Positions 1 to 64,000 of a DNA stretch of 64,000 nucleotides are shown piece by piece. The position numbers and the translations under genes were made by a program. The stretch spans positions 124,001 through 188,000 of the forward strand of contig NZ_PJCH01000011.1 in assembly GCF_002943565.1 (NCBI RefSeq), given 5' to 3'. Numbering within the stretch: position 1 is the stretch's first letter; the number at the start of each line of letters is the position of its first letter. This DNA comes from Hyphococcus luteus (lineage in GTDB: Bacteria > Pseudomonadota > Alphaproteobacteria > Caulobacterales > Parvularculaceae). The notes under the pieces were generated by a model. That model ran no database searches. It was not told where the DNA came from and worked only from the letters and a program-made list of their open reading frames with translations.

Positions 1-95
1 GCGCTCACATCGGCGCCGCCGTCGCGGTCTTTTGCGATGAAGGCGTCGAAGGCGGCGGCGAAACCGGAATCGCTACTATCGAGGCGCTGGGCCAT
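1..95 (-). CDS. hisD: Histidinol dehydrogenase, N-terminal fragment (truncated by window edge)
   Basis: Only the first 31 codons are inside the window, starting at the ATG at 95-93 and running off the left edge. The peptide begins MAQRLDSSDSGF and continues with an FDAFIAKDRDGGADV-like stretch. That matches the start of HisD, where a Phe-rich helix precedes a charged segment ending in a D-V pair. HisD makes the last two oxidation steps of histidine synthesis. The gene order murA, DUF2948, hisD on one strand is a common alphaproteobacterial arrangement and supports the call. The gap to the DUF2948 stop is only 4 bases, so the genes are probably co-transcribed. Identity rests on a short fragment plus context. 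Confidence 0.7.
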   Translation of the reverse strand, partial: MAQRLDSSDSGFAAAFDAFIAKDRDGGADVS

Positions 96-99
96 GAGC

Positions 100-552
100 C
101 TACTCTTCATGCTCCGGCTTGGCGCGGGTGCGCCAGGGATCGGACATGTCCGAGAGATAAGCGTTGACGCTTTCCACTTCCAGCCGCACCGCGCCGCCGC
201 CAGCGAAATCGAGCGTGATGGCGCCCGCTCCGTCCTCGCTCTCCTCAAAGCGGATCGCCAGAAGCTCCACCACCGCATCCTTGGCGTCGGTGCGCAGATT
301 CTGGAATTTCGTGGATTTCACATCGTCGAAATGAACGCCCGCGCGCACCCGCGCGAAGGGTCCGCGTTTCCGGTCGGCGGCGCATTCCCAGCAAAAGCGG
401 TTGGCGACAAAGGCGAAACGCCGCTGATCGGGCAGGAAGGCGAAATCGCCGAGCTTGGCCACCGCATCCTGCAGGACAGTGGAGATAATCGCGAGATCCT
501 CCCCGTCCCCGGCCATCAGCCGCAAGGGTTTATAGTCTTTCAGGGAAGCCAA
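100..552 (-). CDS. DUF2948 family protein
   Basis: A 150-residue cytosolic protein of unknown function, recognisable as DUF2948 by the LRLMAGDGEDLAIIS start, the LGDFAFLP segment and the RVRAGVHFDDV stretch. I prefer a TTG start at 552-550 because AGGAGAG lies six bases upstream. The longer ATG form at 597 would overlap the murA coding end by 34 bases and adds residues not typical of the family. It sits between murA and hisD, as in many alphaproteobacteria. The family has no established activity, and nothing in the sequence suggests catalytic residues or membrane segments. Confidence 0.8.
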   Translation of the reverse strand: MASLKDYKPLRLMAGDGEDLAIISTVLQDAVAKLGDFAFLPDQRRFAFVANRFCWECAADRKRGPFARVRAGVHFDDVKSTKFQNLRTDAKDAVVELLAIRFEESEDGAGAITLDFAGGGAVRLEVESVNAYLSDMSDPWRTRAKPEHEE

Positions 553-563
553 GCCGGTCTCTC

Positions 564-1822
<1,259 letters not shown>

Positions 1823-1823
<1 letters not shown>

Positions 1824-2050
1824 TATCTGTCTTTCTCGTCCGCAGACTCATCCTCGTTCGAAGCCCCGGCGCCGCCCGCCTTGCGCCGGCGCAGATTGGC
1901 GCGCAAGGCTTCGGCGAGACGGGCTTCGCGGTCTGCACTCTTGGCGGCGCTTTTCACACCCTTAGGCTTTGTCTCATGTTTGGATTGTCCGCCCGGCTTT
2001 TTCTGGGCGGCGGTCTGGCGATCCTGCGGTTTTTCCTCGTTTTCCGGCAT
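1823..2050 (-). CDS. Small charged protein of unknown function
   Basis: I do not recognise a named family. From the ATG at 2050 it would encode 75 residues beginning [11 protein letters not shown]. The N-terminal half is hydrophilic and lysine-rich, followed by a probable helix ([17 protein letters not shown]) and an acidic tail. Similar short proteins with an [10 protein letters not shown] helix occur next to alphaproteobacterial genes, but their role is unknown to me. Its TAA stop shares a base with the murA ATG, which is the best argument that it is translated. An upstream in-frame ATG at 2101 would add 17 residues; no strong ribosome binding site separates the two choices. Confidence 0.6.
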
Positions 2051-2154
2051 AAGACCGGGACTTAAAGGCCTTGGCGCCCGATCCGTCAAGCAGCGGCGCA
2101 AGGCCGCTGCGCGCCGGGCTTTTCTCCCGCAAAAGAGGCGGTTAGAGAACCTTT

Positions 2155-2610
2155 ATGCGCCCGCCCGCCCCCCTCTCCGGCGATCCGTCCGCCGCCCTCT
2201 CCTTCGAGACGGCGGTAATGACCGTCCGCACCGCCGAGGCCGGCGACATCGACGAACTCGGGCATGTGAACAACGCCGTCTATCTCATCTGGGCCCAGGA
2301 CATCGCCACCGCCCACTGGCGCTATGTGGCGCCCCCGAAAATGCAGGAAGAGCTGGTCTGGGTCGCCCTCCGGCACGAGATCGATTATCGCGACCAGGTG
2401 GTCGAGGGCGAGAGTGTGGAGGTGCGCACATGGCTGGGCCGGGCCTCGGGGCCGCGTTTCATCCGCAATGTCGACATCAGAAAGCCCGGCGCCGCCCGGT
2501 TTTCCGCCAAGGTCGAAACCGACTGGTGCCTGATCGACGCCAAAACCCGCAAGCCGAAGCGGATAGGGCCGGAGATTCTCGCGCTTTTCGGGGTCATTAA
2601 GACTGATTAG
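2155..2610 (+). CDS. Acyl-CoA thioesterase, hotdog fold (4HBT/FadM type)
   Basis: A 151-residue single-domain hotdog thioesterase expected to hydrolyse acyl-CoA or aryl-CoA in the cytosol. The diagnostic piece is the GHVNNAVYLIWAQDIATAHW segment, in which the usual catalytic Asp region reads DIDELGHVNN (around residues 29-38). The EIDYRDQVVEGESVEVRTW strand pair follows at about residues 75-95. The substrate cannot be read from sequence. A downstream ATG at codon 22 (MTVRTAEAGD) is an alternative start that still keeps the whole domain. The gene is alone on its strand, diverging from the murA cluster. Confidence 0.85.
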   Translation: MRPPAPLSGDPSAALSFETAVMTVRTAEAGDIDELGHVNNAVYLIWAQDIATAHWRYVAPPKMQEELVWVALRHEIDYRDQVVEGESVEVRTWLGRASGPRFIRNVDIRKPGAARFSAKVETDWCLIDAKTRKPKRIGPEILALFGVIKTD

Positions 2611-2811
2611 AATTTTGCCGCGGCTGGCGTTTTCATAACGCGCCTCCAGCACATTTTCACGCCGCTTCTTCAAGCACAGTATCATAAATCTTTAATCGGC
2701 TCGTCGCAGGATTGTTACCAAACGCGAAAATAGTGCGCGCGCGTTTGGACGTTCCAAACGAACGACATGGGGCTGGGGGTCCAGCTCTGTCTTATCCTAC
2801 ATCGGGAGAAT
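2611..2811 (+). promoter_or_regulatory. Control region of PhoX-like gene with alternative dyads
   Basis: This 200-base leader holds an inverted repeat with arms CGTTTGG at 2742-2748 and CCAAACG at 2754-2760. The first arm can also pair with an upstream arm CCAAACGCG at 2718-2726 (partner 2740-2748), so the two hairpins exclude each other. Further upstream, 2679-2696 resembles a Pho box: GTATCAT, AAAT, CTTTAAT matches the CTGTCAT-N4-CTGTCAT pattern at about 14 of 18 positions, but AT-rich composition inflates that score. A good ribosome binding site (GGGAG) precedes the chosen ATG at 2812. Confidence 0.35.
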
Positions 2812-4332
2812 ATGATGTTGAAACTGTCAGCAACGCTCATGATGAGCGCGTGCTTCATTGCGTCCGCCACTGCGGCGAATGCAGGCGATTATCATTCGCC
2901 AAACGACTTCCATCGTTCGTCAGACGACTTCGGCTCTTTCGCCGAAAACCTGCTGGCAGCGAAATCAATACAATATTTTGGCGTAGTCGCCCCTTTGGAA
3001 ACCTCTTCCACAGACAATATTTCCAAAGCCGAGGCGCAAACCGCGAGCGACACCGTCGAATTGGCCAAAGGACTTAGCGCACGCTTCCTCACCCGTTTTG
3101 CGGCGAACGACGCCGACATGTTTTCGTTCTATCCGAAGAACAATCCGACGCATGTGGTATTTTGCATCGAAAACAGCCGCGCTACGGATGCAGCCGGACG
3201 CCCGGTCAATGAATCGCTGCAGACAATCAATCTCAAGACCGGCGAAGTCGCCACCATTGCTTACGGCTTGAACCGTTGCGACGGCATTCGCACGACCGAC
3301 TGGGGAACTGTTCTTGCGACCGAAGAAACCGGCGACGGCGGTGCGTATGAATTCCTCAACCCCTTGAGCGGCAAAGTCGCCTATGTGCTGGACCGCGGCG
3401 CGCCCGGCATGCCGGCGACTATCGTCAACGCCAGCGGCGATGACGCCACAGGCTTCATGGTCAAACGCCACAATCTCGGCGCAGTAAGCTGGGAAGGCCT
3501 TGCAGTCCTCGATAATGGCGTTGTTTATTATGGCGACGAACTCCGTCCGGGCACCGGCGAAGCGGATAAAGACGGCGGCGCGCTGTTCAAGTTCGTGCCC
3601 GCAACTGCGCGGAGCGCATCCAGCAACATTAGCAACCTTCAGCAATCGCCTCTCGTCAATGGCTTTAATTACGCCTTCCGCGCCTCCTGCACTACACGGG
3701 TTCAGTACGGCCAGGGATGCGAAATCGGCAATGGCGACTGGGTTTCTGTCTCGGCTGCATTCGCGCGCGACGATGCGGATGAAGCAGGCGCGACAGGCTA
3801 TTACCGTCCGGAAGACCTGCATCTTGACCCGGTCTATGACGGAGACGGCGTTCGCTTCTGCTGGGCCAACACTGGCAATCGCGGAGCCCAAAACTGGGGC
3901 GAAGTCGTCTGCGGCGTGGACTATGCGCCTCTCACGGCGGCCACAGGCGAACTGACGACAGTTGTAAACCGCTTCGTTGAAGGCGACACCGAACTGAACG
4001 CGCCTGACAATCTGGCCTTCCAGCCGGTCACAGGCAATCTGTATGTCATCGAGGACAACAGAAATGGCGATGTGTGGGCGTGCCTGCCGGATGGAGATGA
4101 TCGCGACATTAAAACGGATGGATGCATCCGCATTCTGTCCGTCAGAGACCAGTCTGCAGAGCCGACCGGCTTTGGATTCTCCGATGACGGTTCCTATGCT
4201 ATCCTGTCAATTCAGCACTCGGCGCCGGACGCGCTCGGGGAATATGATGATATTGTCGTTATTGAAGGGTTCAAAATGAAGCCTTCTCATCACCGCCGCA
4301 GACATCATCACGGCTGGGGCTGGAATCGCTAA
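2812..4332 (+). CDS. Exported PhoX-like (DUF839) protein
   Basis: A 506-residue exported protein of the DUF839/PhoX beta-propeller family, which includes calcium-dependent alkaline phosphatases. The start is the ATG at 2812, seven bases after GGGAG, giving a signal peptide (LSATLMMSACFIASATAANA). Family signatures are WEGLAVLDNGVVYYGDE, the GYYRPEDLHLDPV stretch with Arg-Pro-Glu-Asp, and LNAPDNLAFQPVTGNLYVIEDN. The C-terminus is rich in His and Arg, possibly a metal-binding tail. Phosphatase activity is inference; other DUF839 proteins lack it. GC content looks lower than in the neighbours, and the gene is flanked by its own promoter region and terminator, so it may be a transferred single-gene unit. 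Confidence 0.75.
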   Translation: MMLKLSATLMMSACFIASATAANAGDYHSPNDFHRSSDDFGSFAENLLAAKSIQYFGVVAPLETSSTDNISKAEAQTASDTVELAKGLSARFLTRFAANDADMFSFYPKNNPTHVVFCIENSRATDAAGRPVNESLQTINLKTGEVATIAYGLNRCDGIRTTDWGTVLATEETGDGGAYEFLNPLSGKVAYVLDRGAPGMPATIVNASGDDATGFMVKRHNLGAVSWEGLAVLDNGVVYYGDELRPGTGEADKDGGALFKFVPATARSASSNISNLQQSPLVNGFNYAFRASCTTRVQYGQGCEIGNGDWVSVSAAFARDDADEAGATGYYRPEDLHLDPVYDGDGVRFCWANTGNRGAQNWGEVVCGVDYAPLTAATGELTTVVNRFVEGDTELNAPDNLAFQPVTGNLYVIEDNRNGDVWACLPDGDDRDIKTDGCIRILSVRDQSAEPTGFGFSDDGSYAILSIQHSAPDALGEYDDIVVIEGFKMKPSHHRRRHHHGWGWNR

Positions 4333-4366
4333 TCATCGCCAGCTGATTGACCTGAATATTGGTTTG

Positions 4367-4400
4367 AAGAGAGCCTGGAAAATCCAGGCTCTCTTTTTTT
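4367..4400 (+). terminator. Rho-independent terminator of PhoX-like gene
   Basis: A perfect 12-bp stem (4367-4378 with 4384-4395) closes a 5-base loop and runs into a T tract. It lies 35 bases after the PhoX-like stop codon. Confidence 0.9.
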
Positions 4401-4549
4401 CCAGTATCGTCTTAAGCGCGGAGCGCAAGTTAATGGCGCTTGGTGGAAGAGGTTATTTGAATACTGACCCAAACGTCCGACCGGACGCCGGCCAGTCAGG
4501 CCGTCCACCGGAGGCGTGAGCGAAACGAACTGCCGCGAGATATGGAAAA

Positions 4550-4624
4550 TGGTGCTGCCGGTGAGAATTGAACTCACGGCCTCTCCCTTACCAAGGGAGT
4601 GCTCTACCCCTGAGCTACGGCAGC
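4550..4624 (-). tRNA. tRNA-Thr (anticodon GGT)
   Basis: The minus strand folds as a complete cloverleaf. The acceptor arm is GCTGCCG paired with CGGCAGC, and T8-A9 precede the GCTC/GAGC D stem. The anticodon stem CTCCC/GGGAG carries the loop TTGGTAA, so the anticodon is GGT and reads ACC/ACT threonine codons. The T stem is GTGAG/CTCAC with TTCAATT in the loop. The discriminator is A, and CCA is encoded (4552-4550). It stands alone between the PhoX-like gene and hisG, with no neighbouring tRNA and no visible attachment-site duplication. Confidence 0.97.
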
Positions 4625-4741
4625 AAATGGGCGCAAAGGCCTAAAAAGAGGCGGCGGTATAGCGCGGGACGTTCGCCTTGGGAAGCCGCCGAAGCCAAAA
4701 ATCAGCCCCACCCCGCCGCCCTTTTTGCTGCAAATTAAGCC

Positions 4742-5629
4742 TCAAGCCATCATCTTTTCGATCGGCAGGACGAGGATCGCGCTGGCGCCGAGCTTTTTGA
4801 GCTCCTCGAGCGTGTCCCAGAAGACGCTTTCCCGACAGACCGCGTGAATGGCGACTTTTTCCGGATTGCCGGCGAGCTCCAGGATGGTCGGCGAGTCGGC
4901 GCCGGGCAGGAACTCGGTGATCGCCGGCACCGCCGAGCGCGGGGCATTCATCATGACATATTTGGCGTCTTTCGAGGTCATGACGCCCTTGATGCGCTTT
5001 AACAGCGCCTCGAACATCGCCTGCTTTTCCGGAGAGAATTCCTGCCGGTTGCGGATCAGCACCGCTTCGGATTCAAAAACGGTCGCCACCGGCTTTAACC
5101 CGTTGGCGTCGAGCGTCGCACCGGTGGAGACGATGTCGCAGACCGCATCGGCGATCTTGAGGCGCGGTGCGACTTCGACCGAGCCTTTCATCATGACGAC
5201 CTTCGCATTCACGCCTTGACGCGCCAGCCAGGCGCGGGTCAGCGCCGGATAGGAGGTGGCGATGCGCTTTCCTTCAAGCATCAAAGAGCCGTCAAAACAC
5301 CATTCCTTCGGCGCCGCCAGCATTAGCCTGCAGTGGGCGAAGCCGAGTTTCATCACCTCTTCGGCCGGCGCCTCGTGGCTTTCATTGAGGATTTCCTCTT
5401 CGAAGACATTCTGGCCGATAATGCCGATGTCGCAGGCGTCATCGGCGACGAATTCGGGAATATCGTCATCGCGCAGGAGCAGAATGTCGATGGGCATTTC
5501 CTGCACGCGTCCGTAAAGCTTGTCGCGCCCGCGCGAGACCGAAAGCCCGCAGCTTTTCAACAAGTCGAAACTGCCGTCGGAGAGGCGGCCCGATTTCTGG
5601 ATGGCGATACGCAATCTCTGTTCGCTCAT
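4742..5629 (-). CDS. hisG: ATP phosphoribosyltransferase (long form)
   Basis: HisG condenses ATP with phosphoribosyl pyrophosphate, the first and usually histidine-inhibited step of histidine synthesis. At 295 residues it is the long, self-sufficient form (E. coli type), with a catalytic region opening LRIAIQKSGRLSDGSF and containing DDIPEFVADDACDIGIIGQNV. The C-terminal portion (about 225-295) fits the regulatory ACT-like domain, so no HisZ partner is needed. The start codon overlaps the stop of the upstream TrpR-family regulator (ATGA), suggesting a two-gene operon controlled from the palindrome at 6022-6043. Confidence 0.95.
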   Translation of the reverse strand: MSEQRLRIAIQKSGRLSDGSFDLLKSCGLSVSRGRDKLYGRVQEMPIDILLLRDDDIPEFVADDACDIGIIGQNVFEEEILNESHEAPAEEVMKLGFAHCRLMLAAPKEWCFDGSLMLEGKRIATSYPALTRAWLARQGVNAKVVMMKGSVEVAPRLKIADAVCDIVSTGATLDANGLKPVATVFESEAVLIRNRQEFSPEKQAMFEALLKRIKGVMTSKDAKYVMMNAPRSAVPAITEFLPGADSPTILELAGNPEKVAIHAVCRESVFWDTLEELKKLGASAILVLPIEKMMA

Positions 5630-5955
5630 GTCGTCGTTCTTTCCTTCTGGAGACGGTCAAGGACCAGGCGGTAGCCCTGATGTCTTTCTTCCCGCAAAAA
5701 CCGCGCGACCCGCGCGATGGTCGTGGTGGAGGCGCCGGTGGCGGCGGCGATGTCGCGATAGGAATGGCCGCCCTCGTCCAGCATGCGGGCGATGCGCCAG
5801 CGCTCGGCGAAGGACTCGAGCTCGCCCGGGGTCGCCAGGTCGCGCAGGAAGCGCGCCGCCTCCGTCCCGCTTTCAAGGCTGGAAAACGCGTCGAAAAGCG
5901 CCTTCTCATCCGCCGCGCGGATGGATTTGACGTCGCGTTTCGCCGGTCCCCTCAC
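5626..5955 (-). CDS. TrpR-family (YerC/YecD-type) regulator, probable histidine repressor
   Basis: A 109-residue DNA-binding protein of the TrpR/YerC-YecD family. Residues about 44-90 form the helical DNA-binding core, with the helix-turn-helix HSYRDIAAATGASTTTIARV. The GTG start at 5955 follows an AGAGAG box. Its stop overlaps hisG by four bases, so the two are coupled. As I recall, members of this family have been proposed as histidine-biosynthesis regulators (HisR) in Firmicutes; applying that here is inference from the hisG overlap and the operator over its own promoter. I cannot see from sequence whether histidine is the corepressor. Confidence 0.85.
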   Translation of the reverse strand: MRGPAKRDVKSIRAADEKALFDAFSSLESGTEAARFLRDLATPGELESFAERWRIARMLDEGGHSYRDIAAATGASTTTIARVARFLREERHQGYRLVLDRLQKERTTT

Positions 5956-6021
5956 CTTTGCTCTCTTTCTGTCGCCCTGGGCCGTCAGCCCGATTTCAGG
6001 GGGCGGTTGATCGTTGTATCA

Positions 6022-6043
6022 CTGTATTAATACGCTAATACAG
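6022..6043 (-). promoter_or_regulatory. Perfect palindromic operator over the regulator-hisG promoter
   Basis: Eight-base arms CTGTATTA and TAATACAG flank a 6-base centre. The dyad fully covers the predicted -10 box of the minus-strand promoter and lies 67 bases upstream of the regulator start codon. It is the obvious candidate operator for the TrpR-family repressor it precedes. Confidence 0.75.
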
Positions 6044-6062
6044 TCGACAGCAATGATGTCAA
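6035..6062 (-). promoter_or_regulatory. Sigma70-type promoter for regulator-hisG operon
   Basis: On the minus strand, TTGACA (6062-6057) and TATTAG (6040-6035) are separated by 16 bases. The -35 is a perfect consensus match, and the -10 lies inside the palindrome. Confidence 0.7.
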
Positions 6063-6146
6063 GCGTCATTTTGGATGCCAAGGCGGGAGGCGCGCCTGCC
6101 GCACGCCGCCAGAGGAGAGTAGCAAAATCGGAAAAAGCGGCGGGCC

Positions 6147-8735
6147 TCAGCCGGCTTCAGCGCCGCTCTTTTGCGGTTCGTCGCCGAGCCAGCGTTCGAA
6201 CACCTCCTCCACGAAGGACTTTTTGATCGGCTTGGCTAGAAAATCGTCCATGCCCGCCTTGCGGCAGCGTTCGCGGTCTTCGTCGAGCACATGCGCCGTG
6301 GTTGCGACGATGGGCGTTCGCAGAAGATTGGCCTCGGTTTCGTAAGAACGAATCCGGGCCGTCGCCTCAAACCCGTCCATGACCGGCATAGACAGATCCA
6401 TCATGACAATGGCCGGCGCATGCTGTTTGAACAGGTCGATAGCCTGCTCGCCATTTTCAGCGACGATGACTTCAAATTCGTTGTCGTCGATATATTTGGT
6501 GAGCACCATCCGGTTCACCATATTATCCTCGGCGATCAGTACTTTTGTGCGACCTTCATTCGCCGGAAGCGCCGGTGCAGACTCTGCCGGTTGTTCCTCG
6601 ACGATTTTCTTCTCAAGCAGACGCGGCGCGCGGTCATTGAAAACTTGCACCAGCACGTCCATGACCTTGGAGGGGCGGACCGGCTTCGACAGGAAGGCGG
6701 CGACCGAAACGTCGTCAGACTTTTCCATGACGGCGCTGTCGTCCACGGAAGAAAGAATGACGACTGGAATATCGGCGAACCTGGCGTCGGTCTGAATGCG
6801 TTTTGCAAGATCGATCCCGTCTTCTCCGGGCATCTGAAAATCGAGAATCAGCGCGTGAAACGGGTCTTCTTCCGACGCAGACTTCTCAAGCGACGCCATT
6901 GCCCGCAACGGATCGCCGACAATTGTGGAGCGGAAGCCCCAGCTGTCAAAAAGCTCCTGCAATATCCGCCGGTTGACCGCGTTGTCGTCAACGGCGAGAA
7001 GCCGCAAGCCGTCAAACGCCGATTTGTCCGGCGCCGGCATGGATTGGATCGTTTCGTCCGCCGGCATAGTCAAAGAGAACCAGAAGCGCGAGCCTTTGCC
7101 GACTTCGCTTTCGGCGCCGATTTCTCCGTTCATCAGCTCCACAATGTTCTTACAGATCGCAAGGCCGAGTCCGGTTCCGCCGAAACGCCGCGTATGCGAG
7201 CCGTCCGCCTGTTCGAATTTCTCGAACATGCGCGGGATCTCCCCGGACGGAATGCCGACGCCCGTGTCTTTGACGCTGAAACACAGGTTGAGATTCGACC
7301 CGTCGCGTTCGCCCGCGACGTCGACCAGGATATAGCCGTTGTCAGTAAACTTCACAGCATTGCCGATGAGGTTGCCGAGCACCTGGCGCAACCGCGAGTC
7401 GTCGCCGACGACGCCTTCGGGCAGACCGGGCGCATAGCGGACAATCAGCTCCAGATCCTTTTCGAGGGCGCGCGCCTGCATCATTGTCGCCGTTTCATAA
7501 ACCAGTTGACGCAGATTGAATGGCCTCGGCGTCAGACGAAACTTGCCGGCCTCGAGTTTTGCAAAGTCTAGAATGTCGTTAATGACGGTCATCAACGCAT
7601 TGCCCGACGAAACGATAATGGATGCAAGTTCGTGCTGGCGCTGATCAAGCTTGGTGTCGCTCAAGACCTCGGCCATGCCGAGGATGCCGTTCATGGGCGT
7701 CCTGATCTCATGGCTCATGGAGGCCAGAAATTCCGACTTCGCCACATTCGCCGCATCGGCGGCGATCCGCGCATTCATTAAAGGGCGAACGAGAATGCGA
7801 TGAATGACAAAGCCGAGCACGATGACCAGCAGCAGCGCGGCGGCGAAAGTCGCAATCACGGCCGAGGCCCTGAACTCGTGAAGGCTCTGAAACGCGGCGT
7901 GTTCGTTGACTGACAAAGCAAGATACCAGTCGACGGAAGGGATGGAGGGGATGCGCCGGAACACTACGATCTGCGGCTTATCCAAGTTTTTCAGATACTG
8001 GACTTCCTCGCCGATGACGGGACGGTCGCCCGGATAAGCGACGCCGATATCGCGGGAGACAAGGCGCCGGTCCGGATGAGCGAGGATTTTTCCGTCGCCG
8101 CTCACAAGAAATGCAAAGCCAAGACCGCCGATATTCGTCTGAGACAGGACCTCGCCAAGCGAGGCCGTCGAGAAATCGGCGCCGACAACGCCCATCAGTT
8201 CTTTTTCGCGATAGACCGGGGCGGCGACGGTGATCGTCTCCACATTGGTGGTGATGTCGAAATAAGGATCGGTCAACGTGGCCTGGCCCGACATCATGGC
8301 CGCTGCGTACCAGGGTCTTGTGCGTGGATCGTATTCCTCGGGCAGCGTGTCGTCGGGCGGCCAGATATGATAGCCGCCATTCACTTCGCCGAAATAGGTC
8401 CAGATAAAGGTGTCTTCATAGACCGGCTTGCGCACGATATCGACGGCGTCTTCACCGTCGAAACGTTCAGCGATGGAATCGGCGAGATTTTCAGCAAGCT
8501 GGATACGATGGGAAAGCCAGCTGTCTGCGCCCCAGGCGGTCGCGTCGCCAACCGTGTCGAGATATTTTTCGAGCTCGTTCTGGCGCAGGCGGTGTTCGTA
8601 AATGTCGTAATAGGTCGCAAAAACCGTAAAAACGAACACCACCGCGAAGGCGCCGGCGGCGAGCGCCATGATCATCAGCCTGATGCCGGACGGACCGGCA
8701 GCGCTCTTTTCATTCATCCCGCCGACAGACGACAT
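6147..8735 (-). CDS. Hybrid sensor histidine kinase with periplasmic Cache sensor and two receiver domains
   Basis: An 862-residue membrane sensor kinase. The order is TM1 (about 17-41), a periplasmic double-Cache-like domain (about 50-285), TM2 (about 290-312), HisKA with phospho-acceptor His342 in [10 protein letters not shown], HATPase (N box around 455-463, DTGVGIP at 490), receiver 1 (Asp632 in LDFQMP), and receiver 2 (Asp780 in MMDLSMP). The [19 protein letters not shown] stretch is typical of Cache domains that bind small organic ligands. The ATG at 8735 follows AAGGG. There is no Hpt domain in the protein and no partner regulator adjacent, so the output is unknown. It is transcribed alone. 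Confidence 0.92.
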
Positions 8736-9419
8736 TACGCACCCTTGAGAGTTTTAGGCCGGCCCCCTTTCGTCAGACAGTAGCGGGCGATGGTTAACAG
8801 CCGCCTTCCGCGCATGCGGTTGCAAAACAAAAACGAGCCCCCCCCCGAAAAGTCGTCGTTTCGACAATCAAACTTTACGGGTTTGTTAATCCGCCCGCAG
8901 ACGATTCTCGACGCCCGGCGGCGTCTCGGTCTGGGCGCGCAAGATCGCCGGCCAGAGCGAGCCCCGCGCCGTCACACTGCAAATGCTCCCTCGCTGCGTC
9001 CTGAACCGCTCCCGGGGGCAGGGCTTCTCCGATCCGCACCTGGGTCGCCAGTTATTCGACCGGCGTTTCGTCCGCGGCGAAGCCGGTGGACGGCCCCGGC
9101 GCGCCAAGGCGCTTAAAAACCGTCATGGATATTCCCTTCCAGCACCCGGAGGCTGGGCGCATTCTGCCCCTGCCCGGAGGTCCGCGCCGACCCTCCCCAA
9201 CACAGTTGGCCGGGCCGGAAACGGGCGGAACCGCCGGCGCGCCGCCCAAAGGCCGGAAATCCCAGCCAAAAGGGCCCCAAAAGCCCTAAATTACGCGCTT
9301 GCGGTCCTCGGGGCTTTCCTCTATAGACCGCCGCTCAATCAGGAATTTCCCGCCGCCGCGGGAGCCCGAAAGAGAGGCTCCCCGCTGCGGCGCTTTTTGC
9401 GCGAAGGACGCGGAGACCG
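8736..9419. other. 684-base gap: possible decayed small gene, otherwise no feature seen
   Basis: No intact gene is supported here. On the minus strand at 9123-9049, a good ribosome binding site (GGAAGGG) precedes an ATG opening a 24-codon frame (MTVFKRLGAPGPSTGFAADE). The frame stops and then stays readable in the same or a neighbouring frame for about 50 more codons to near 8886. This could be a broken small gene, but I find no family for it. The rplY promoter must also lie here; I could not place it. The rest is GC-rich and featureless to my reading. Confidence 0.3.
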
Positions 9420-10082
9420 ATGGCCGAGACCGACGTTTTTTACTGTGAAACCCGCGACAAGACGGGCACGGGCAACGCCCGGGCGGCCCGCCGCGACGGC
9501 TGGGTGCCGGCCGTTCTTTATGGCGGCGATCTTGATCCGGTGGCGGTCGCGCTCCGGGAAAACGAGGTCAAAAAGGCCTATGTCAACGGCCGCCTGCTTG
9601 CGCACCTCGCCAAAATCGACGTTCCCGGCGAAGACGGCCAGCAGCCGGTTATCGCCCGCGACGTGCAGGTGCACCCGGTCAAGGGCCATCTCGTCCATGT
9701 GGACCTGATGCGCGTCAATGAGAAAACCCGCATCGACGTGGCCGTTCCGGTCCGCTTCATCAACGAAGAAAGCTCGCCGGGTCTCAAAAAAGGCGGCGTC
9801 CTCAACGTCGTGCGCCACGATGTCGAAGTCTATGCGCCGGCGACCGCAATCCCGGAAGTCTTCGAAATCGACGTTTCCGGCCTTGAAATCGGCGACGGCA
9901 TCCATGCCTCGACGATCAACCTGCCTCAGGGCGTCACCTTCGTCATCACCGACCGCGACTTCACCATCGCGACCATCGCCGCGCCGTCGGCCCTGCGCTC
10001 CTCCGAAGACGAGGGCGAAGAAGCGGAAGGCGAGGCCGAGGGCGAAGAAGAATCCAAGGACGAAGGCGAGAAAGAGGAGTAA
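9420..10082 (+). CDS. rplY: 50S ribosomal protein L25 (general stress/CTC form)
   Basis: A 220-residue two-domain bL25 protein that binds 5S rRNA in the large subunit. Residues about 5-95 are the L25 RNA-binding domain, opening with CETRDKTGTGNARAARRDGWVPAVLYGG. Residues about 98-190 are the TL5/CTC beta domain (LKKGGVLNVVRHDVEVYAPA). The last 30 residues are an almost purely acidic Glu-rich tail, common in alphaproteobacterial copies. It leads a pth-ychF gene string; this order is common in the class. Confidence 0.96.
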   Translation: MAETDVFYCETRDKTGTGNARAARRDGWVPAVLYGGDLDPVAVALRENEVKKAYVNGRLLAHLAKIDVPGEDGQQPVIARDVQVHPVKGHLVHVDLMRVNEKTRIDVAVPVRFINEESSPGLKKGGVLNVVRHDVEVYAPATAIPEVFEIDVSGLEIGDGIHASTINLPQGVTFVITDRDFTIATIAAPSALRSSEDEGEEAEGEAEGEEESKDEGEKEE

Positions 10083-10133
10083 TCCCGCTCCCCTTTCCTT
10101 CCCCGCCGCCCCGCGGCCAGCCGGAGCGCGCGC

Positions 10134-10844
10134 ATGCTGCTTCTCGTGGGTCTTGGCAATCCCGGCGACAAATACGCCCGACACCGGCATAATGTCGGCT
10201 TCATGGCCGTGGACGCGATCGCGGACGCCGCCGGTTTCAGCCCGGCGCGCTCGAAATTCCAGGGCGAGCTGCGCGAAGGCCTGCTCGGCGGCGAAAAGAC
10301 GCTGATCCTCAAACCCCAGACCTATATGAACGACTCCGGCCGCTCGGTCGGCGAAGCGGCGCGGTTTTACAAAATCGCCCCTGAGGACATTGTCGTCTTT
10401 TACGACGAGCTCGACCTCGCCCCCGGCAAGATCCGGATGAAAACCGGCGGCGGCGCGGCCGGCCATAACGGCATCCGCTCCATCGACGCCCATATCGGCA
10501 ACAATTTCCGCCGGGTGCGGATCGGAATCGGTCACCCAGGCGACAAGTCCCGCGTCACCGGCCATGTGCTCGGCGACTTCTCCAAGACCGATCAGGACTG
10601 GCTCGGGCCGATGCTGGAGGCCATCGCCGGCGCGGCCGCGCATCTCGCGGACGGGGACGACAACCGCTTCCAGACGGCGGTCGCCCAGAAACTGGCCCCG
10701 CAGAGAAAGCCGGCTCCAGCGAAGCCGCTCGAAAAAGACGATCCGCCCGCGGTCAAATCCGCGAGCCCGGAACCGAAAGGCTCCAAATCTCCGTTGAATG
10801 TCTTCGCCGAAGTCTTCAAAAAGCGCGGCGATAAGGAAAACTAG
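10134..10844 (+). CDS. pth: Peptidyl-tRNA hydrolase
   Basis: Pth releases tRNA from peptidyl-tRNAs dropped by the ribosome. The catalytic His lies in ARHRHNVGFMAVD (residue about 20), and the conserved YDELDLAPG and GGGAAGHNGIRSI motifs are present. The protein has 236 residues against about 190 for the family. The extra 40 residues form a Pro/Lys-rich tail ending FAEVFKKRGDKEN and look like a disordered extension. The start lies 51 bases after rplY and the stop 12 bases before ychF, consistent with one operon. Confidence 0.95.
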   Translation: MLLLVGLGNPGDKYARHRHNVGFMAVDAIADAAGFSPARSKFQGELREGLLGGEKTLILKPQTYMNDSGRSVGEAARFYKIAPEDIVVFYDELDLAPGKIRMKTGGGAAGHNGIRSIDAHIGNNFRRVRIGIGHPGDKSRVTGHVLGDFSKTDQDWLGPMLEAIAGAAAHLADGDDNRFQTAVAQKLAPQRKPAPAKPLEKDDPPAVKSASPEPKGSKSPLNVFAEVFKKRGDKEN

Positions 10845-10856
10845 AAAGACCGTTCC

Positions 10857-11954
10857 ATGGGTTTCAAATGCGGCATTGTCGGCTTGCCGAATGTGGGCAA
10901 GTCCACGCTTTTCAACGCGCTCACCAAGACGGCGGCGGCGCAGGCGGCGAATTATCCCTTCTGCACCATCGAACCGAATGTTGGAGACGTCGCGGTGCCC
11001 GAACCGCGCCTCAAACAACTCGCCGAAATCGCCGGCTCGAAGGAAATCATCCCGGCGCGGATGCAGTTCGTGGACATCGCCGGGCTGGTCAAAGGCGCGA
11101 GCCAGGGCGAAGGCCTCGGCAATCAGTTTCTCGCCAATATCCGCGAAGTCGATGCGGTGGTCTATGTCCTGCGCTGCTTCGACGATGACGACGTCACCCA
11201 TGTGGCGAACAAGATCGATCCGATTGCGGATTTCGAAACGGTGGAAACCGAGCTGATGCTCGCCGACCTCGAAAGCCTCGAAAAGCGCCGGGTCAATCTC
11301 GAGAAAAAAGCCAAAGGCCAGGACAAGGAAGCCAAAGCCCTCCTCCTTCTCGTGGACAAGGCGCTGGCCGAACTGCGCGAGGGCAATCCGGCCCGCAATG
11401 CGGAGATCAGCGAAGAAGAAAAGAAAGACTGGGCCGGTTTGCAATTGCTCACCGCAAAGCCTGTGTTGTTCGTCGCCAATGTGGACGAGGCGTCCGCGGC
11501 GGACGGCAATGCTTACTCAAAGCTTGTCGAAGACCGTGCAGCGAAAGAAAGCGCAGGCGCCGTTGTCATTTCCGCCAAGATCGAATCCGAACTCGCCCAG
11601 CTTTCCGACGAGGAACAGGCGGAATATCTCGAAACCATTGGGCTTGAAGAACCGGGCCTCAACCGCCTGATCAGCGCAGGTTTCGACCTTCTCGGCCTTC
11701 AGACCTATTTCACCGTCGGCCCGAAAGAAGCGCGCGCCTGGACGGTGAAGCGCGGTGCCACCGCGCCGCAGGCGGCGGGCGTCATCCACACCGATTTCGA
11801 AAAAGGCTTCATCCGCGCCGAGACCATCGGCTTTGACGATTACGTCGCACTCAAAGGCGAACAGGGCGCGAAGGAAGCCGGCAAGATGCGCCTTGAAGGC
11901 AAGGAATACATCGTCCAGGACGGCGATGTGATGCATTTCCGCTTCAACACCTGA
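10857..11954 (+). CDS. ychF: Redox-regulated ATPase YchF (OBG family)
   Basis: A 365-residue P-loop NTPase that binds the ribosome and prefers ATP. The G1 motif GLPNVGKST is at residues 8-16, and [20 protein letters not shown] carries the G3 region. The specificity motif reads NVDE rather than the NKxD of GTPases, as expected for YchF (usually NVNE). A coiled-coil arm lies at about 130-175, and a C-terminal TGS domain (about 280-365) ends DVMHFRFNT. It follows pth by 12 bases. Confidence 0.96.
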
Positions 11955-12021
11955 CCCGTATTAACCCGCTGTTAGGCGTGTTTTTACGCGTAGTTAATCC
12001 GGACTAACTATAGTCCGCATC

Positions 12022-12738
12022 ATGAGCGTTGTTGAAAACATAGACCGCCGCCGGGCGGAACGGTATGAAGCGGCCTTCGGAGTCCGGTTCTCCGTCAATG
12101 GCGGACCGGAACATCTCAGCCCCGCGCTCAATTTCACCTCGCGCAGCCTCGCCATCAGAAGCGACATGCCGGTGCGCGCAGGCGATCATGTGGATGTGCG
12201 TTTTGGCGGCCTGCCCGATATCAAGGGCGAAGTGGCCCGCGTCTTCCCCGAAGGCTTCGCCATCATGCTGAGCAAAGGCTCGCTCGCCATGATGACGCGC
12301 AGCGATCTTCAGGCGCAAGACACTGAGTCCGAAGCGGCGCCGGAACTTAGCATTTCAAGCCCCTTCATCCGTGTGAACTCACCGGTTGCCGCCCGCGCCC
12401 TTCTCTCTTCCAGCCTTGACGACGAGCCCGGCTACAATCGGCATTTCTTATCTATCCTCACCGCCGATCCCGCCGTTCTTGAAAATGTCGGCAAGATCTG
12501 GATCAGCGCCGAGACGACCCGCTGGGTCGCCAGCGGCCTGCGCATCGAACGGCGCGGCAATCGCGGTCTTGCCGTGATGGGCTTGAATGACTGGCAGGCG
12601 CATATAGGCGCCGCTTATGGGCTCAAACTCACCTTTGTGGGCGACGAGATGCAGGAGTGGACGGTCGAGATCGAAGCCGAGCCGGTCGCCGCGCATCTTG
12701 AAACGCTGGCGCCGGCGAAGCTGGCGGTCAACGCTTAA
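12022..12738 (+). CDS. PilZ-like domain protein
   Basis: A 238-residue cytosolic protein. The N-terminus reads RRRAERYEAAFGVRF, fitting the RxxxR half of a PilZ c-di-GMP site. The second motif appears as NFTSRSLAIRSD, where the usual D/N-x-S-x-x-G has lost its Gly, so c-di-GMP binding is uncertain. The C-terminal half (about 115-238) is a separate region without a family I recognise. A 16-bp dyad, GGACTA-N4-TAGTCC (12001-12016), lies just ahead of the ATG and includes a TATAGT hexamer. No Shine-Dalgarno is obvious. The 3' end overlaps mtnP by 11 bases, tail to tail. Confidence 0.6.
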   Translation: MSVVENIDRRRAERYEAAFGVRFSVNGGPEHLSPALNFTSRSLAIRSDMPVRAGDHVDVRFGGLPDIKGEVARVFPEGFAIMLSKGSLAMMTRSDLQAQDTESEAAPELSISSPFIRVNSPVAARALLSSSLDDEPGYNRHFLSILTADPAVLENVGKIWISAETTRWVASGLRIERRGNRGLAVMGLNDWQAHIGAAYGLKLTFVGDEMQEWTVEIEAEPVAAHLETLAPAKLAVNA

Positions 12739-13609
12739 ACAGACGCCCCGCCACAGCGTCCAGCCTTTTCATCATCTCAGGGTCGCGCGCCTCTTCCGGC
12801 GTAATCACCGCCATATCGAGCGCAGTCTCGACGCCGAGCGGCGACGGCGTGCGCGTCGGTCCCAGCCGCTGCGCCAGATCCGCCGCCATGCGCGCCGCAT
12901 TCGCCGTATTCCGTTTCAAGGTTTCGAGAATCAGGCCGACCTCGACCGCGCCTTCGGTCTCATGCCAGCAATCGTAATCGGTCACCATGGCGGCGGTGGC
13001 GTAAGGCAGCTCCGCCTCGCGCGCGAGCTTCGCCTCCGGCATGTTGGTCATGCCGATGACGTCGCAGCCCCAGGAGCGATAGAGATGGGATTCGGCGCGC
13101 GAGGAGAATTGCGGCCCGTCAATGCAGATATAAGTCCCGCCGCGCTGCACGGGGACGCCAAGCGCCTCGCAGGACGCTTCCATGGCGTCGGCGAGCGCCG
13201 GGCAGACCGGATCGGCCATGGAGACATGCGCCACGAAACCGGGACCGAAGAAGCTCTTCGGGCGCATCGTGGTGCGGTCGATGAACTGATCGGCGATGAC
13301 GAAAGTCCCCGGCGTCAGCGCTTCCCGAAAAGAGCCGCAGGCGGAGACCGAAACGAGGTCGGTGACGCCCGCGCGCTTCATGGCGTCGATATTGGCGCGG
13401 TAATTGATGTGCGAGGGGGGCAGCTTATGCCCTGCCCCATGGCGCGCCAGAAACACGACCTCGACTCCGTTCAGCCGCCCACAGGTCAGCGCGTCTGACG
13501 GCGCGCCCCAGGGCGTGTCGACCTGGCGGCGCTGCGCATCTTCGAGCGCGTCCATGGAATAAACGCCCGACCCACCAATGAACCCGAGAACGCGTTTTTG
13601 TTCGGTCAT
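12728..13609 (-). CDS. mtnP: S-methyl-5'-thioadenosine phosphorylase
   Basis: MtnP splits methylthioadenosine with phosphate into adenine and methylthioribose-1-phosphate, in methionine salvage and polyamine metabolism. The 293-residue protein has the phosphate loop GFIGGSGVYSMD (9-20), RHGAGHKLPPSHINYRANI, and the ICIDGPQFSSRAESHLYRSWG active-site segment followed by IGMTNMPEAKLAREAELPYA. The family length is about 290. It precedes the DUF2269/SDR pair on the same strand but is separated by 13 bases from the upstream gene, so it may be the last gene of that set. Confidence 0.95.
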   Translation of the reverse strand: MTEQKRVLGFIGGSGVYSMDALEDAQRRQVDTPWGAPSDALTCGRLNGVEVVFLARHGAGHKLPPSHINYRANIDAMKRAGVTDLVSVSACGSFREALTPGTFVIADQFIDRTTMRPKSFFGPGFVAHVSMADPVCPALADAMEASCEALGVPVQRGGTYICIDGPQFSSRAESHLYRSWGCDVIGMTNMPEAKLAREAELPYATAAMVTDYDCWHETEGAVEVGLILETLKRNTANAARMAADLAQRLGPTRTPSPLGVETALDMAVITPEEARDPEMMKRLDAVAGRLFKR

Positions 13610-13622
13610 AGGTCGTCCCTTC

Positions 13623-14102
13623 TCACCACAGGTCGAGCGCCGGCCGGTTTGTCATCAGCCAGACAATGCCCAGAACGCTGAAAAACGCCGGGAAACCACA
13701 GGCAAACCAAATACGATAAAGCCGGAAATAATCCGGCGGCAAAACCGAATCCGCCTGCGCTGCTGCTTTCGCCAGTTTTTTCATGCGATGCTGTATCCAA
13801 ACGACAGGCAGCCAGAAAGCGCCGGTTACGAAATAAAGGATGATCGACAGCAAAAGCCAGCCTTCCGTCAACCGCCAGCCAATCAACATTGCGAGAAGAA
13901 CGCCTGTGACAGGCTGCAGGATGACAGCCGAGGCCGTGAACAGGAAGTCGGCGATGACAACGATATGCGCCGTATGGGCGATCACTTTCGCATCGCCGCT
14001 GCGATGCGCCATGACCATGAAAAAAGCGATGCCCGCCCCAGTCCCAAGAAGAACGCAAGCGCCGAGGACATGCAGCCAGCGCAGGAGAGGAACCCACTCC
14101 AT
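13623..14102 (-). CDS. DUF2269-family membrane protein
   Basis: A 159-residue integral membrane protein with four predicted helices, near 8-28, 45-70, 75-100 and 130-152. It matches the DUF2269 family by MEWVPLLRWLHVLGACVLLG, with an early His, and the GWLLLSIILYFVTGAFWLPVVWIQ helix. Function is unknown; conserved His in such proteins hints at redox or heme contact, but that is speculation. It overlaps the upstream SDR-DoxX gene (TAATG), and the two families are often paired. Confidence 0.8.
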   Translation of the reverse strand: MEWVPLLRWLHVLGACVLLGTGAGIAFFMVMAHRSGDAKVIAHTAHIVVIADFLFTASAVILQPVTGVLLAMLIGWRLTEGWLLLSIILYFVTGAFWLPVVWIQHRMKKLAKAAAQADSVLPPDYFRLYRIWFACGFPAFFSVLGIVWLMTNRPALDLW

Positions 14103-15403
14103 TATCGCTCCTCAATCATCAGCAAAGCGCATAAGGCGAGCCCCATGACCGGAAACACTTTCACGAATGGTCCCAGCGGGTCGAGCCAGAGATGAGGCGT
14201 AAAAACCGTCCCCGCGGCCAGATAAACTATCGACAGGCCAATCATGAGGGCTGCCGCCGGTCTTGCCCAAGCACGAAAGAGAATCGCGGCGCCCAGAAGA
14301 ATATCAAGGGCTGCGCCGGCAAAAACGAGAAGCCTCGCGGCGCTGTCGCCCACGCGGTCAGCGAGGATCGCCGACGCCTCGGCGTTTTGCGCAAAACCGA
14401 TGGCGCCGGACGCTATAAAGAACGCCGAGAGCAGACAGATTACGACCGGCGTCAGGAGCTGGGCTCTGGCGAAAACGCGCTCCTGTATGGTGGCGGGCAT
14501 GCCCGTCAGGGTTTCCTCGATCTTTGCAACGCCGTCTCCGGACGCTGCCCGCCATGGCGCCGGATCGCCACGCACATCATCGCGCAAGACTTTCAAAGCA
14601 GTCGTGCGCAAGGGCGGACGCCAGCCGAACCAGCCCGCCGCATCACCAAGACGCGCAGCGACGGCGCCGAACCAGTAGGGCAGCCGCAAAACGAAAGGGA
14701 CGGAGAAACCCATCTGCTCGCGAAAGGCGCGCGTGATGTCGAGCAAGCTATGCGGCGCATCCTCGACAAGATCGTATTCCGTGCGCATTTCAACACGCTC
14801 ATCGATTGCGGCGCGCACGGCCTGCGCGACGTCATTGACGGATACTGTCTGAATGCGCGCATCCGGCAGGACGATGGGAAGAACGAAGGGAAAACCGGCC
14901 AGCGCGCGGATCAGCGCCGTGCCGCCATAGGCGTTGCGCGCAATAACAAGCCCCGGCTTGAAGATCACCCAGTTGAGCGTGCTTTGCCGCAAAACAGCAT
15001 CAGCCCGCGCCTTTGACCGGAGGAATTCCGTTTCGGCGGTCTCAACCGCGCCCGGCGCTGAAATCTGGACATAGTCTTGAACGCCATTGTCTTCACAAGC
15101 TTTTATAAGAGCCTTGATGGCGGCGTCCTGCACAGCGCCCAGATTGTCGCGCATCCCGGTCTGCAAAGCGCCGGATGCGTTGACGACCGCATCAACCCCC
15201 AAAACAAACCGACGCCAATCCTCTGGCGTGAGCAGTTTGGAGATGTCTGCGGTTCGGCAATCGAGGGAGGGAAGCAAGCGCTCAGCCAATGATGAAGACC
15301 GTACGAGCCCGATGACTTCGTGACCGGCGTCCTGCACCGCCGTTGCGATCTCCTGACCGATCAGGCCGTAAGCGCCCAGAACTAAAATGCGTTTTCGGGT
15401 CAC
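14102..15403 (-). CDS. NAD(P)-binding SDR protein with C-terminal DoxX-like membrane domain
   Basis: A 433-residue fusion. Residues about 5-285 are an atypical SDR/NAD-dependent epimerase-like Rossmann domain, with the nucleotide loop LVLGAYGLIGQEIA near the start. Residues about 300-430 are four hydrophobic helices typical of the DoxX-like half that accompanies DUF2269 proteins. I chose the GTG at 15403 because GAGGGG lies four bases upstream; a TTG at 15415 would add four residues. The substrate is unknown. Translation is coupled to the DUF2269 gene downstream, so the two probably form one membrane complex (inference). Confidence 0.8.
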   Translation of the reverse strand: MTRKRILVLGAYGLIGQEIATAVQDAGHEVIGLVRSSSLAERLLPSLDCRTADISKLLTPEDWRRFVLGVDAVVNASGALQTGMRDNLGAVQDAAIKALIKACEDNGVQDYVQISAPGAVETAETEFLRSKARADAVLRQSTLNWVIFKPGLVIARNAYGGTALIRALAGFPFVLPIVLPDARIQTVSVNDVAQAVRAAIDERVEMRTEYDLVEDAPHSLLDITRAFREQMGFSVPFVLRLPYWFGAVAARLGDAAGWFGWRPPLRTTALKVLRDDVRGDPAPWRAASGDGVAKIEETLTGMPATIQERVFARAQLLTPVVICLLSAFFIASGAIGFAQNAEASAILADRVGDSAARLLVFAGAALDILLGAAILFRAWARPAAALMIGLSIVYLAAGTVFTPHLWLDPLGPFVKVFPVMGLALCALLMIEER

Positions 15404-15478
15404 AATGCCCCTCAAATGAAAACGGCGGCGCAGTCTATGCGCCGCCGTCCGGTATTCAAAATCGCAAAACCCTCAGGA

Positions 15479-16402
15479 CTACTTTTTCAGGTGTTCCCAG
15501 ATCTTGCGGTAAGACCAGTAGAGAATGCAGGCGAGGATGATCAGATAGATGATCGTCATCACGCCGAGCGCCTTGCGGGCCTCCATCTTGGGCTCAGCCG
15601 CCCACATCAGAAACTCGACGACGTCCTTGGCGTATTGCTCCACGGTCTGCGGACTGCCGTCGCCATATTCGATAATGCCGTCGGCGAGCGGCGGCGCCAT
15701 GGCGAGCGTGCCGCCTGGCGGGACTTCGACGCCGTCGACCGGATGGCCTTGATGAAGATATTCCGGCTTCATGACGGCGGTCATGTCCCCTTCGAAATAG
15801 GGGTTGTAATGCTGGCCGGGAGCGAGATTGACGGTCGGCGGCGGATCTTCATAGCCGGTAATCAGGCTGTAAACGTAATCCGGACCGGCTTTGCGCGCCT
15901 TGGTGATCAGCGACAGATCCGGCGGCAGGGCGTTGTTGTTCGCCATGCGCGCGAGCTGTTCGTTGGCGTAAGGCGGCGGAATGCGATCCGCCGGCAGGGC
16001 TTCGCGCTGGAACATTTCCCCTGTGTCGTCGGGGCCGTCCGTCACCTGATATTTGTATTTCGCCGCCAGCGCCTTGACGATCGGATTGTCGTTCGGGTTC
16101 GAGCAGTCGATGCTGTCCGCGACGCCTTCAGGGCACTCGGCAAGATAGAAAGGGCCGCCTTTCTGGCCGAGATTGCGGAACGCCACCAAATTGAGGCTGT
16201 GGCAGTTCGAGCAGACCGTTTCATAAACCTGATAACCGCGCTGCAGCGCGTTCTGGTCATAGGTGCCGAAGACCCCGGAAAAGTGCCAGTGCTGATGCTC
16301 GGGATGCTTGGCGCCCCCGCCGGCGGCGAGCGCCGCCGAATGGCCGGCGAACGCCGCGAAGAGCGCGATCATCAAAGTGCGGGCGGTGAACATGCGTTTC
16401 AT
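15479..16402 (-). CDS. petC: Cytochrome c1 subunit of bc1 complex
   Basis: The 307-residue heme c subunit of complex III passes electrons from the Rieske protein to soluble cytochrome c on the periplasmic side. It has a signal peptide (about 1-27), the heme-binding CSNCH at 64-68, a probable Met axial ligand in GTLAMAPPLADG, and one C-terminal anchor helix (about 275-297) ending in a Lys/Arg-rich tail. It is the last gene of petA-petB-petC, 14 bases after petB. This is the usual alphaproteobacterial split of cytochrome b and c1 (no fusion). Confidence 0.96.
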   Translation of the reverse strand: MKRMFTARTLMIALFAAFAGHSAALAAGGGAKHPEHQHWHFSGVFGTYDQNALQRGYQVYETVCSNCHSLNLVAFRNLGQKGGPFYLAECPEGVADSIDCSNPNDNPIVKALAAKYKYQVTDGPDDTGEMFQREALPADRIPPPYANEQLARMANNNALPPDLSLITKARKAGPDYVYSLITGYEDPPPTVNLAPGQHYNPYFEGDMTAVMKPEYLHQGHPVDGVEVPPGGTLAMAPPLADGIIEYGDGSPQTVEQYAKDVVEFLMWAAEPKMEARKALGVMTIIYLIILACILYWSYRKIWEHLKK

Positions 16403-16416
16403 CTCTCGTACGTCCC

Positions 16417-17709
16417 CTATTCCGCGGCCGCTGGCGCGCCGGGCGCGGCGGAGGTTTCTGGTTTTGACGCTTTCGGAAGCACCGATTCCGCGATCGATCG
16501 CGGCAGCGGCTTCGGCGTTTCAAGAATGCCGAGAAGCGGCAGGATAATCAGGAAGAAGGCGAAGTAATAGGCGGTCGCGATCTGGGCGAGCATCACATAG
16601 GTGCCTTCGGCCGGCTTGCCGCCGAGATAGCCGAGCGCGACGGCGGCAACGACGAACAGGACGAACCACATGCGCGCCACCGGGCGGTAACGCATGGAGC
16701 GCACTTTCGACGTATCGAGCCAGGGCAGGACGAAGAGGACCAAGATCGAGGAGAACATCGTGATGACGCCGCCGAGCTTGGCCGGAATGGGTCCGATATC
16801 GAAAGTGATCGCCCGCAGCATCGCGTAGAACGGCAGGAAATACCATTCGGGCACGATATGGGCCGGCGTCGAAAGCGGGTTCGCCTCGATATAGTTGTCC
16901 GCATGGCCGAGACCGTTCGGATTGAAGAACACGAAGGCGGCGAACAGGATCAGGAAGACCACGATCGCGAAACCGTCTTTCACCGTGTAATAAGGATGGA
17001 ACGGCACCGCGTCCTTTTTCACGTCCTTGATCTCAACGCCCGACGGGTTGTTGTTGCCCGAGGTGTGGAACGCCCAGATATGGAGCGCCACGACGCCGAA
17101 GATTGCGAACGGCAGGAGGTAGTGCAGCGAGAAGAAGCGGTTCAGCGTCGGATTGTCGACGGAGAAACCGCCCCAGAGCAAGGTGCGAATATCGTCGCCC
17201 ACGAGCGGGATCGCCGAGAACAGGTTGGTGATCACCGTCGCGCCCCAATAGGACATCTGCCCCCAGGGAAGCACGTATCCCATGAAGGCCGTCGCCATCA
17301 TGAGGAGGAAGATCACGACGCCGAGCATCCACACGACTTCGCGCGGCTCCTTATAAGAGCCGTAATAAAGCCCGCGGAACATGTGGATATAAACGGCGAG
17401 GAAGAACATCGAGGCGCCGTTCGAGTGAATATAGCGTAAGAGCCAGCCATAATTCACGTCGCGCATGATGTGTTCGACGCTGTTGAACGCCATGTCCACA
17501 TGCGGCGTGTAATGCATGGCGAGCACGACGCCGGTGATGATCTGGATCACCAGGCAGACGGCGAGGATGCCGCCGAAAGTCCACCAGTAGTTGAGGTTTT
17601 TCGGCGTCGGAAAATCCATGAAATCCGCGCTCATGCGGATGATCGGCAGGCGCTTGTCCAGCCATTTCTCGATGCCGGTCGACGGCTTATATGTAGAAGC
17701 GTGGCTCAT
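16417..17709 (-). CDS. petB: Cytochrome b subunit of bc1 complex
   Basis: A 430-residue polytopic membrane protein carrying both b hemes and the two quinone sites of complex III. Conserved stretches include [46 protein letters not shown], the [27 protein letters not shown] segment near the Qo site, and the PEWYF motif in [15 protein letters not shown]. The last 30 residues form a Pro/Ala-rich tail. It lies between petA (14-base gap) and petC (14-base gap). Confidence 0.97.
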
Positions 17710-17723
17710 TGCTTATCGTTCTC

Positions 17724-18338
17724 CTAGCCGATCTTGACGACAGTGTCGGAAAGGAACTCAAGCGGCGGAATGGGCAGATTCTCCGGCGCCGGACCTTTGC
17801 GAATGCGGCCAGCGAGATCGTAGTGCGATCCGTGGCAGGGACAGAACCAGCCGTCATAGTCGCCGCGGTTTTCACCGGCGCTGGTGCCGAGCGGGATGCA
17901 GCCGAGATGGGTGCACACGCCGACAACGATCAGCCATTCAGGGCGCGCCTCGCCGTCGGCTGCGGTGACGCGCGCATCGTCCGTCGCTTCTTCCCCGCCG
18001 GGAAGATTGGCGTTGCGCGCCGAGTCATCCTTGAGGGCGGAAAGCGGCACGGCTTCGGCCTCGTTGATTTCCTCCTCGGTGCGGTGACGGATAAAGACCG
18101 GCTTGCCCTGCCACATCACCTTGATCGCCTGCCCCACCGGCACGGCGGACAGATCGACGTCCTTGGTGGACAAGGCCAGCACCGAGGCGTCCGGGTTCAT
18201 CTGATGCACCAGCGGCCACAAGACCGCGCCGGCGCCGGCCGCCGCGGTGGCCGCGGCGAAAATGTGGATAAAGTCGCGGCGGGTCGGTTCGCCGGTCTCG
18301 CTCGCGTCGCCGCTCTGGCTTACGTCGGATGTCGTCAT
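17724..18338 (-). CDS. petA: Rieske iron-sulfur subunit of bc1 complex
   Basis: A 204-residue Rieske protein that takes electrons from ubiquinol. The Tat-type signal anchor has [13 protein letters not shown] at 19-31. The 2Fe-2S ligands are Cys142 and His144 in CTHLGC and Cys166 and His169 in CPCHGS, with the disulfide cysteines 147 and 168 present. An insert of about 30 acidic residues (about 90-125) lies before the cluster domain, as in other alphaproteobacterial forms. It is the first gene of petABC. Confidence 0.97.
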
Positions 18339-18493
18339 GGCTCTCTACGCCTTTTGGAAGGATGCGCCCCAAATAGAAGAATCGCGGGGGTGTTTGGCAT
18401 GTCCGTTCTACAAAGTCTAGGTGACGAAGCGCTGCGGCCTAGCGTCGCGAGGCCGCACGGGACATCCGGCAAATCCTGTGCAAAAACAGCCCC

Positions 18494-18943
18494 ATGCGCC
18501 TTGCTCTCTATCAGCCGGACATCCCCCAGAATGTGGGCGCGGCGATTCGCGCCGCCGCCTGTTTCGGGGCGGAAATGGATGTCGTCGAGCCTTGCGGCTT
18601 TCCGCTTGATTCGCGCGCGCTGCGCCGGGCGGCCATGGACTACGGGGCCATGGCGCCGCCGCGCCCCCACGCAGGCTGGGCGGCGTTTCTGGAGACAGTG
18701 GGCGAGGCCCGTCTCGTCCTCCTTACCACCAAGGCCGAACAGACGATCTGGGATTTCCAGTTCCAGCCGGCGGACATCGTCCTCATGGGCCGGGAGAGCG
18801 CCGGCGCGCCCGAGGAGGTGCACGAAAAGGCCGACGCGCGGCTGCGGATCCCTCTCGCCGCCGGGGCCCGCTCGCTCAATGTCGCGGTCGCCGCAGCGGT
18901 GACGCTCGCCGAAGCCCGGCGTCAGCTAGGCTGGACAAATTAA
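18494..18943 (+). CDS. trmL: tRNA (cytidine/uridine-2'-O-)-methyltransferase TrmL
   Basis: A 149-residue SPOUT-class methyltransferase that modifies the wobble base of tRNA-Leu isoacceptors. The N-terminus MRLALYQPDIPQNVGAAIRA and the knot motifs DIVLMGRESAGAPEEVHE and RSLNVAVAAAVTLAEARRQL are characteristic. No strong ribosome binding site is visible before the ATG. The stop overlaps the convergent host-attachment-family gene by four bases. Confidence 0.92.
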   Translation: MRLALYQPDIPQNVGAAIRAAACFGAEMDVVEPCGFPLDSRALRRAAMDYGAMAPPRPHAGWAAFLETVGEARLVLLTTKAEQTIWDFQFQPADIVLMGRESAGAPEEVHEKADARLRIPLAAGARSLNVAVAAAVTLAEARRQLGWTN

Positions 18944-19425
18944 ACGAGATCTTCGCCGGCGAACTCTTCCTTATAGGCGCGGGCTAGATGCTTCTCGATT
19001 TCATCCACCGGATGATTGGTGAGATCGTTGTCCACAGTGAAGACAAGCCGGTCCTGGGCTTCCTTATGCAGCTCTTTGCGTAGACGACCGAGGGCCTGCG
19101 GCGGCGCAAAGAGCACCAGCTTGTCGAAGGCGTTTTTCTTTGCAGCTTTGTTCAGGGTTTCGGCGAAACCCTTCTCAAACCGCTCTTTTTCGAATTCATG
19201 CCAGTCCGTATCCGCCACAGCCGATCGCTGGGCCCCGCCGGCGCCCGCATCATTAAATCGGCCCGGCCGGTTCGCGGCCTGTTCCCGGCTCGGCGGATTC
19301 TCCATCTTTTCCTTGGAAACCACGTTTAAAAAGGGTTGTTCCGGCGTGTCGTCATTAACGAAAATCAACGCTTTCTCTCCGTCCGCAACGACAACCCAGG
19401 TAATCTGGTCGGCTAAATCTCTCAT
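18940..19425 (-). CDS. Host-attachment family (baeRF-like) protein
   Basis: A 161-residue soluble protein of the 'host attachment protein' family, related to eRF1-type domains. It is recognisable by ITWVVVADGEKALIFVND, the FAETLNKAAKKNAFDKLVLFAPPQALGRLR segment, and the ending DLTNHPVDEIEKHLAR. The family name comes from a plant-associated bacterium, and its biochemical role is not settled; a ribosome-related function has been suggested for relatives. It is monocistronic and convergent with trmL. Confidence 0.82.
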   Translation of the reverse strand: MRDLADQITWVVVADGEKALIFVNDDTPEQPFLNVVSKEKMENPPSREQAANRPGRFNDAGAGGAQRSAVADTDWHEFEKERFEKGFAETLNKAAKKNAFDKLVLFAPPQALGRLRKELHKEAQDRLVFTVDNDLTNHPVDEIEKHLARAYKEEFAGEDLV

Positions 19426-19553
19426 GGCTTCACCTCGTTGTATTTTCTGCTGTTATAACAAGACAAAAGGGTGATGCGTTCCGGCGCGGTTTTGACCATA
19501 AAAGACGAACCGCATAGACCGGAAGGACGGTTTTCGGAGAGGCTTTGAGCGCC

Positions 19554-20417
19554 ATGACACTGGAAGATAAGAAACAGACAGCCAAAGCCTGGTTCGAGAC
19601 GCTGCGCGACCAGATCTGCGCCTCATTCGAAAAGCTCGAGGCCGACGCCGGACCGCTCTATGCGGACATGGCGCCCGGGCGCTTCGAACTCACCCCCTGG
19701 GAGCGGGGGCCGGACCAAGGCGGCGGGACAATGGGCATGCTCCACGGCCGCGTCTTCGAAAAAGCGGGCGTTCACGTCTCAAACGTCCATGGCGAGTTTT
19801 CCGAAGAATTCCGCAAGCAAATTCCGGGCGCGGAGGAGGATCCGCGCTTTTGGGCGTCGGGCATCTCGCTCATCGCCCATACGCGCAACCCGCATGCGCC
19901 CGCCGCACACATGAATACGCGCATGATCGTCACCACGAAATGGTGGTTCGGCGGCGGCGGCGACTTGAACCCCATGCACCCCGCCTATCGCAGCGAAACC
20001 CACGAAGACACGATGGTTTTCCACGCGGCGATGCAGGCCGCCTGCGATGCGCATGACACGGAGTATTTTCCGAAATACAAAAAATGGTGCGACGACTATT
20101 TCTACCTGCCGCACCGCAAAGAACCGCGCGGCGTCGGCGGCATTTTTTACGACCGTCACAATAGCGGCGACTGGGATGCGGACTTCGCCTTCACAAAAGA
20201 TGTGGGCCGCGCCTTCCGCGAAATCTATCCGGCGCTCGTCGCCAAACGCATGAACCAGCCCTGGACGGAGGAAGACCGGGAGAAACAGCTGATCCAGCGC
20301 GGGCGCTATGCGGAGTTCAACCTGCTTTACGACCGCGGCACGACCTTCGGCCTCAAGACCGGCGGCAATGTGAACTCCATCCTCTCCTCCCTGCCCCCGG
20401 AAGCGAAATGGCCGTAA
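19554..20417 (+). CDS. hemF: Oxygen-dependent coproporphyrinogen III oxidase
   Basis: HemF oxidatively decarboxylates coproporphyrinogen III in heme synthesis and needs O2, which fits an aerobic lifestyle. Signatures over about 287 residues are [28 protein letters not shown], and [24 protein letters not shown] at the C-terminus. I chose the ATG at 19554; GGAGAGG lies 11 bases upstream. A TTG at 19545 is closer to that box and would add three residues. The 3' end overlaps the next ORF by 10 bases. Confidence 0.95.
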
Positions 20418-22969
20418 GCACGGGCCAGGGGCTTTCCCACAAGATGCCGCGCTTCCTCGCCATTCTGGCTTTTGTCTTATTCTTCGCACCCGCCGCCTTT
20501 GCCTCGGGCGCGCTCAATGTGGGCGTGCAGCTGGAGCCGCCGGGGCTCGACCCGACAAGCGGCGCGGCGGCGGCCATCGACGAGATCGTCTACGCCAATC
20601 TCTTCGAGGGACTGACCCGCATCAATGAAGACGGTTCAGTCTCGCCCCTGCTCGCGGAAAGCTGGACGGTTTCCGAGGACGGACGAATCTATGAATTCAA
20701 GCTGCGCGAGGACGTCCGCTTTCACGACGGAACCGCTTTCGATGCGGACGATGTCGTCTTCACCCTGAACCGGGCGAAAGCGCCGGGATCGTCCAACGCC
20801 CAGCGCCCGATCTTCGAGACAATCGAACGCGTCGAGGCGACAGGGCCTTACGCCGTGCGCGTGATCTTGAAAGAACCGCTCGGCGCCTTCCCGACCTATC
20901 TCGGCTGGGGGGACGCGGTGATCATCGCGCCGGAAAGCGCCGATGCCAACGCCACCCATCCGGTAGGCACAGGCCCCTTCAAATTCCAGCGCTGGCGCAA
21001 GGGCGCGTCGGCGAGCCTCGTCCGCAATGAAGACTATTGGGGCGAGCGGCCCGCCCTCGACCGCATCAATTTCATTTTCATCCCCGATCCGACCGCCGCC
21101 TTCGCCGCGCTGATGGCGGGCGATGTGGACGGCTTCCCGAATTATCCGGCCGCGGAGAATCTCGGCCTTATCGAACGCGACGACCGCTTCAGGATCGTCA
21201 CCGGCACGAGCGAGGGCGAGATGATCCTCGCCATCAATAATGGCGCGCCGCCCTTCAACGATATCCGCGTGCGCCGTGCGCTGAACCACGCCATCGACAA
21301 ACAGGCCGTCATCGACGCAGGGCTTTTCGGTTTCGGCGCGCCCATCGGCAGCCATTTTCCGCCGCATCATCCCGCTTATGAAGACCTCACCGGCCTCTAT
21401 CCATACGATCCGGCGCAAGCGCGGCGTCTGCTGGCGCAGGCGGGCTATCCGGACGGGTTTGAAACGACGCTGACCCTCCCACCGCCGGCCTATGCGCGGC
21501 GCGGCGGCGAGATCGTCGCGGCGCAGCTCGAAGCTGTGGGGATCGAGGTCCGGATCCGCAATATCGAATGGGCGCAATGGCTCGATCAGGTCTTCGCCAA
21601 CAAGAATTACGACCTCACCATCGTCTCTCACACCGAGCCGCTCGACATCGATATCTACGCCCGCGACGATTATTATTTTCAGTATCATAGCGAGGCTTTC
21701 AACAAGATCATCGCCAAGCTGCGCCGCGAAAGCGATCCGGCGCGCCGTGATGCGCTTTACCGCAAGGCGCAGGAGATCATCGCGAAAGACGCCGTGAATA
21801 TCTTCATCGCCTCAAGCCCAAAAATCGCCGTCTGGTCGAAAGACGTAACCGGCGTCTGGGCGAATGCGCCGGTGCAGGCCAATGATTTCACACAGGCCGA
21901 TGTCACAGGCCGCGCGGCGATTGCATCCGGCGATCATGCGCCGAGAATGCCGCCCCTCTGGCCGATCTTTGTTTTCATCATCGCGGCGTTCGCGATTGTC
22001 GCGATCTTCGCGAAAGCGAGCCCCGCCTTCCTCGCAAGCCGGGCGCTTTCCATGGCGCTGACCCTGTTCGCCGCCTCGCTTATCATCTTTCTCCTGATCG
22101 AAGTCGCGCCCGGCGACCCGGCGGCGTTCATGATGGGGCTCAATGCCGATCCCGCCGCCATCGACGCGCTTCGCGAGGAGCTCAGCCTCAACCAGTCGCT
22201 GATCGCCCGTTACGCAAGCTGGATCGGCGGGGTCATGACCGGCGATTTCGGCGTCAGCTACACCTACAGAACGCCGGTTTCGGAATTGATGGCCGAAAGG
22301 TTGTGGGTCACGCTGCCGCTGGCGCTCATGGCCTTCGCCATGTCGACGCTGATCGGCGTTCCCGCCGGGCTCGCCGCCGCAGCGCGTCGCCATGAACGGG
22401 ACGGCAAGGCGATTGTTGCTACGGCGCAGGCGGGCGTCGCCATCCCGAATTTCTGGCTGGCGATTTTGCTGGTCATGGTTTTCGCTGTATCCTTGCGCTG
22501 GTTTTCCGCCGGCGGTTTTCCCGGCTGGGAGGCCGGCCTGTTTCCGGCGCTGAAAGCATTGTTCCTGCCGGCTGTCGCGCTCGCCCTCCCCCAGGCCGCG
22601 ATCCTGACCCAGATCATGCGCTCGGCGACCATAGAAACCCTGCGCGAAGATTACATCCGCACCGCGCGCGCAAAAGGCCTGACGCGCCGCGAAACATTGA
22701 TCCGCCATGCGCTCAGGAATGCGCTGATCCCGGTGCTGACCATTCTCGGCCTGCAATTCGCTTTTCTCCTCGCCGGCGGCGTCATCATCGAAAACGTCTT
22801 CTATCTGCCGGGGCTCGGACGCATGGTGTTTCAGGCGATCGCCCAGCGCGATCTCATCGTCGTCGAGAGCGTCGTGATGGTGCTGGTCTTCGCGGTCGTC
22901 GCCATCGCCTTTCTCATCGATCTCGCCTACGCCATCGTCGATCCGCGCCTACACGGGGACGCGCGATGA
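20408..22969 (+). CDS. Fused solute-binding protein and DppB-type permease of a peptide ABC transporter
   Basis: One 853-codon frame holds two normally separate subunits. Residues about 13-33 are a signal peptide, and about 35-510 a family-5 solute-binding domain ([36 protein letters not shown]). Residues about 522-544 form one extra helix, followed by a DppB permease (about 550-853) with the EAA-type loop [29 protein letters not shown]. The extra helix gives correct topology: binding domain outside, permease N-terminus inside. No stop, frameshift or internal ribosome site separates the halves. GGAAG precedes the ATG, inside hemF. Peptide substrate is inferred from family and the peptidase downstream. 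Confidence 0.93.
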
Positions 22970-23805
22970 GCGCCCTCGCCGCCTCCCTCAAAAGCGACAA
23001 GGGGCTGACCGCCGGCGCAAGCTTTGTGGCGCTGTTCGCCCTGATGGCGCTCATTTCTTTCGTATGGACGCACCATGACGTCGCCGCCATCGATGTCGAT
23101 GCGCGGCTTTCAGGGCCTTCCCTAAAACACTGGCTCGGGACCAATCATCTCGGCCGCGACGTGTTTTCCATGATCATGGTGGGCGCGCGCGTCTCCATCG
23201 CCGTCGCGGTCTTCGCCGTCGGCATCGGGCTTTTGATCGGCGTCCCGCTGGGTCTCCTCGCCGCGGGAACGCGCGGAATCATCGAAGACATCGTCATGCG
23301 CATGAGCGACGTCATTTTCGCCTTCCCGGCGCTCATTCTCGCCATTCTCATCACCGCCGTTTACGGTCCCGGCGCGATCAACGCCGTCATCGCCATCGGC
23401 GTGTTCAACATTCCGGTCTTTGCGCGGCTGACGCGCGGCGCGGCGCTGCCTATCTGGACCCGCGGCTATGTGATGAGCGCGAAAACCGCCGGCAAGAACG
23501 GCTTTCGGATTTCTCTTGAACATGTCCTGCCGAATATATTGCCGGTGCTTATCGTGCAGGCGACGGTGCAGCTTTCTCTCGCGGTGCTCGCGGAAGCCGC
23601 GCTTTCCTATGTGGGCATCGGCGCGCAGCCGCCCGCCCCGAGCTGGGGGCGCATGCTCGCCGAAAGCCAAACTATGGTCAGTTTCGCGCCCTGGCTTGCG
23701 ATCTTCCCGGGCCTCGCAATCTTTCTTTTCGTCTTCGGGCTCAATCTTCTTGGCGACGGTTTAAGGCGCCGCCTCGACCCGCACCGCATTGTGGGGGCCA
23801 TGTGA
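22966..23805 (+). CDS. DppC-type ABC permease
   Basis: The second membrane subunit of the peptide/opine-family transporter, 279 residues with about six helices. It shows the LGTNHLGRDVFSMIMVGARVS start region, the coupling loop YVMSAKTAGKNGFRISLEHVLPNILP, and APSWGRMLAESQ near the end. It overlaps the fused binding-protein/permease gene by four bases and the ATPase gene by four bases, so expression is tightly coupled. Confidence 0.94.
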   Translation: MSALAASLKSDKGLTAGASFVALFALMALISFVWTHHDVAAIDVDARLSGPSLKHWLGTNHLGRDVFSMIMVGARVSIAVAVFAVGIGLLIGVPLGLLAAGTRGIIEDIVMRMSDVIFAFPALILAILITAVYGPGAINAVIAIGVFNIPVFARLTRGAALPIWTRGYVMSAKTAGKNGFRISLEHVLPNILPVLIVQATVQLSLAVLAEAALSYVGIGAQPPAPSWGRMLAESQTMVSFAPWLAIFPGLAIFLFVFGLNLLGDGLRRRLDPHRIVGAM

Positions 23806-25412
23806 GCGACGCGATTGCGATCAGAAATCTTTCATTGCGCATTGGCGGGGCGAATATCCTCGACAGCGTCAATCTTAGGCTGAATGCAGGAGAGATTACC
23901 GGCCTGATCGGGCGCTCAGGCTCCGGCAAATCCATGACGGCGCTCGCCATGATGGGGCTCGCGCCCGGCGCGGCGGAAATCTCCGGCGAAATAATTATCG
24001 ACGGCGAGAATGTCCTCGCCATGCGCGAGCGCGCCAGATGCGATCTGCGCGGACGCAAGATCGCCATGGTGTTTCAAGAACCCATGACGGCCCTGAATCC
24101 CTTGCAGACCATCGGCGCGCAGGTCGCGGAAACCTTCCTCGCCCATGAAAAAATCAGCCGCGCCGAAGCGTTCGGAAAATCCAAAACCGCCCTCGGCCGT
24201 GCGGGGCTTCCTCCCGAGGAAATCTCGCCGGAGCGCCGTCCGCACGAACTTTCCGGGGGTCAACGCCAGCGCGCCGGGATCGCCATCGCCATTGCCATGA
24301 AACCGGGCGTCCTGATCGCCGACGAACCCACAACAGCCCTCGACGTAACAACACAAGCCGAGATTCTCGGCTTACTCAAAACTCTCGCGAAAGAAGATGG
24401 CTCCGCCCTCCTTCTCATCACTCATGATCTCGCCGTCGTCTCCTCTGTCGCGGACCGCATTGCCGTGCTGAAGGAAGGCCGCATCGTCGCCGATGAAAGC
24501 GCCGATGATTTCTACAGCGCGGCGCCCACATCGCTCGCCAGAGAATTCATGCCCGCGCGCGTCAAACGCGATGGCGCAAGGCCCGCTTCACCGAAAACCG
24601 CCCTCGCCGCAGACAACCTATCCTGCGATTATGTGAATGCGCGCCGGTCGGTCTTTGTGGAACCCGCCGTTTTCCGCGCCGTTAAGAATGTCAGCTTCAA
24701 AATCGCGAAAGGCGAAACGCTGGGCCTTGTTGGCGAGTCCGGCTGCGGCAAGTCCACGCTCGCCAGAGCCCTGCTCGGTCTTCATCCCATTGCGGAAGGG
24801 ACAGCCGCTATCGGCGGCGAAATTTTTCCGGCGAAAGACAAGGCGGCGATGCGCCGCCTGCGCCGAAAAATCCAGATTGTCTTTCAGGACCCTTATTCCA
24901 GTTTCAATCCGCGCCAGCGCATCGCTGACATCCTCGCCGAGCCCTTTCACCTCTTCGATGAGCCGATGACGGCGGCGCAAAAGCGCGAGCGCGCCGCAGC
25001 GCTTATGGAAAGCGTCGGCCTCGGCGCCGATGCGCTTGACAAATATCCGCACGCCTTTTCCGGCGGCCAGCGCCAGCGCATTGCGATCGCCCGCGCGCTG
25101 GCCACCGATCCTGAAGTCATCGTCCTCGACGAAGCGACGTCCGCCCTCGACATCGCCTCGCGCAACCATATTCTGGAGCTTTTGCAGTCGCTGCAGGCGG
25201 CGCGGGGGCTCTCCCTCCTTTTCATCACCCACGATCTTTCCGTCATTCGCGACATCGCCGACCGCGTCATGGTGATGAATGAGGGCCGGATCCTCGAAAG
25301 CGGCGAAACGGACCGCATTTTCGAGAGCCCGCAAACCGATTATACAAGGCGTCTCATTGCGGCCGCGCCTGTGATAGAATGGCGCGAAAGCGCCGGAGAC
25401 ATGAATGGCTGA
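23802..25412 (+). CDS. Double ATPase subunit (DppD-DppF fusion) of peptide ABC transporter
   Basis: A 536-residue protein with two complete ABC ATPase domains. Domain 1 has the Walker A GRSGSGKS near residue 40, signature [10 protein letters not shown] and Walker [14 protein letters not shown]. Domain 2 has the Walker [10 protein letters not shown] near residue 310, [15 protein letters not shown] and [12 protein letters not shown]. Each domain is followed by the oligopeptide-type C-terminal region. Both sites look intact. The GTG start at 23802 overlaps dppC; the 3' end overlaps the peptidase by eight bases. Fused DppDF-like proteins are known (GsiA/YejF type). Confidence 0.94.
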
Positions 25413-26409
25413 AGATGTGCTGAAACCGGGACCGAGGAACCTCATCACCGATGTGGAGGGGATCAGCGTCGGCAACGCGACCGACGACAAGGTCGAGACC
25501 GGCGTCACGGTCTTGCGTTGCGATCACGCCTATGTGGCGTCGGCGGATGTGCGCGGCGGCGCGCCCGGCACGCGCGAGATTGACGTTCTGTCTCCTGAAA
25601 ATCTGGTAGGCCGCGCCGACGCCTTCGTTCTCACCGGCGGCTCGGTTTTCGGCCTCGCCGCCGCCGACGGCGCCGCGAGCGCGCTCTCGGTCGACGGCGT
25701 CGGGCTGAAGCTCAGCAATAAAGGTCCGGCGATCCCTATCGTTCCCGCCGCCGTTCTGCACGATCTCGCCAATGACGGCGACAAGGACTGGGGCGAGACG
25801 CCGCCTTACCGCGCGCTCGGCATGGAGGCGGCGCGAAGCGCCGGCGCTGAGTTCGCGCTCGGCTCCATCGGGGCTGGCCGCGGCGCCATGGCGGGTCTCG
25901 TCAAAGGCGGTCTCGGCTCGGCCTCGCTCATGCTCGAAAGCGGCGTCGCGGTCGGCGCGCTCGTCGCCGCCAATCCGGTAGGCTCGGTCTATATGGAGGA
26001 CGGCGAAACCTTCCACGCCTGGGCTTATGAAATCGGCGATGAATTCGGCGGGCGAAAGCCGCCCGAGACCCGCGAAAGCGCCGAGCCCTTCCCCGGCGAG
26101 TCGCGGCTTCACATGCGCTTCGAAGCGGGCGCGAACACCACCCTCGCCATTGTCGCCACCAACGCCGATCTCACCAATGTTGAGACGAAACGCATGGCGA
26201 TGATGGCCCATGACGGGATCGCCCGCGCCATCCGCCCCGCCCATTCCCCTTTTGACGGCGACATCGTCTTCGCCGTGGCGACGGCGAAAGCGGAATTGCC
26301 CTCTGACCCGCCGCCCCTGCGCCACGGGCTCGTTGCGCGCATCGCCGCCGCGGCCTCCGATTGCCTAACCCGCGCCATCGCCCGCGCCGTTTACGAAGCG
26401 GCGCGTTAA
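25405..26409 (+). CDS. P1-family (S58, DmpA-like) aminopeptidase
   Basis: A 334-residue self-processing N-terminal-nucleophile peptidase of the DmpA/L-aminopeptidase-esterase family. The start RNLITDVEGISVGNATDD and GGSVFGLAAADGAAS are typical. The expected autocleavage site precedes the Ser in VKGGLGSAS (about residue 172), which would become the nucleophile of the beta chain. No signal peptide is seen, so it should act in the cytosol. Its start overlaps the transporter ATPase gene, so imported peptides (perhaps with D- or beta-residues, which relatives accept) are the likely substrates; this is inference. Confidence 0.88.
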   Translation: MAEDVLKPGPRNLITDVEGISVGNATDDKVETGVTVLRCDHAYVASADVRGGAPGTREIDVLSPENLVGRADAFVLTGGSVFGLAAADGAASALSVDGVGLKLSNKGPAIPIVPAAVLHDLANDGDKDWGETPPYRALGMEAARSAGAEFALGSIGAGRGAMAGLVKGGLGSASLMLESGVAVGALVAANPVGSVYMEDGETFHAWAYEIGDEFGGRKPPETRESAEPFPGESRLHMRFEAGANTTLAIVATNADLTNVETKRMAMMAHDGIARAIRPAHSPFDGDIVFAVATAKAELPSDPPPLRHGLVARIAAAASDCLTRAIARAVYEAAR

Positions 26410-26499
26410 CCACTTCCGCCTGACGGCGAAGCGGCCCGGTCCTTGAATATGCTTAATCCGGGACCCGGGACTTTCCCGTAATGAACCGGCGGCGAGGCT

Positions 26500-27825
26500 A
26501 TGCGCGACATCATTCTGCTCAGTTTTACGGCAATCTGCCTGATCGCCGCGCTGCGCCATCCCTTCGCCGGGCTTTTGACCTGGGCGTGGTTTACGCTGTT
26601 GACGCCGCATCAGGCGGCCTATGGCGTTTACGGCATTCCGCTCAATGTGGTGATCGCCGGCGTCACCATGGCGGCTTACGTTCTCTCCGGCGAGATCGCG
26701 AAATTCCGGTTCGACCCGATCACCTCGTTGATCGTTCTTTTCGCCGGCTGGCTGACCGTGGCGCAGGCCTTCTCCCTCGATCCGGAGAATTCCGCGCTTT
26801 ACTATGACCGCTTCATCAAGACGCTGCTGTTCATCGTCCTCTGCGCGCAGATGGCGGCCGGCAAGTTGCGCTTCAACGCGCTGGTCTGGACGGTTGTCGC
26901 CTGCATCGGGTTTCTGGCCGCCAAAGGCGCGCTCTTCACTTTCGCGACGCTCGGCCAGTATCATGTACAGGGCCTGCCCAACACGGTTCTCGAAGACAAC
27001 AACCATTTCGGCATCGCCGTCGCCTCGATCCTGCCGCTCATTCTCTATCTGCGCGCCGAGGCCGCAAAACCGGTCGTCCGTCAGGGGCTGCTCGTTCTGT
27101 TCGGTCTGTCCATCGTCGCCATCATCGGCACGCAGTCGCGCGGCGCCTTTCTCGCGCTGATCGCGTTCAGCGGCTATTTCTGGATCCGCGCGAAACACAA
27201 ATTCGCCATTCTCGGCGGGCTCGCCCTCATCATGATTCCGACCATCGCCTTCATGCCGTCGAAATGGACGGAGCGCATGAGCACCATTAGCGAAGCGACG
27301 GAAGACGCGTCTTTCATGGGGCGCGTCGACGCCTGGGTGATCAATACCAAACTCGCGGCGGAAAACCCGCTCACCGGCGCCGGGCTCAGAAACTCCTATC
27401 AAAAAGAGATCGCGCAAAAAGTCGACATCGAAAGGGCCGAAACCGCCAAGGCCGCGCACAGCATCTATTTCGAAGTGCTGGGCGGCGCGGGGTTCGTCGG
27501 CCTCGCACTTTATCTGACGCTTTTTGCGACGGCCTTCTTTTCCGCCTGGCGGATTTATCTCTCCCGCGCCAATGACCGCCTCGCGCCGTGGAAATGGCGC
27601 TTTGCTTATTACGCGCAAATGTCGATCCTCGTTTTCGCGGTCGGCGGCGCATCGGTCTCGCTTGAAATGTGGGACGGCTATCTGATCGTCATCGCGCTTG
27701 TCGCGGCGCTCACCAAGATGGCTGTCGCGGAAGAAAAGCCCGAAGGTCATGCGCTCGCCGCGGCGCGCCTGCACAACTGGCGCGGACGCAAACGGCTGAA
27801 AGAGATACTGGAAAAACCGGCTTAA
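26500..27825 (+). CDS. O-antigen-ligase-like membrane protein, exosortase-associated O-glycosylation ligase type
   Basis: A 441-residue protein with about ten or more membrane helices and the Wzy/WaaL periplasmic loop region (about 225-330). The N-terminus RHPFAGLLTWAWFTLLTPHQAAYG and the motifs LEDNNHFGIAVASILPL and TQSRGAFLALIAF fit the family of probable O-glycosylation ligases linked to PEP-CTERM/exosortase systems. It would transfer a lipid-linked glycan to an acceptor in the periplasm. The ATG at 26500 follows GAGG. It stands alone, convergent with the CDF gene; no other exosortase gene lies beside it. Confidence 0.78.
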   Translation: MRDIILLSFTAICLIAALRHPFAGLLTWAWFTLLTPHQAAYGVYGIPLNVVIAGVTMAAYVLSGEIAKFRFDPITSLIVLFAGWLTVAQAFSLDPENSALYYDRFIKTLLFIVLCAQMAAGKLRFNALVWTVVACIGFLAAKGALFTFATLGQYHVQGLPNTVLEDNNHFGIAVASILPLILYLRAEAAKPVVRQGLLVLFGLSIVAIIGTQSRGAFLALIAFSGYFWIRAKHKFAILGGLALIMIPTIAFMPSKWTERMSTISEATEDASFMGRVDAWVINTKLAAENPLTGAGLRNSYQKEIAQKVDIERAETAKAAHSIYFEVLGGAGFVGLALYLTLFATAFFSAWRIYLSRANDRLAPWKWRFAYYAQMSILVFAVGGASVSLEMWDGYLIVIALVAALTKMAVAEEKPEGHALAAARLHNWRGRKRLKEILEKPA

Positions 27826-27828
27826 GGT

Positions 27829-28821
27829 TTAATCGGCCGCAAAGGCCGCGCCGCCATGGGCCTTGAAGCCCCCGCCCGCCGCCGTTTTGTTTTCATGCGC
27901 TTCGAAGGATGCATCGGACTCGCTCGGCGCGTGAGAGTCGGGACATTCCTCGCCGATCTCGATCTGCACTGTCGAATAATGAATATCGTAACGCTCTTCG
28001 AGAAACGCCTTCGCCGCCGCCAGCGCGCTTGCAGCGTCCTGTGCGTCGGTAATGCGGGCGTGAAGCGTCAGGCGCGGATGTTCCGGCGTGATCTGCGATA
28101 TCTGAATGCTGTGCACGTCCTTGATCTGCGGCGCAGCGGCGATCAGGGCCTTTTTCAGCTCTTCCCGATCAATATCCGCCGGCGCGCCTTCAAGAAGAAT
28201 ATGGCCTGTCTCGCGCACCAGACGCAGCGCCGACACGCCGATGAGGAAGGCGACGGCGATGGAAAGAAGCGGGTCGATCGCAAACCAGCCGGTCGCGGAA
28301 ATGACGAGCGCCGCGATGATCGCCGCCGCAGAACCGAGCAGATCGCCGATCACATGCAATAAAGCGCCGCGCATATTGAGGTCGCGTTCTTGCGGCCGGT
28401 GAAGGATGAAAAACGCAATGGCGTTGGCGATGAACCCGGCGACGGCGACCCACAACATCAGGCCGGACTGAACTTCGACCGGCTCCATGAAGCGCCGCAC
28501 GGCCTCAAAGATAATCCAGAGAAGCAGCACAGCGAGCAACACGCCGTTTACAAAGGCGGCGAGAACCTGCGCCCGCCTGTATCCGAAATGCAGCCGCGAA
28601 TCCGCCGGACGCCGCGCAATGAACTGCGCGCTCGCCGCAAGACCCAGCGCCAGCGCATCGGTCAGCATGTGCGTTGCGTCCGCCAGAAGCGCGAGAGAGC
28701 CGGAGATAAGCCCGCCGACAACCTCGACCACCATGAAGACCACAATGACGGCGAAAGCCATCAAAAGGCGTCCTGTGACCTTTCCCGAAGGCCGATGATG
28801 GTCATGATTGCAGTTAACCAT
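27829..28821 (-). CDS. Cation diffusion facilitator (CzcD/ZitB-like metal exporter)
   Basis: A 330-residue CDF-family transporter that exports Zn(II) or similar ions. The chosen start gives a His-rich head, MVNCNHDHHRP. Six helices follow, with the metal-site motif LLADATHMLTDALAL (HxxxD) in helix 2 and a second HxxxD-type site in helix 5 (LLHVIGDLLGSAA). The C-terminal cytosolic domain (about 205-300) has the ferredoxin-like fold sequence HSIQISQITPEHPRLTLHARI. An upstream in-frame ATG at 28905 would add 28 residues of non-family sequence. It is divergent from a ZIP-family gene. Confidence 0.88.
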   Translation of the reverse strand: MVNCNHDHHRPSGKVTGRLLMAFAVIVVFMVVEVVGGLISGSLALLADATHMLTDALALGLAASAQFIARRPADSRLHFGYRRAQVLAAFVNGVLLAVLLLWIIFEAVRRFMEPVEVQSGLMLWVAVAGFIANAIAFFILHRPQERDLNMRGALLHVIGDLLGSAAAIIAALVISATGWFAIDPLLSIAVAFLIGVSALRLVRETGHILLEGAPADIDREELKKALIAAAPQIKDVHSIQISQITPEHPRLTLHARITDAQDAASALAAAKAFLEERYDIHYSTVQIEIGEECPDSHAPSESDASFEAHENKTAAGGGFKAHGGAAFAAD

Positions 28822-28951
28822 GCGCTTGCCGTTTTCGTCGTTTTCTACGCGTTCGGACGGGTACAAAGCGTGGGGACAATAGTCTGCGCGGGCCGCGAAG
28901 GGCAAGGCGGCGCGCGCTTATTTCACAGTTAATTCAACATGATCATAGAGC

Positions 28952-29012
28952 GTTATAATGTTTCTTCATGAGCATAAAAAAAGTTACGAGATAACATTTT
29001 CATTGCTATCAT
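28952..29012 (+). promoter_or_regulatory. AT-rich dyads resembling Zur/Fur-family sites between CDF and ZIP genes
   Basis: The core GTTAC-GAG-ATAAC (28983-28995) with flanking AAA and ATTTT resembles the AAATGTTAT-N-ATAACATTT shape of Zur boxes. A second related stretch, GTTATAATGTTTC, lies at 28952-28964. The first core overlaps a possible -35 (TTACGA, 28984-28989), placed 17 bases from a TATCAT -10 (29007-29012) reading toward the ZIP gene. The match is by eye, and the local AT richness stands out against the GC-rich flanks. Confidence 0.45.
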
Positions 29013-29059
29013 ACGCGTCTTGCGGGAAGAGAGCGCGGGCGGCCACACTATAGTCGGCC

Positions 29060-29845
29060 ATGATCGAAAACAGCAGGAAGGGGCCCTGCGGGTTGCTAGG
29101 GGATATTCTGATAGGTGACGGGCTCCTTGCGAGCCTAATGGCCGCCGCCATGAGCACGCTCGGCGTCTTCATCATGGCGTCCTTCGGCGACTGGGCGCGC
29201 CGCAATATCGGCTATTGCGCCGCTTTCGCCGTCGGCCTCCTGACGGTCGGCGTGGCGTTTCACCTGATCCCGGAAGCGGTGAGCCTGTCGGAAATGGCGC
29301 TGAGCTCGGTCGCCGGCGGCTTCATGGCCATGGTGCTGATCGGCATCGCCGTTCAGTTCGCCGTCAGTCGCCAGCCGGAAGGCGCCGCTCTCACCTTCGG
29401 CTACGCCTCGATCATCGTCCTCGCCTCTCATTCCTTTCTCGACGGCATCGTCTATGCGGCCTCTTTTCAAGAAGAGCCGTTCACGGGCTGGCTCGCCACA
29501 AGCGGGCTGATGTTTCACGAATTTCCTGAAGGCGTCATCGCCTACGCCCTGCTCGCCCAGGCGAATCTGCCGCGCAAACGCGCCATGGCGCTCGCGATCA
29601 TCGCCGCCGCCGCAACGACCGTCGGCGGCACAATCCTCGGCGCCTTCATCTTCAGCATGGCCAAAGAGCTGCCTATCGCCGCGATGCTGGGCGGGTCGGC
29701 CGGCGCGCTCATCTATGTGCTGATCGTGCATCTCGGGCCCCATGCGGCGGCTTCGCCCGACAAAAGAGGCTACGATTTCGCCATGCTCGGCGTTGCTTTC
29801 GGCACGGCGGCGATCATCCTGCAACACTTGTCAGGCATGCATTAA
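29060..29845 (+). CDS. ZIP-family metal transporter
   Basis: A 261-residue polytopic protein of the ZIP family (ZupT-like), expected to carry Zn(II) or other divalent metals across the inner membrane. The metal-site helices are visible as SHSFLDGIVYAASF (helix 4) and MFHEFPEGVIAYALL (helix 5, with the H-E-x-P-E-G signature). The start is uncertain: the ATG at 29060 has no clear Shine-Dalgarno, and a TTG at 29093 after AGGAAGGGG is an alternative that removes 11 residues. It diverges from the CDF exporter, so one control region serves a probable uptake and an efflux gene. Confidence 0.85.
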   Translation: MIENSRKGPCGLLGDILIGDGLLASLMAAAMSTLGVFIMASFGDWARRNIGYCAAFAVGLLTVGVAFHLIPEAVSLSEMALSSVAGGFMAMVLIGIAVQFAVSRQPEGAALTFGYASIIVLASHSFLDGIVYAASFQEEPFTGWLATSGLMFHEFPEGVIAYALLAQANLPRKRAMALAIIAAAATTVGGTILGAFIFSMAKELPIAAMLGGSAGALIYVLIVHLGPHAAASPDKRGYDFAMLGVAFGTAAIILQHLSGMH

Positions 29846-29872
29846 GACCGCTCACACTTTTGTGGATGCGCT

Positions 29873-30373
29873 TTAGGGCCGGCAACCGGCGATCCCCGCC
29901 GCCGGAGAGACTATGCTCCAGCCGGCGCTGTCGCTGACCTTGATCAGGCCCTGTTCAAGATAGGCCCCTTCGCTGAATTCAAGGCCGAAGCGCGCCGAGA
30001 CTTCGACGACAACGCCGTCACCGCTTTCAAAACGCTGGCGTTCGTAAACGCCGTACCCTGATGCGCCATAGAATTGCGTGCGCGCCAGATGCACCGGCCG
30101 GCCCGCAATATTCACCTGCGCCTGCTTTTCCGCGACATATTGAAAAACCGCCGACGGACGCGCGCCTTCGAGCGTCCACAAGATCATCCCGCATTCGCCC
30201 GAAGGAATTCGCGCATCGCTGAGCGGGCGCAGGCCTTGCGCGGCCACATCCGCCTTTGCAAGATCGAGTGGCGCATCATCTTGTTCTTCCACCGCCGTTT
30301 CGTCGCCTCTTATGGTGGCGCAGGCGCCGGTCAGGGACAACGCGGCGAGCATTGCAATGGTTTTGCGGTTCAT
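29873..30373 (-). CDS. Small lipoprotein at the end of the gsp operon
   Basis: A 166-residue predicted lipoprotein with lipobox LTGAC (Cys18), and Ala at +2, which favours the outer membrane. I recognise no family. The mature part has an acidic linker (about 25-45), then a compact domain with two further Cys (in SGECGMI and at the end, AGCRP) that could form a disulfide. The start overlaps the gspN stop by four bases, so it is the thirteenth gene of the T2SS operon. Position, size and lipidation make it a candidate pilotin or accessory factor for the secretin GspD; that is inference without sequence homology. Confidence 0.8.
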   Translation of the reverse strand: MNRKTIAMLAALSLTGACATIRGDETAVEEQDDAPLDLAKADVAAQGLRPLSDARIPSGECGMILWTLEGARPSAVFQYVAEKQAQVNIAGRPVHLARTQFYGASGYGVYERQRFESGDGVVVEVSARFGLEFSEGAYLEQGLIKVSDSAGWSIVSPAAGIAGCRP

Positions 30374-31149
30374 GATCCCGTCCCTTTGAACACGCCCGCC
30401 GATCCATAGATCAGGGCGCCGTTGTCATCCTCAAACCCGAAGCCGCGCAAAGCCGAAGCAATGCCTTCCTCCTCTGGACGCGCCGTCGCCGTGATTTCAT
30501 AGGCGAGGGTCCGGTCGATGCGCAGCACGACCTCCGCATCGGCCTTGACGTTGGCCCCGGCCAGCGACACCACCAGCCGGCCGTCCTCGCAGGCGACGCC
30601 GCCGGCCATGGGCATGGCCGGAAGATTAAACCGTTTCGCCGGCGCGTCGAGCACGTCGGTCCACAAATCGCCTTCGGCGGCGCGGCACCCTTTGGCGCGG
30701 GAAAAAGCGATGCGTTTGATATCGACTTTCGCAATCCCACGCGCCGGCTCGCCGAAAACCCCGCGCGGCGCGATAGCCCCCAGCCGGATGTCGGCGGCGA
30801 CATTTTCAAGAGTGAGCTTCTGGCCCGGGCCTGCGCTGATGCGGCCTTCGCCATTGATCGCGCCGCCTTGCGCCTTGAAAGAAACAGACGGCGCGGCGCG
30901 CAGCAGCGACAAAGGCGCAAGGCGGAAAGAGACATCGCCCAAGGGGGCGCCGCGCACCGACAGATCGGAAAACCCGCCGCGCCAGATGGTGCCGTGCACG
31001 CCGCTATAAGCGACGCCCTGTTTTTCGAAGTCGATGAAAGCCGAGACGAAACTGAGCGGCGCCGATACGATAATCGTCGCTGCGAAAACAACGCCCGCCG
31101 CGATGAGCGGCGCTTTCAAGCCCTGGAATATCTTTGCGCGTTCCGTCAT
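30370..31149 (-). CDS. gspN: Type II secretion protein N
   Basis: A 259-residue inner-membrane protein with one N-terminal helix (about 13-38) and a periplasmic beta-rich domain. GspN-family features are the YSGVHGTIWRGGFSDLSVRG stretch and the repeated short beta segments. GspN is an optional T2SS part whose exact role is unclear. It overlaps gspM and the following lipoprotein gene by four bases each. Confidence 0.85.
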   Translation of the reverse strand: MTERAKIFQGLKAPLIAAGVVFAATIIVSAPLSFVSAFIDFEKQGVAYSGVHGTIWRGGFSDLSVRGAPLGDVSFRLAPLSLLRAAPSVSFKAQGGAINGEGRISAGPGQKLTLENVAADIRLGAIAPRGVFGEPARGIAKVDIKRIAFSRAKGCRAAEGDLWTDVLDAPAKRFNLPAMPMAGGVACEDGRLVVSLAGANVKADAEVVLRIDRTLAYEITATARPEEEGIASALRGFGFEDDNGALIYGSAGVFKGTGS

Positions 31150-31610
31150 AAGCGCTGAAACACCAGAACCTGCGGCGTCACCTCGCCGCCTTGCCCCCGC
31201 GCAATGTCGGCGGTCGCAAGCGCTGCGCCGTAACGGTTTTCAAGATCTGCGAGCCAAGCGAAAAAGACATCGCCCTCAACCGGTTCGATCTGAACTTCAA
31301 TCTGATTGTTGTTTTCCGTTCCGATGCGGACAAGCTGAATACCGGCTGCATTTGTGGTCGTAATGAGCGCGTCGCGGAGAGGCGTCCGGGCGAGCGGCGC
31401 GCCCTGCTCCGTTCCGCCTGCAACAGCCGCCGCCGCAGCGGTGAGTTCGTAAGCGTCCCGCGCCGAACTTGCGTTTCTTTCCGCCGAGGCGCGCATGCCC
31501 GCCAGTGGGCGAACAATGCCCAGCGACAACAATAGAACGCCGGCAAGCGCGCTTGCGATCAGGACTAGCATGCGCTCGCGCGCCGAAAGATCGCTCCACC
31601 ATGCACTCAT
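31146..31610 (-). CDS. gspM: Type II secretion protein M
   Basis: A 154-residue bitopic protein: a short cytosolic start (SAWWSDLSARERML), one helix at about 14-32, then a periplasmic ferredoxin-like domain. The WWxxLSxRER pattern is typical. GspM pairs with GspL in the inner-membrane platform. It overlaps gspL and gspN by four bases each. Confidence 0.9.
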   Translation of the reverse strand: MSAWWSDLSARERMLVLIASALAGVLLLSLGIVRPLAGMRASAERNASSARDAYELTAAAAAVAGGTEQGAPLARTPLRDALITTTNAAGIQLVRIGTENNNQIEVQIEPVEGDVFFAWLADLENRYGAALATADIARGQGGEVTPQVLVFQRL

Positions 31611-32803
31611 GAGAAACTCACCCGCAATTCGCCGCGATAGGCGCCGCCCGTACGCACGACGCCGCCTGCTTCCGCTGCATTCAGTCCGCGCGAGGCGAGC
31701 GCGCGCTTTAGAGCCTCGAATTGGGAAATATCGCGGAAGCGCAAATTCACCGAATAGTCGCCGCGCGAAGCATTGTAGCGGATGCGGTCGATTTCGACGC
31801 CGCCATTTTCCTCGACGCTGTCGGCGAGATTATTGGTCAGGGCAAGGAAAAGCGGCCGCCCGCCGCCCGCCGCCAGGATCTGGCGGGCATGAGCACGCGG
31901 ATCGGCGCCCGCCGCATCGGGAAAGGCGGCTTCATGCAGCGCGCGCGTTTCTTCCTCCAGCCGGTCCGCAGTTCTGAGATCGCGCATGGTCGCCGCCACG
32001 GTGGACAACGTCAGCGCCGCCAGCGAGGCCGCCGCCAGAACGGCGACGCGCCGCCACGGGCCCGCCGCTGCGCGCCAGTCACGGCGCTTGCGGTAAGGCC
32101 CTTGCCGCAAGTTCGGCGCACTTTGAAGTCCCGCCGCATAGGTCCGGAACAGCGCTTCGTCGAAAAGCGCGGCGCGGCGTTCGACGCTGACGCCCTGACG
32201 GCCGCCGGCGTCGATGGCGCTGCCGCCGTAAACCACAATATCCGAAATATTCTCGTCATCGATCAACGAAGAAACGAGCTCGTCCGCCAGCGGGCGGTCC
32301 ATGGCGAAACCGGAAAGACCAACAGCCCCGATCACCCGGTCGGCTGTTTCCACAAAGACCGCGCGTCCCGGCGTCATCGGCAAAAGCGCGAAATCCGCCG
32401 TCACGACATCCGGCGAAATCCCGGTCTCGCTCAAAGCTTCGAGCCAGCCTTCGAGCACCGGTTTTTTTACGGCGAGCGCCACGCCGGCGCCGCTCGGATG
32501 ACGCATGGACGCGACATGAACGTGGTCGAGATTTTCGGCGAGCTCGTCTTCGAGCAAATAGCCGACGGCGGCGCGGAACTGGCCCTGACCTTTCGGCGGC
32601 GCCGGCAGGGCCCGCATGGCGACGCATTCGCCGGGCAGGACGGCGGCGATAAGCTTCGCCGCCGCGGCGCGCTCTGCGACAGCCTCAAGGCCTGACTCGT
32701 CTGTCGCCATATCAGCGAGCGTGACGCGGCCCTCGCTCAGGAAAGCCCAGCGGACCGGACCGTCAGGGGCCTCGCTCAAGAGGAGGATTAAGGTTTCGTT
32801 CAC
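31607..32803 (-). CDS. gspL: Type II secretion protein L
   Basis: A 398-residue platform protein. Residues about 1-235 are the actin-like cytosolic domain that recruits GspE, a single helix lies at about 248-268 (RRVAVLAAASLAALTLSTVAA), and about 290-398 is the periplasmic ferredoxin-like domain ending GAYRGELRVSFS. Overlaps with gspK and gspM are four bases. Confidence 0.9.
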   Translation of the reverse strand: MNETLILLLSEAPDGPVRWAFLSEGRVTLADMATDESGLEAVAERAAAAKLIAAVLPGECVAMRALPAPPKGQGQFRAAVGYLLEDELAENLDHVHVASMRHPSGAGVALAVKKPVLEGWLEALSETGISPDVVTADFALLPMTPGRAVFVETADRVIGAVGLSGFAMDRPLADELVSSLIDDENISDIVVYGGSAIDAGGRQGVSVERRAALFDEALFRTYAAGLQSAPNLRQGPYRKRRDWRAAAGPWRRVAVLAAASLAALTLSTVAATMRDLRTADRLEEETRALHEAAFPDAAGADPRAHARQILAAGGGRPLFLALTNNLADSVEENGGVEIDRIRYNASRGDYSVNLRFRDISQFEALKRALASRGLNAAEAGGVVRTGGAYRGELRVSFS

Positions 32804-33771
32804 TCTTCAGCTCCGATGCGACGCGCCAGAACGCGCGCGCCGCGCCCTCCGGTTTCAATCATCGACGTCATTTCCAATAGGGCAGTATCATAAACAATCT
32901 CTGCACGGGCCTGCAGATAGCGCGAGGTCACGTCAAACCGGTCCGATCCGGAGAGATTGAGGGCGGCCACGGCGGGAACGCCCATGAATTCCTGGACTGC
33001 GGCGTAGCCGCCCGGCGGGCGGTCCGAGATGATGTCCCTGGCCGCCTGGACCGTCACCTCAGGGCCCAAAGCCGCCGCCAGCACCGGGGCCCGGGCCTCG
33101 GTCAGCATATTCACATTGATCTTCATGGCCGCCTCGTCCGACCCGGCGCACAGATAGGGTTTCAGCGCGCCGTAAATCTCGCGGGTGACGCCTTTGATGG
33201 CGCGCAATTCGGAAATCGAGGCGAGCTTCTGATTGCCCGTGCGATAGGGCGACGGCAGCAGGGTGTAATAGCCGTCCTCGGCGCCTTGCGGACGGCGGCT
33301 CGTATCCTCGTCGATCCAGTCGCCGATGCTTTCGGCGAGCGCGCGGGCGTCGAACTCGCCGACGCCGGCATGGCCTGCAAGACGGATGAACTCGGCGACG
33401 GGACCGTTCTGCGCATTCCGGTCGTCATAGGCGCCGCCGAGCGAGTTGACATTGAAGCAGGTCGTGGCGTCGGCGAAGAAGACCCGCGCCGAGCCCCGTT
33501 CCAGCGGCAGCTCCACCGGCGCCGTCGCCCAAGGATCGTCGAGAGACATGGTCGCGTTTTCCTGGCCGAGAATTTCCTCGACCGCCGCGAGCGCCAGGGT
33601 CTCGATGCCGAAGGCGCCCCACAGGGCTTCGCCGCGGGCGGTGACGTTGATTGTTCGCGAGAAGGCGAGCTTTGTCTTTTCCATCGCCGAGACCGCTACG
33701 AAAGAAACGGTCGCCGCCAGAAGCAAGACGATGAGAAGCGCCGCGCCGCGTTGTTTCTTACGGTCGGTCAT
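32800..33771 (-). CDS. gspK: Type II secretion minor pseudopilin K
   Basis: A 323-residue large minor pseudopilin. The prepilin leader MTDRKKQRG is followed by AALLIVLLLAATVS and, as is normal for GspK only, lacks Glu at position 5 of the mature protein. The periplasmic domain holds the NVNSLGGAYDDRNAQ and DWIDEDTSRRPQGAEDGYYTLLPSPYR stretches that fit the GspK insertion domain. GspK caps the pseudopilus tip with GspI and GspJ. Four-base overlaps on both sides. Confidence 0.93.
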   Translation of the reverse strand: MTDRKKQRGAALLIVLLLAATVSFVAVSAMEKTKLAFSRTINVTARGEALWGAFGIETLALAAVEEILGQENATMSLDDPWATAPVELPLERGSARVFFADATTCFNVNSLGGAYDDRNAQNGPVAEFIRLAGHAGVGEFDARALAESIGDWIDEDTSRRPQGAEDGYYTLLPSPYRTGNQKLASISELRAIKGVTREIYGALKPYLCAGSDEAAMKINVNMLTEARAPVLAAALGPEVTVQAARDIISDRPPGGYAAVQEFMGVPAVAALNLSGSDRFDVTSRYLQARAEIVYDTALLEMTSMIETGGRGARVLARRIGAEE

Positions 33772-34427
33772 GCGCCCGCGCCTCCGACCGATCCGATCCA
33801 GAAAAGCTGGCGCAGGGGCGGCCGGTTTTCCCGCTCAAGAGTGATGGCCACGGCCCTCGGCGGCGCAGACCCAGCGCCCACCGGCCAGATATCCGCCCAT
33901 TCGAGCTCGCCGCGCTGTTCGCCCAACAGGAACTCCGCCTTGGCGTCGAGAAGACCGTCGAAAAGAACGCGTTCAATGACATCGGCGTCCTCGGCTTCGT
34001 CGAGATAGGCCCGGGACCGGCGGATGAGCGCGCCATTGCGGTAGACATATTCCACATATTGCAGAGCGCTGCGCGGCGCCGCCGCGTCCGGATTGATCTG
34101 CCCGCCGCGCACGAACGCCGCCAGCAGCCTTTCATCATCTTCGCGGCGCGCCCCGAAACTTTCGAGATTGCCGCGAAAAACCGTCTCCTCCATGTCGCCG
34201 AATTGATTGCGCACGCGGCGCATCGTCACTTGCGCCATGTCTTCCTTGATGAGCGTGCGCGCGATCTGGAACGTTTTGAGCTCCGCATCGACGCGCGCGA
34301 GCTGGTCGCGGCTGTCGACGCCAAGCCGCAGCGCGTAGACGCTCGCCGTCGCAATCGCCGCAAAGACCAGGAGCGCGATCAGCACTTCCGGCAGGGTCAT
34401 GCCCTTCTGGCGGGCGCGGGCGGTCAT
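33768..34427 (-). CDS. gspJ: Type II secretion minor pseudopilin J
   Basis: A 219-residue minor pseudopilin with leader MTARARQKG cut before MTLPEVLIALLVFAAIAT; Glu5 is present. The domain FQIARTLIKEDMAQVTMRRVRNQFGD and the end RPPLRQLFWIG fit GspJ. It forms the pseudopilus tip complex with GspI and GspK. Overlaps gspI and gspK by four bases. Confidence 0.92.
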   Translation of the reverse strand: MTARARQKGMTLPEVLIALLVFAAIATASVYALRLGVDSRDQLARVDAELKTFQIARTLIKEDMAQVTMRRVRNQFGDMEETVFRGNLESFGARREDDERLLAAFVRGGQINPDAAAPRSALQYVEYVYRNGALIRRSRAYLDEAEDADVIERVLFDGLLDAKAEFLLGEQRGELEWADIWPVGAGSAPPRAVAITLERENRPPLRQLFWIGSVGGAGA

Positions 34428-34792
34428 GACGGCCTGCGCATGCTGACCGCCTGAGCGAGCGTCTGGCCGTTCTCGGCGTTGACCGCAATGTCGATGCGCA
34501 AGACGTTCTGAACGCCGGTTTCCGTGACCGTGCGCGTATAAAAGAGCGCCCGGCCGCCAACCTCCACCTCGCCTGCGCTGTCGCCGGTTTCGAGCGCGGA
34601 CGTTAACACCATCGCCTCGACCATGAGGTTGTCGGCGGCGATCTGGGCCATGGTCTTGTCGCGCATGGAGGCGGCGAAACGCGAGTTCTGGCCGATCATC
34701 ACCATGAGCGCGCCGATGACGAGGCCCATCACCGCGAGCGCGACAAGGGTCTCGACGAGCGTGACGCCGCGCTGTCTATCGCGCCTCATCAT
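34424..34792 (-). CDS. gspI: Type II secretion minor pseudopilin I
   Basis: A 122-residue minor pseudopilin. The leader MMRRDRQRG is followed by VTLVETLVALAVMGLVIGAL with Glu5. The body has MRDKTMAQIAADNLMVE, typical of GspI. The start lies 17 bases inside the gspH coding end. Confidence 0.92.
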   Translation of the reverse strand: MMRRDRQRGVTLVETLVALAVMGLVIGALMVMIGQNSRFAASMRDKTMAQIAADNLMVEAMVLTSALETGDSAGEVEVGGRALFYTRTVTETGVQNVLRIDIAVNAENGQTLAQAVSMRRPS

Positions 34793-35306
34793 GCCTCACC
34801 AGTTTCACACCGCCGGCGCCGTCAAGCACGACATCCACGCGCGCACGTTTTTCCCGAAACGCGATCTCGAAAGGCGTAGTCTCGCCCGTGGGCGCAAACA
34901 ACACGCCCGGGCGCGGGCTTTCCTCCGTGTCTTTTTTGGTTTCCGACTTTTGATTTTTCTTCGCCGGATCGGCGAACGTCACCTCGACGGCGAGCTGCGG
35001 TGAAAACGTCCCGGCGCTTTTGAAGTCGCCCTCGTAAGCTTTCCACTCGCCGCGGTCATAGCGATAAAAACTGTAGCCGTCTTCCGCGACTTTCAGGCCG
35101 ATCATCTCGCCCTTTGTCACCGCCTGTTCCGCAGCCATGGAAAGACGCGCCGCAAAGCGTTCGCTTTCATCCTGGGCTTTACTGCGCAGGGGCGGCATGC
35201 TCGTCACGACGACGCCGGCGACCATGGCGGCGATCATCAACACAACCAGAATCTCGACCAGCGATACGCCGCGCTGGTTTTTTCTTATGCGCGCGCGTCT
35301 ATTCAT
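34776..35306 (-). CDS. gspH: Type II secretion minor pseudopilin H
   Basis: A 176-residue minor pseudopilin with leader NRRARIRKNQRG cut before VSLVEILVVLMIAAMVAGV (Glu5 present). The middle part (about 60-110) reads FAARLSMAAEQAVTKGEMIGLKV, as in GspH. An acidic/lysine-rich loop at about 105-125 is unusual in composition. Overlaps gspG by eight bases. Confidence 0.9.
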   Translation of the reverse strand: MNRRARIRKNQRGVSLVEILVVLMIAAMVAGVVVTSMPPLRSKAQDESERFAARLSMAAEQAVTKGEMIGLKVAEDGYSFYRYDRGEWKAYEGDFKSAGTFSPQLAVEVTFADPAKKNQKSETKKDTEESPRPGVLFAPTGETTPFEIAFREKRARVDVVLDGAGGVKLVRHDEAR

Positions 35307-35760
35307 TCACCCAGTTGCCGATATCGGCGTTGAGGCCCTCGCCGCCGGGCTCGCCATCAGCGCCGTAGGAGTAAAGGTCGAACGCGCCGCCGCGCTCTCC
35401 CGGAAAGCGATATTGATAAGGATTGCCCCAAGGGTCCTTCGGCACGCCGCCGCGCAGATAGCCGCCCGGCCGGTAATTGCCGGCGCTTGGCGCATCCGCG
35501 GGAATAGTGACCAGCGCCTCAAGGCCCTGCTGCGTCGTCGGGTAATTCATCATGTCGAGACGGTATTGATCGAGCGTCGCTTCGAGATTCTTGATTTCGA
35601 TCTTCGCCGTATCGACCGCCGCCTTGTCGCGCGCGGGAAGCACGTTGACGACGACGATCGCGGAGATCAGCGCCAGAATCGCCAGCGCCACCAGAAGCTC
35701 GACCAGCGAAAAGCCTTTTTGTTTGCGGCGCGTTTTCTTGAGCGAACGAACAGTCTTCAT
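35299..35760 (-). CDS. gspG: Type II secretion major pseudopilin G
   Basis: The 153-residue main subunit of the pseudopilus. The leader ends KQKG before FSLVELLVALAILALISAI. The GspG-specific core is YRLDMMNYPTTQQGLEAL and the calcium-loop end DPWGNPYQYRFPGERGGAFDLYSYGADG. It follows gspF by 14 bases, the only real gap among gspC-N besides gspE-gspD (12 bases). Confidence 0.96.
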   Translation of the reverse strand: MKTVRSLKKTRRKQKGFSLVELLVALAILALISAIVVVNVLPARDKAAVDTAKIEIKNLEATLDQYRLDMMNYPTTQQGLEALVTIPADAPSAGNYRPGGYLRGGVPKDPWGNPYQYRFPGERGGAFDLYSYGADGEPGGEGLNADIGNWVNE

Positions 35761-35774
35761 AAGTCTTCTCCGGA

Positions 35775-36992
35775 TTAGCCGACCGCCAGCGTGTTGATGC
35801 GCAGGATCGGCAGCAAAATTGACAATACAATGACCAAGACGGCCCCGCCCATGGCGACAATGATGGCGGGCTCCAAAAGCCTTAACGCAACCGTCGAGGC
35901 GGTGTCGAATTCCTCTTCGAGCTGCGCCGCACCCTTGTCGAGGAGTTCCGACAAAGCGCCCGCGCGCTCGCCCGCCGCCACCATATGGGTCAGCATGGGC
36001 GGCAGAACATCGGCCCTTTTCAGCGCCGCCGCAAGCGAGGTCCCCTCGCCCACCATGGAGACCGTGCGGTCGAGGCGCGAGCGAATATAGCTGTTCGAAA
36101 TCGTCCGCTGAGACCCGATGAGGCTGTCGAGGAGCGGCGCGCCGCCGGAAAACAGCGTCGCCAGCGTGCGCGCAAACCGCGCCCCGTCAATGGCGCGGGC
36201 GAGACGGCCGATCACCGGCAGTTTGAGGATATAACGGTCGACGGCGAGCTTGAAAGAAGGCTGCTTCATCGCCTGCCAGAAGGCGACGCCAGCGATGGCG
36301 AGCGCCAGCAGGGCGAAAAACCCGTAGCTCACGGTCCAGTTGGAGAGCCCAACGACGATTTTGGTGAGAAACGGCAGCTCCGCATCGAAAGTGTTGAACT
36401 GCTCGATGATTTTCGGAACCACGAACACCATCAGCGCCGTAACGACGCCCCCGGCGATCGCCATCAGCGCCGCCGGATAGATCAGCGAAGCGATCGCCTT
36501 GTTGCGAATGGCGCGGTTCTTTTCGAGCATGGCGGCGAGCCGGTCGAGCACGCCGGCGAGATCGCCCGAGGTTTCGCCCGCGGCGATCACCGCTCGGTAA
36601 AGCGCCGGAAAGGATTTCTCGTCTTCGGCGAGGGCGTCGGCGAAACGCCAGCCCTCCATCACCCGCTCGCGCACAGCGATAAGACGGGTGCGCGCGGGAC
36701 CGGCTTCGGCCTGCACGGCGACGGCGTTCAGGGCTTCTTCGAGCGGCGTGCCCGCGCCGAGAAGCGCCGCCAATTGCCGCGTGATCATGACGAGCTGGCC
36801 GGGCTTCACCCGCGGCGTTTTTTGCGATCCGAAAGCGCCCGCCTTCTGTTCGCTGCGCGGCGCGGAAAGGCGCACCGGCGTCAAATGCATGCGCCTTAGC
36901 TCCTGGCGCGCCTGGCGCTGGCTGTCGGCGGACAACACGCCCTTTTTCGTCTTGCCGCCGAAGTCGAGGGCCTCATATTCAAAGGCCGGCAT
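35775..36992 (-). CDS. gspF: Type II secretion inner-membrane platform protein F
   Basis: A 405-residue polytopic platform protein with two repeated T2SSF domains (about 70-195 and 275-395). The chosen ATG at 36992 gives MPAFEYEALDFGGKTKKG, has GGAGGAAG just upstream, and overlaps gspE by 14 bases. A longer form from 37055 adds 21 residues that do not fit the family. Confidence 0.95.
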   Translation of the reverse strand: MPAFEYEALDFGGKTKKGVLSADSQRQARQELRRMHLTPVRLSAPRSEQKAGAFGSQKTPRVKPGQLVMITRQLAALLGAGTPLEEALNAVAVQAEAGPARTRLIAVRERVMEGWRFADALAEDEKSFPALYRAVIAAGETSGDLAGVLDRLAAMLEKNRAIRNKAIASLIYPAALMAIAGGVVTALMVFVVPKIIEQFNTFDAELPFLTKIVVGLSNWTVSYGFFALLALAIAGVAFWQAMKQPSFKLAVDRYILKLPVIGRLARAIDGARFARTLATLFSGGAPLLDSLIGSQRTISNSYIRSRLDRTVSMVGEGTSLAAALKRADVLPPMLTHMVAAGERAGALSELLDKGAAQLEEEFDTASTVALRLLEPAIIVAMGGAVLVIVLSILLPILRINTLAVG

Positions 36993-38487
36993 TGTCTTCC
37001 TCCTGACGCACCACGCGCAAGACTTCTTCGATGGAAGTGAGGCCGGAGCGCACATGGCGCAAGCCCGACTGGGTCAGCGTGTCCGCATGGGCAAAAGCGT
37101 AGGCGGCGATGTCCTGTTCCCCGGCGCCGTCATGAATGAAGCGCTTCAGCTTTTCATCAATGACGATGAGTTCGTAAACGCCGATGCGCCCTTCATAGCC
37201 GGTGTTGTTGCAGCGCCCGCAGCCGACCGGACGATAAAGAGTTGCGGCCTCGCCATCACGAAGGCCGGCCATTTTCCGTTCCGCCGCATCGGGCTCGTAA
37301 GCCTCCTTGCAGGACGGGCAGAGCCGGCGCACGAGGCGCTGCGCCATGACGGCGGCGAGCGTCGAGGACAAAAGGAACGGCTCAACGCCCATGTCGCGCA
37401 AGCGGGTGATGGCGCCCACAGCGGAATTCGTGTGCACGGTCGAAAGAACGAGATGGCCGGTGAGCGAGGCCTGCACAGCGATTTCGGCGGTTTCCACATC
37501 GCGGATCTCGCCGACCATGACGATGTCCGGGTCCTGGCGGAGAATGGCGCGCAGGCCCGTCGCGAAGGTCATGCCGACTTTCGGATTGATCTGGGTCTGG
37601 CCGACGCCCTCGATGGCGTATTCCACCGGGTCTTCAACAGTGAGGATATTGCGCTCCGGCTCGTTCAAGAGCGTCAGGGCGCCGTAAAGCGTCGTGGTCT
37701 TGCCCGAACCCGTCGGTCCGGTGACGAGAATGATGCCGTTGGGCCGGGCCAGCGCCTGTTTGAAGCGCGCAAGGATTTCCGCCGGCATGCCGAGCCCGTC
37801 GAGATCGAGCCGCGCCTCGTCCTTGTCGAGAATGCGCATGACGACCCGCTCGCCGAAGCGCGCCGGCAAGGTCGAAACGCGCACATCCACGGTCTTGCCG
37901 CCAAGGGCGATGGAAATGCGCCCGTCCTGGGGCACGCGGCGTTCGGCGATGTCGAGTCGCGCCATGACTTTGACCCGCGAGGTCAGAACCGGCGTCATCC
38001 GCGCCGGCAGGGAGAGAACTTCGCGCAAAACGCCGTCAATGCGCAGGCGCACGGACAACGCTTTTTCATAAGGCTCGATGTGAATGTCCGAGGCTTTCAC
38101 TTTCACCGCTTCGGCGATCAGCGCGTTAATGAGACGGATCACCGGCGCGTCGTTTTCGCTGTCGAGAAGATCAGCGGTTTTGGGCAGGCCTTCGGCGAGG
38201 GAGGCGAGATCCCCTTCGTCGCCGTCGAGATCGAGATCGGCGGTGGAAATGCCTTCAACGGAATAGATTTCCGAAAGCCGGCGCTCGAAGACGTCGGCGG
38301 GCATGAGATCGACGGCGACAGGCGCGCCGACGGCGCGGCGCGCTTCGATCACCGCCCAGGGATCGGGCGCCTTGCCGCGCGCGCCGAGGAGAACCGGCTC
38401 GGCTTCGCCATCGAGCACGAGGAGCCCGCGCTCTTTGGCAAACGCATAGGCGAGCCTCGCCATTCCTCTTTCGCGCGTTTCACTCAT
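36979..38487 (-). CDS. gspE: Type II secretion ATPase E
   Basis: A 502-residue hexameric ATPase powering pseudopilus assembly. The order is an N1E-type domain (about 1-140), then a RecA-like core with Walker A GPTGSGKTTTLYGAL, the Asp box RQDPDIVMVGEIRDVETAEIA and a His box. The tetracysteine zinc motif follows as CPSC then CGRC. The C-terminal NNTGYEGRIGVYELI is typical. It acts in the cytosol, docked to GspL. Confidence 0.96.
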   Translation of the reverse strand: MSETRERGMARLAYAFAKERGLLVLDGEAEPVLLGARGKAPDPWAVIEARRAVGAPVAVDLMPADVFERRLSEIYSVEGISTADLDLDGDEGDLASLAEGLPKTADLLDSENDAPVIRLINALIAEAVKVKASDIHIEPYEKALSVRLRIDGVLREVLSLPARMTPVLTSRVKVMARLDIAERRVPQDGRISIALGGKTVDVRVSTLPARFGERVVMRILDKDEARLDLDGLGMPAEILARFKQALARPNGIILVTGPTGSGKTTTLYGALTLLNEPERNILTVEDPVEYAIEGVGQTQINPKVGMTFATGLRAILRQDPDIVMVGEIRDVETAEIAVQASLTGHLVLSTVHTNSAVGAITRLRDMGVEPFLLSSTLAAVMAQRLVRRLCPSCKEAYEPDAAERKMAGLRDGEAATLYRPVGCGRCNNTGYEGRIGVYELIVIDEKLKRFIHDGAGEQDIAAYAFAHADTLTQSGLRHVRSGLTSIEEVLRVVRQEEDNAGL

Positions 38488-38499
38488 GGTTCTTAACGC

Positions 38500-40530
38500 C
38501 TAATACGAGTCTGGGGCGGGCGCTTCGACGCCCGTCACATCATTGATCAAACGCTCCATCTCCGACACCGGCTGGCCGTCGCGCAGAAGCTCGCGCGCGC
38601 GCATGTAATCGAATTTGCGCTTGGTGGCCGCCTGCGCAGTCTCCTGGTCGCGAATGACCGTCGGCCGGATGAACACCATCAGGTTTTGCCGGCGGCGCTC
38701 CTTCGACGACGACTTGAAGAGATTGCCGACGCCGGGAATGTCCCCGAGCAGCGGCACTTTTTCCGAGCGCTCTTCGCGGGTGTCGTCAACGAGACCGCCG
38801 ATGACCAGGATGTCGCCATTATCGACCAGCGCCGTCGTGGTGATTTCGCGTTTATTGGTGATGAGGTCGGTGGAAGACGTGTTGATCGGCCCTGCGATCG
38901 AGGAGATTTCCTGCACGATTTCCATGGTCACCGTATCGCCGTCATTGATTTGCGGCGTCACTTCCAAAATGACGCCCACCTGCTCGCGGCTGATCGTCCG
39001 AAACGCATTGGAGAAATTGTCGCCGATGGCCTCGCCCGTGGTGATGGGAATTTCTTGTCCCACCTGAAGGCGGGCCGTCGTATTGTTGAGGGTTACGACC
39101 GACGGCGTCGAGAGAACATTGGAGTCGGAGTCGTTTTTAAGCGCCGTCAGAATGCCGCCGAAAATATTGCCGTCGCCAAACTCAAAACCGCCCCCAAGCG
39201 TAAGCCCCTGCACGCCGATCAGCGACTGCAGCGCCTGTTTGGCCAGTTCCGACTGAATGCTTTCGGTTTCGGTATTGGTCACGACGCCGTTGGCGTCGGT
39301 GATCGTTGTCGAGGGCGTCTCAAAAACATCGGTGAATTTCGATCCGTTTAACAGGGCTGCGCCGGCGGCGGGATAAATGTTGGGCCCGGCGGAATAATTC
39401 GTCGCCGAAAACGGAATGTTGTCGCCGGTCAGGAAATACTGAACGCCGAGCTCGCGCGCGGCCGTGTCCGATATTTCCACGATGATCGCCTCCACCTGCA
39501 CCTGCGGACGGCGCACGTCGAGCTTGGCGATGACGTTCTGCAGCGTGCGCTGGATATTGGCGTCGCCATTGATGATGATCGAATTGGTCGGTTTATGGAA
39601 CGACACTGTCGCGCGGCTGCGTGAGATGGTCGTGCCGCCGCCCTCGCCGCCTTGGACGACATTGTTGGCGACTTCCTCCAGAAGCGGCGCAAGTTCTTCG
39701 GCGTTGGCGTGTTTGAGCGCGACGACCGCAAGCTCCGAGGTCGCTTCGCCATATTGATCGAGCTCGCCGATCACCAGTTCGAGCCGGCGCATGAGGCTCG
39801 GCTCGGCGCGGATGAGAAGTGAATTGCTGGCTTCCGCCGCGACCACGCTGAAGCCCCCGCGCCCGCCATTCTCTTCGGTCATTTCCTGGCCGATTTCGCG
39901 CACCAGCCGCGCCACTTCGCCGGCGGAAGCGTATTTGAGGGCGACCGTGCGATAGGTGGTCGTATCGCGGTCGAGCTCCTGAAGGACGCTGCGGATGCGC
40001 TCGGCGTTGTCCGCCGTATCGACAATGATCACGGCATTGCCGGTGCGCACCGGGCTGACGACGCCGTTATTGCCGATGATCTGGGCGAGGTTCGCCGCAG
40101 CCTCGCGCGCATCCACATATTTAAGCCGCACGATCTGCGTCGTCAGATCAGACCCCTTGCCCTCGCCAACCGGCCCCGCGGTGCGCGCCGCCTCCTGCAA
40201 GGGCACGATGCGGTATTTGCCGTCGCCGATGGGCGTCGCCACGAAATCGTTGGCGCGCAGGATCGCCTGGAACAGCTCCCAGGCCTCATCGGCGCAGAGC
40301 CCGCCATTGGGCGGCGACTTCACATTGACGCGCCCCTGCACCGCCGGATCGAGCAAAAAGGTCCGCCCCGTGCGGATGGCGATTTCATCAATCACGGCGC
40401 GCAGATCGGCGTCCTCGTAATTGAGCGCTTCGCCGCAATTTTGCTGTTGCTGCGCCAGCGCGGCGCCCGGCCCCATGAGACAGGCGGCCCCGAAACCAAA
40501 AGCGGCCAACGCCCTGCATAAGGTGTTCAT
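38500..40530 (-). CDS. gspD: Type II secretion outer-membrane secretin D
   Basis: A 676-residue secretin with signal peptide (about 1-26). The N0 domain (LNYEDADLRAVIDEIAIRTGRTFLLDP) is followed by N1-N3 domains and a secretin channel domain (about 350-610). Channel signatures are VPLLGDIPGVGNLF and the RQNLMVFIRPTVI end. About 55 residues follow the channel, in the place of a pilotin-binding S domain. Its start overlaps the gspC stop (TAATG). Confidence 0.96.
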   Translation of the reverse strand: MNTLCRALAAFGFGAACLMGPGAALAQQQQNCGEALNYEDADLRAVIDEIAIRTGRTFLLDPAVQGRVNVKSPPNGGLCADEAWELFQAILRANDFVATPIGDGKYRIVPLQEAARTAGPVGEGKGSDLTTQIVRLKYVDAREAAANLAQIIGNNGVVSPVRTGNAVIIVDTADNAERIRSVLQELDRDTTTYRTVALKYASAGEVARLVREIGQEMTEENGGRGGFSVVAAEASNSLLIRAEPSLMRRLELVIGELDQYGEATSELAVVALKHANAEELAPLLEEVANNVVQGGEGGGTTISRSRATVSFHKPTNSIIINGDANIQRTLQNVIAKLDVRRPQVQVEAIIVEISDTAARELGVQYFLTGDNIPFSATNYSAGPNIYPAAGAALLNGSKFTDVFETPSTTITDANGVVTNTETESIQSELAKQALQSLIGVQGLTLGGGFEFGDGNIFGGILTALKNDSDSNVLSTPSVVTLNNTTARLQVGQEIPITTGEAIGDNFSNAFRTISREQVGVILEVTPQINDGDTVTMEIVQEISSIAGPINTSSTDLITNKREITTTALVDNGDILVIGGLVDDTREERSEKVPLLGDIPGVGNLFKSSSKERRRQNLMVFIRPTVIRDQETAQAATKRKFDYMRARELLRDGQPVSEMERLINDVTGVEAPAPDSY

Positions 40531-41429
40531 TACTCATTCCCTGACTGACTAAGCGAAAGGGTGAGCGTCTGCCTGACGCCGTTCCTTTCGATTGTGACTG
40601 AAGCGGACCCGGCCCGGCTGATCTGATTAAGAAGCTCCGACATTCTGGCGGGATTTGACGACGGCTCGGTCCCGTTGATGGCGCGGACAATGTCTCCGTC
40701 GCGAAAACCGGCGTCTTCGAACGCCGCGCGGTCGCGGCCGGCGAAAACCATGACCGCCGGGCCCCCTTCAGGATCGACGCCGAGCCCGAAGCGGACAAGG
40801 CCGTTCAACATGTCGCGGGACGGCAAGTTGCCGATCTTGTCCGACGGGTCTTGCTCTTGCGCTGTCTCGGCAGGCTGATTTTGAACGGGCTGGCTCTGCA
40901 CGGGCGCCGGCCGCTCGATCGGCGCCTTGTTTTCAAAACGCAAGGATTCGCGCACGCCGTTTTGTTCGATAATGACATGATCGGAATGAACCGCAACCAG
41001 CCGGACGCCGGAGACGATCTCTTCACCGATGGCGAAACGGCGTTGCTCGCCTTCGGGAAGGCGGATGATCGCCGAGGGTTTTTCTTCCGCCGGCCAGACG
41101 CCATTGAGGCCGAGATCAAGCGCCGTTTCCTCAAGGTCCGCCGTCGCATCGACAACCGGCGCCGCAGCCTCGCTCGCAGCCGGAAACGGGTTGCGCGCAG
41201 TCACCTGGCGGTCTTCCCCGCCCGCGGCCCCCGCGCCCGCCGCTGCGAGCCTGTCGCCCTTCGGCAGGGGCAAAGGCGCGAAAAAAGCGATCGCCGCCTT
41301 GGCCAGGAAAAACGCGGTCAGCGCAAGCAGCAGCCATTCGGCCAAACGCGGGGCGCGCGCGAGCCATCCGGCCGCGCGCCGCGCGCCCGATGCGCCGCCA
41401 GTCGCCTGATGAAATTCTGCGCTCGCCAC
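40530..41429 (-). CDS. gspC: Type II secretion protein C with PDZ domain
   Basis: A 299-residue protein linking the inner platform to the secretin. It has a cytosolic N-terminus, one helix at about 29-50, a homology-region domain at about 95-165 (LNGVWPAEEKPSAIIRLPEGEQRRFAIGEEI), and a C-terminal PDZ domain at about 200-295 (FRDGDIVRAINGTEPSSNPARM). The GTG start at 41429 is the best available. It is the first gene of a 13-gene operon running to 29873. Confidence 0.92.
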   Translation of the reverse strand: MASAEFHQATGGASGARRAAGWLARAPRLAEWLLLALTAFFLAKAAIAFFAPLPLPKGDRLAAAGAGAAGGEDRQVTARNPFPAASEAAAPVVDATADLEETALDLGLNGVWPAEEKPSAIIRLPEGEQRRFAIGEEIVSGVRLVAVHSDHVIIEQNGVRESLRFENKAPIERPAPVQSQPVQNQPAETAQEQDPSDKIGNLPSRDMLNGLVRFGLGVDPEGGPAVMVFAGRDRAAFEDAGFRDGDIVRAINGTEPSSNPARMSELLNQISRAGSASVTIERNGVRQTLTLSLSQSGNE

Positions 41430-41730
41430 CTTGAACCGCCTTCGCGCCGGAACCGTTTCCGGCGCTTTGCTTAATGCTCCCTGAAAGTAACCAAAAAAGC
41501 CTTAGCAAAACGATAGTCAGCCGCCCAAATTCCTGGACGGCTGACATTTAACATTTATTCCAGAAAGGAAGGAAAAATCTATGAAATTTCAGGGTTTTTC
41601 TCATTTCCTGCATACTCGAAACAGGACGCCGCCAGCCGGCTCCCGCCCATAAAAAAGGCCGCGGCGGACATTAGCCAAGAGTTAATGTCCGCCGCGGGCC
41701 TGTTTTTCGCTTTCCTCCACGGGGAGAGGA
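41430..41730 (-). promoter_or_regulatory. gspC upstream region with two dyads
   Basis: Between the TonB-receptor terminator and gspC lie an inverted repeat with arms GTCAGCCG and CGGCTGAC (41516-41523 and 41538-41545) and a 9-bp hairpin (41444-41452 with 41457-41465) ending only 15 bases before the gspC start. The promoter for the gsp operon should be here. I saw no Pho box comparable to the one at 47379-47422. Confidence 0.45.
41651..41707 (-). terminator. Strong terminator after the TonB-receptor gene
   Basis: A stem of about 17 bp (41657-41673 with 41683-41700, one bulge) closes an 8-9-base loop, with T tracts on both sides, so it could work both ways. It separates the lipoprotein-receptor transcript from gspC. 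Confidence 0.88.
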
Positions 41731-44370
41731 CTAGAACCGCGCGGTCAGGCTCGCCGAGAGGCTGCGACCGCGATTGTAGGTGTTGAAGTCGGCGACGCCG
41801 TCTTCGCCAGCCCGAGCAAGATCGGCGGTGCCCCGCTGTTCTTCAATGTGGCGTGCGCCCAGAAGGTTGCGGGCCGAAAGACCGATGGTGAAGTCGGTGC
41901 CGTGAATGATCACGTCCTGACGGAACACAGCGTCAAGCTGGAAGCCCGGCTTCTCATAAACGTCGAGCAGCCGGTTGGCCTTGGTCAGGACCTCGCCGCG
42001 CGCCAGAATGCGCTCGGAGACCCAGCCGCCAAGAAGCGTGAACTGCGTGCTTTCACCTTCCCAGCCGAACTGAGCATTGACGATGTGCTTCGGCGTGCCG
42101 ACCAGCGGCGAGCCGTCAAGACCGTAGCTTGAGGCCAGAACCTGATCGCCATCGCGTTCGGTGACCATGTCGTTGGCGCCAACCACGATTTCCGAATGGG
42201 TGTAGGTATAGTTGACCGAGAACAGCCACTCCTGATCGGCCAGCCAGCCGCTGTCGACCGGCATGGCGAACCGCGTCCGGTATTCGAATTCACCGCCAAG
42301 AAGCTTGGCTTCCGGCGAATTGATGAAGCTCGACTGGAAGGAAAAGTCCGTCGTGGTGAACTGAATTTCCTCGATCGGATTTTCGATCTTCTTGTAGAAA
42401 CCGCCCAACGTGATGAACTGGTTGCGTCCGAGATAATATTCGTAACGGACGTCATAGTTGCGGAATTCGCTGTTGGTCAGATTGCTGTTGCCGAAATAAA
42501 CGCGGTCCGTTTCCGGGTCGCTGAATTGCGACGCGGCGAGTTCGCGGAATTGCGGGCGTGCAATGGTGTGCGAATAGCCGCCGCGCAGCTGCATGTTGTC
42601 CGTGAAGTTCCAGGTGAGGGTCGCCGAGGGCAGCCAGTAATCTTTGGAGATGGCCGTGTCGAACGCCGTGCTGTCTCCAAAGCGGTCGAAGACGTCGACG
42701 GTCTGCCTGGCGTTTTCATAGCGAACGCCGGCTGTTGCGCGGACCGTCGGAATCAGCTCGCCTTCAGCCTGGAAATAGGCGGCTTTGGTCGTCAATTCGC
42801 CATTGTAAGAATTGACGCCCTGGGTGTTGGTGTCGATCAGCTGGAAGCGGTTGGGATCGATATTGTCAGGCGAATAAGCGTAATCGATGCGCGCCTGGGC
42901 GACGTCGATCGGAATCGAGGTGTTCAGCGTGAAGTTGAACGGGTTCGAGATAAATTCCCGGTCGTTGTCGGTATATTCATAGCCAAGGGAAAGCGTCAGC
43001 TCACGCGCTGACGGCATCGGCACATACCAATAGAAATCCCCGCCGGCGCTCCAGGTATCGTCCGTCAATTCGGAAAAATTGATGTTATGGCGCGTGTTGA
43101 AGACGATCGACGGCTGACCGACAATCGTGTCAGTGGCCAGATCGATCGGCGCAGACCGGTTTTCGAGCGAACGCTCGTAAGGCGTATCCCGCGTCGAGCG
43201 CGCAAACGCGCCGCGCCAATTGAAAGAGAACTGATCGCTGAGATCGTGTTCGCCGGACGCCTGCGTCATCCACAAAGCTCGCTGCAGCCAGGAATTCGAT
43301 TCCGTAACGAAACCGCCCGCCCCTTCAGAGTTGAAATTGTAGCCTTCCTGGATCTGCGCTTCTTTCCGGGTCGAATGGATGTAAAGGCCGGTCAGCGTGA
43401 AAACATGAGAATCCATCTCCAGCGCCGCAGACAAAAGCCCGTTGACGGTGGCATCCAGCGCCGTTTCCGTTTGCGTCGAGTTGACGCCAATACGTTCTTC
43501 CGAAGCGAGCTGACGGATGGCTTCTTTCGTCGTCCAGTCCTGTTTGTAGCCGACGACGCCGGTGATGCTGAAGACCGCGCCGCTGTCGATATCCCAATAT
43601 TTGCCGCCTTCGACGGAGCCTTCGTAATTGGGTCCGAGATTGCCGTTCTGGATCACGGAAAGCGGAGAATTGACAAGGCTTTCGCCAATCGCTTCCTGCT
43701 CTTCGTCAGGCAAGTCGCTGAGCTGCATGTCAGTGTTGACGATCGCGCGCAGCTCGCCTGGCATGCTGCGGATGCCGTCATCGTAACCGAGCCAGTCAAG
43801 ATCGCCGCCACGGACGTAAAGGCCGTTATGGGCGGTCGTAAAGGTGTTGGCGCCGATGCCGAGTTTGACATTGAGGAAATTCTCATCCGGCTTGCGGAGC
43901 GTTTCGAGATCGATGATGCCCCCCCCGAATTCGCCGGGATAGTTCGGCGAAAAGGTCTTCTGAACCGTCGCGCCGCCGAGAATATTGGACGGGAAGAGAT
44001 CGAGCGGCACGGTCCGTTTCAACGGCTCCGGGCTCGGCAGCGGCGAGCCGTTAAGGCGCGCCGAGGAATAACGGTCGCCGAGGCCGCGGACATAGGCGAA
44101 CTTTCCGCCCACAATGCTGAGACCGCTCAGACGCTTCAAGGCTTCGGCGGCGGTGTCATCGCCGGTGCGGGCGAGATCGTCCGCGTTGAGGAAAGTCGCG
44201 ACCTGCGATGTGGCGCGCTGGGGTTCGGGAATGTTGCGCCCGAGAACGACGATTTCGTCAGAAATCTGGGGGACGCCTGGTTGCGACTCGTCTTGGGCGA
44301 TTGCGCCCGACAAGGGAGCAAGCATGGTCGTCGCGAGGAGCATGCCTGCTATGGAACGATACGGCTTCAT
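41731..44370 (-). CDS. TonB-dependent outer-membrane receptor
   Basis: An 879-residue receptor. It has a signal peptide (about 1-26), a TonB box DEIVVLGR near residue 38, a plug domain (ALKRLSGLSIVGGKFAYVRGLGDRYSSARLNGSPLPSPEPL), and a large barrel ending in the outer-membrane signal RSLSASLTARF. The start is the ATG at 44370. It follows the duplicated lipoprotein gene by 76 bases, with a hairpin in the gap, and ends at a strong terminator. Co-transcription with a lipoprotein recalls SusC/SusD-style pairs, although the lipoprotein is not SusD-like. Substrate unknown; the upstream Pho boxes suggest a phosphorus source. Confidence 0.93.
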   Translation of the reverse strand: MKPYRSIAGMLLATTMLAPLSGAIAQDESQPGVPQISDEIVVLGRNIPEPQRATSQVATFLNADDLARTGDDTAAEALKRLSGLSIVGGKFAYVRGLGDRYSSARLNGSPLPSPEPLKRTVPLDLFPSNILGGATVQKTFSPNYPGEFGGGIIDLETLRKPDENFLNVKLGIGANTFTTAHNGLYVRGGDLDWLGYDDGIRSMPGELRAIVNTDMQLSDLPDEEQEAIGESLVNSPLSVIQNGNLGPNYEGSVEGGKYWDIDSGAVFSITGVVGYKQDWTTKEAIRQLASEERIGVNSTQTETALDATVNGLLSAALEMDSHVFTLTGLYIHSTRKEAQIQEGYNFNSEGAGGFVTESNSWLQRALWMTQASGEHDLSDQFSFNWRGAFARSTRDTPYERSLENRSAPIDLATDTIVGQPSIVFNTRHNINFSELTDDTWSAGGDFYWYVPMPSARELTLSLGYEYTDNDREFISNPFNFTLNTSIPIDVAQARIDYAYSPDNIDPNRFQLIDTNTQGVNSYNGELTTKAAYFQAEGELIPTVRATAGVRYENARQTVDVFDRFGDSTAFDTAISKDYWLPSATLTWNFTDNMQLRGGYSHTIARPQFRELAASQFSDPETDRVYFGNSNLTNSEFRNYDVRYEYYLGRNQFITLGGFYKKIENPIEEIQFTTTDFSFQSSFINSPEAKLLGGEFEYRTRFAMPVDSGWLADQEWLFSVNYTYTHSEIVVGANDMVTERDGDQVLASSYGLDGSPLVGTPKHIVNAQFGWEGESTQFTLLGGWVSERILARGEVLTKANRLLDVYEKPGFQLDAVFRQDVIIHGTDFTIGLSARNLLGARHIEEQRGTADLARAGEDGVADFNTYNRGRSLSASLTARF

Positions 44371-44408
44371 GATGAGATCAACCTTAATTTGAGTGCGCTG
44401 GAAGAAGA

Positions 44409-44434
44409 GCGGCGCCTCCTCTGGGAGGCGCCGC
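44409..44434 (-). terminator. Intercistronic hairpin (possible attenuator) between lipoprotein and receptor genes
   Basis: A perfect 11-bp GC-rich stem (44409-44419 with 44424-44434) has a 4-base loop and is followed on the minus strand by CTCTTCTTCC rather than a clean T run. It may partly terminate or protect the upstream message, setting a higher lipoprotein than receptor level. Confidence 0.6.
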
Positions 44435-44446
44435 CTGGCTCCGCAA

Positions 44447-47299
44447 TTAGCAATCGTCGGCAGCGAGACCGCAGCTCCAGTCCGCCCACCAGTCATCGGC
44501 CGAGTTCTCGACGGCGCCGATATAGTCGGTGTCTTCGAAGAACGGATCGATGTTGGTCGGAAGATCGGTGAAGGCCGTGCGTCCTGCAGCCGCCGAGTCA
44601 TTGATGAAGCCATCAATCAGGTTGACATCGACGGAAGTCGTGTTGGTCGCGTCGTCAGCGACGGCGTCGACCGCCACTTGCGTTTCCGGATCCTCATTGG
44701 TGAGGCCGCCGGTTCCGCAGTCGAACAGCGTGTTGTTAAAGGTCGGGTCGATATCGACGCCGTCAAAGGTGGCGTCGCCGTCGCCCGCATCCTGCCAGCG
44801 GAAGCATTCATCCGCCTCTTCGACCACGCCATTGATGAAGCGGCCGATGTGACCGGAGTTGATGCGGAAAGAATTGCCCGGATCGGTCGCTTTGGAGGTG
44901 CCGACGATGGTGAAGTTGGCGATGGTCGGGTTCGTCGCCGGAGACACCGTCGTGCCGGCGCTCGACATTTCGAAACCGTTGTCGCCGCGGCCGTCGCGCT
45001 GTTTCACGATGATGAACTGAACATTGCCCTGCCAGCCATTGTCCGTGTCGAGCGAGTCGTCGTCATTGCCCGTCAGGATGATGTGCTTGAGGTTCACCGT
45101 GCCGCCGAACATCTCCATGCCGTCGTCGGAGTTGTTGTGCACCTGGACATACTCAACTGTGGTGCCGGAGCCGACGCCGCCCCAGGAGATGCCGTTCAGC
45201 TCGTTGCCGGAAGACAGCGGGAAGCCGGCGAATTTCACCTGCGTGTACATCAAGGTTCCGCTGTTGTCGGCTGCTACGCCGCCGCCATACTGGGCTTCCG
45301 GCGCGGTCACGCCTTCGATGACGTTTTCGCAGTCGGCCATGCCCGGCGTGCCGCCGCCTTCGCAGCGGTTGATCGGCGCGCGGCCGAGAATGACGAGGCC
45401 GCCCCATTCGCCGATGGAGTCGAGGCGAAGCGAGGGGGAAACATCGCCCTGAAGGTCGGCTTCGGACGTGAAGACCACCGGGTTCTGACGCGTGCCCATG
45501 GAGAAGATCTGCGAGCCGCGATTGACGACCATGAAGTCGGAACCGGAGTTGCCGAAGATCGAAACGCCCGGTTCGATGTTCAGAACGGCCGGATCGCCGG
45601 CCGGGTCGAGACCGTCATTGCCCACATCGACGCCGATTTCAACGCGGCCGCTGAGTTCGTAGTAATTGCCACGGGTCAGGGTGAAGTCGTCGACATTAAC
45701 GCCGGCGACTTCGCAAACGCGCACGCCGTTGATGTCGTTGCCGGTGTCGGTGGTGCCGTCCGGACAGCCGGGATCTTCGAACACGTTGAACGTCCAGCCA
45801 GTCGCCCAGTTATTGGTTTCGGTTTCATCGGGACCGAAGGCGCCGAGATAGTCGGTGTCTTCGAAGAACGGATCGATCGTCGTCAGGTCGAACGGAGTCG
45901 CCATCGGCGGAACTTCCTTGGCGCCGGCCTGGAAGTTCGTGGTGATGGAGCTCGCCTCCTGAGAGTTGTTCGGATCGTTAGTGACCGAGTCGACCGCCGC
46001 CGGGGTTTCCGGATCGTCGATCGTCAGACCGCCGGTCCCGCAGTCAAACAGAACCGAATTGAAGGTCGGGTCGGTTCCGACGCCGTCATAGGTGGCGTTG
46101 TCGTTGCCCGCATCCTGCCAGCGGAAGCACTCATCCTGATCGATGACGACACCGTTGAGAAAGCGCCCGACATGCCCGGAGTTAATGCGCAGGGCATTGC
46201 CGGGATCGGTGGCTTTCGTCGACCCGACGATGGTGAAGTTGGCGATGGTCGGGTTCGTCGCCGGAGACACCGTCGTGCCGGCGCTCGACATTTCGAAGCC
46301 GTTGTCGCCGCGACCGTCGATTTGTTTGACGAGCAGGAACTGCACCTTGCCCTGCCAGCCATTGTCCGTGTCGAGCGAGTCGTCGTCATTGCCCGTCAGG
46401 ACGATGTGCTTGAGGTTCACCGTGCCGCCGAACATTTCCATGCCGTCGTCGGAGTTGTTGTGCACCTGAACGTAATCGACAGTGGTGCCGGCGCCGACGC
46501 CGCCCCAGGAGATGCCGTTCAACTCGTTGCCGGAAGACAGCGGGAAGCCTGCGTAGCGAACCTGTACGTAGCGCAGCGTGCCGGAGTTGTCGTCGGAAAC
46601 GCCGCCGCCATACTGGGCTTCCGGCGCGGTCACGCCTTCAACAACGTTTTCGCAGTCGGCCATGCCCGGCGTGCCGCCGCCTTCGCAGCGGTTGATGGGC
46701 GCGCGGCCGAGAATAACGAGGCCGCCCCATTCGCCGATGGCGTTGTCGGGATCGGCCTGCGTGCCTTCGAGATCGGCGCGGCTGGTGAAGACGATCGGCG
46801 CCGATTGGTCGCCGTCGGCTTCGAGGCGCGAACCGCGGTTAACCACCATGAAGTCGCTGCCGGATTCACCGAACAGGGTGACGCCCGGCTGAATGGTCAG
46901 GACCGCCGGGTCGCCGCCAGAGGCATCCGCGCCGACGTCTTCGCCGACATTGACGCGGCCGCTGATCCGGTACGCCACCGGAATACCGTCGCCATCGTCA
47001 TCTTTAAAGGGAAGCGCAATATTGGAAAGAATTGTGCCGGCGACGTCGCAGACGACCTGATCGACGCCGGTCGGATTGGCACCGGTAACCGGCAGGTCGA
47101 GCGCGTCGCCCTCGGCGAAACCGGTCGGACAGGCGTCCGCCGACACGGCGCCGCCTGTGCTTCCGCCGCCGCCGCCGCTCGGCGGCGTGCCCGGGTCTGT
47201 CGCTCCCGGCGATTCGATATCGCTGCCCTGCGTACAGGCGACCAGCGTCATCGCTGCGCCCGCAAGAAGAAACTTTTTCATGTTCGAGAATTGGCTCAT
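44447..47299 (-). CDS. Internally duplicated surface-type lipoprotein, partner of TonB receptor
   Basis: A 950-residue predicted lipoprotein: signal peptide with LVAC lipobox (Cys22, Thr at +2), then a Gly/Ser/Pro-rich tether (about 30-50). Two homologous halves follow, about 80-500 and 530-940. Each carries GDPAVLxIxPGVxxFGxSGSDFMVVNRGS, EWGGLVILGRAPINRCEGG, NNSDDGMEMFGGTVNLKH and NGVV...ECFRWQDAG. The short parallel repeats suggest a right-handed beta-helix with paired Cys and many Asp/Asn, possibly Ca-binding. GGGGG precedes the ATG at 47299. It is followed by the TonB-receptor gene and preceded by tandem Pho boxes. Role in substrate capture or hydrolysis is inference; I cannot name the family. 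Confidence 0.82.
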   Translation of the reverse strand: MSQFSNMKKFLLAGAAMTLVACTQGSDIESPGATDPGTPPSGGGGGSTGGAVSADACPTGFAEGDALDLPVTGANPTGVDQVVCDVAGTILSNIALPFKDDDGDGIPVAYRISGRVNVGEDVGADASGGDPAVLTIQPGVTLFGESGSDFMVVNRGSRLEADGDQSAPIVFTSRADLEGTQADPDNAIGEWGGLVILGRAPINRCEGGGTPGMADCENVVEGVTAPEAQYGGGVSDDNSGTLRYVQVRYAGFPLSSGNELNGISWGGVGAGTTVDYVQVHNNSDDGMEMFGGTVNLKHIVLTGNDDDSLDTDNGWQGKVQFLLVKQIDGRGDNGFEMSSAGTTVSPATNPTIANFTIVGSTKATDPGNALRINSGHVGRFLNGVVIDQDECFRWQDAGNDNATYDGVGTDPTFNSVLFDCGTGGLTIDDPETPAAVDSVTNDPNNSQEASSITTNFQAGAKEVPPMATPFDLTTIDPFFEDTDYLGAFGPDETETNNWATGWTFNVFEDPGCPDGTTDTGNDINGVRVCEVAGVNVDDFTLTRGNYYELSGRVEIGVDVGNDGLDPAGDPAVLNIEPGVSIFGNSGSDFMVVNRGSQIFSMGTRQNPVVFTSEADLQGDVSPSLRLDSIGEWGGLVILGRAPINRCEGGGTPGMADCENVIEGVTAPEAQYGGGVAADNSGTLMYTQVKFAGFPLSSGNELNGISWGGVGSGTTVEYVQVHNNSDDGMEMFGGTVNLKHIILTGNDDDSLDTDNGWQGNVQFIIVKQRDGRGDNGFEMSSAGTTVSPATNPTIANFTIVGTSKATDPGNSFRINSGHIGRFINGVVEEADECFRWQDAGDGDATFDGVDIDPTFNNTLFDCGTGGLTNEDPETQVAVDAVADDATNTTSVDVNLIDGFINDSAAAGRTAFTDLPTNIDPFFEDTDYIGAVENSADDWWADWSCGLAADDC
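44510..45830 (-). repeat. Second copy of a 1.3-kb tandem duplication inside the lipoprotein gene
   Basis: Long near-identical stretches recur about 1,320-1,330 bases apart. For example, the INRCEGGGTPGMADCEN-coding stretch occurs near 45,330 and again near 46,650, and a nearly identical stretch coding for FFEDTDY followed by a Gly-Ala sits near 44,520 and 45,850. The copies keep frame and differ mainly at third positions and in loop segments. Confidence 0.8.
45840..47150 (-). repeat. First copy of the 1.3-kb tandem duplication inside the lipoprotein gene
   Basis: Encodes the N-terminal homologous half. Boundaries are approximate, set by the first and last conserved blocks I could align by eye. 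Confidence 0.75.
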
Positions 47300-47368
47300 T
47301 GAAGAGACCCCCGGGGGAAAGTGTTACAAAGCATGATCGGCGGCGCCCCACGCGCCGGACGGACTGCC

Positions 47369-47422
47369 GATAGAGGAGGCGTTTGACAGCGGCGTGACAT
47401 GTTTGTTTCAGTTCGATGACAA
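47369..47422 (-). promoter_or_regulatory. Tandem Pho boxes (PhoB sites) and -10 of lipoprotein-receptor operon
   Basis: On the minus strand four 11-base units follow each other without a gap. They begin TTGTCAT (47422), CTGAAAC (47411), ATGTCAC (47400) and CTGTCAA (47389). This is the 7+4 periodicity of PhoB direct repeats. The last pair is the best match to CTGTCAT-N4-CTGTCAY and replaces the -35. A -10-like TCTATC lies at 47374-47369, eight bases beyond the last 7-mer. The lipoprotein ATG is about 80 bases downstream of the boxes. Confidence 0.8.
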
Positions 47423-47605
47423 TTGGCGCGGCGGCGATAATCCGTATGCGCACGGGGTGCATAGGTTAACAAGCGCACCCAGCGCGCACATCGCAACGCA
47501 CCCAATGCGCATGCGTGAAAAAAGCCTCCATAAAGTCATGCGATTGCGCCGCGGCGGCAAATCGGACAGTTTCCCTCACGGCAAACCGGGGCGGTCTTAC
47601 AAACC

Positions 47606-48418
47606 ATGCTGAATGGCGGCGCAAACATCGCGGACTGGGTCTTTTACGCCACAGCGGCAATTGGCGGCGCCCTCCTCGGCAGCTTTCTCAATGTCGTCAT
47701 CCATCGCGGGCCGGTAATGTGGAAGCTGGTCGAGGAACCGGCCCGCGGAAACCTCATTTCGCCCCGCTCGTCCTGTCCCGCCTGCGGCGCGAAGATCCGC
47801 GGCTGGCGCCTGATTCCGCTTGTCAGCTATGCGATTCTCGGCGGCAAATGCGCGGACTGCGGCGCGAAGATTTCCCTGCGCTATCCGCTGGTGGAGCTCA
47901 TGGGGGCGGCGGCGGGCGTCGTCGCGCTGCTGTTATTCGGACTGACAGGCGAAGCCGGGCTCGCCTTTGTCTTTTTTCTCTTTCTTATCGCGCTCGGCGT
48001 CATCGATCATGAAACCGGCTATCTGCCCGACGCGCTGACGCTGCCGCTCATTCTCCTCGGTTTTCTCGCCAACGCGTTCTCGCTTTTTGCACCCGTGACG
48101 GACGCTTTGCTTGGCGCGATCATCGCCTATGGCGCGTTCCGTCTTATCGATTTGGCCTTCACGCGGCTGCGGGGGCTCGAAGGGTTGGGCCAGGGCGATG
48201 CGAAACTCCTCGCCGCGCTCGGCGCCTGGCTCGGCTGGATGATGCTGCCCGTCATCGTCTTCCTCGCCGCGCTTCTCGCGCTCGCCGGGGTTCTCGCAAT
48301 GGCGCTTGGCGGCGCGAAGATGGAACGCGAGACGCCGGTCGCTTTCGGCCCGGCGCTCGCCGCCGCCGGGGCGCTGGCCATGATCGCGCAGGGGCTGCGC
48401 CTGTCTTTCTTCTTCTAA
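47606..48418 (+). CDS. gspO: Prepilin peptidase (A24 family)
   Basis: A 270-residue inner-membrane aspartyl protease/methylase that trims and methylates pseudopilins GspG-K. The N-terminal domain has GSFLNVVIHRGP and a zinc knuckle made of CPACGAKI and CADCGAKI. The two catalytic Asp lie in GVIDHETGYLPD and GLGQGDAKLL. About eight helices. It is the only prepilin peptidase in the window and lies 6 kb from gspC, divergent from the lipoprotein-receptor operon. It supplies the O function missing from gspC-N. Confidence 0.94.
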   Translation: MLNGGANIADWVFYATAAIGGALLGSFLNVVIHRGPVMWKLVEEPARGNLISPRSSCPACGAKIRGWRLIPLVSYAILGGKCADCGAKISLRYPLVELMGAAAGVVALLLFGLTGEAGLAFVFFLFLIALGVIDHETGYLPDALTLPLILLGFLANAFSLFAPVTDALLGAIIAYGAFRLIDLAFTRLRGLEGLGQGDAKLLAALGAWLGWMMLPVIVFLAALLALAGVLAMALGGAKMERETPVAFGPALAAAGALAMIAQGLRLSFFF

Positions 48419-48420
48419 AC

Positions 48421-49191
48421 CTATTTCCCTTTGAAGGCCGGCTTTCTTTTCTGGAAAAGCGCGGCGACGCCTTCGGCGCAGTCTTCGGTGGCGATGGCCT
48501 GACGCTGCAGCATGGCTTCATAGGCCATGGCGTTTTTCAGCCCATCCTGCGCCGCGGCGCGGAAGGCGCGCTTGGTGAGCGCCAGGGCGACCGGCGCGCG
48601 CGTCGCGATCTCCGCCGCCCAGCCCATCGCGTTTTCCAGAACCTTGTCATCGGCGACCACGCGATTGACGAGCCCCCACTCGGCGGCGCGTTTCGCGTCG
48701 ATCTTCTCCGCCTCTATGGCGAGTTGATAGGCGCGGGCGTAGCCGATCTCGCGGGTCAGCAGAAAGGAAAGCCCGCCATCCGGCACGAGCCCGATATTGG
48801 AAAAGGCGCTCATCAGATAGGCGCCCTCGCCCATCACCCGCAAATCGCAGGTCAAGGCGAGCGTCATGCCGATTCCGGCGGCGGGACCGTTGATCGCGGC
48901 GATCACCGGCTTCGGCGCGGACTGAACGATGTTCAGGAAACCGGCATATTCCGTATTCAGAATATCTTCCACATTGCTCATTTCGTCCACGGCGGAGACG
49001 TCCGCCCCGGCGCAGAAGGCCCGTCCCTCTCCCGTGACGACCACGGCTCGTATCTTGTCATCGGCGGAGGCTTTGGCGAGCGCCGCCGTCAGGTCCGCCC
49101 GCAATTGCCTGTTGAAGGAATTGAGCTTGTCCGGCCGGTTCAGCGTGATCAGCGCGACGCCGTCTCCGGGGCTGTCATAATTGACGGTCAT
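48421..49191 (-). CDS. Enoyl-CoA hydratase/isomerase family protein
   Basis: A 256-residue crotonase-fold protein. The oxyanion-hole motifs are GEGRAFCAGADVSAV (about 60-74) and AINGPAAGIGMTLALTCDLRVMGEGA (about 100-125). Residues after NIGLVPDGGLSFLLTREIG fit hydratase or isomerase types with an Asp rather than a Glu pair, so the exact reaction is unsure (a PaaG-like isomerase is possible). I used the ATG at 49191 after AAGGA; upstream in-frame ATGs to 49260 add non-family residues. Convergent with gspO, two bases apart. Confidence 0.85.
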   Translation of the reverse strand: MTVNYDSPGDGVALITLNRPDKLNSFNRQLRADLTAALAKASADDKIRAVVVTGEGRAFCAGADVSAVDEMSNVEDILNTEYAGFLNIVQSAPKPVIAAINGPAAGIGMTLALTCDLRVMGEGAYLMSAFSNIGLVPDGGLSFLLTREIGYARAYQLAIEAEKIDAKRAAEWGLVNRVVADDKVLENAMGWAAEIATRAPVALALTKRAFRAAAQDGLKNAMAYEAMLQRQAIATEDCAEGVAALFQKRKPAFKGK

Positions 49192-49313
49192 GGAACCATT
49201 TTCCTTGTCTTTTCGTCCCTTAGTCAGCGCCATCATGCCGCTGCCCATAACTGATTGCAAAACGCCTGCGCAGTGCTAAGCCATTGATGAAAAACACCCC
49301 GGAGGCCCCTACG

Positions 49314-50771
49314 ATGACCCAAGCGATTACCGACAGCCGTTTCTTTCGCCAGGAATGCTATATCGGCGGAGACTGGCGCAGCGGCGGCGAGACCATCGAC
49401 GTCGTTAATCCCGCCAATGGCGAGACCATCGGGACGGTTCCGGATTTCGGGCGCAACGAGGCGCGCAACGCGATCGCCGCGGCGGCGGAAGCTTTCCCCG
49501 CCTGGCGCGCCAGGACCGCCGAAGAGCGCGGCAAATTCTGCCGCGCCTTTTACGAAGCGCTGATGGACAACCAGCAGATCCTTGGCGAAATCCTCACCCT
49601 CGAACAGGGCAAGCCGCTGGCCGAAGCCAAGGGCGAGATCGCTTACGGCGCCGCCTTTTTCAAATGGTTCGCCGAAGAGGCCGTGCGCGTTTACGGCGAC
49701 GTCATCCCCTCGCCCTGGACCGACAAGCGCATTGTGGTCACCAAAGAACCCGTGGGCGTCGTCTGTTCGATCACGCCCTGGAACTTTCCGACCGCGATGA
49801 TCGCGCGCAAAGCCGCCGCGGCGCTCGCCGCCGGCTGCCCCATTATCGCGAAGCCGGCGAGCCAGACGCCCTATTCCGCGCTGGCCATGGGCGTCATCGC
49901 CGAAGACATCGGCCTGCCCAAAGGCGTCTTCTCGGTCATCACCGGCGAAGCCGCGCCCATCGGCGATGAATTCTGCGAAAACCCGGCCGTCAAAAAGATC
50001 ACCTTCACGGGCTCCACGGCGGTCGGCGAAGAGCTTGCCTCGAGGGCGATCAAAACCATGAAGCGGGTCTCCATGGAGCTCGGCGGCAATGCCCCGCTGA
50101 TTATTTTCGACGACGCCGATCTCGACAAGGCGGTCGAGGGCGCCATCGCCTGCAAATATCGCAACGCCGGTCAGACTTGCGTCTGCGCCAACCGCATTCT
50201 CGTCCAATCCGGCATCTATGACGCCTTCGCCGAGGCCTTCGCCAAGCGCGTCTCCGGGCTCACCGTCGGCGACGGCCTGAAAGACGGCGTCGATCAGGGC
50301 CCGCTGATCGAGGAAAAAGCCGTCCAAAAAGTCGAAGACCATATCGCCGACGCGCTGTCGAAAGGCGCGCAAACGGCGGCGGGCGGACACCGCCACCAGC
50401 TCGGCGGCACCTTCTTCGAGCCCACCGTCCTCACCGGCGTCACGCCGGAGATGGTCATCGCGAAAGACGAAACCTTCGGCCCCGTGGCGCCGCTCTTCAA
50501 ATTCGACACCGAAGAAGAGGCCGCGCACATGGCGAACGACACCGAATACGGCCTCGCCTCCTATCTTTACACCAACGATTTGGGCCGCGCCTGGCGCATG
50601 ATGGAGGCCCTCGAATACGGCATGGTCGCGATCAATGAGGGCATTCTCTCGACGCCCGTCGCGCCCTTCGGCGGCGTCAAGGAATCGGGCGTCGGCCGCG
50701 AGGGCTCCAAATACGGGCTCGAGGATTACCTCAACATCAAATACGCGCTCTTCGGCGGGCTCGGGAAATAG
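49314..50771 (+). CDS. gabD: NAD(P)-dependent succinate-semialdehyde dehydrogenase
   Basis: A 485-residue aldehyde dehydrogenase of the GabD subgroup, oxidising succinate semialdehyde to succinate in GABA breakdown. Glu255 lies in MELGGNAP and the nucleophile Cys289 in NAGQTCVCANR. The cofactor loop SITPWNFP and the C-terminal GGVKESGVGREGSKYGLEDYLNIKY are diagnostic. A clear GGAGG lies eight bases before the ATG at 49314. No transaminase (gabT) is adjacent. Confidence 0.93.
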   Translation: MTQAITDSRFFRQECYIGGDWRSGGETIDVVNPANGETIGTVPDFGRNEARNAIAAAAEAFPAWRARTAEERGKFCRAFYEALMDNQQILGEILTLEQGKPLAEAKGEIAYGAAFFKWFAEEAVRVYGDVIPSPWTDKRIVVTKEPVGVVCSITPWNFPTAMIARKAAAALAAGCPIIAKPASQTPYSALAMGVIAEDIGLPKGVFSVITGEAAPIGDEFCENPAVKKITFTGSTAVGEELASRAIKTMKRVSMELGGNAPLIIFDDADLDKAVEGAIACKYRNAGQTCVCANRILVQSGIYDAFAEAFAKRVSGLTVGDGLKDGVDQGPLIEEKAVQKVEDHIADALSKGAQTAAGGHRHQLGGTFFEPTVLTGVTPEMVIAKDETFGPVAPLFKFDTEEEAAHMANDTEYGLASYLYTNDLGRAWRMMEALEYGMVAINEGILSTPVAPFGGVKESGVGREGSKYGLEDYLNIKYALFGGLGK

Positions 50772-50790
50772 TAGCCCGTTTTCTTTTTTC
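50756..50790 (+). terminator. Probable terminator of gabD
   Basis: A 6-bp stem (CGGGCT at 50756-50761 with AGCCCG at 50773-50778) contains the stop codon in its loop and is followed by TTTTCTTTTTT. Confidence 0.55.
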
Positions 50791-50856
50791 TGCGTCATGG
50801 TCGGCTTGAAGGCTGATGTTGCGCCGATGGACATTTCATCCCATCCGCCTGCGACT

Positions 50857-50920
50857 CGCCACGGCTCGACCGTGGCGTCCAGAATGTTGGGCCGCTGGAC
50901 CCCACGCTTGAAGCGTGGGG
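50857..50920. repeat. Two adjacent palindromes in gabD-glycosyltransferase gap
   Basis: The dyad 50857-50864/50870-50877 (CGCCACGG/CCGTGGCG) is followed by 50900-50909/50911-50920 (CCCCACGCTT/AAGCGTGGGG). The second recalls hairpins at the ends of IS200/IS605-type elements, but no transposase is near. Confidence 0.55.
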
Positions 50921-51083
50921 ACTCGGCGACGGATAGGGCCGGAACTTCCTGGCGCTACGCTTGCCGTGAAACATTTTACGTAAAACGGATTCTCCTTTTC
51001 TTTTTTCTCCCGTCTTTGCTGGCTTTCAGCCAAGTTTGGCGCCTTTTGCGGTAAATGTTCCACGGGAATTTCTCCTCTTCCGC

Positions 51084-51181
51084 CTGTCATCCCGCGCGCT
51101 GCGCGGCATGAAATGACGCGCCGCAGACACGGGATCCAAACTGGATCCCGTGGTCTGACTTCGTCAGCCCCGGGATGACAG
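51084..51181. repeat. 98-bp imperfect palindromic intergenic repeat
   Basis: The element is bounded by CTGTCATCCCG and CGGGATGACAG and centred on an ACGGGATCC/GGATCCCGT core (near 51128-51151). It resembles dispersed palindromic elements common in alphaproteobacterial intergenic DNA. Confidence 0.75.
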
Positions 51182-51310
51182 TGAATGATAATAAAGCAAC
51201 CAGCGAACCCGTGGATAACTCCGCACCGAATGCGGGTTTCCGGCAAGAATTCATCACATAGGATGTAAGCTGACGAAACCGTTCGCGTTATTGGGGCGGT
51301 GTGACAATCT

Positions 51311-51388
51311 CCGCTCATCCCCGCGAAAGCGGGGATCCAGAGTGTCGGCAACCCTGAAATGGATCCCCGCTTTCGCGGGGATGAGCGG
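51311..51388. repeat. Perfect 29-bp inverted repeat
   Basis: Arms 51311-51339 and 51360-51388 are exact reverse complements around a 20-base spacer, and each arm itself contains the CCCCGC-GAAA-GCGGGG hairpin. It lies just past the 3' end of the glycosyltransferase gene and may act as terminator or mRNA end stabiliser. The remainder of the 50772-51404 gap shows no gene. Confidence 0.85.
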
Positions 51389-51404
51389 GAGGGAAGATCG
51401 CCGC

Positions 51405-52631
51405 CTAAAGCCGGTGGCGCTTTACGACGTCGACGAACAGGTTGCCGAGTTTTTCCGCTTCCTTGTCGACATCGTGGCGTTCCTCGACGCGCGCGCGGCC
51501 TTCGCGGCCCAAGGCGGCAAGCTCGTCCGGCGAGGCGGCGAGCGCGGCGCCCATGGCTTCCGTCAAGGCCACGCTGTCGCCTGCCGGAATGATCCAGCCG
51601 CAGCCCTCGTCGACGAGTTCGGGAATGCCGGCAATGTAAGTGGAGATAACCGGTCGGCCGAGCGCCAGCGCCTCCATGATCACCACCGGCAGGCCTTCAG
51701 CGAAAGTCGGCAGGAGAAACGCGCGCGCGTTTTTCACCGTTTCGCGCACCTGCGCGTTCGCCATCCAGCCCTTGATGATCACCTGATCTGCAACGCCGCA
51801 GCGCGCGATTTCCGCCTCGATCTCGGGCCGGCTTTCCCCGTCGCCCACAAGGATGATTTTAAGATCCGGAAACTCGTCTTTGAGCGCGGCGGCGGCGGCC
51901 GGTATCTGCGCCTGACCCTTTTGGGGGCAAAGCCGCCCGACGCAGACAAAAGTCTGGTTGTCCGGCGGCGGCGTCGCCTCGAAGTCTTCAAGATTGAGAC
52001 CGCAATGAACGATCTTGATTTTTTCGCCCATGGCGATGGAAGAAAAGCGGATGAGCTGCGATTTGCAGAAATGCGTAATCGCCGCGATGAAAGAGGCGTG
52101 CTCGATCTTCGCCGGAAAATCGAGCAGCGGCGCGTCCACAAGCTCGTCGGGCCCGTGCACCGTCGAACTATAGGTCGGCCCGCCCATGATCCGCGCCAGC
52201 ATGGCGACGGCTGTGGAGTTCGTCAGGAAGTGCACATGCACATGATCGATATGATCGGTCTCGGCGCGCTGGCGGAAATAGCACGCCTCCATCAGATAGG
52301 CGACATGACGGACGACGCCGCCGCGCGCAGCTTTAAGGAGCGACCACCACGGGCCTAAAGCCTTCATCAGGCCGCGGGGATTGCCGATCAGTTCACGGAA
52401 GAACGCCTTGACGAGGCCGACGGCGTTGCCGGAAAGAATGTAATGGGTGCGGTCCACATCGGCGATGTCGAGCGGATCAACAAGCGCGCCGTCCCATTTA
52501 CGCACCGCATAGCGGTGGATCTTCATCCCCCTGCGCTCATGAGCCTCGATCTCCCGCCGGATGAACGTCGTCGACGTCAGCGGAAAGGTGTTCATGAGAT
52601 AGGCGATGTTGATGTGGCGGCCTTCGGTCAT
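51405..52631 (-). CDS. GT4-family glycosyltransferase (WcaL-like)
   Basis: A 408-residue GT-B enzyme. The N-terminal domain opens NIAYLMNTFPLTSTTFIRREIEAHERRG, typical of colanic-acid WcaL-like enzymes that act on exopolysaccharide or lipid-linked glycans. The C-terminal donor domain has FVCVGRLCPQKGQ and the E-x7-E region LLPTFAEGLPVVIMEALALGRPVIS. The sugar and acceptor are unknown. It stands alone, though the ligase at 26.5 kb could use a glycan it helps build (speculation). Confidence 0.87.
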   Translation of the reverse strand: MTEGRHINIAYLMNTFPLTSTTFIRREIEAHERRGMKIHRYAVRKWDGALVDPLDIADVDRTHYILSGNAVGLVKAFFRELIGNPRGLMKALGPWWSLLKAARGGVVRHVAYLMEACYFRQRAETDHIDHVHVHFLTNSTAVAMLARIMGGPTYSSTVHGPDELVDAPLLDFPAKIEHASFIAAITHFCKSQLIRFSSIAMGEKIKIVHCGLNLEDFEATPPPDNQTFVCVGRLCPQKGQAQIPAAAAALKDEFPDLKIILVGDGESRPEIEAEIARCGVADQVIIKGWMANAQVRETVKNARAFLLPTFAEGLPVVIMEALALGRPVISTYIAGIPELVDEGCGWIIPAGDSVALTEAMGAALAASPDELAALGREGRARVEERHDVDKEAEKLGNLFVDVVKRHRL

Positions 52632-52671
52632 ATTCGCTCTTCACTATCTTCTGCAAACTGCCCGCAAACCG

Positions 52672-53067
52672 TTAAAAGTCCTTATCCTTGAAGGGAATCG
52701 CCGCCACCTGCCAGTCATCTTCATAGATGATCATGCCCGGCTTGGCCGTCGTCAGCATTTCTGACATCACGCCATGCCTCCCCAACAGTGCAAGTAAGAC
52801 TCTCGCTCTATCAATATGTTCATCCGCTTCAGGCTTGAACCATGATAAAGCCTTCTCATGCGCATGCTTGTTTTTGGAGCGCGCAAACCGCGTCGGCGCA
52901 TCAAGATAGTCGTCGAACCAGCTTAAGAGCTCATTCAACTCTTCGACCTCATGCGCCTGCACTCGATTTTCTCGCCGCAAAGCATAAGCCGCTCTAAAAA
53001 AGCCAACCAGTTGCCCTGTCACTCCATCTTTCTGATGGGTGACGAAACGTACAAACTTGTCAGCCAT
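52672..53067 (-). CDS. Conserved hypothetical protein
   Basis: A 131-residue soluble protein I do not recognise. It has ELNELLSWFDDYLDAPTRFARSKNKHAHEKALSWFK-like helices (about 42-78) with several aromatic and His residues, a helical RARVLLALLGRHGV part, and a strand-rich end (PGMIIYEDDWQVAAIPFKDKDF). No signal peptide or membrane segment. It lies 15 bases downstream of the cytosolic cyclophilin gene, on the same strand. Confidence 0.7.
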   Translation of the reverse strand: MADKFVRFVTHQKDGVTGQLVGFFRAAYALRRENRVQAHEVEELNELLSWFDDYLDAPTRFARSKNKHAHEKALSWFKPEADEHIDRARVLLALLGRHGVMSEMLTTAKPGMIIYEDDWQVAAIPFKDKDF

Positions 53068-53082
53068 GGGCGGGAAGGCGGC

Positions 53083-53532
53083 TTACGCCGCTGTGCGGAA
53101 CTTGACGATTTTGGTCGGGTTCGCGGGCGGTTCGCCGCGCTCGGCCGCATCCACATGCTCCATGCCGTCGACCACCTTGCCCCAGGCCGTGTACTGGCCG
53201 TCGAGGAAAGAGGCGTCATCGAAAACGATGAAAAACTGGCTGTTGGCGCTGTTCGGGTTCTGGGCGCGCGCCATGGAACAGACGCCGCGCGAATGGTTCA
53301 CGTCGTTAAACTCGGCCTTGAGGTTCGGCTTGTCGGAGCCGCCGGTGCCGTCGCCGCGGGGGCAGCCCATCTGGGCCATGAAGCCGTCGATCACCCGGTG
53401 CAGCGGGATGCCGTCATAAAAGCCTTCGTCGGCGAGCTCTTTGATGCGCGCCACATGGTCGGGCGCCTTGTCGGGGAAGGTTTCAATGGTCACGTCGCCC
53501 GTATCGAGGGTCAGGATCAGTTTATCGCTCAT
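53083..53532 (-). CDS. Cytosolic cyclophilin-type peptidyl-prolyl isomerase
   Basis: A 149-residue single-domain cyclophilin (PpiB-like) without signal peptide. The motif [30 protein letters not shown] includes the catalytic Arg and the Gln-Met pair; the later [31 protein letters not shown] is complete. The usual Trp is missing in the cyclosporin loop, as in many bacterial forms. The start overlaps the exported cyclophilin gene by four bases. Confidence 0.92.
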
Positions 53533-54431
53533 CGTTCAATCTTTCCGTCTACTTTGACCGGCACTTTGATTTCGCAGATGTCCTTGACATAGCCGTCATC
53601 GCTGACGTCGCCGGTCGCCTTCAAATAATCCATGAAGATCTTCTCATCGGTCTTCATGACCTTGATGTCTTCGCGGTCGCTGGCGGGAATATCCGCCGCG
53701 ACGCGCATGCGGATGATCGGCGTCGGGCGCGAAGGCGGCTCGCCGCGCACGATGCGCCGCGTCGCCTCATAGCCGTCGACGATCCAGCCCCAGGTGGTGT
53801 AGCGCTGGTCGAGATTGAGGCGCGCATCGCCGATCATCAAAAAGAACTGGCTGTTGGCGCTGTCCGGCGGGGTCGCCCGCGCCATGGACATGACGCCGGG
53901 ACAATGCACGCCCCACAGATCCGCATGGCCGTCGGTGAGAAAGGTTTTGAGACCCTCCGGCTGCGCGGCGACGGGCATGCCGTCGATATAGCCGATGCGC
54001 GGCGCGATGCGGTCGCGGCCGATTTCCTTGAAGCCCTCGACGTCGCTCGTATGGCGGGTGAATTCCGCTTTGAGATTCGGCTTGTCGGAACCGCCGGTGC
54101 CGTCGCCTTTCGGATCGCCGCCCTGGGCCATAAAGCCTTCGATCACCCGGTGAAAGGTGAGGCCGTCATAAAAACCCTCGCGGGTCAGCTCCTTGATGCG
54201 CGCAACATGAGCGGGAGCGAAGTCGGGCCTAAGCTCGATCACCACCGTGCCCGCAGGCAGGTACATATAAAGAGTGTTCTCGGGGTCGAGCGGGCGCCAG
54301 TCGGCGTCGGTCGCGCGCTCGATCACCTCTTTCGCGGTCGGCCCCTTGTCTTCCTCGTCGTCGGCCGCAAACGCCGCCGGCGCCGCTAGAGCGATGGCCG
54401 CGACCGCCCATGCCATTGATTTTAAATGCAT
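53529..54431 (-). CDS. Exported cyclophilin-type peptidyl-prolyl isomerase
   Basis: A 300-residue cyclophilin with signal peptide ([22 protein letters not shown]) and an acidic mature start, so it acts in the periplasm. The active-site stretch [30 protein letters not shown] is nearly the same as in its downstream neighbour. Inserts around 125-165 and a C-terminal extension of about 70 residues make it larger than classic PpiA. The tandem suggests duplication of a common gene followed by relocation of one product. Confidence 0.92.
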
Positions 54432-54508
54432 ATAAACTCCTTACCGGGGCCCGCCAGCATGTTTCCGGTCATCATATAGGCCGTTCTGCGGGAAAATGCG
54501 ACCGCGCC

Positions 54509-55009
54509 TCATTTCGAGAATTTCGCCCGCAGCGCCGCGGCGGCGTGGTCCGGCACGAAGGAGGAGATGTCGCCGTCAAGACGGGCGATCTCCTTGACGA
54601 GGCGCGAGGCGATGGACTGGTAGCGCGCGTCGGCCATGAGGAAGACGGTTTCGATCTCGTCATTCAAGGCCTGGTTCATGCCGACCATCTGGAACTCATA
54701 TTCGAAGTCGGAGACCGCCCGGAGGCCGCGCACGATGATGTTCGCTTTCACCTCTTCGGCGAATTTCATCAGCAACGTTTCGAACGGCTTGACGGTGATC
54801 GGCACGCCGCTCGCTTTGGAGATGCGCGCCATCTCCTGTTCGACCATGGCGACGCGCTCCTCGAGAGAAAAAAGCGGGCTCTTGTCGCGGTTGATGGCGA
54901 CGCCGATCACAAGCTCGTCGACGAGCTTCACCGCGCGTTCGACAATATCCACATGACCGAGCGTCAGCGGATCGAACGTGCCGGGATAAAGGCCGATGAG
55001 CTTGGTCAT
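54509..55009 (-). CDS. coaD: Phosphopantetheine adenylyltransferase
   Basis: A 166-residue hexameric enzyme of coenzyme A synthesis that adenylylates 4'-phosphopantetheine. The nucleotide motif YPGTFDPLTLGHVDI (T/HxGH) is at about 8-22, and the loop EFQMVGMNQALNDEIETVFLM and LVKEIARLDGDISSFVP follow. Family length is about 160. It lies 15 bases downstream of the racemase gene and belongs to the gyrA-racemase-coaD string on this strand. Confidence 0.96.
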   Translation of the reverse strand: MTKLIGLYPGTFDPLTLGHVDIVERAVKLVDELVIGVAINRDKSPLFSLEERVAMVEQEMARISKASGVPITVKPFETLLMKFAEEVKANIIVRGLRAVSDFEYEFQMVGMNQALNDEIETVFLMADARYQSIASRLVKEIARLDGDISSFVPDHAAAALRAKFSK

Positions 55010-55024
55010 GATCGTGAACTTTCC

Positions 55025-55768
55025 TTAGGCGGTCTCAACGGGCCCGCCGCGCCATGTCGGCATGGGGGCCCTCCCTGTCGCAACATCGAGCGCTGCTTTG
55101 GCCAGGAGCCGGGTCGAATCGAGCGTCGGCAGCGCGGTTCTCACGCTGTCGAGCAGGATCGGAATTTCGGTGCAGACCATGGCGACGCCGTCGCATCCCT
55201 CATCGGCGAGTTTTTCGATGACGCCGGCGTAAAACGCCTTCGATGAATCGAGAAACTTGCCGCGCACCAGTTCTTCAAACACCACCCGGTCGATCTCGGC
55301 GCGGTCTTTGTCATCGGGGATGGCGCGTTCGATGCCTTGCGCCGCCAGCGCGCGCTTATAGGCCGGACCTTCCATGGTGAAGCGCGTGCCAAGAACGCCG
55401 ACCTTTTTCATGCCTTGTTTCTTTGCTTCCGCCGCGACCACGTCGGCGATGTTGAGCCCCGGAATCACAAAATCCGGCCCCTCATGCTCCAGCGCGATAT
55501 GGCTCGTATTGTCGGCGCAGGCGAAAAAATCTGCTCCGGCCCCGGCGAGGTTCAAGATCGACTGGGCGTGGATATTGCGGATGAAGTCGTGATCCCCCTT
55601 GTCCCACGCGTCCATGGATTGGCCGAAGGCGATGCAGTCGACGGTGACGTCGGGATGCATGTCCGGCCCCAGACGCTTGCCGCCTTCATGGCAGAAGGTC
55701 GTGAAGCAGAGCGCGGCGCCTTCAGCGCTGTGGGCGAGAATGCCGAAATGTTTCAGCCCATCGCTCAC
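55025..55768 (-). CDS. Aspartate/glutamate racemase family protein
   Basis: A 247-residue protein with two pseudo-symmetric domains and both active-site cysteines: Cys84 in FACADNTSH and Cys199 in VAMVCTEIP. That fits a cofactor-free amino-acid racemase of the Asp/Glu/hydantoin superfamily (YgeA-like); which amino acid is used cannot be read. The start overlaps the gyrA stop by four bases. Confidence 0.85.
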
Positions 55769-58521
55769 GCTTCGCCGTCTTCCCCGTCTTCTTCTTCGCC
55801 GTCCTCCTCATCCACATCCTCGATGCGGCCGACGGAGACGACTTTTTCGTCGTCGCGCGTGCGGAAGATGGTGACGCCTTGCGTATTGCGCCCGGCGATG
55901 CGGATGTCGTTCACCGGCGTGCGGATCAGCTGGCCGCGATCGGTGACGAGCATGATCTGGTCGGTGTCTTCGACGGCGAAGGCCGCAACCACGGGCCCGT
56001 TCCGGTCCGTCGTCTGAATCGCGATGATGCCTTTGCCGCCGCGCCCCGAGGTCCGGTATTCGTAAGACGAGGTGCGCTTGCCGTAGCCGTGTTCGGTGAC
56101 GGTGAGGACGAACTGCTCGTTGGCGCCGAGTTCGGCGACGCGCTCCGGGCTGATCGCCACATCCGCGACATCCGAATCTTCCGGATCTTCCGCATCGGTC
56201 TCGCCCACGGCGCGGCGCATGGCGGCGGCGTGTTTAAGATAAGCCCGCGCTTCTTCGGACGTCGTCTCCACATGGCGCAGGATCGCCATGGAGATGACGT
56301 GATTGCCCTTGTCGAGCCGGATGCCTCTGACGCCGGTCGAGGTGCGGCCGGCGAAGACGCGCACCGTATCCACAGGGAAACGAATGCACATGCCCGATGC
56401 GGAGGTCAAAAGCACGTCCTCATCCTCGCGGCAGACCTTGACGCCCACAAGCCGGTCGCCTTCGTCGAGCTTCATGGCGATCTTGCCGTTGCGGTTGATG
56501 CGCTGGAAGTCCGACAGCTTGTTGCGCCGGACATTGCCCGACTTGGTGGCGAACATGACGTGCAGCTGCTCCCAGGCGTCTTCGTCTTCGGGCAGCGGCA
56601 GGATATTCGTCACGCGCTCGTCGGGCCCGAGCGGCAGCAAGTTCACAAACGCCTTGCCGCGCGATGACGGCGCGCCTTCCGGCAGGCGCCAGAGCTTCAG
56701 CTTGTAGGCCATGCCCGTGGACGTAAAGAACAGGAGCGGCGTGTGGGTGTTGCCGACAAAAAGCTGGTTGACGAAATCCTCGTCCTTGAACTTCATGCCG
56801 GCGCGGCCCTTGCCGCCGCGTTTTTGCGCGCGATAGGTCGACAAGGGCGTGCGCTTCACATAGCCCGCATGGGTGACCGTGACGACCATGTCTTCCTGGG
56901 CGATCAGGTCTTCGTCCTCGACCTCGCCTTCGGCCTCGATAAACTCGGTCTTGCGCGGCGTCGCGAATTCATCGCGCACGGCGGAGAGTTCGTCTTTGAC
57001 GATCGTCAGCACGCGGTCGCGATTGCGCAGAATGTCGAGATAGTCGGCGATCTTTTCGGCAAGCCCGGTCAACTCGTCGCCGATCTCGTCGCGTCCCAGC
57101 GCCGTCAGGCGCTGCAGCCTGAGATCGAGGATCGCTTTCGCCTGCTCCTCCGAAAGCTTCAGCGTATTGCCGTCGCTCATGAGGTGGCGCGGATCGGCGA
57201 CCAGCAGCACCAGCGGGGCGAGGTCCTTCGCCGGCCAGTCGCGCGCCATCAACTGCTCTTTCGCGGTCGCCGGATCCGGCGCATTGCGGATCAGCGCCAC
57301 GACTTCGTCGATATTGGCGACGGCGATGGCGAGACCGACCAGGATATGCGCCCGGTCGCGGGCCTTGTTGAGTTCGAATTTCGTGCGGCGCGTGATCACT
57401 TCCTCGCGGAAGTCGATGAACGCCGTGAGCACGTCGCGCAGCGACAATTGCTGCGGCTTGCCGCCATTCAGGGCCAGCATGTTGACGCCGAAACTCGTCT
57501 GCAGTTGCGAGTGGCGGTAAAGCTGGTTCAAAACGACGTCGGGCGAGGCGTCGCGGCGCAGTTCGACGACGACGCGAATGCCCTGACGGCTCGACTCGTC
57601 GCGAATGTCGGCGATGCCTTCGATCTTTTTCTCGCGCACCAGATCGGCGATGCGCTGGACCATCATCGCCTTGTTCACCTGATAGGGAATTTCCGTGATG
57701 ATGATCCCGTAGCGGTCCTTGCGGACCTCTTCGATGGTCGCGCGCCCGCGCATGACGACAGAGCCGCGCCCGAGCAAAAGCCCCGCCTTCGAACCGGCGC
57801 GGCCGAGGATCATGCCCCCGGTGGGGAAGTCCGGACCCGGCACGATCTCGATCAGCTCTTCGTCGGAAATGCCGGGATTGTCGATCATAGCCATGGTCGC
57901 GTCGACCACTTCGCCGAGATTGTGCGGCGGAATGTTCGTCGCCATGCCGACGGCGATGCCGCCGGCGCCGTTGACCAGGAGATTGGGATAGCGCGCCGGC
58001 AGAACCGTCGGTTCTTCGCGCTCGTTCGAATAGTTCGGAATGTAGTCGACCGTGTCTTTCTCGATGTCTTCGAGAAGCGACTGCGCGACTTTTTCAAGAC
58101 GGCATTCCGTATAACGATAAGCCGCGGGCGGATCGCCGTCGATGGAGCCGAAATTGCCCTGCCCGTCGATCAGCGGCAGGCGCATGGAGAAATCCTGCGC
58201 CATGCGGACAAGCGAATCGTAGACCGCCATGTCGCCATGGGGGTGATAGCGGCCCATGACGTCCCCGACCACGGTGGCGCATTTGCGGTACGGCTTGTTA
58301 TGCAGCATGCCGTTTTCGTGCATGGTGTAGAGAATGCGCCGGTGCACGGGCTTCAACCCGTCGCGCGCGTCGGGAATCGCGCGCGAGACAATGACGCTCA
58401 TCGCATAGTCGAGATAGGACTTGCGCATCTCGTCTTCGATCGAAATGACCGAGACGCCGTCATGCTGGATCGGGGTCGGCTCGTCGGAATTATCGGGGGT
58501 TTCGCCGTTGTCTTCGGCCAC
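55765..58521 (-). CDS. gyrA: DNA gyrase subunit A
   Basis: A 918-residue subunit of the supercoiling topoisomerase. The catalytic Tyr137 lies in [14 protein letters not shown], and the C-terminal beta-pinwheel has the GyrA box region ([11 protein letters not shown]). Notably, the quinolone-contact stretch reads [18 protein letters not shown]: the position equal to E. coli Ser83 is Met98, while Asp87 is kept (Asp102). A very acidic tail (about 900-918) ends the protein. It heads the gyrA-racemase-coaD string. Confidence 0.97.
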
Positions 58522-58635
58522 GGAATCTATCCTTTGGAATCAGTCGGAAAAGAAGGGTTTGGCATAGCATCCGCGCCCCGCCAAGGCCATGGTTTTGCGA
58601 CATTTATGTGAAAAATCGGCCTCTGCGCAGCGACC

Positions 58636-58641
58636 TATAAT
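58636..58641 (+). promoter_or_regulatory. TATAAT -10 box upstream of the beta-solenoid gene
   Basis: A perfect -10 hexamer lies 59 bases before the ATG at 58701; no convincing -35 is seen at 16-18 bases upstream. A GGGGGG run seven bases before the ATG may serve as ribosome binding site. Confidence 0.4.
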
Positions 58642-58700
58642 TTTCCGTCACAAACCCCGTTTAGGAGGACTGTTTTTGTCACTTTTCGGGGGGTTTTCTC

Positions 58701-60125
58701 ATGTTCCGATCCGCGCTTTTCGTTTCAACCGCCTTGGCCGCGCTGGGATTTTCCACATCCGCGGCCTTCGCCGACTGCACGCCGGACAGCCCGGGCGGCG
58801 GCGACACGGTGACTTGCGCGAGCGACGACGCGGACGGGCTTGAAGACGGCAGCGACAATGTCACGGTCAATATCAATGCCGGCGTCACTGTCTCCAATCC
58901 CGGCGGCGACGCCATCAAGCTCAAGGGCGACGCCAATATCATCAATAATGACGGCGCCCTCGACGGCGACGATGAAGGCGTCCAGATCGAGGGCGCGAAC
59001 AGCGAAGTCCGCAACAACAGCGGCGCCTCCATCGCGGGCGGCGACCGCGGCGTCCAGATCGAAGGCGACGGCACGATCCTGACCAACGCCGCAGGCGCGA
59101 CGATCACCGGCGGCGACCGCGGCGTCGAAGCCGAAGATGCGGACAATGTCGAAATCTACAATTCCGGCCTGATCGAGGGCGAAGACAAGGACGGCGTGCG
59201 CGCCGGCTCCGGCGCAATCATCCAGAACAACGCCGGCGCGACGATCCTCGCCGGCGATGACGGCGTCCAGATCGCCGGCGACGGCGCGACAATCACCAAT
59301 AACGGAACCATCTCGGCGCTTGTGGATCAGGGATCGGGCGGCTCCAGCGAAGGGATCACCGGCGATGACGACATCACGCTGATCAACCATGGCACGCTGG
59401 AAGCCGATGACGACGCATTCCAGACCCAGCTCAACGCGAACGTCACCAATACGGGAACGATCCGCTCCATCAACAATGACGGGATCGACATCGATACCGG
59501 CGCCATCGTCAATTCCGGAACCATCATCGCCGAAGGCGTCGAGGACGGCGTCGATTACGATGCAGGCGTCGATCCCATATCCATCTCCACCATCGACAAC
59601 CAGGCGGGCGGCGTCGTCGGCGTCAATGTGGACGCGGGCAACGATGCGCGCCAGTTCGTCACCAATGCCGGAACCATCACCGGCACGGGCGGCACGGCGC
59701 TGTTCCTCGAAGAAGGCGAAGACAGCCTGACCATGCTCGGAACCGGCGTCATCAACGGCGTCGCCGATCTCGGCGAGGACGACGACCTCCTGACCGTCAT
59801 GGGCCCGCAACTGGCGGCGGTCGGCGGCGGAAACCTGTTCGACGGCGGAGCGGATATCGACACCATCGCTTTCGACGAGATCGCGTCGGACGATCTCATT
59901 TCACTGACCGTCGCGTCCCTCGCCTCGACCCTGACCTTCCGCAATTCGGACGATACGGTCAGCACGCTGCTCTTCGCGAATTTCGAGTATTTCAGCCTGA
60001 CGGACGGGATTTTCAGCGTTGAGGAGTTCGCCTCGGCCGTGCCGGTCCCGGCGGCGGGCTTCCTGTTCGCGGGCGGGCTCGGCCTGTTCGGCTTCCTGCG
60101 CCGGCGGGCCCGTCCCAAAGTCTGA
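58701..60125 (+). CDS. Exported beta-solenoid repeat protein with VPLPA-CTERM-like sorting tail
   Basis: A 474-residue exported protein. Signal peptide about 1-24 (ALAALGFSTSAAFA). Residues about 45-330 are many short repeats of the type NNxGTIxxGDxGVxIxGDG, rich in Asp, Asn and Gly, as expected of a beta-solenoid surface protein. The C-terminus has VPVPAAGFLFAGG, a hydrophobic helix and RRRARPK, the tripartite layout of VPLPA/PEP-CTERM tails that exosortases cut. No exosortase gene is in the window. Composition (pI very low) is in line with a surface or matrix protein. Function unknown. Confidence 0.82.
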   Translation: MFRSALFVSTALAALGFSTSAAFADCTPDSPGGGDTVTCASDDADGLEDGSDNVTVNINAGVTVSNPGGDAIKLKGDANIINNDGALDGDDEGVQIEGANSEVRNNSGASIAGGDRGVQIEGDGTILTNAAGATITGGDRGVEAEDADNVEIYNSGLIEGEDKDGVRAGSGAIIQNNAGATILAGDDGVQIAGDGATITNNGTISALVDQGSGGSSEGITGDDDITLINHGTLEADDDAFQTQLNANVTNTGTIRSINNDGIDIDTGAIVNSGTIIAEGVEDGVDYDAGVDPISISTIDNQAGGVVGVNVDAGNDARQFVTNAGTITGTGGTALFLEEGEDSLTMLGTGVINGVADLGEDDDLLTVMGPQLAAVGGGNLFDGGADIDTIAFDEIASDDLISLTVASLASTLTFRNSDDTVSTLLFANFEYFSLTDGIFSVEEFASAVPVPAAGFLFAGGLGLFGFLRRRARPKV

Positions 60126-60186
60126 TCGGGGCCCGTTCGAGAAACGGTCCGCGTCTGCGTCAAGATGCGGCTGCAACGAGTTTATT

Positions 60187-60228
60187 CCTAGGCGTGTCTG
60201 CTATAGTGTCATCAGCAGAAAGCCTAGG
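60187..60228 (+). promoter_or_regulatory. Nested dyad spanning the sodC promoter/leader
   Basis: Two sets of arms nest: CCTAGGC (60187-60193) with GCCTAGG (60222-60228), and TCTGCT (60197-60202) with AGCAGA (60214-60219). The centre holds a TATAGT (-10-like, 60202-60207). The outer right arm touches the AGGAG ribosome site (60226-60230). It could be a DNA operator around the -10 or, if transcription starts further upstream, an RNA hairpin that masks the ribosome site. Confidence 0.5.
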
Positions 60229-60236
60229 AGCACCTC

Positions 60237-60836
60237 ATGACCTCGGCATCAAAAATTGCAGGAATATCAGCAGCTTCGGCTATAATCCTCGCTGCTTGCG
60301 GAAATCCGGGCGAGACCGGATCGGCCCAGGCCGCAGAAACCGACCCGGAAAAAGCCGCTGTTTCACTCGCCGGCTGGGGCGACGCTTCGGCCGCGTTCGT
60401 CAATACGGACGGCGAAAAGGCCGGCGACGTCGCTTTCAAGCAAACGCCTCATAGCGGCGTTCTCGTCCGGGTGTCGCTTTCCGGCCTCTCCGAAGGCTGG
60501 CACGGCGTTCACCTGCACCAAGTCGGCGATTGCAGCGATGGCGCCGAAGGCTTCAAGGCCTCGGGAAGCCATATCGATCCGGAAGACAAAGCGCACGGCC
60601 TTTTGAATCCCGACGGGCCCGAAGCGGCCGACATGCCGAACATCTATGCGGGCGCGGACGGCCTCGCCGTCGCGTCCATTCTCAATCCAATGGTTTCGAT
60701 GGATTCCGGCGGGCCGCTTGCCGACGAAGACGGCTTTGCAGTCATCGTGCATGCGAATCCGGACGATCACATGGCGCAGCCGATCGGCGGCGCCGGGTCG
60801 AGGGTCGCCTGCGCGGCGGTCGCGCTCGGGGAATAA
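60237..60836 (+). CDS. sodC: Cu/Zn superoxide dismutase, lipoprotein form
   Basis: A 199-residue SodC with lipobox LAAC (Cys21), so it should sit in the envelope as a lipoprotein rather than free in the periplasm. Metal ligands are visible: GVHLHQVGDC (two His), SGSHIDPEDKAHG (two His) and VIVHANPDDH. The usual DLPN reads DMPN, and the active-site Arg is in AGSRVACAAVAL. AGGAG precedes the ATG by six bases. A Tat-exported Kelch protein gene follows by 34 bases. Confidence 0.93.
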   Translation: MTSASKIAGISAASAIILAACGNPGETGSAQAAETDPEKAAVSLAGWGDASAAFVNTDGEKAGDVAFKQTPHSGVLVRVSLSGLSEGWHGVHLHQVGDCSDGAEGFKASGSHIDPEDKAHGLLNPDGPEAADMPNIYAGADGLAVASILNPMVSMDSGGPLADEDGFAVIVHANPDDHMAQPIGGAGSRVACAAVALGE

Positions 60837-60870
60837 AACAGGTTTCGTGGCGTAAGGGGGGAACCAAAAA

Positions 60871-61932
60871 ATGAGAAACATCGACAGGCGCGCGGTGCTG
60901 GCGGGCGGAACGGCGCTCGGCGCCGGCGCGTTTTTGCCGGCCCGCGCTTTCGCGGATGGCGGGCCCATGGGCGCCTGGACGCCGCTCGCCCACATGCCGT
61001 TTCCGGTGCAGGAGATTTATCCCGCGCCCTTCCGCAAGTCCTCCGATCCCGGCACGTCGTTGAAACCGAAACCCCTCGACCTTCTTGTCAACGCCGGCGG
61101 CCTGACGCCCGACGGCGCGTTCAACGTTACGCCGAAAGTCACGTTTTACGATCCGGCTTATGACGCCTGGGGGTTCGCGACCTTCCTGCCCGAGCCGCGC
61201 CATCATCTCGCGCTCGTCAATAATAACGGCTTTCTTTACGGCGTCGGCGGCTTCGCCCGGGACCGTAATGGCGGCTGGCAGATGCGCGCGAACAACTGGC
61301 GGCTGACCGAGCTTGACGGCGACTGGAAAGAGATGGCGCCCCTGCCCCATCCGCAAGCGGAAAGCGTGACGCAATCCCTGAACGGCTTCATTCACATGGC
61401 GGGCGGACGCGCGCCGGCGGGCAGCCACAACACCGAATGGGCCGATCATATCGATACGGACGAGCACTGGTATTACGACCCGCGCGATAATCGCTGGCGG
61501 TCTCTCGCGCCCATGCTGACGCCGCGCAACTCCGCCGCCGGCGCCGTCGTCAACGGCGTGCTCTATGTCATCGGCGGACGCACCGTGAGCGACGGCAATC
61601 TGAACGCCGTCGAAGTCTACGATCCGCTTTCCGACCGCTGGGAACAGGCGCGGCCCATGCCGAAGCGCCAGGGAGGGCTCGCGGCGGCGGTCTTGAACGG
61701 CAAGATTTATGTGTTCGGCGGCGAATATTTCGACCCGCGTCCCGGCGGCGTTTTCGCGGAAAGCTGGGAATATGATCCCGACAAGGACGAATGGCGCGCC
61801 GTCGCGGCGATGCCGCATCCGCGTCACGGTCTTGGCGCGGTGAAACTCGGCGAAGCGATCTATGTTCTCGGCGGCGCCGCGAAACCGAGCGGCGAAGAAA
61901 CCAGCGCCGCCCTCGACAAGTTCGAGATTTAG
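60871..61932 (+). CDS. Tat-exported Kelch-repeat protein
   Basis: A 353-residue beta-propeller protein. The N-terminus MRNIDRRAVLAGGTALGAGAF has a twin-Arg export signal. Kelch repeats with Gly-Gly pairs and spaced Tyr/Trp (YGVGGFARD; YVIGGRTVSDG...YDPLSDRWEQARPMP; YVFGGEYFDP; YVLGGAAK) fill about 70-345. The Tat route suggests folding, perhaps with a bound cofactor or metal, before export. Substrate or ligand unknown. It lies between sodC and a membrane-anchored hypothetical gene, with 34- and 30-base gaps, likely one operon. Confidence 0.85.
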   Translation: MRNIDRRAVLAGGTALGAGAFLPARAFADGGPMGAWTPLAHMPFPVQEIYPAPFRKSSDPGTSLKPKPLDLLVNAGGLTPDGAFNVTPKVTFYDPAYDAWGFATFLPEPRHHLALVNNNGFLYGVGGFARDRNGGWQMRANNWRLTELDGDWKEMAPLPHPQAESVTQSLNGFIHMAGGRAPAGSHNTEWADHIDTDEHWYYDPRDNRWRSLAPMLTPRNSAAGAVVNGVLYVIGGRTVSDGNLNAVEVYDPLSDRWEQARPMPKRQGGLAAAVLNGKIYVFGGEYFDPRPGGVFAESWEYDPDKDEWRAVAAMPHPRHGLGAVKLGEAIYVLGGAAKPSGEETSAALDKFEI

Positions 61933-61962
61933 GCGGCCGTCCAAATAGGGAAGGAGTTCCTC

Positions 61963-63078
61963 ATGCGCTCGGTCGTCCTTCTCTTCATTGCCTTCTTCGT
62001 CGCGCTTATCTTCGGCTTTTTGCCAAGACCGCTGATCACGCCGGACTGGCGCGCGCCCTATGAAAAAGCGCTCGCCGCTGAGAATTGCGAGGCCCTCCGC
62101 CGGGCGTTTGGCATTCAAAGGATCACGGACAATCTGCCTGGGTGGATTGAAATACAACTCACATTAGAGCGAAAGGAACTATGCGGCGCAAAACGAAACC
62201 CTGATACGGGTTATGAGTTAAACGAAATAGATTTATATGGATCCTCAAATTTCTTTCAGCGCGCGCGCGCAAGTTCATATCTGTGGCCGCGCATTGAACT
62301 TTTGCTGAAAAAAGAGCCGCATACAGAAAACCCTATAATAAAAGCATCGATGAAACGCGCCAGATCCGTCCGGCTTCGATGCCGCGGGCATATGTGGCCG
62401 GCGCTTTCCTATCCGGATTACCGCCTCATGGCCTATGCGCTCGATCATGACGACTTGAGCCTGGACGAGATTAACCAGATCGCCATGGACCAAACGACAG
62501 CTTGCGCCTCCATGCTGTTGGGCGAATCCGTGCTCATGCTCAATGCATCGAAAACCGCTGAAGATTACGCAGTCGCCTTGTCTCACGGCGCCAGCTTCGC
62601 CCGTTTAGCCTATGCGGCGCCTGAAATGTTTAGCGAGATGATACGCATCACAAATGCGCTTCCCGACACAATCAAAGAGGACAATGATTTCAGCGTCGGC
62701 TTTATTCTCGAATACAGCCTCACACGGGATTTTTTACAAGCCGAGATCGGATGCAAGACTGCGTATGAAAACACCCTCGCCGGCGCGATCGCATGCGCCA
62801 ATGTCGCTGCTGAAAAAATCGGGGAACGGCCGCTAACAGCGGCTTACGCCTATTATTACGCGCTCAGAGCGAAGCGCCTTGGATGGGAAGATGTCGCCAA
62901 TGCAGAGAAAGCGGCGCAAGGCGTGCTCACGCCTGACTGCCTCGCCGCCATCGCGACGCTCGAAGAAGCTCATACCCGTGAAAGCCTGGATCACCGGCAG
63001 TATCTGACCCTAAATCAGCCCTATGAGCTGAGAAGGCTCCCTGCCTGTGACAATCTTCAGCCCGATTCGCCGGATTGA
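61963..63078 (+). CDS. Hypothetical protein with N-terminal membrane anchor
   Basis: A 371-residue protein I cannot assign. Residues about 2-24 (SVVLLFIAFFVALIFGF) form a signal anchor, and the rest is mostly helical with eight or more Cys, perhaps paired outside the cytosol. A faint Sel1/TPR-like helical rhythm is seen at about 150-340. GGAAGGAG lies six bases before the ATG. Base composition from about 62,100 on is visibly more AT-rich than the flanks, with codons such as TTA and ATA that are rare elsewhere in the window, so horizontal origin is possible. Confidence 0.72.
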   Translation: MRSVVLLFIAFFVALIFGFLPRPLITPDWRAPYEKALAAENCEALRRAFGIQRITDNLPGWIEIQLTLERKELCGAKRNPDTGYELNEIDLYGSSNFFQRARASSYLWPRIELLLKKEPHTENPIIKASMKRARSVRLRCRGHMWPALSYPDYRLMAYALDHDDLSLDEINQIAMDQTTACASMLLGESVLMLNASKTAEDYAVALSHGASFARLAYAAPEMFSEMIRITNALPDTIKEDNDFSVGFILEYSLTRDFLQAEIGCKTAYENTLAGAIACANVAAEKIGERPLTAAYAYYYALRAKRLGWEDVANAEKAAQGVLTPDCLAAIATLEEAHTRESLDHRQYLTLNQPYELRRLPACDNLQPDSPD

Positions 63079-63445
63079 TAACGCCGCAGCGGCGCACGCA
63101 ACCGTCATGTTGGCTTTGAGCGGTTAACCTCTCCCGCAGGACGCGTAAAACCGCTTCTCCTCCCATGCTTGCTGGCTTTTCTCAGGAGAAAGTCAAGATA
63201 TAGAACATGGTAGTTAACTGCGCCCGCCTGCGCCGCGCGGATTGCTGATTGCTGATTGCTGAAAAAGCAAAGACCCGCCCGCAGCGCGGAAGCGTAAATA
63301 GGGAAGGCATGTTCCAGCAGGCTCTCGACATGCCGCCGGTTCCGGACACCAACCGCTACATCGCTTTCGCCCTGCCAAAGGAAGACATCGAATAAGCGAT
63401 CAAACTTCAGGGCCGGGCGTTTGCCCGGTCTGACCGCGAGACGGA
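63079..63445. other. 367-base gap with a small gene remnant and short repeats
   Basis: At 63309-63395 (+) a 28-codon frame after AGGGAAGG reads MFQQALDMPPVPDTNRYIAF and ends LPKEDIE; it looks like the C-terminus of a lost gene. Three tandem ATTGCTG units lie at about 63240-63261, and a CCGGGC/GCCCGG hairpin at 63413-63428 may end the minus-strand gene that follows. No intact gene is supported. Confidence 0.4.
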
Positions 63446-63904
63446 TCACCGGCTCATGGCGATGATCAGCCCCATGCCGGCGCCGGCGATGAGGACGGCC
63501 GACGGCACAAGCAGGATTTGCAGCATCGCTTCGCGTCCTGAAACGACGCCGGTCCAGGTTTCGAACGGTTCTTTCAGGAACGCCGCAAAAGATTTTTCCT
63601 GAACCGGGTCCACGCGCCCGCCGACGCGGCTCAACATGAAAGGCGTTCCCATATAAGCGGCGAGATAAACGGCGCTGATCGCCACCATGAACAGCGCTTC
63701 TTTGTCGCCCGCAAAAGTCAGCCAGAAAACCGCGAGCAGCGCCGCATAGATCAGCGCGAGCGCCTTGAAGACGCCGCCGTGAAGGCTCGTATTCGCCTGT
63801 TCTATTTTGACAAGGGTTAAGGCCGGCGCGGCCCGCTCTTTTAGCGCCGACTCGATTTCAGCCTCTAAAATCTGCGTTTCCATCACTTCCGCCGGATATC
63901 CCAT
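63446..63904 (-). CDS. Small membrane protein of unknown function
   Basis: From the ATG at 63904, a 152-residue protein with a cytosolic helical start (METQILEAEIESALKERAAPALTLVKIEQAN) and three predicted membrane helices (about 45-63, 70-90, 125-147). The N-terminal part recalls small membrane proteins encoded beside PadR- or ArsR-type regulators, but that is only a resemblance. AAAAGGA lies eight bases upstream of the chosen start; upstream in-frame ATGs reach 63937 and would run into the operator-like repeat. Confidence 0.65.
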   Translation of the reverse strand: MGYPAEVMETQILEAEIESALKERAAPALTLVKIEQANTSLHGGVFKALALIYAALLAVFWLTFAGDKEALFMVAISAVYLAAYMGTPFMLSRVGGRVDPVQEKSFAAFLKEPFETWTGVVSGREAMLQILLVPSAVLIAGAGMGLIIAMSR

Positions 63905-63920
63905 GACCGTCATCCTTTTC

Positions 63921-63988
63921 ATGTATATAAGATACATCTTTTATATTGCATTCCCGGCCGATATCCAATATATAAGATACATCTTTTA
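63921..63988. repeat. Two 20-bp direct repeats with dyad symmetry between divergent genes (probable operators)
   Basis: The same 20 bases occur at 63924-63943 and 63969-63988, 45 bases apart. The first copy is part of an inverted repeat, ATGTAT-N5-ATACAT (63921-63937). Spacing of about four helical turns and position between two divergent starts suggest a regulator site. The ATGT...ACAT shape recalls PadR-family operators. Confidence 0.7.
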
Positions 63989-63997
63989 GGAGCGACC

Positions 63998-64000
63998 ATG
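63998..64000 (+). CDS. Start codon of a divergent gene cut by the window edge
   Basis: The last three bases are an ATG preceded by AGGAG with five bases of spacing and by the second 20-bp repeat. Nothing of the product can be read; a regulator that binds the repeats is a reasonable guess. Confidence 0.5.

Follow-up and report, generated by a model that had tools for sequence, protein, structure and literature searches.

Do the genes that run one way over 17 kb in a 64,000-nucleotide stretch of DNA from the marine bacterium Hyphococcus luteus (hereafter the window) form one surface capture system, in which a type II secretion system (T2SS) exports a large lipoprotein that hands ligand to a TonB-dependent receptor (TBDR)? 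A sequence-only reading had proposed as much. Pfam searches and open reading frames confirmed the genes it named, with all on the same strand except the divergent gspO:

29873 to 30373, minus strand: small 166-aa lipoprotein that closes the T2SS module, with a lipobox-like LTGAC
30370 to 32803, minus strand: gspL (32803-31607), gspM (31610-31146) and gspN (31149-30370), by Pfam
32800 to 35760, minus strand: gspG (35760-35299), gspH (35306-34776), gspI (34792-34424), gspJ (34427-33768) and gspK (33771-32800), by Pfam
35775 to 37055, minus strand: gspF, longest open reading frame (PF00482)
36979 to 38487, minus strand: gspE ATPase (PF00437)
38500 to 40530, minus strand: gspD secretin (PF00263, PF03958, PF21305)
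40530 to 41429, minus strand: gspC (PF11356)
41731 to 44370, minus strand: TBDR with plug and barrel, 879 aa from the ATG at 44370 (PF00593, PF07715)
44447 to 47299, minus strand: predicted ElpS-type surface lipoprotein of 950 aa, with signal peptide, lipobox, tether and two beta-helix domains
44480 to 45751, minus strand: predicted beta-helix domain B (residues ~517-940), a tandem copy of A (AlphaFold model and sequence comparison)
45800 to 47053, minus strand: predicted beta-helix domain A (residues ~83-500; AlphaFold model and sequence comparison)
47383 to 47400, minus strand: Pho-box match (ATGTCAC-GCCG-CTGTCAA) located 83 bp before the lipoprotein start codon
47606 to 48418, plus strand: gspO, prepilin peptidase, divergent (PF06750, PF01478)

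The T2SS set is full, comprising GspC to GspN and an A24 prepilin peptidase (Pfam); the genome has secretins at three places, this gspD included. Because the longest gspF reading frame overlaps the end of gspE, the true gspF start probably lies somewhat inside it. Likewise, the longest TBDR reading frame spans 41731-44616, and the ATG at 44370, located 76 bp past the lipoprotein stop on the same strand, is the likely start. A 533-aa reading frame at 49233-50834 (minus strand) was rejected as a neighbor because it runs antisense to the aldehyde dehydrogenase gene at 49284-50771 (plus strand); its apparent conservation therefore means nothing.

The large lipoprotein bears out the lipobox, flexible tether and beta-helix of the sequence-only reading. 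Its lipobox LVAC (residues 19-22, lipidated residue Cys22) is followed by the motif TQGSDIESPG and a Gly/Pro-rich tether at residues ~31-53, and the pattern [IV]xSPG occurs 2-9 residues after the Cys at all 47 lipoprotein loci (39 distinct). The AlphaFold model (mean pLDDT 89.2, pTM 0.87) consists almost entirely of beta structure, arranged in two tandem right-handed beta-helices whose cores share 84% identity over 300 nt. Cores were also compared among relatives in 48 of 53 aligned proteins (880-1000 aa), with between-protein means taken from 250 random pairs; the double beta-helix with its cores kept alike is new here. Single-domain relatives in genomes of the same order align with the window protein at 42-44%. 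Our Pfam search placed no domain above the cut-off in this protein, and PF28492.1 is precomputed for its listed relatives. We assign the lipoprotein to the ElpS family by comparison with the published description of the CC0170 locus.

Which genes belong together is indicated by their distribution. Twenty-seven lipoprotein genomes (26 from the order, one from the class) were hand-picked as lipoprotein-only or oddly arranged rather than drawn at random, and 26 of them have a same-strand TBDR homologue (E<=1e-40) next to the lipoprotein; the single genome without a receptor match is G178. No TBDR homologue was found in any of six T2SS-only genomes. Beyond the order, among 80 named loci that are the best 80 of 586 and not a random sample, a same-strand TBDR lies within 1.7 kb of the lipoprotein match at 66, in several phyla. 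Five further loci of these best 80 have a TBDR at 4.0-5.4 kb and ExbB/ExbD/TonB genes in the flank, and four (L113, L118, L121, L123) have none, though they do not end near the 3' side of the lipoprotein gene. These comparisons suggest that the lipoprotein-receptor pair, not the T2SS, is the working unit, in which the lipoprotein may pass ligand to the receptor.

Across 150 genomes of the order, the lipoprotein was found in 116, GspL in 107, and both in 101 (Fisher p 5e-14, this and all other co-occurrence numbers being uncorrected for phylogeny). GspG is present in 4 of the 15 lipoprotein genomes that lack GspL, leaving 11 of 116 with neither protein. Gene order and spacing are repeated in 72 of the 101 genomes with both, and the arrangement is thus not due to chance. 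In G175, a genome of the same genus, gspC and gspO are divergent with no lipoprotein-receptor pair between them, and T2SS genes occur in the flank, the only region searched, at 14 of the best 80 of 586 loci. The locus consists of two separable modules, the lipoprotein-receptor pair and the T2SS; co-occurrence, pairing, G175 and the small lipoprotein together rule out a single 17-kb functional unit. The gene run that the sequence-only reading took for one system is real, and its call for a co-occurrence check gave an answer that ties the lipoprotein to the receptor more closely than to the T2SS. The separation into two modules is a contribution of this analysis.

The 166-aa lipoprotein follows the T2SS rather than the lipoprotein-receptor pair in the genome survey, in which at most 24 candidates were scored per genome, so that its absences are less sure. 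It is predicted to have eight beta strands and to be mainly beta and, going by structure matches, barrel-like. Its size and T2SS linkage recall the T2SS pilotins (GspS/AspS), but the mainly beta model gave no confident match in the PDB. This newly noted, T2SS-linked protein is a candidate accessory part of the alphaproteobacterial T2SS.

The Pho-box match lies within the 306 bp that separate the divergent lipoprotein and gspO starts. The Pho-box consensus is made of CTGTCAY half-sites with a 4-bp spacer, and candidate boxes were scored against two such half-sites (maximum 12). At a cut-off of 10, set after the distribution had been seen, 22 of 39 loci (300-bp windows; 47 loci minus eight with identical upstream DNA, the window's own kept) have a coding-strand box upstream of the lipoprotein gene, against 2/39 on the opposite strand, 38/1950 random windows, and 0-4 of 39 with other spacers. 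The remaining 17 fall short of the cut-off. A second set, composed of 32 of the 37 lipoprotein-first loci among the best 80 of 586 plus 4 plasmid loci, gave 17/36, compared with 5/36 on the opposite strand and 32/1800 random windows (350-bp windows); L077, L085, L092, L108 and L115 were excluded for having little upstream DNA, and the genomes of L072 and L081 had already supplied L035 and L024 to the first set. Of 19 gammaproteobacterial loci whose flanks carry no T2SS genes (among the best 80 of 586), 13 also have the box, and this extension of the Pho footprint to Gammaproteobacteria is likewise new. The present genome has two strict-pattern sites, and the one away from this locus adjoins no recognizable phosphate gene; PhoB scores above its curated cut-off and is encoded beside PhoU and a PhoR-like kinase, and PstS was not found. 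L041 and L042 are the only single-domain loci to reach the cut-off, though induction of Caulobacter elpS is PhoB-dependent (PMC5172544). The conserved box, the presence of PhoB and this precedent agree with the phosphate control first proposed, and the lipoprotein promoter is apparently under PhoB control and switched on during phosphate starvation.

The reading that we favor, and consider probable, is a PhoB-controlled surface capture and uptake pair, neither of the SusC/SusD type nor exported by the T2SS, that sits beside a separate T2SS module. Pairing, separability, Pho-box conservation and predicted fold are established here by computation. Under phosphate starvation, PhoB would bind the box at 47383-47400 and turn on the ElpS-family outer-membrane lipoprotein, with its two beta-helices and Gly-rich tether, which would reach the cell surface via a T2SS-independent route. 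There, the beta-helix faces may capture either a phosphorus-bearing ligand or a phosphatase, and the lipoprotein's own TBDR would then import the product. The second module (gspC-N, gspO and the small lipoprotein) may export enzymes useful under the same condition; in Caulobacter, the T2SS probably also exports the protease that sheds the lipoprotein. We infer that the properties described for Caulobacter hold in this organism, together with ligand binding, receptor contact and import. Several observations weigh against this reading: the Caulobacter deletion results given below, the frequency of beta-helices in polysaccharide enzymes, the loci that fall short of the Pho-box cut-off (most single-domain ones among them), the second strict site beside no phosphate gene, the missing receptor in G178 and at four named loci, and the strong co-occurrence of lipoprotein and T2SS (101 of 116).

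Other accounts differ in how the lipoprotein reaches the surface and what it does there. In the sequence-only reading it would cross the outer membrane through GspD before passing ligand to the receptor. Co-occurrence and conserved synteny speak for this, as does Asp at position +2, after the lipidated Cys, in a few loci (L006, L046, L057, L075, L114, L134; elsewhere Thr, Ser, Gly or Gln), since pullulanase, a T2SS-exported surface lipoprotein, has Asp at +2. However, this residue is Thr in the window protein (CTQG), and the 11 genomes with neither GspL nor GspG retain the lipoprotein. In Caulobacter, moreover, proteinase K removes the lipidated ElpS equally from wild-type and gspC-N deletion cells, the T2SS being needed only for proteolytic release and not for surface exposure (PMC2996285), an outcome that the reading itself had named beforehand as refuting T2SS export and that does so for that relative. 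Such export is very unlikely here.

The authors of that study proposed instead that a T2SS-secreted protease frees the lipoprotein, which activates an extracellular phosphatase, while the receptor merely takes up the products (PMC2996285). Release is T2SS-dependent and blocked by protease inhibitors, and the released form starts at Asn38; elpS overexpression raised supernatant phosphatase activity, and neither refolded purified nor immunoprecipitated ElpS was itself active (PMC2996285). The window contains a PhoX-like gene at 2767-4332. Against this, phosphatase activity was unchanged in the Caulobacter elpS deletion (PMC2996285), T2SS-dependent release cannot operate in the 11 lipoprotein genomes with neither GspL nor GspG, and flanking T2SS genes are seen at only 14 of the best 80 of 586 loci. 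We regard activation by shedding as doubtful, if worth keeping in mind. As the beta-helix fold is common in polysaccharide enzymes, the lipoprotein may also be catalytic, a lyase or hydrolase acting on phosphorylated polysaccharide or nucleic acid, with the receptor importing the fragments. A shared fold shows no function, however; at E 0.01 the Pfam search yielded no carbohydrate-enzyme domain, and Foldseek TM-scores by query length were 0.13-0.19 in the ten best rows. This account appears unlikely. The published experiments and our survey thus correct the tempting story of a T2SS exporting its capture protein and show which genes belong together, and the conserved post-Cys sequence could help to find the T2SS-independent surface route of these lipoproteins.

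The arrangement, unfamiliar to the sequence-only reading, was published in 2010 as the elpS (cc0170)-cc0171-gspC-N locus of Caulobacter, and the order elpS-TBDR-gspC-N was likewise reported in Xanthomonas campestris, Sphingomonas alaskensis and Hyphomonas neptunium (PMC2996285). In Caulobacter, phosphate starvation induces ElpS, cc0171 is constitutive and its deletion did not stop ElpS production, and no change in intracellular phosphate was seen (PMC2996285). The two loci agree in gene order and in having the lipoprotein, a neighboring TBDR, a full T2SS and gspO, and apparently also in phosphate control. They differ in that Caulobacter ElpS is ~50 kDa, as opposed to 950 aa with two predicted beta-helix domains here, and in that gspO lies beyond gspN there and diverges from the lipoprotein gene here. 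Pullulanase-type lipoproteins have in common with this one a surface lipoprotein linked to T2SS genes, but the Caulobacter relative is exposed without the T2SS, and the window protein lacks Asp at +2.

In SusC/SusD-type pairs of Bacteroidota, too, the gene for a surface lipoprotein stands next to that for its partner TBDR, the SusD-family lipoprotein being alpha-helical and TPR-like. In agreement with the sequence-only reading, a SusD-like partner was ruled out by the beta-helix model and the lack of any SusD match at E 0.01 (Pfam, NCBIfam). For the TBDR, NCBIfam placed TonB-Xanth-Caul below the cut-off and matched no SusC/RagA model, the SusC models having been run without a known-SusC control. 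Closer counterparts are 12 Pseudoalteromonas/Alteromonas/Idiomarina/Colwellia-like loci (L056, L062, L064-L071, L086, L103), where a gene of this lipoprotein family is directly followed by a TBDR gene and the Pho-box score is at least 10 in 10 cases, but the flank shows no T2SS genes; in seven (L056, L062, L067, L070, L071, L086, L103), DUF3450, ExbB, ExbD, TonB and TPR genes lie nearby instead, the gene at the TPR place being annotated as hypothetical in L062. Tentatively, the pair could be a widespread, beta-helix-based counterpart of SusC/SusD that captures phosphorus compounds at the surface of Alpha- and Gammaproteobacteria; in Bacteroidota, Poribacteria and Acidobacteria its relatives may handle different ligands, and in the present genome, with PhoB, PhoU and a PhoR-like kinase and no PstS found, the pair may be a main high-affinity entry for phosphorus. 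In any case, it offers a clear, testable partner for a receptor class that may carry phosphorus into aquatic bacteria.

The sequence-only reading described a large lipoprotein, a TonB-dependent receptor (TBDR), gspC to gspN and a terminal lipoprotein running one way, with gspO diverging from them, and the gene coordinates and strands bear this out (the window is G000:C3:124001-188000, in a host genome of 4.92 Mb):

47299-44447, minus strand, lipoprotein
44370-41731, minus strand, TBDR
41429-30370, minus strand, gspC, D, E, F, G, H, I, J, K, L, M and N
30373-29873, minus strand, small lipoprotein of 166 aa
from 47606, plus strand, gspO, opposite in direction to the lipoprotein/TBDR/gsp run

Elsewhere the window encodes a PhoX-like protein of 521 aa (2767-4332, plus strand; PF05787, E 6e-12) and a 701-aa ORF of coding-like composition at 9339-11444, which has no Pfam match.

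The lipoprotein was detected in 116 of 150 same-order genomes and the type II secretion system (T2SS) protein GspL in 107; 101 have both, 15 the lipoprotein only, 6 GspL only and 28 neither (Fisher p 5e-14, uncorrected for phylogeny). Of the 101 genomes with both, 72 encode GspL on the strand of the lipoprotein and 9 to 13 kb downstream of it, 4 encode it divergently, and in 25 it lies far off or on a different contig. Four of the 15 lipoprotein genomes without GspL have GspG, and neither GspL nor GspG was found in the other 11, whose stated completeness is 99 to 100%. A class-wide draw of 142 genomes contained the lipoprotein in three, with GspL over the cut-off in the same three; two further genomes had GspL below the cut-off and no lipoprotein. 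The TBDR was searched for in 33 chosen genomes, 27 with the lipoprotein (26 from the order, 1 from the class) and 6 with the T2SS only. Of the 27, 26 have it next to the lipoprotein and in the same orientation, none being found in the remaining genome (G178); it was found in 0 of the 6. In a genome of the same genus (G175) and one of the same family (G219), gspC and gspO diverge with the pair absent between them. The 166-aa lipoprotein follows the T2SS. It is present in 72 of the 150 genomes, 71 of them among the 107 with GspL, and in 70 of the 72 its gene shares the strand of gspL and lies 1.0 to 2.0 kb past it. Five of the 6 T2SS-only genomes have it; none was found in the 11 lipoprotein genomes with neither GspL nor GspG. 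Co-occurrence across the order, TBDR adjacency, the layout in G175 and G219 and the distribution of the small lipoprotein therefore define two modules, the lipoprotein-TBDR pair and the T2SS with the small lipoprotein. The product of 29873-30373, which closes the T2SS operon, has eight predicted beta strands and no Pfam match, and is a candidate for an accessory protein of the T2SS or a pilotin-like one.

Two loci of relatives (L038 and L052) carry a GspC-like match just upstream of the pair; in the genome of L052 (G172), the T2SS cluster lies ~155 kb from the pair.

Among the best 80 of 586 loci matched in a profile search across named genomes, 66 have a TBDR no more than 1.7 kb from the match and on its strand (37 downstream, 29 upstream). 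As for the other 14, five (L097, L106, L110, L112 and L117) have a TBDR by Pfam 4.0 to 5.4 kb away, L132 has a plug-domain ORF at ~4 kb, four (L080, L090, L096 and L107) stop less than 0.8 kb past the lipoprotein, and the fetched stretches of L113, L118, L121 and L123 showed no TBDR. T2SS genes were found in the fetched flanks of 14 of these best 80 loci, from Alphaproteobacteria, Xanthomonas, SAR86 and one other gammaproteobacterium; in L137 the match is to GspE alone. By record title, the matches listed include Bacteroidota, Poribacteria, Acidobacteria and Verrucomicrobiales. Indioceanicola and Sphingomonas plasmids have the order lipoprotein, TBDR, gspC-like, gspD; a TBDR adjoins the lipoprotein in Hymenobacter and Parabacteroides; in Pseudoalteromonas, DUF3450-ExbB-ExbB-ExbD-TonB precede the pair and the surrounding stretch holds no T2SS gene; and no annotated TBDR adjoins the lipoprotein of a Marinobacter plasmid. 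The Phocaeicola stretch carries no annotation. The flanks of L097, L106, L110, L112 and L117 also hold matches to ExbB/ExbD/TonB, and the TBDR there has an N-terminal domain of the CarboxypepD_reg type: the same partners in another layout.

In the 300 bp preceding the lipoprotein, 22 of 39 distinct loci carry a Pho box (score of at least 10 out of 12) on the coding strand, 78 to 131 bp ahead of the start in 21 of the 22, compared with 2/39 on the opposite strand, 38/1950 in random windows and 0 to 4/39 with spacers other than 4 bp. A second set gave 17/36, with 5/36 on the opposite strand, 32/1800 in random windows and 0 to 2 with other spacers; of its 19 gammaproteobacterial loci without T2SS genes in the flank, 13 reach the score, so the Pho footprint is independent of a neighbouring T2SS. 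The host genome contains the strict pattern at just two places, the lipoprotein promoter and a double site on contig C12, and the reversed pattern at none. The C12 site is a run of half-sites (L147:3935-3961; G000:C12:270434-270460), with a small secreted-looking protein on one side and, on the other, a cluster that includes an OmpA-family gene; these neighbours and an M23 peptidase have no evident link to phosphate. One PhoB scores over the curated cut-off; it is grouped with PhoU and a PhoR-like kinase, with no Pst genes between the three (G000:C12:858710-859381 and L154). PF12849 detected no PstS in the host genome (99% complete); the same model matches in 13 of 14 control genomes.

In the product of 44447-47299 and its relatives, the two beta-helix cores within a protein resemble each other more, on average, than do cores from related proteins, a likeness that the N-terminal parts do not show; in L011, fourfold sites are 93% identical.

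We propose that the pair forms a PhoB-controlled device for surface capture and uptake, in which capture, lipoprotein-TBDR contact and import are inferred, and that the T2SS is a neighbour serving the same condition. The sequence-only reading suggested that the T2SS exports the lipoprotein. In Le Blastier et al. 2010 (PMC2996285), Caulobacter ElpS, which is palmitoylated, located in the outer membrane and made on phosphate starvation, requires the T2SS to reach the medium, a release that protease inhibitors block. Proteinase K, however, removes ElpS in the wild type and the gspC-N deletion alike, which speaks against T2SS-dependent export. Released ElpS begins at Asn38, which probably falls within the Gly-rich tether, judging from single-domain relatives (L036). 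The strongest contrary facts to capture and uptake are negative Caulobacter results from the same paper, in which elpS deletion left phosphatase unchanged and ElpS was still made after cc0171 deletion.

An interaction of elpS and cc0171 was already guessed at in the same source, because their homologues co-occur. The arrangement, new to the sequence-only reading, is likewise described there: cc0170 (elpS), the TBDR gene cc0171 and gspC-N stand in tandem in Caulobacter, with comparable organisation in Xanthomonas campestris, Sphingomonas alaskensis and Hyphomonas neptunium. In two further papers, phosphate-starvation induction of the elpS promoter is PhoB dependent (PMC5172544) and the T2SS is placed in the PhoB regulon (PMC11208175). 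The window locus is thus of a published kind, its lipoprotein being set beside CC0170 by description and gene order, and to that kind it adds a few points worth following.
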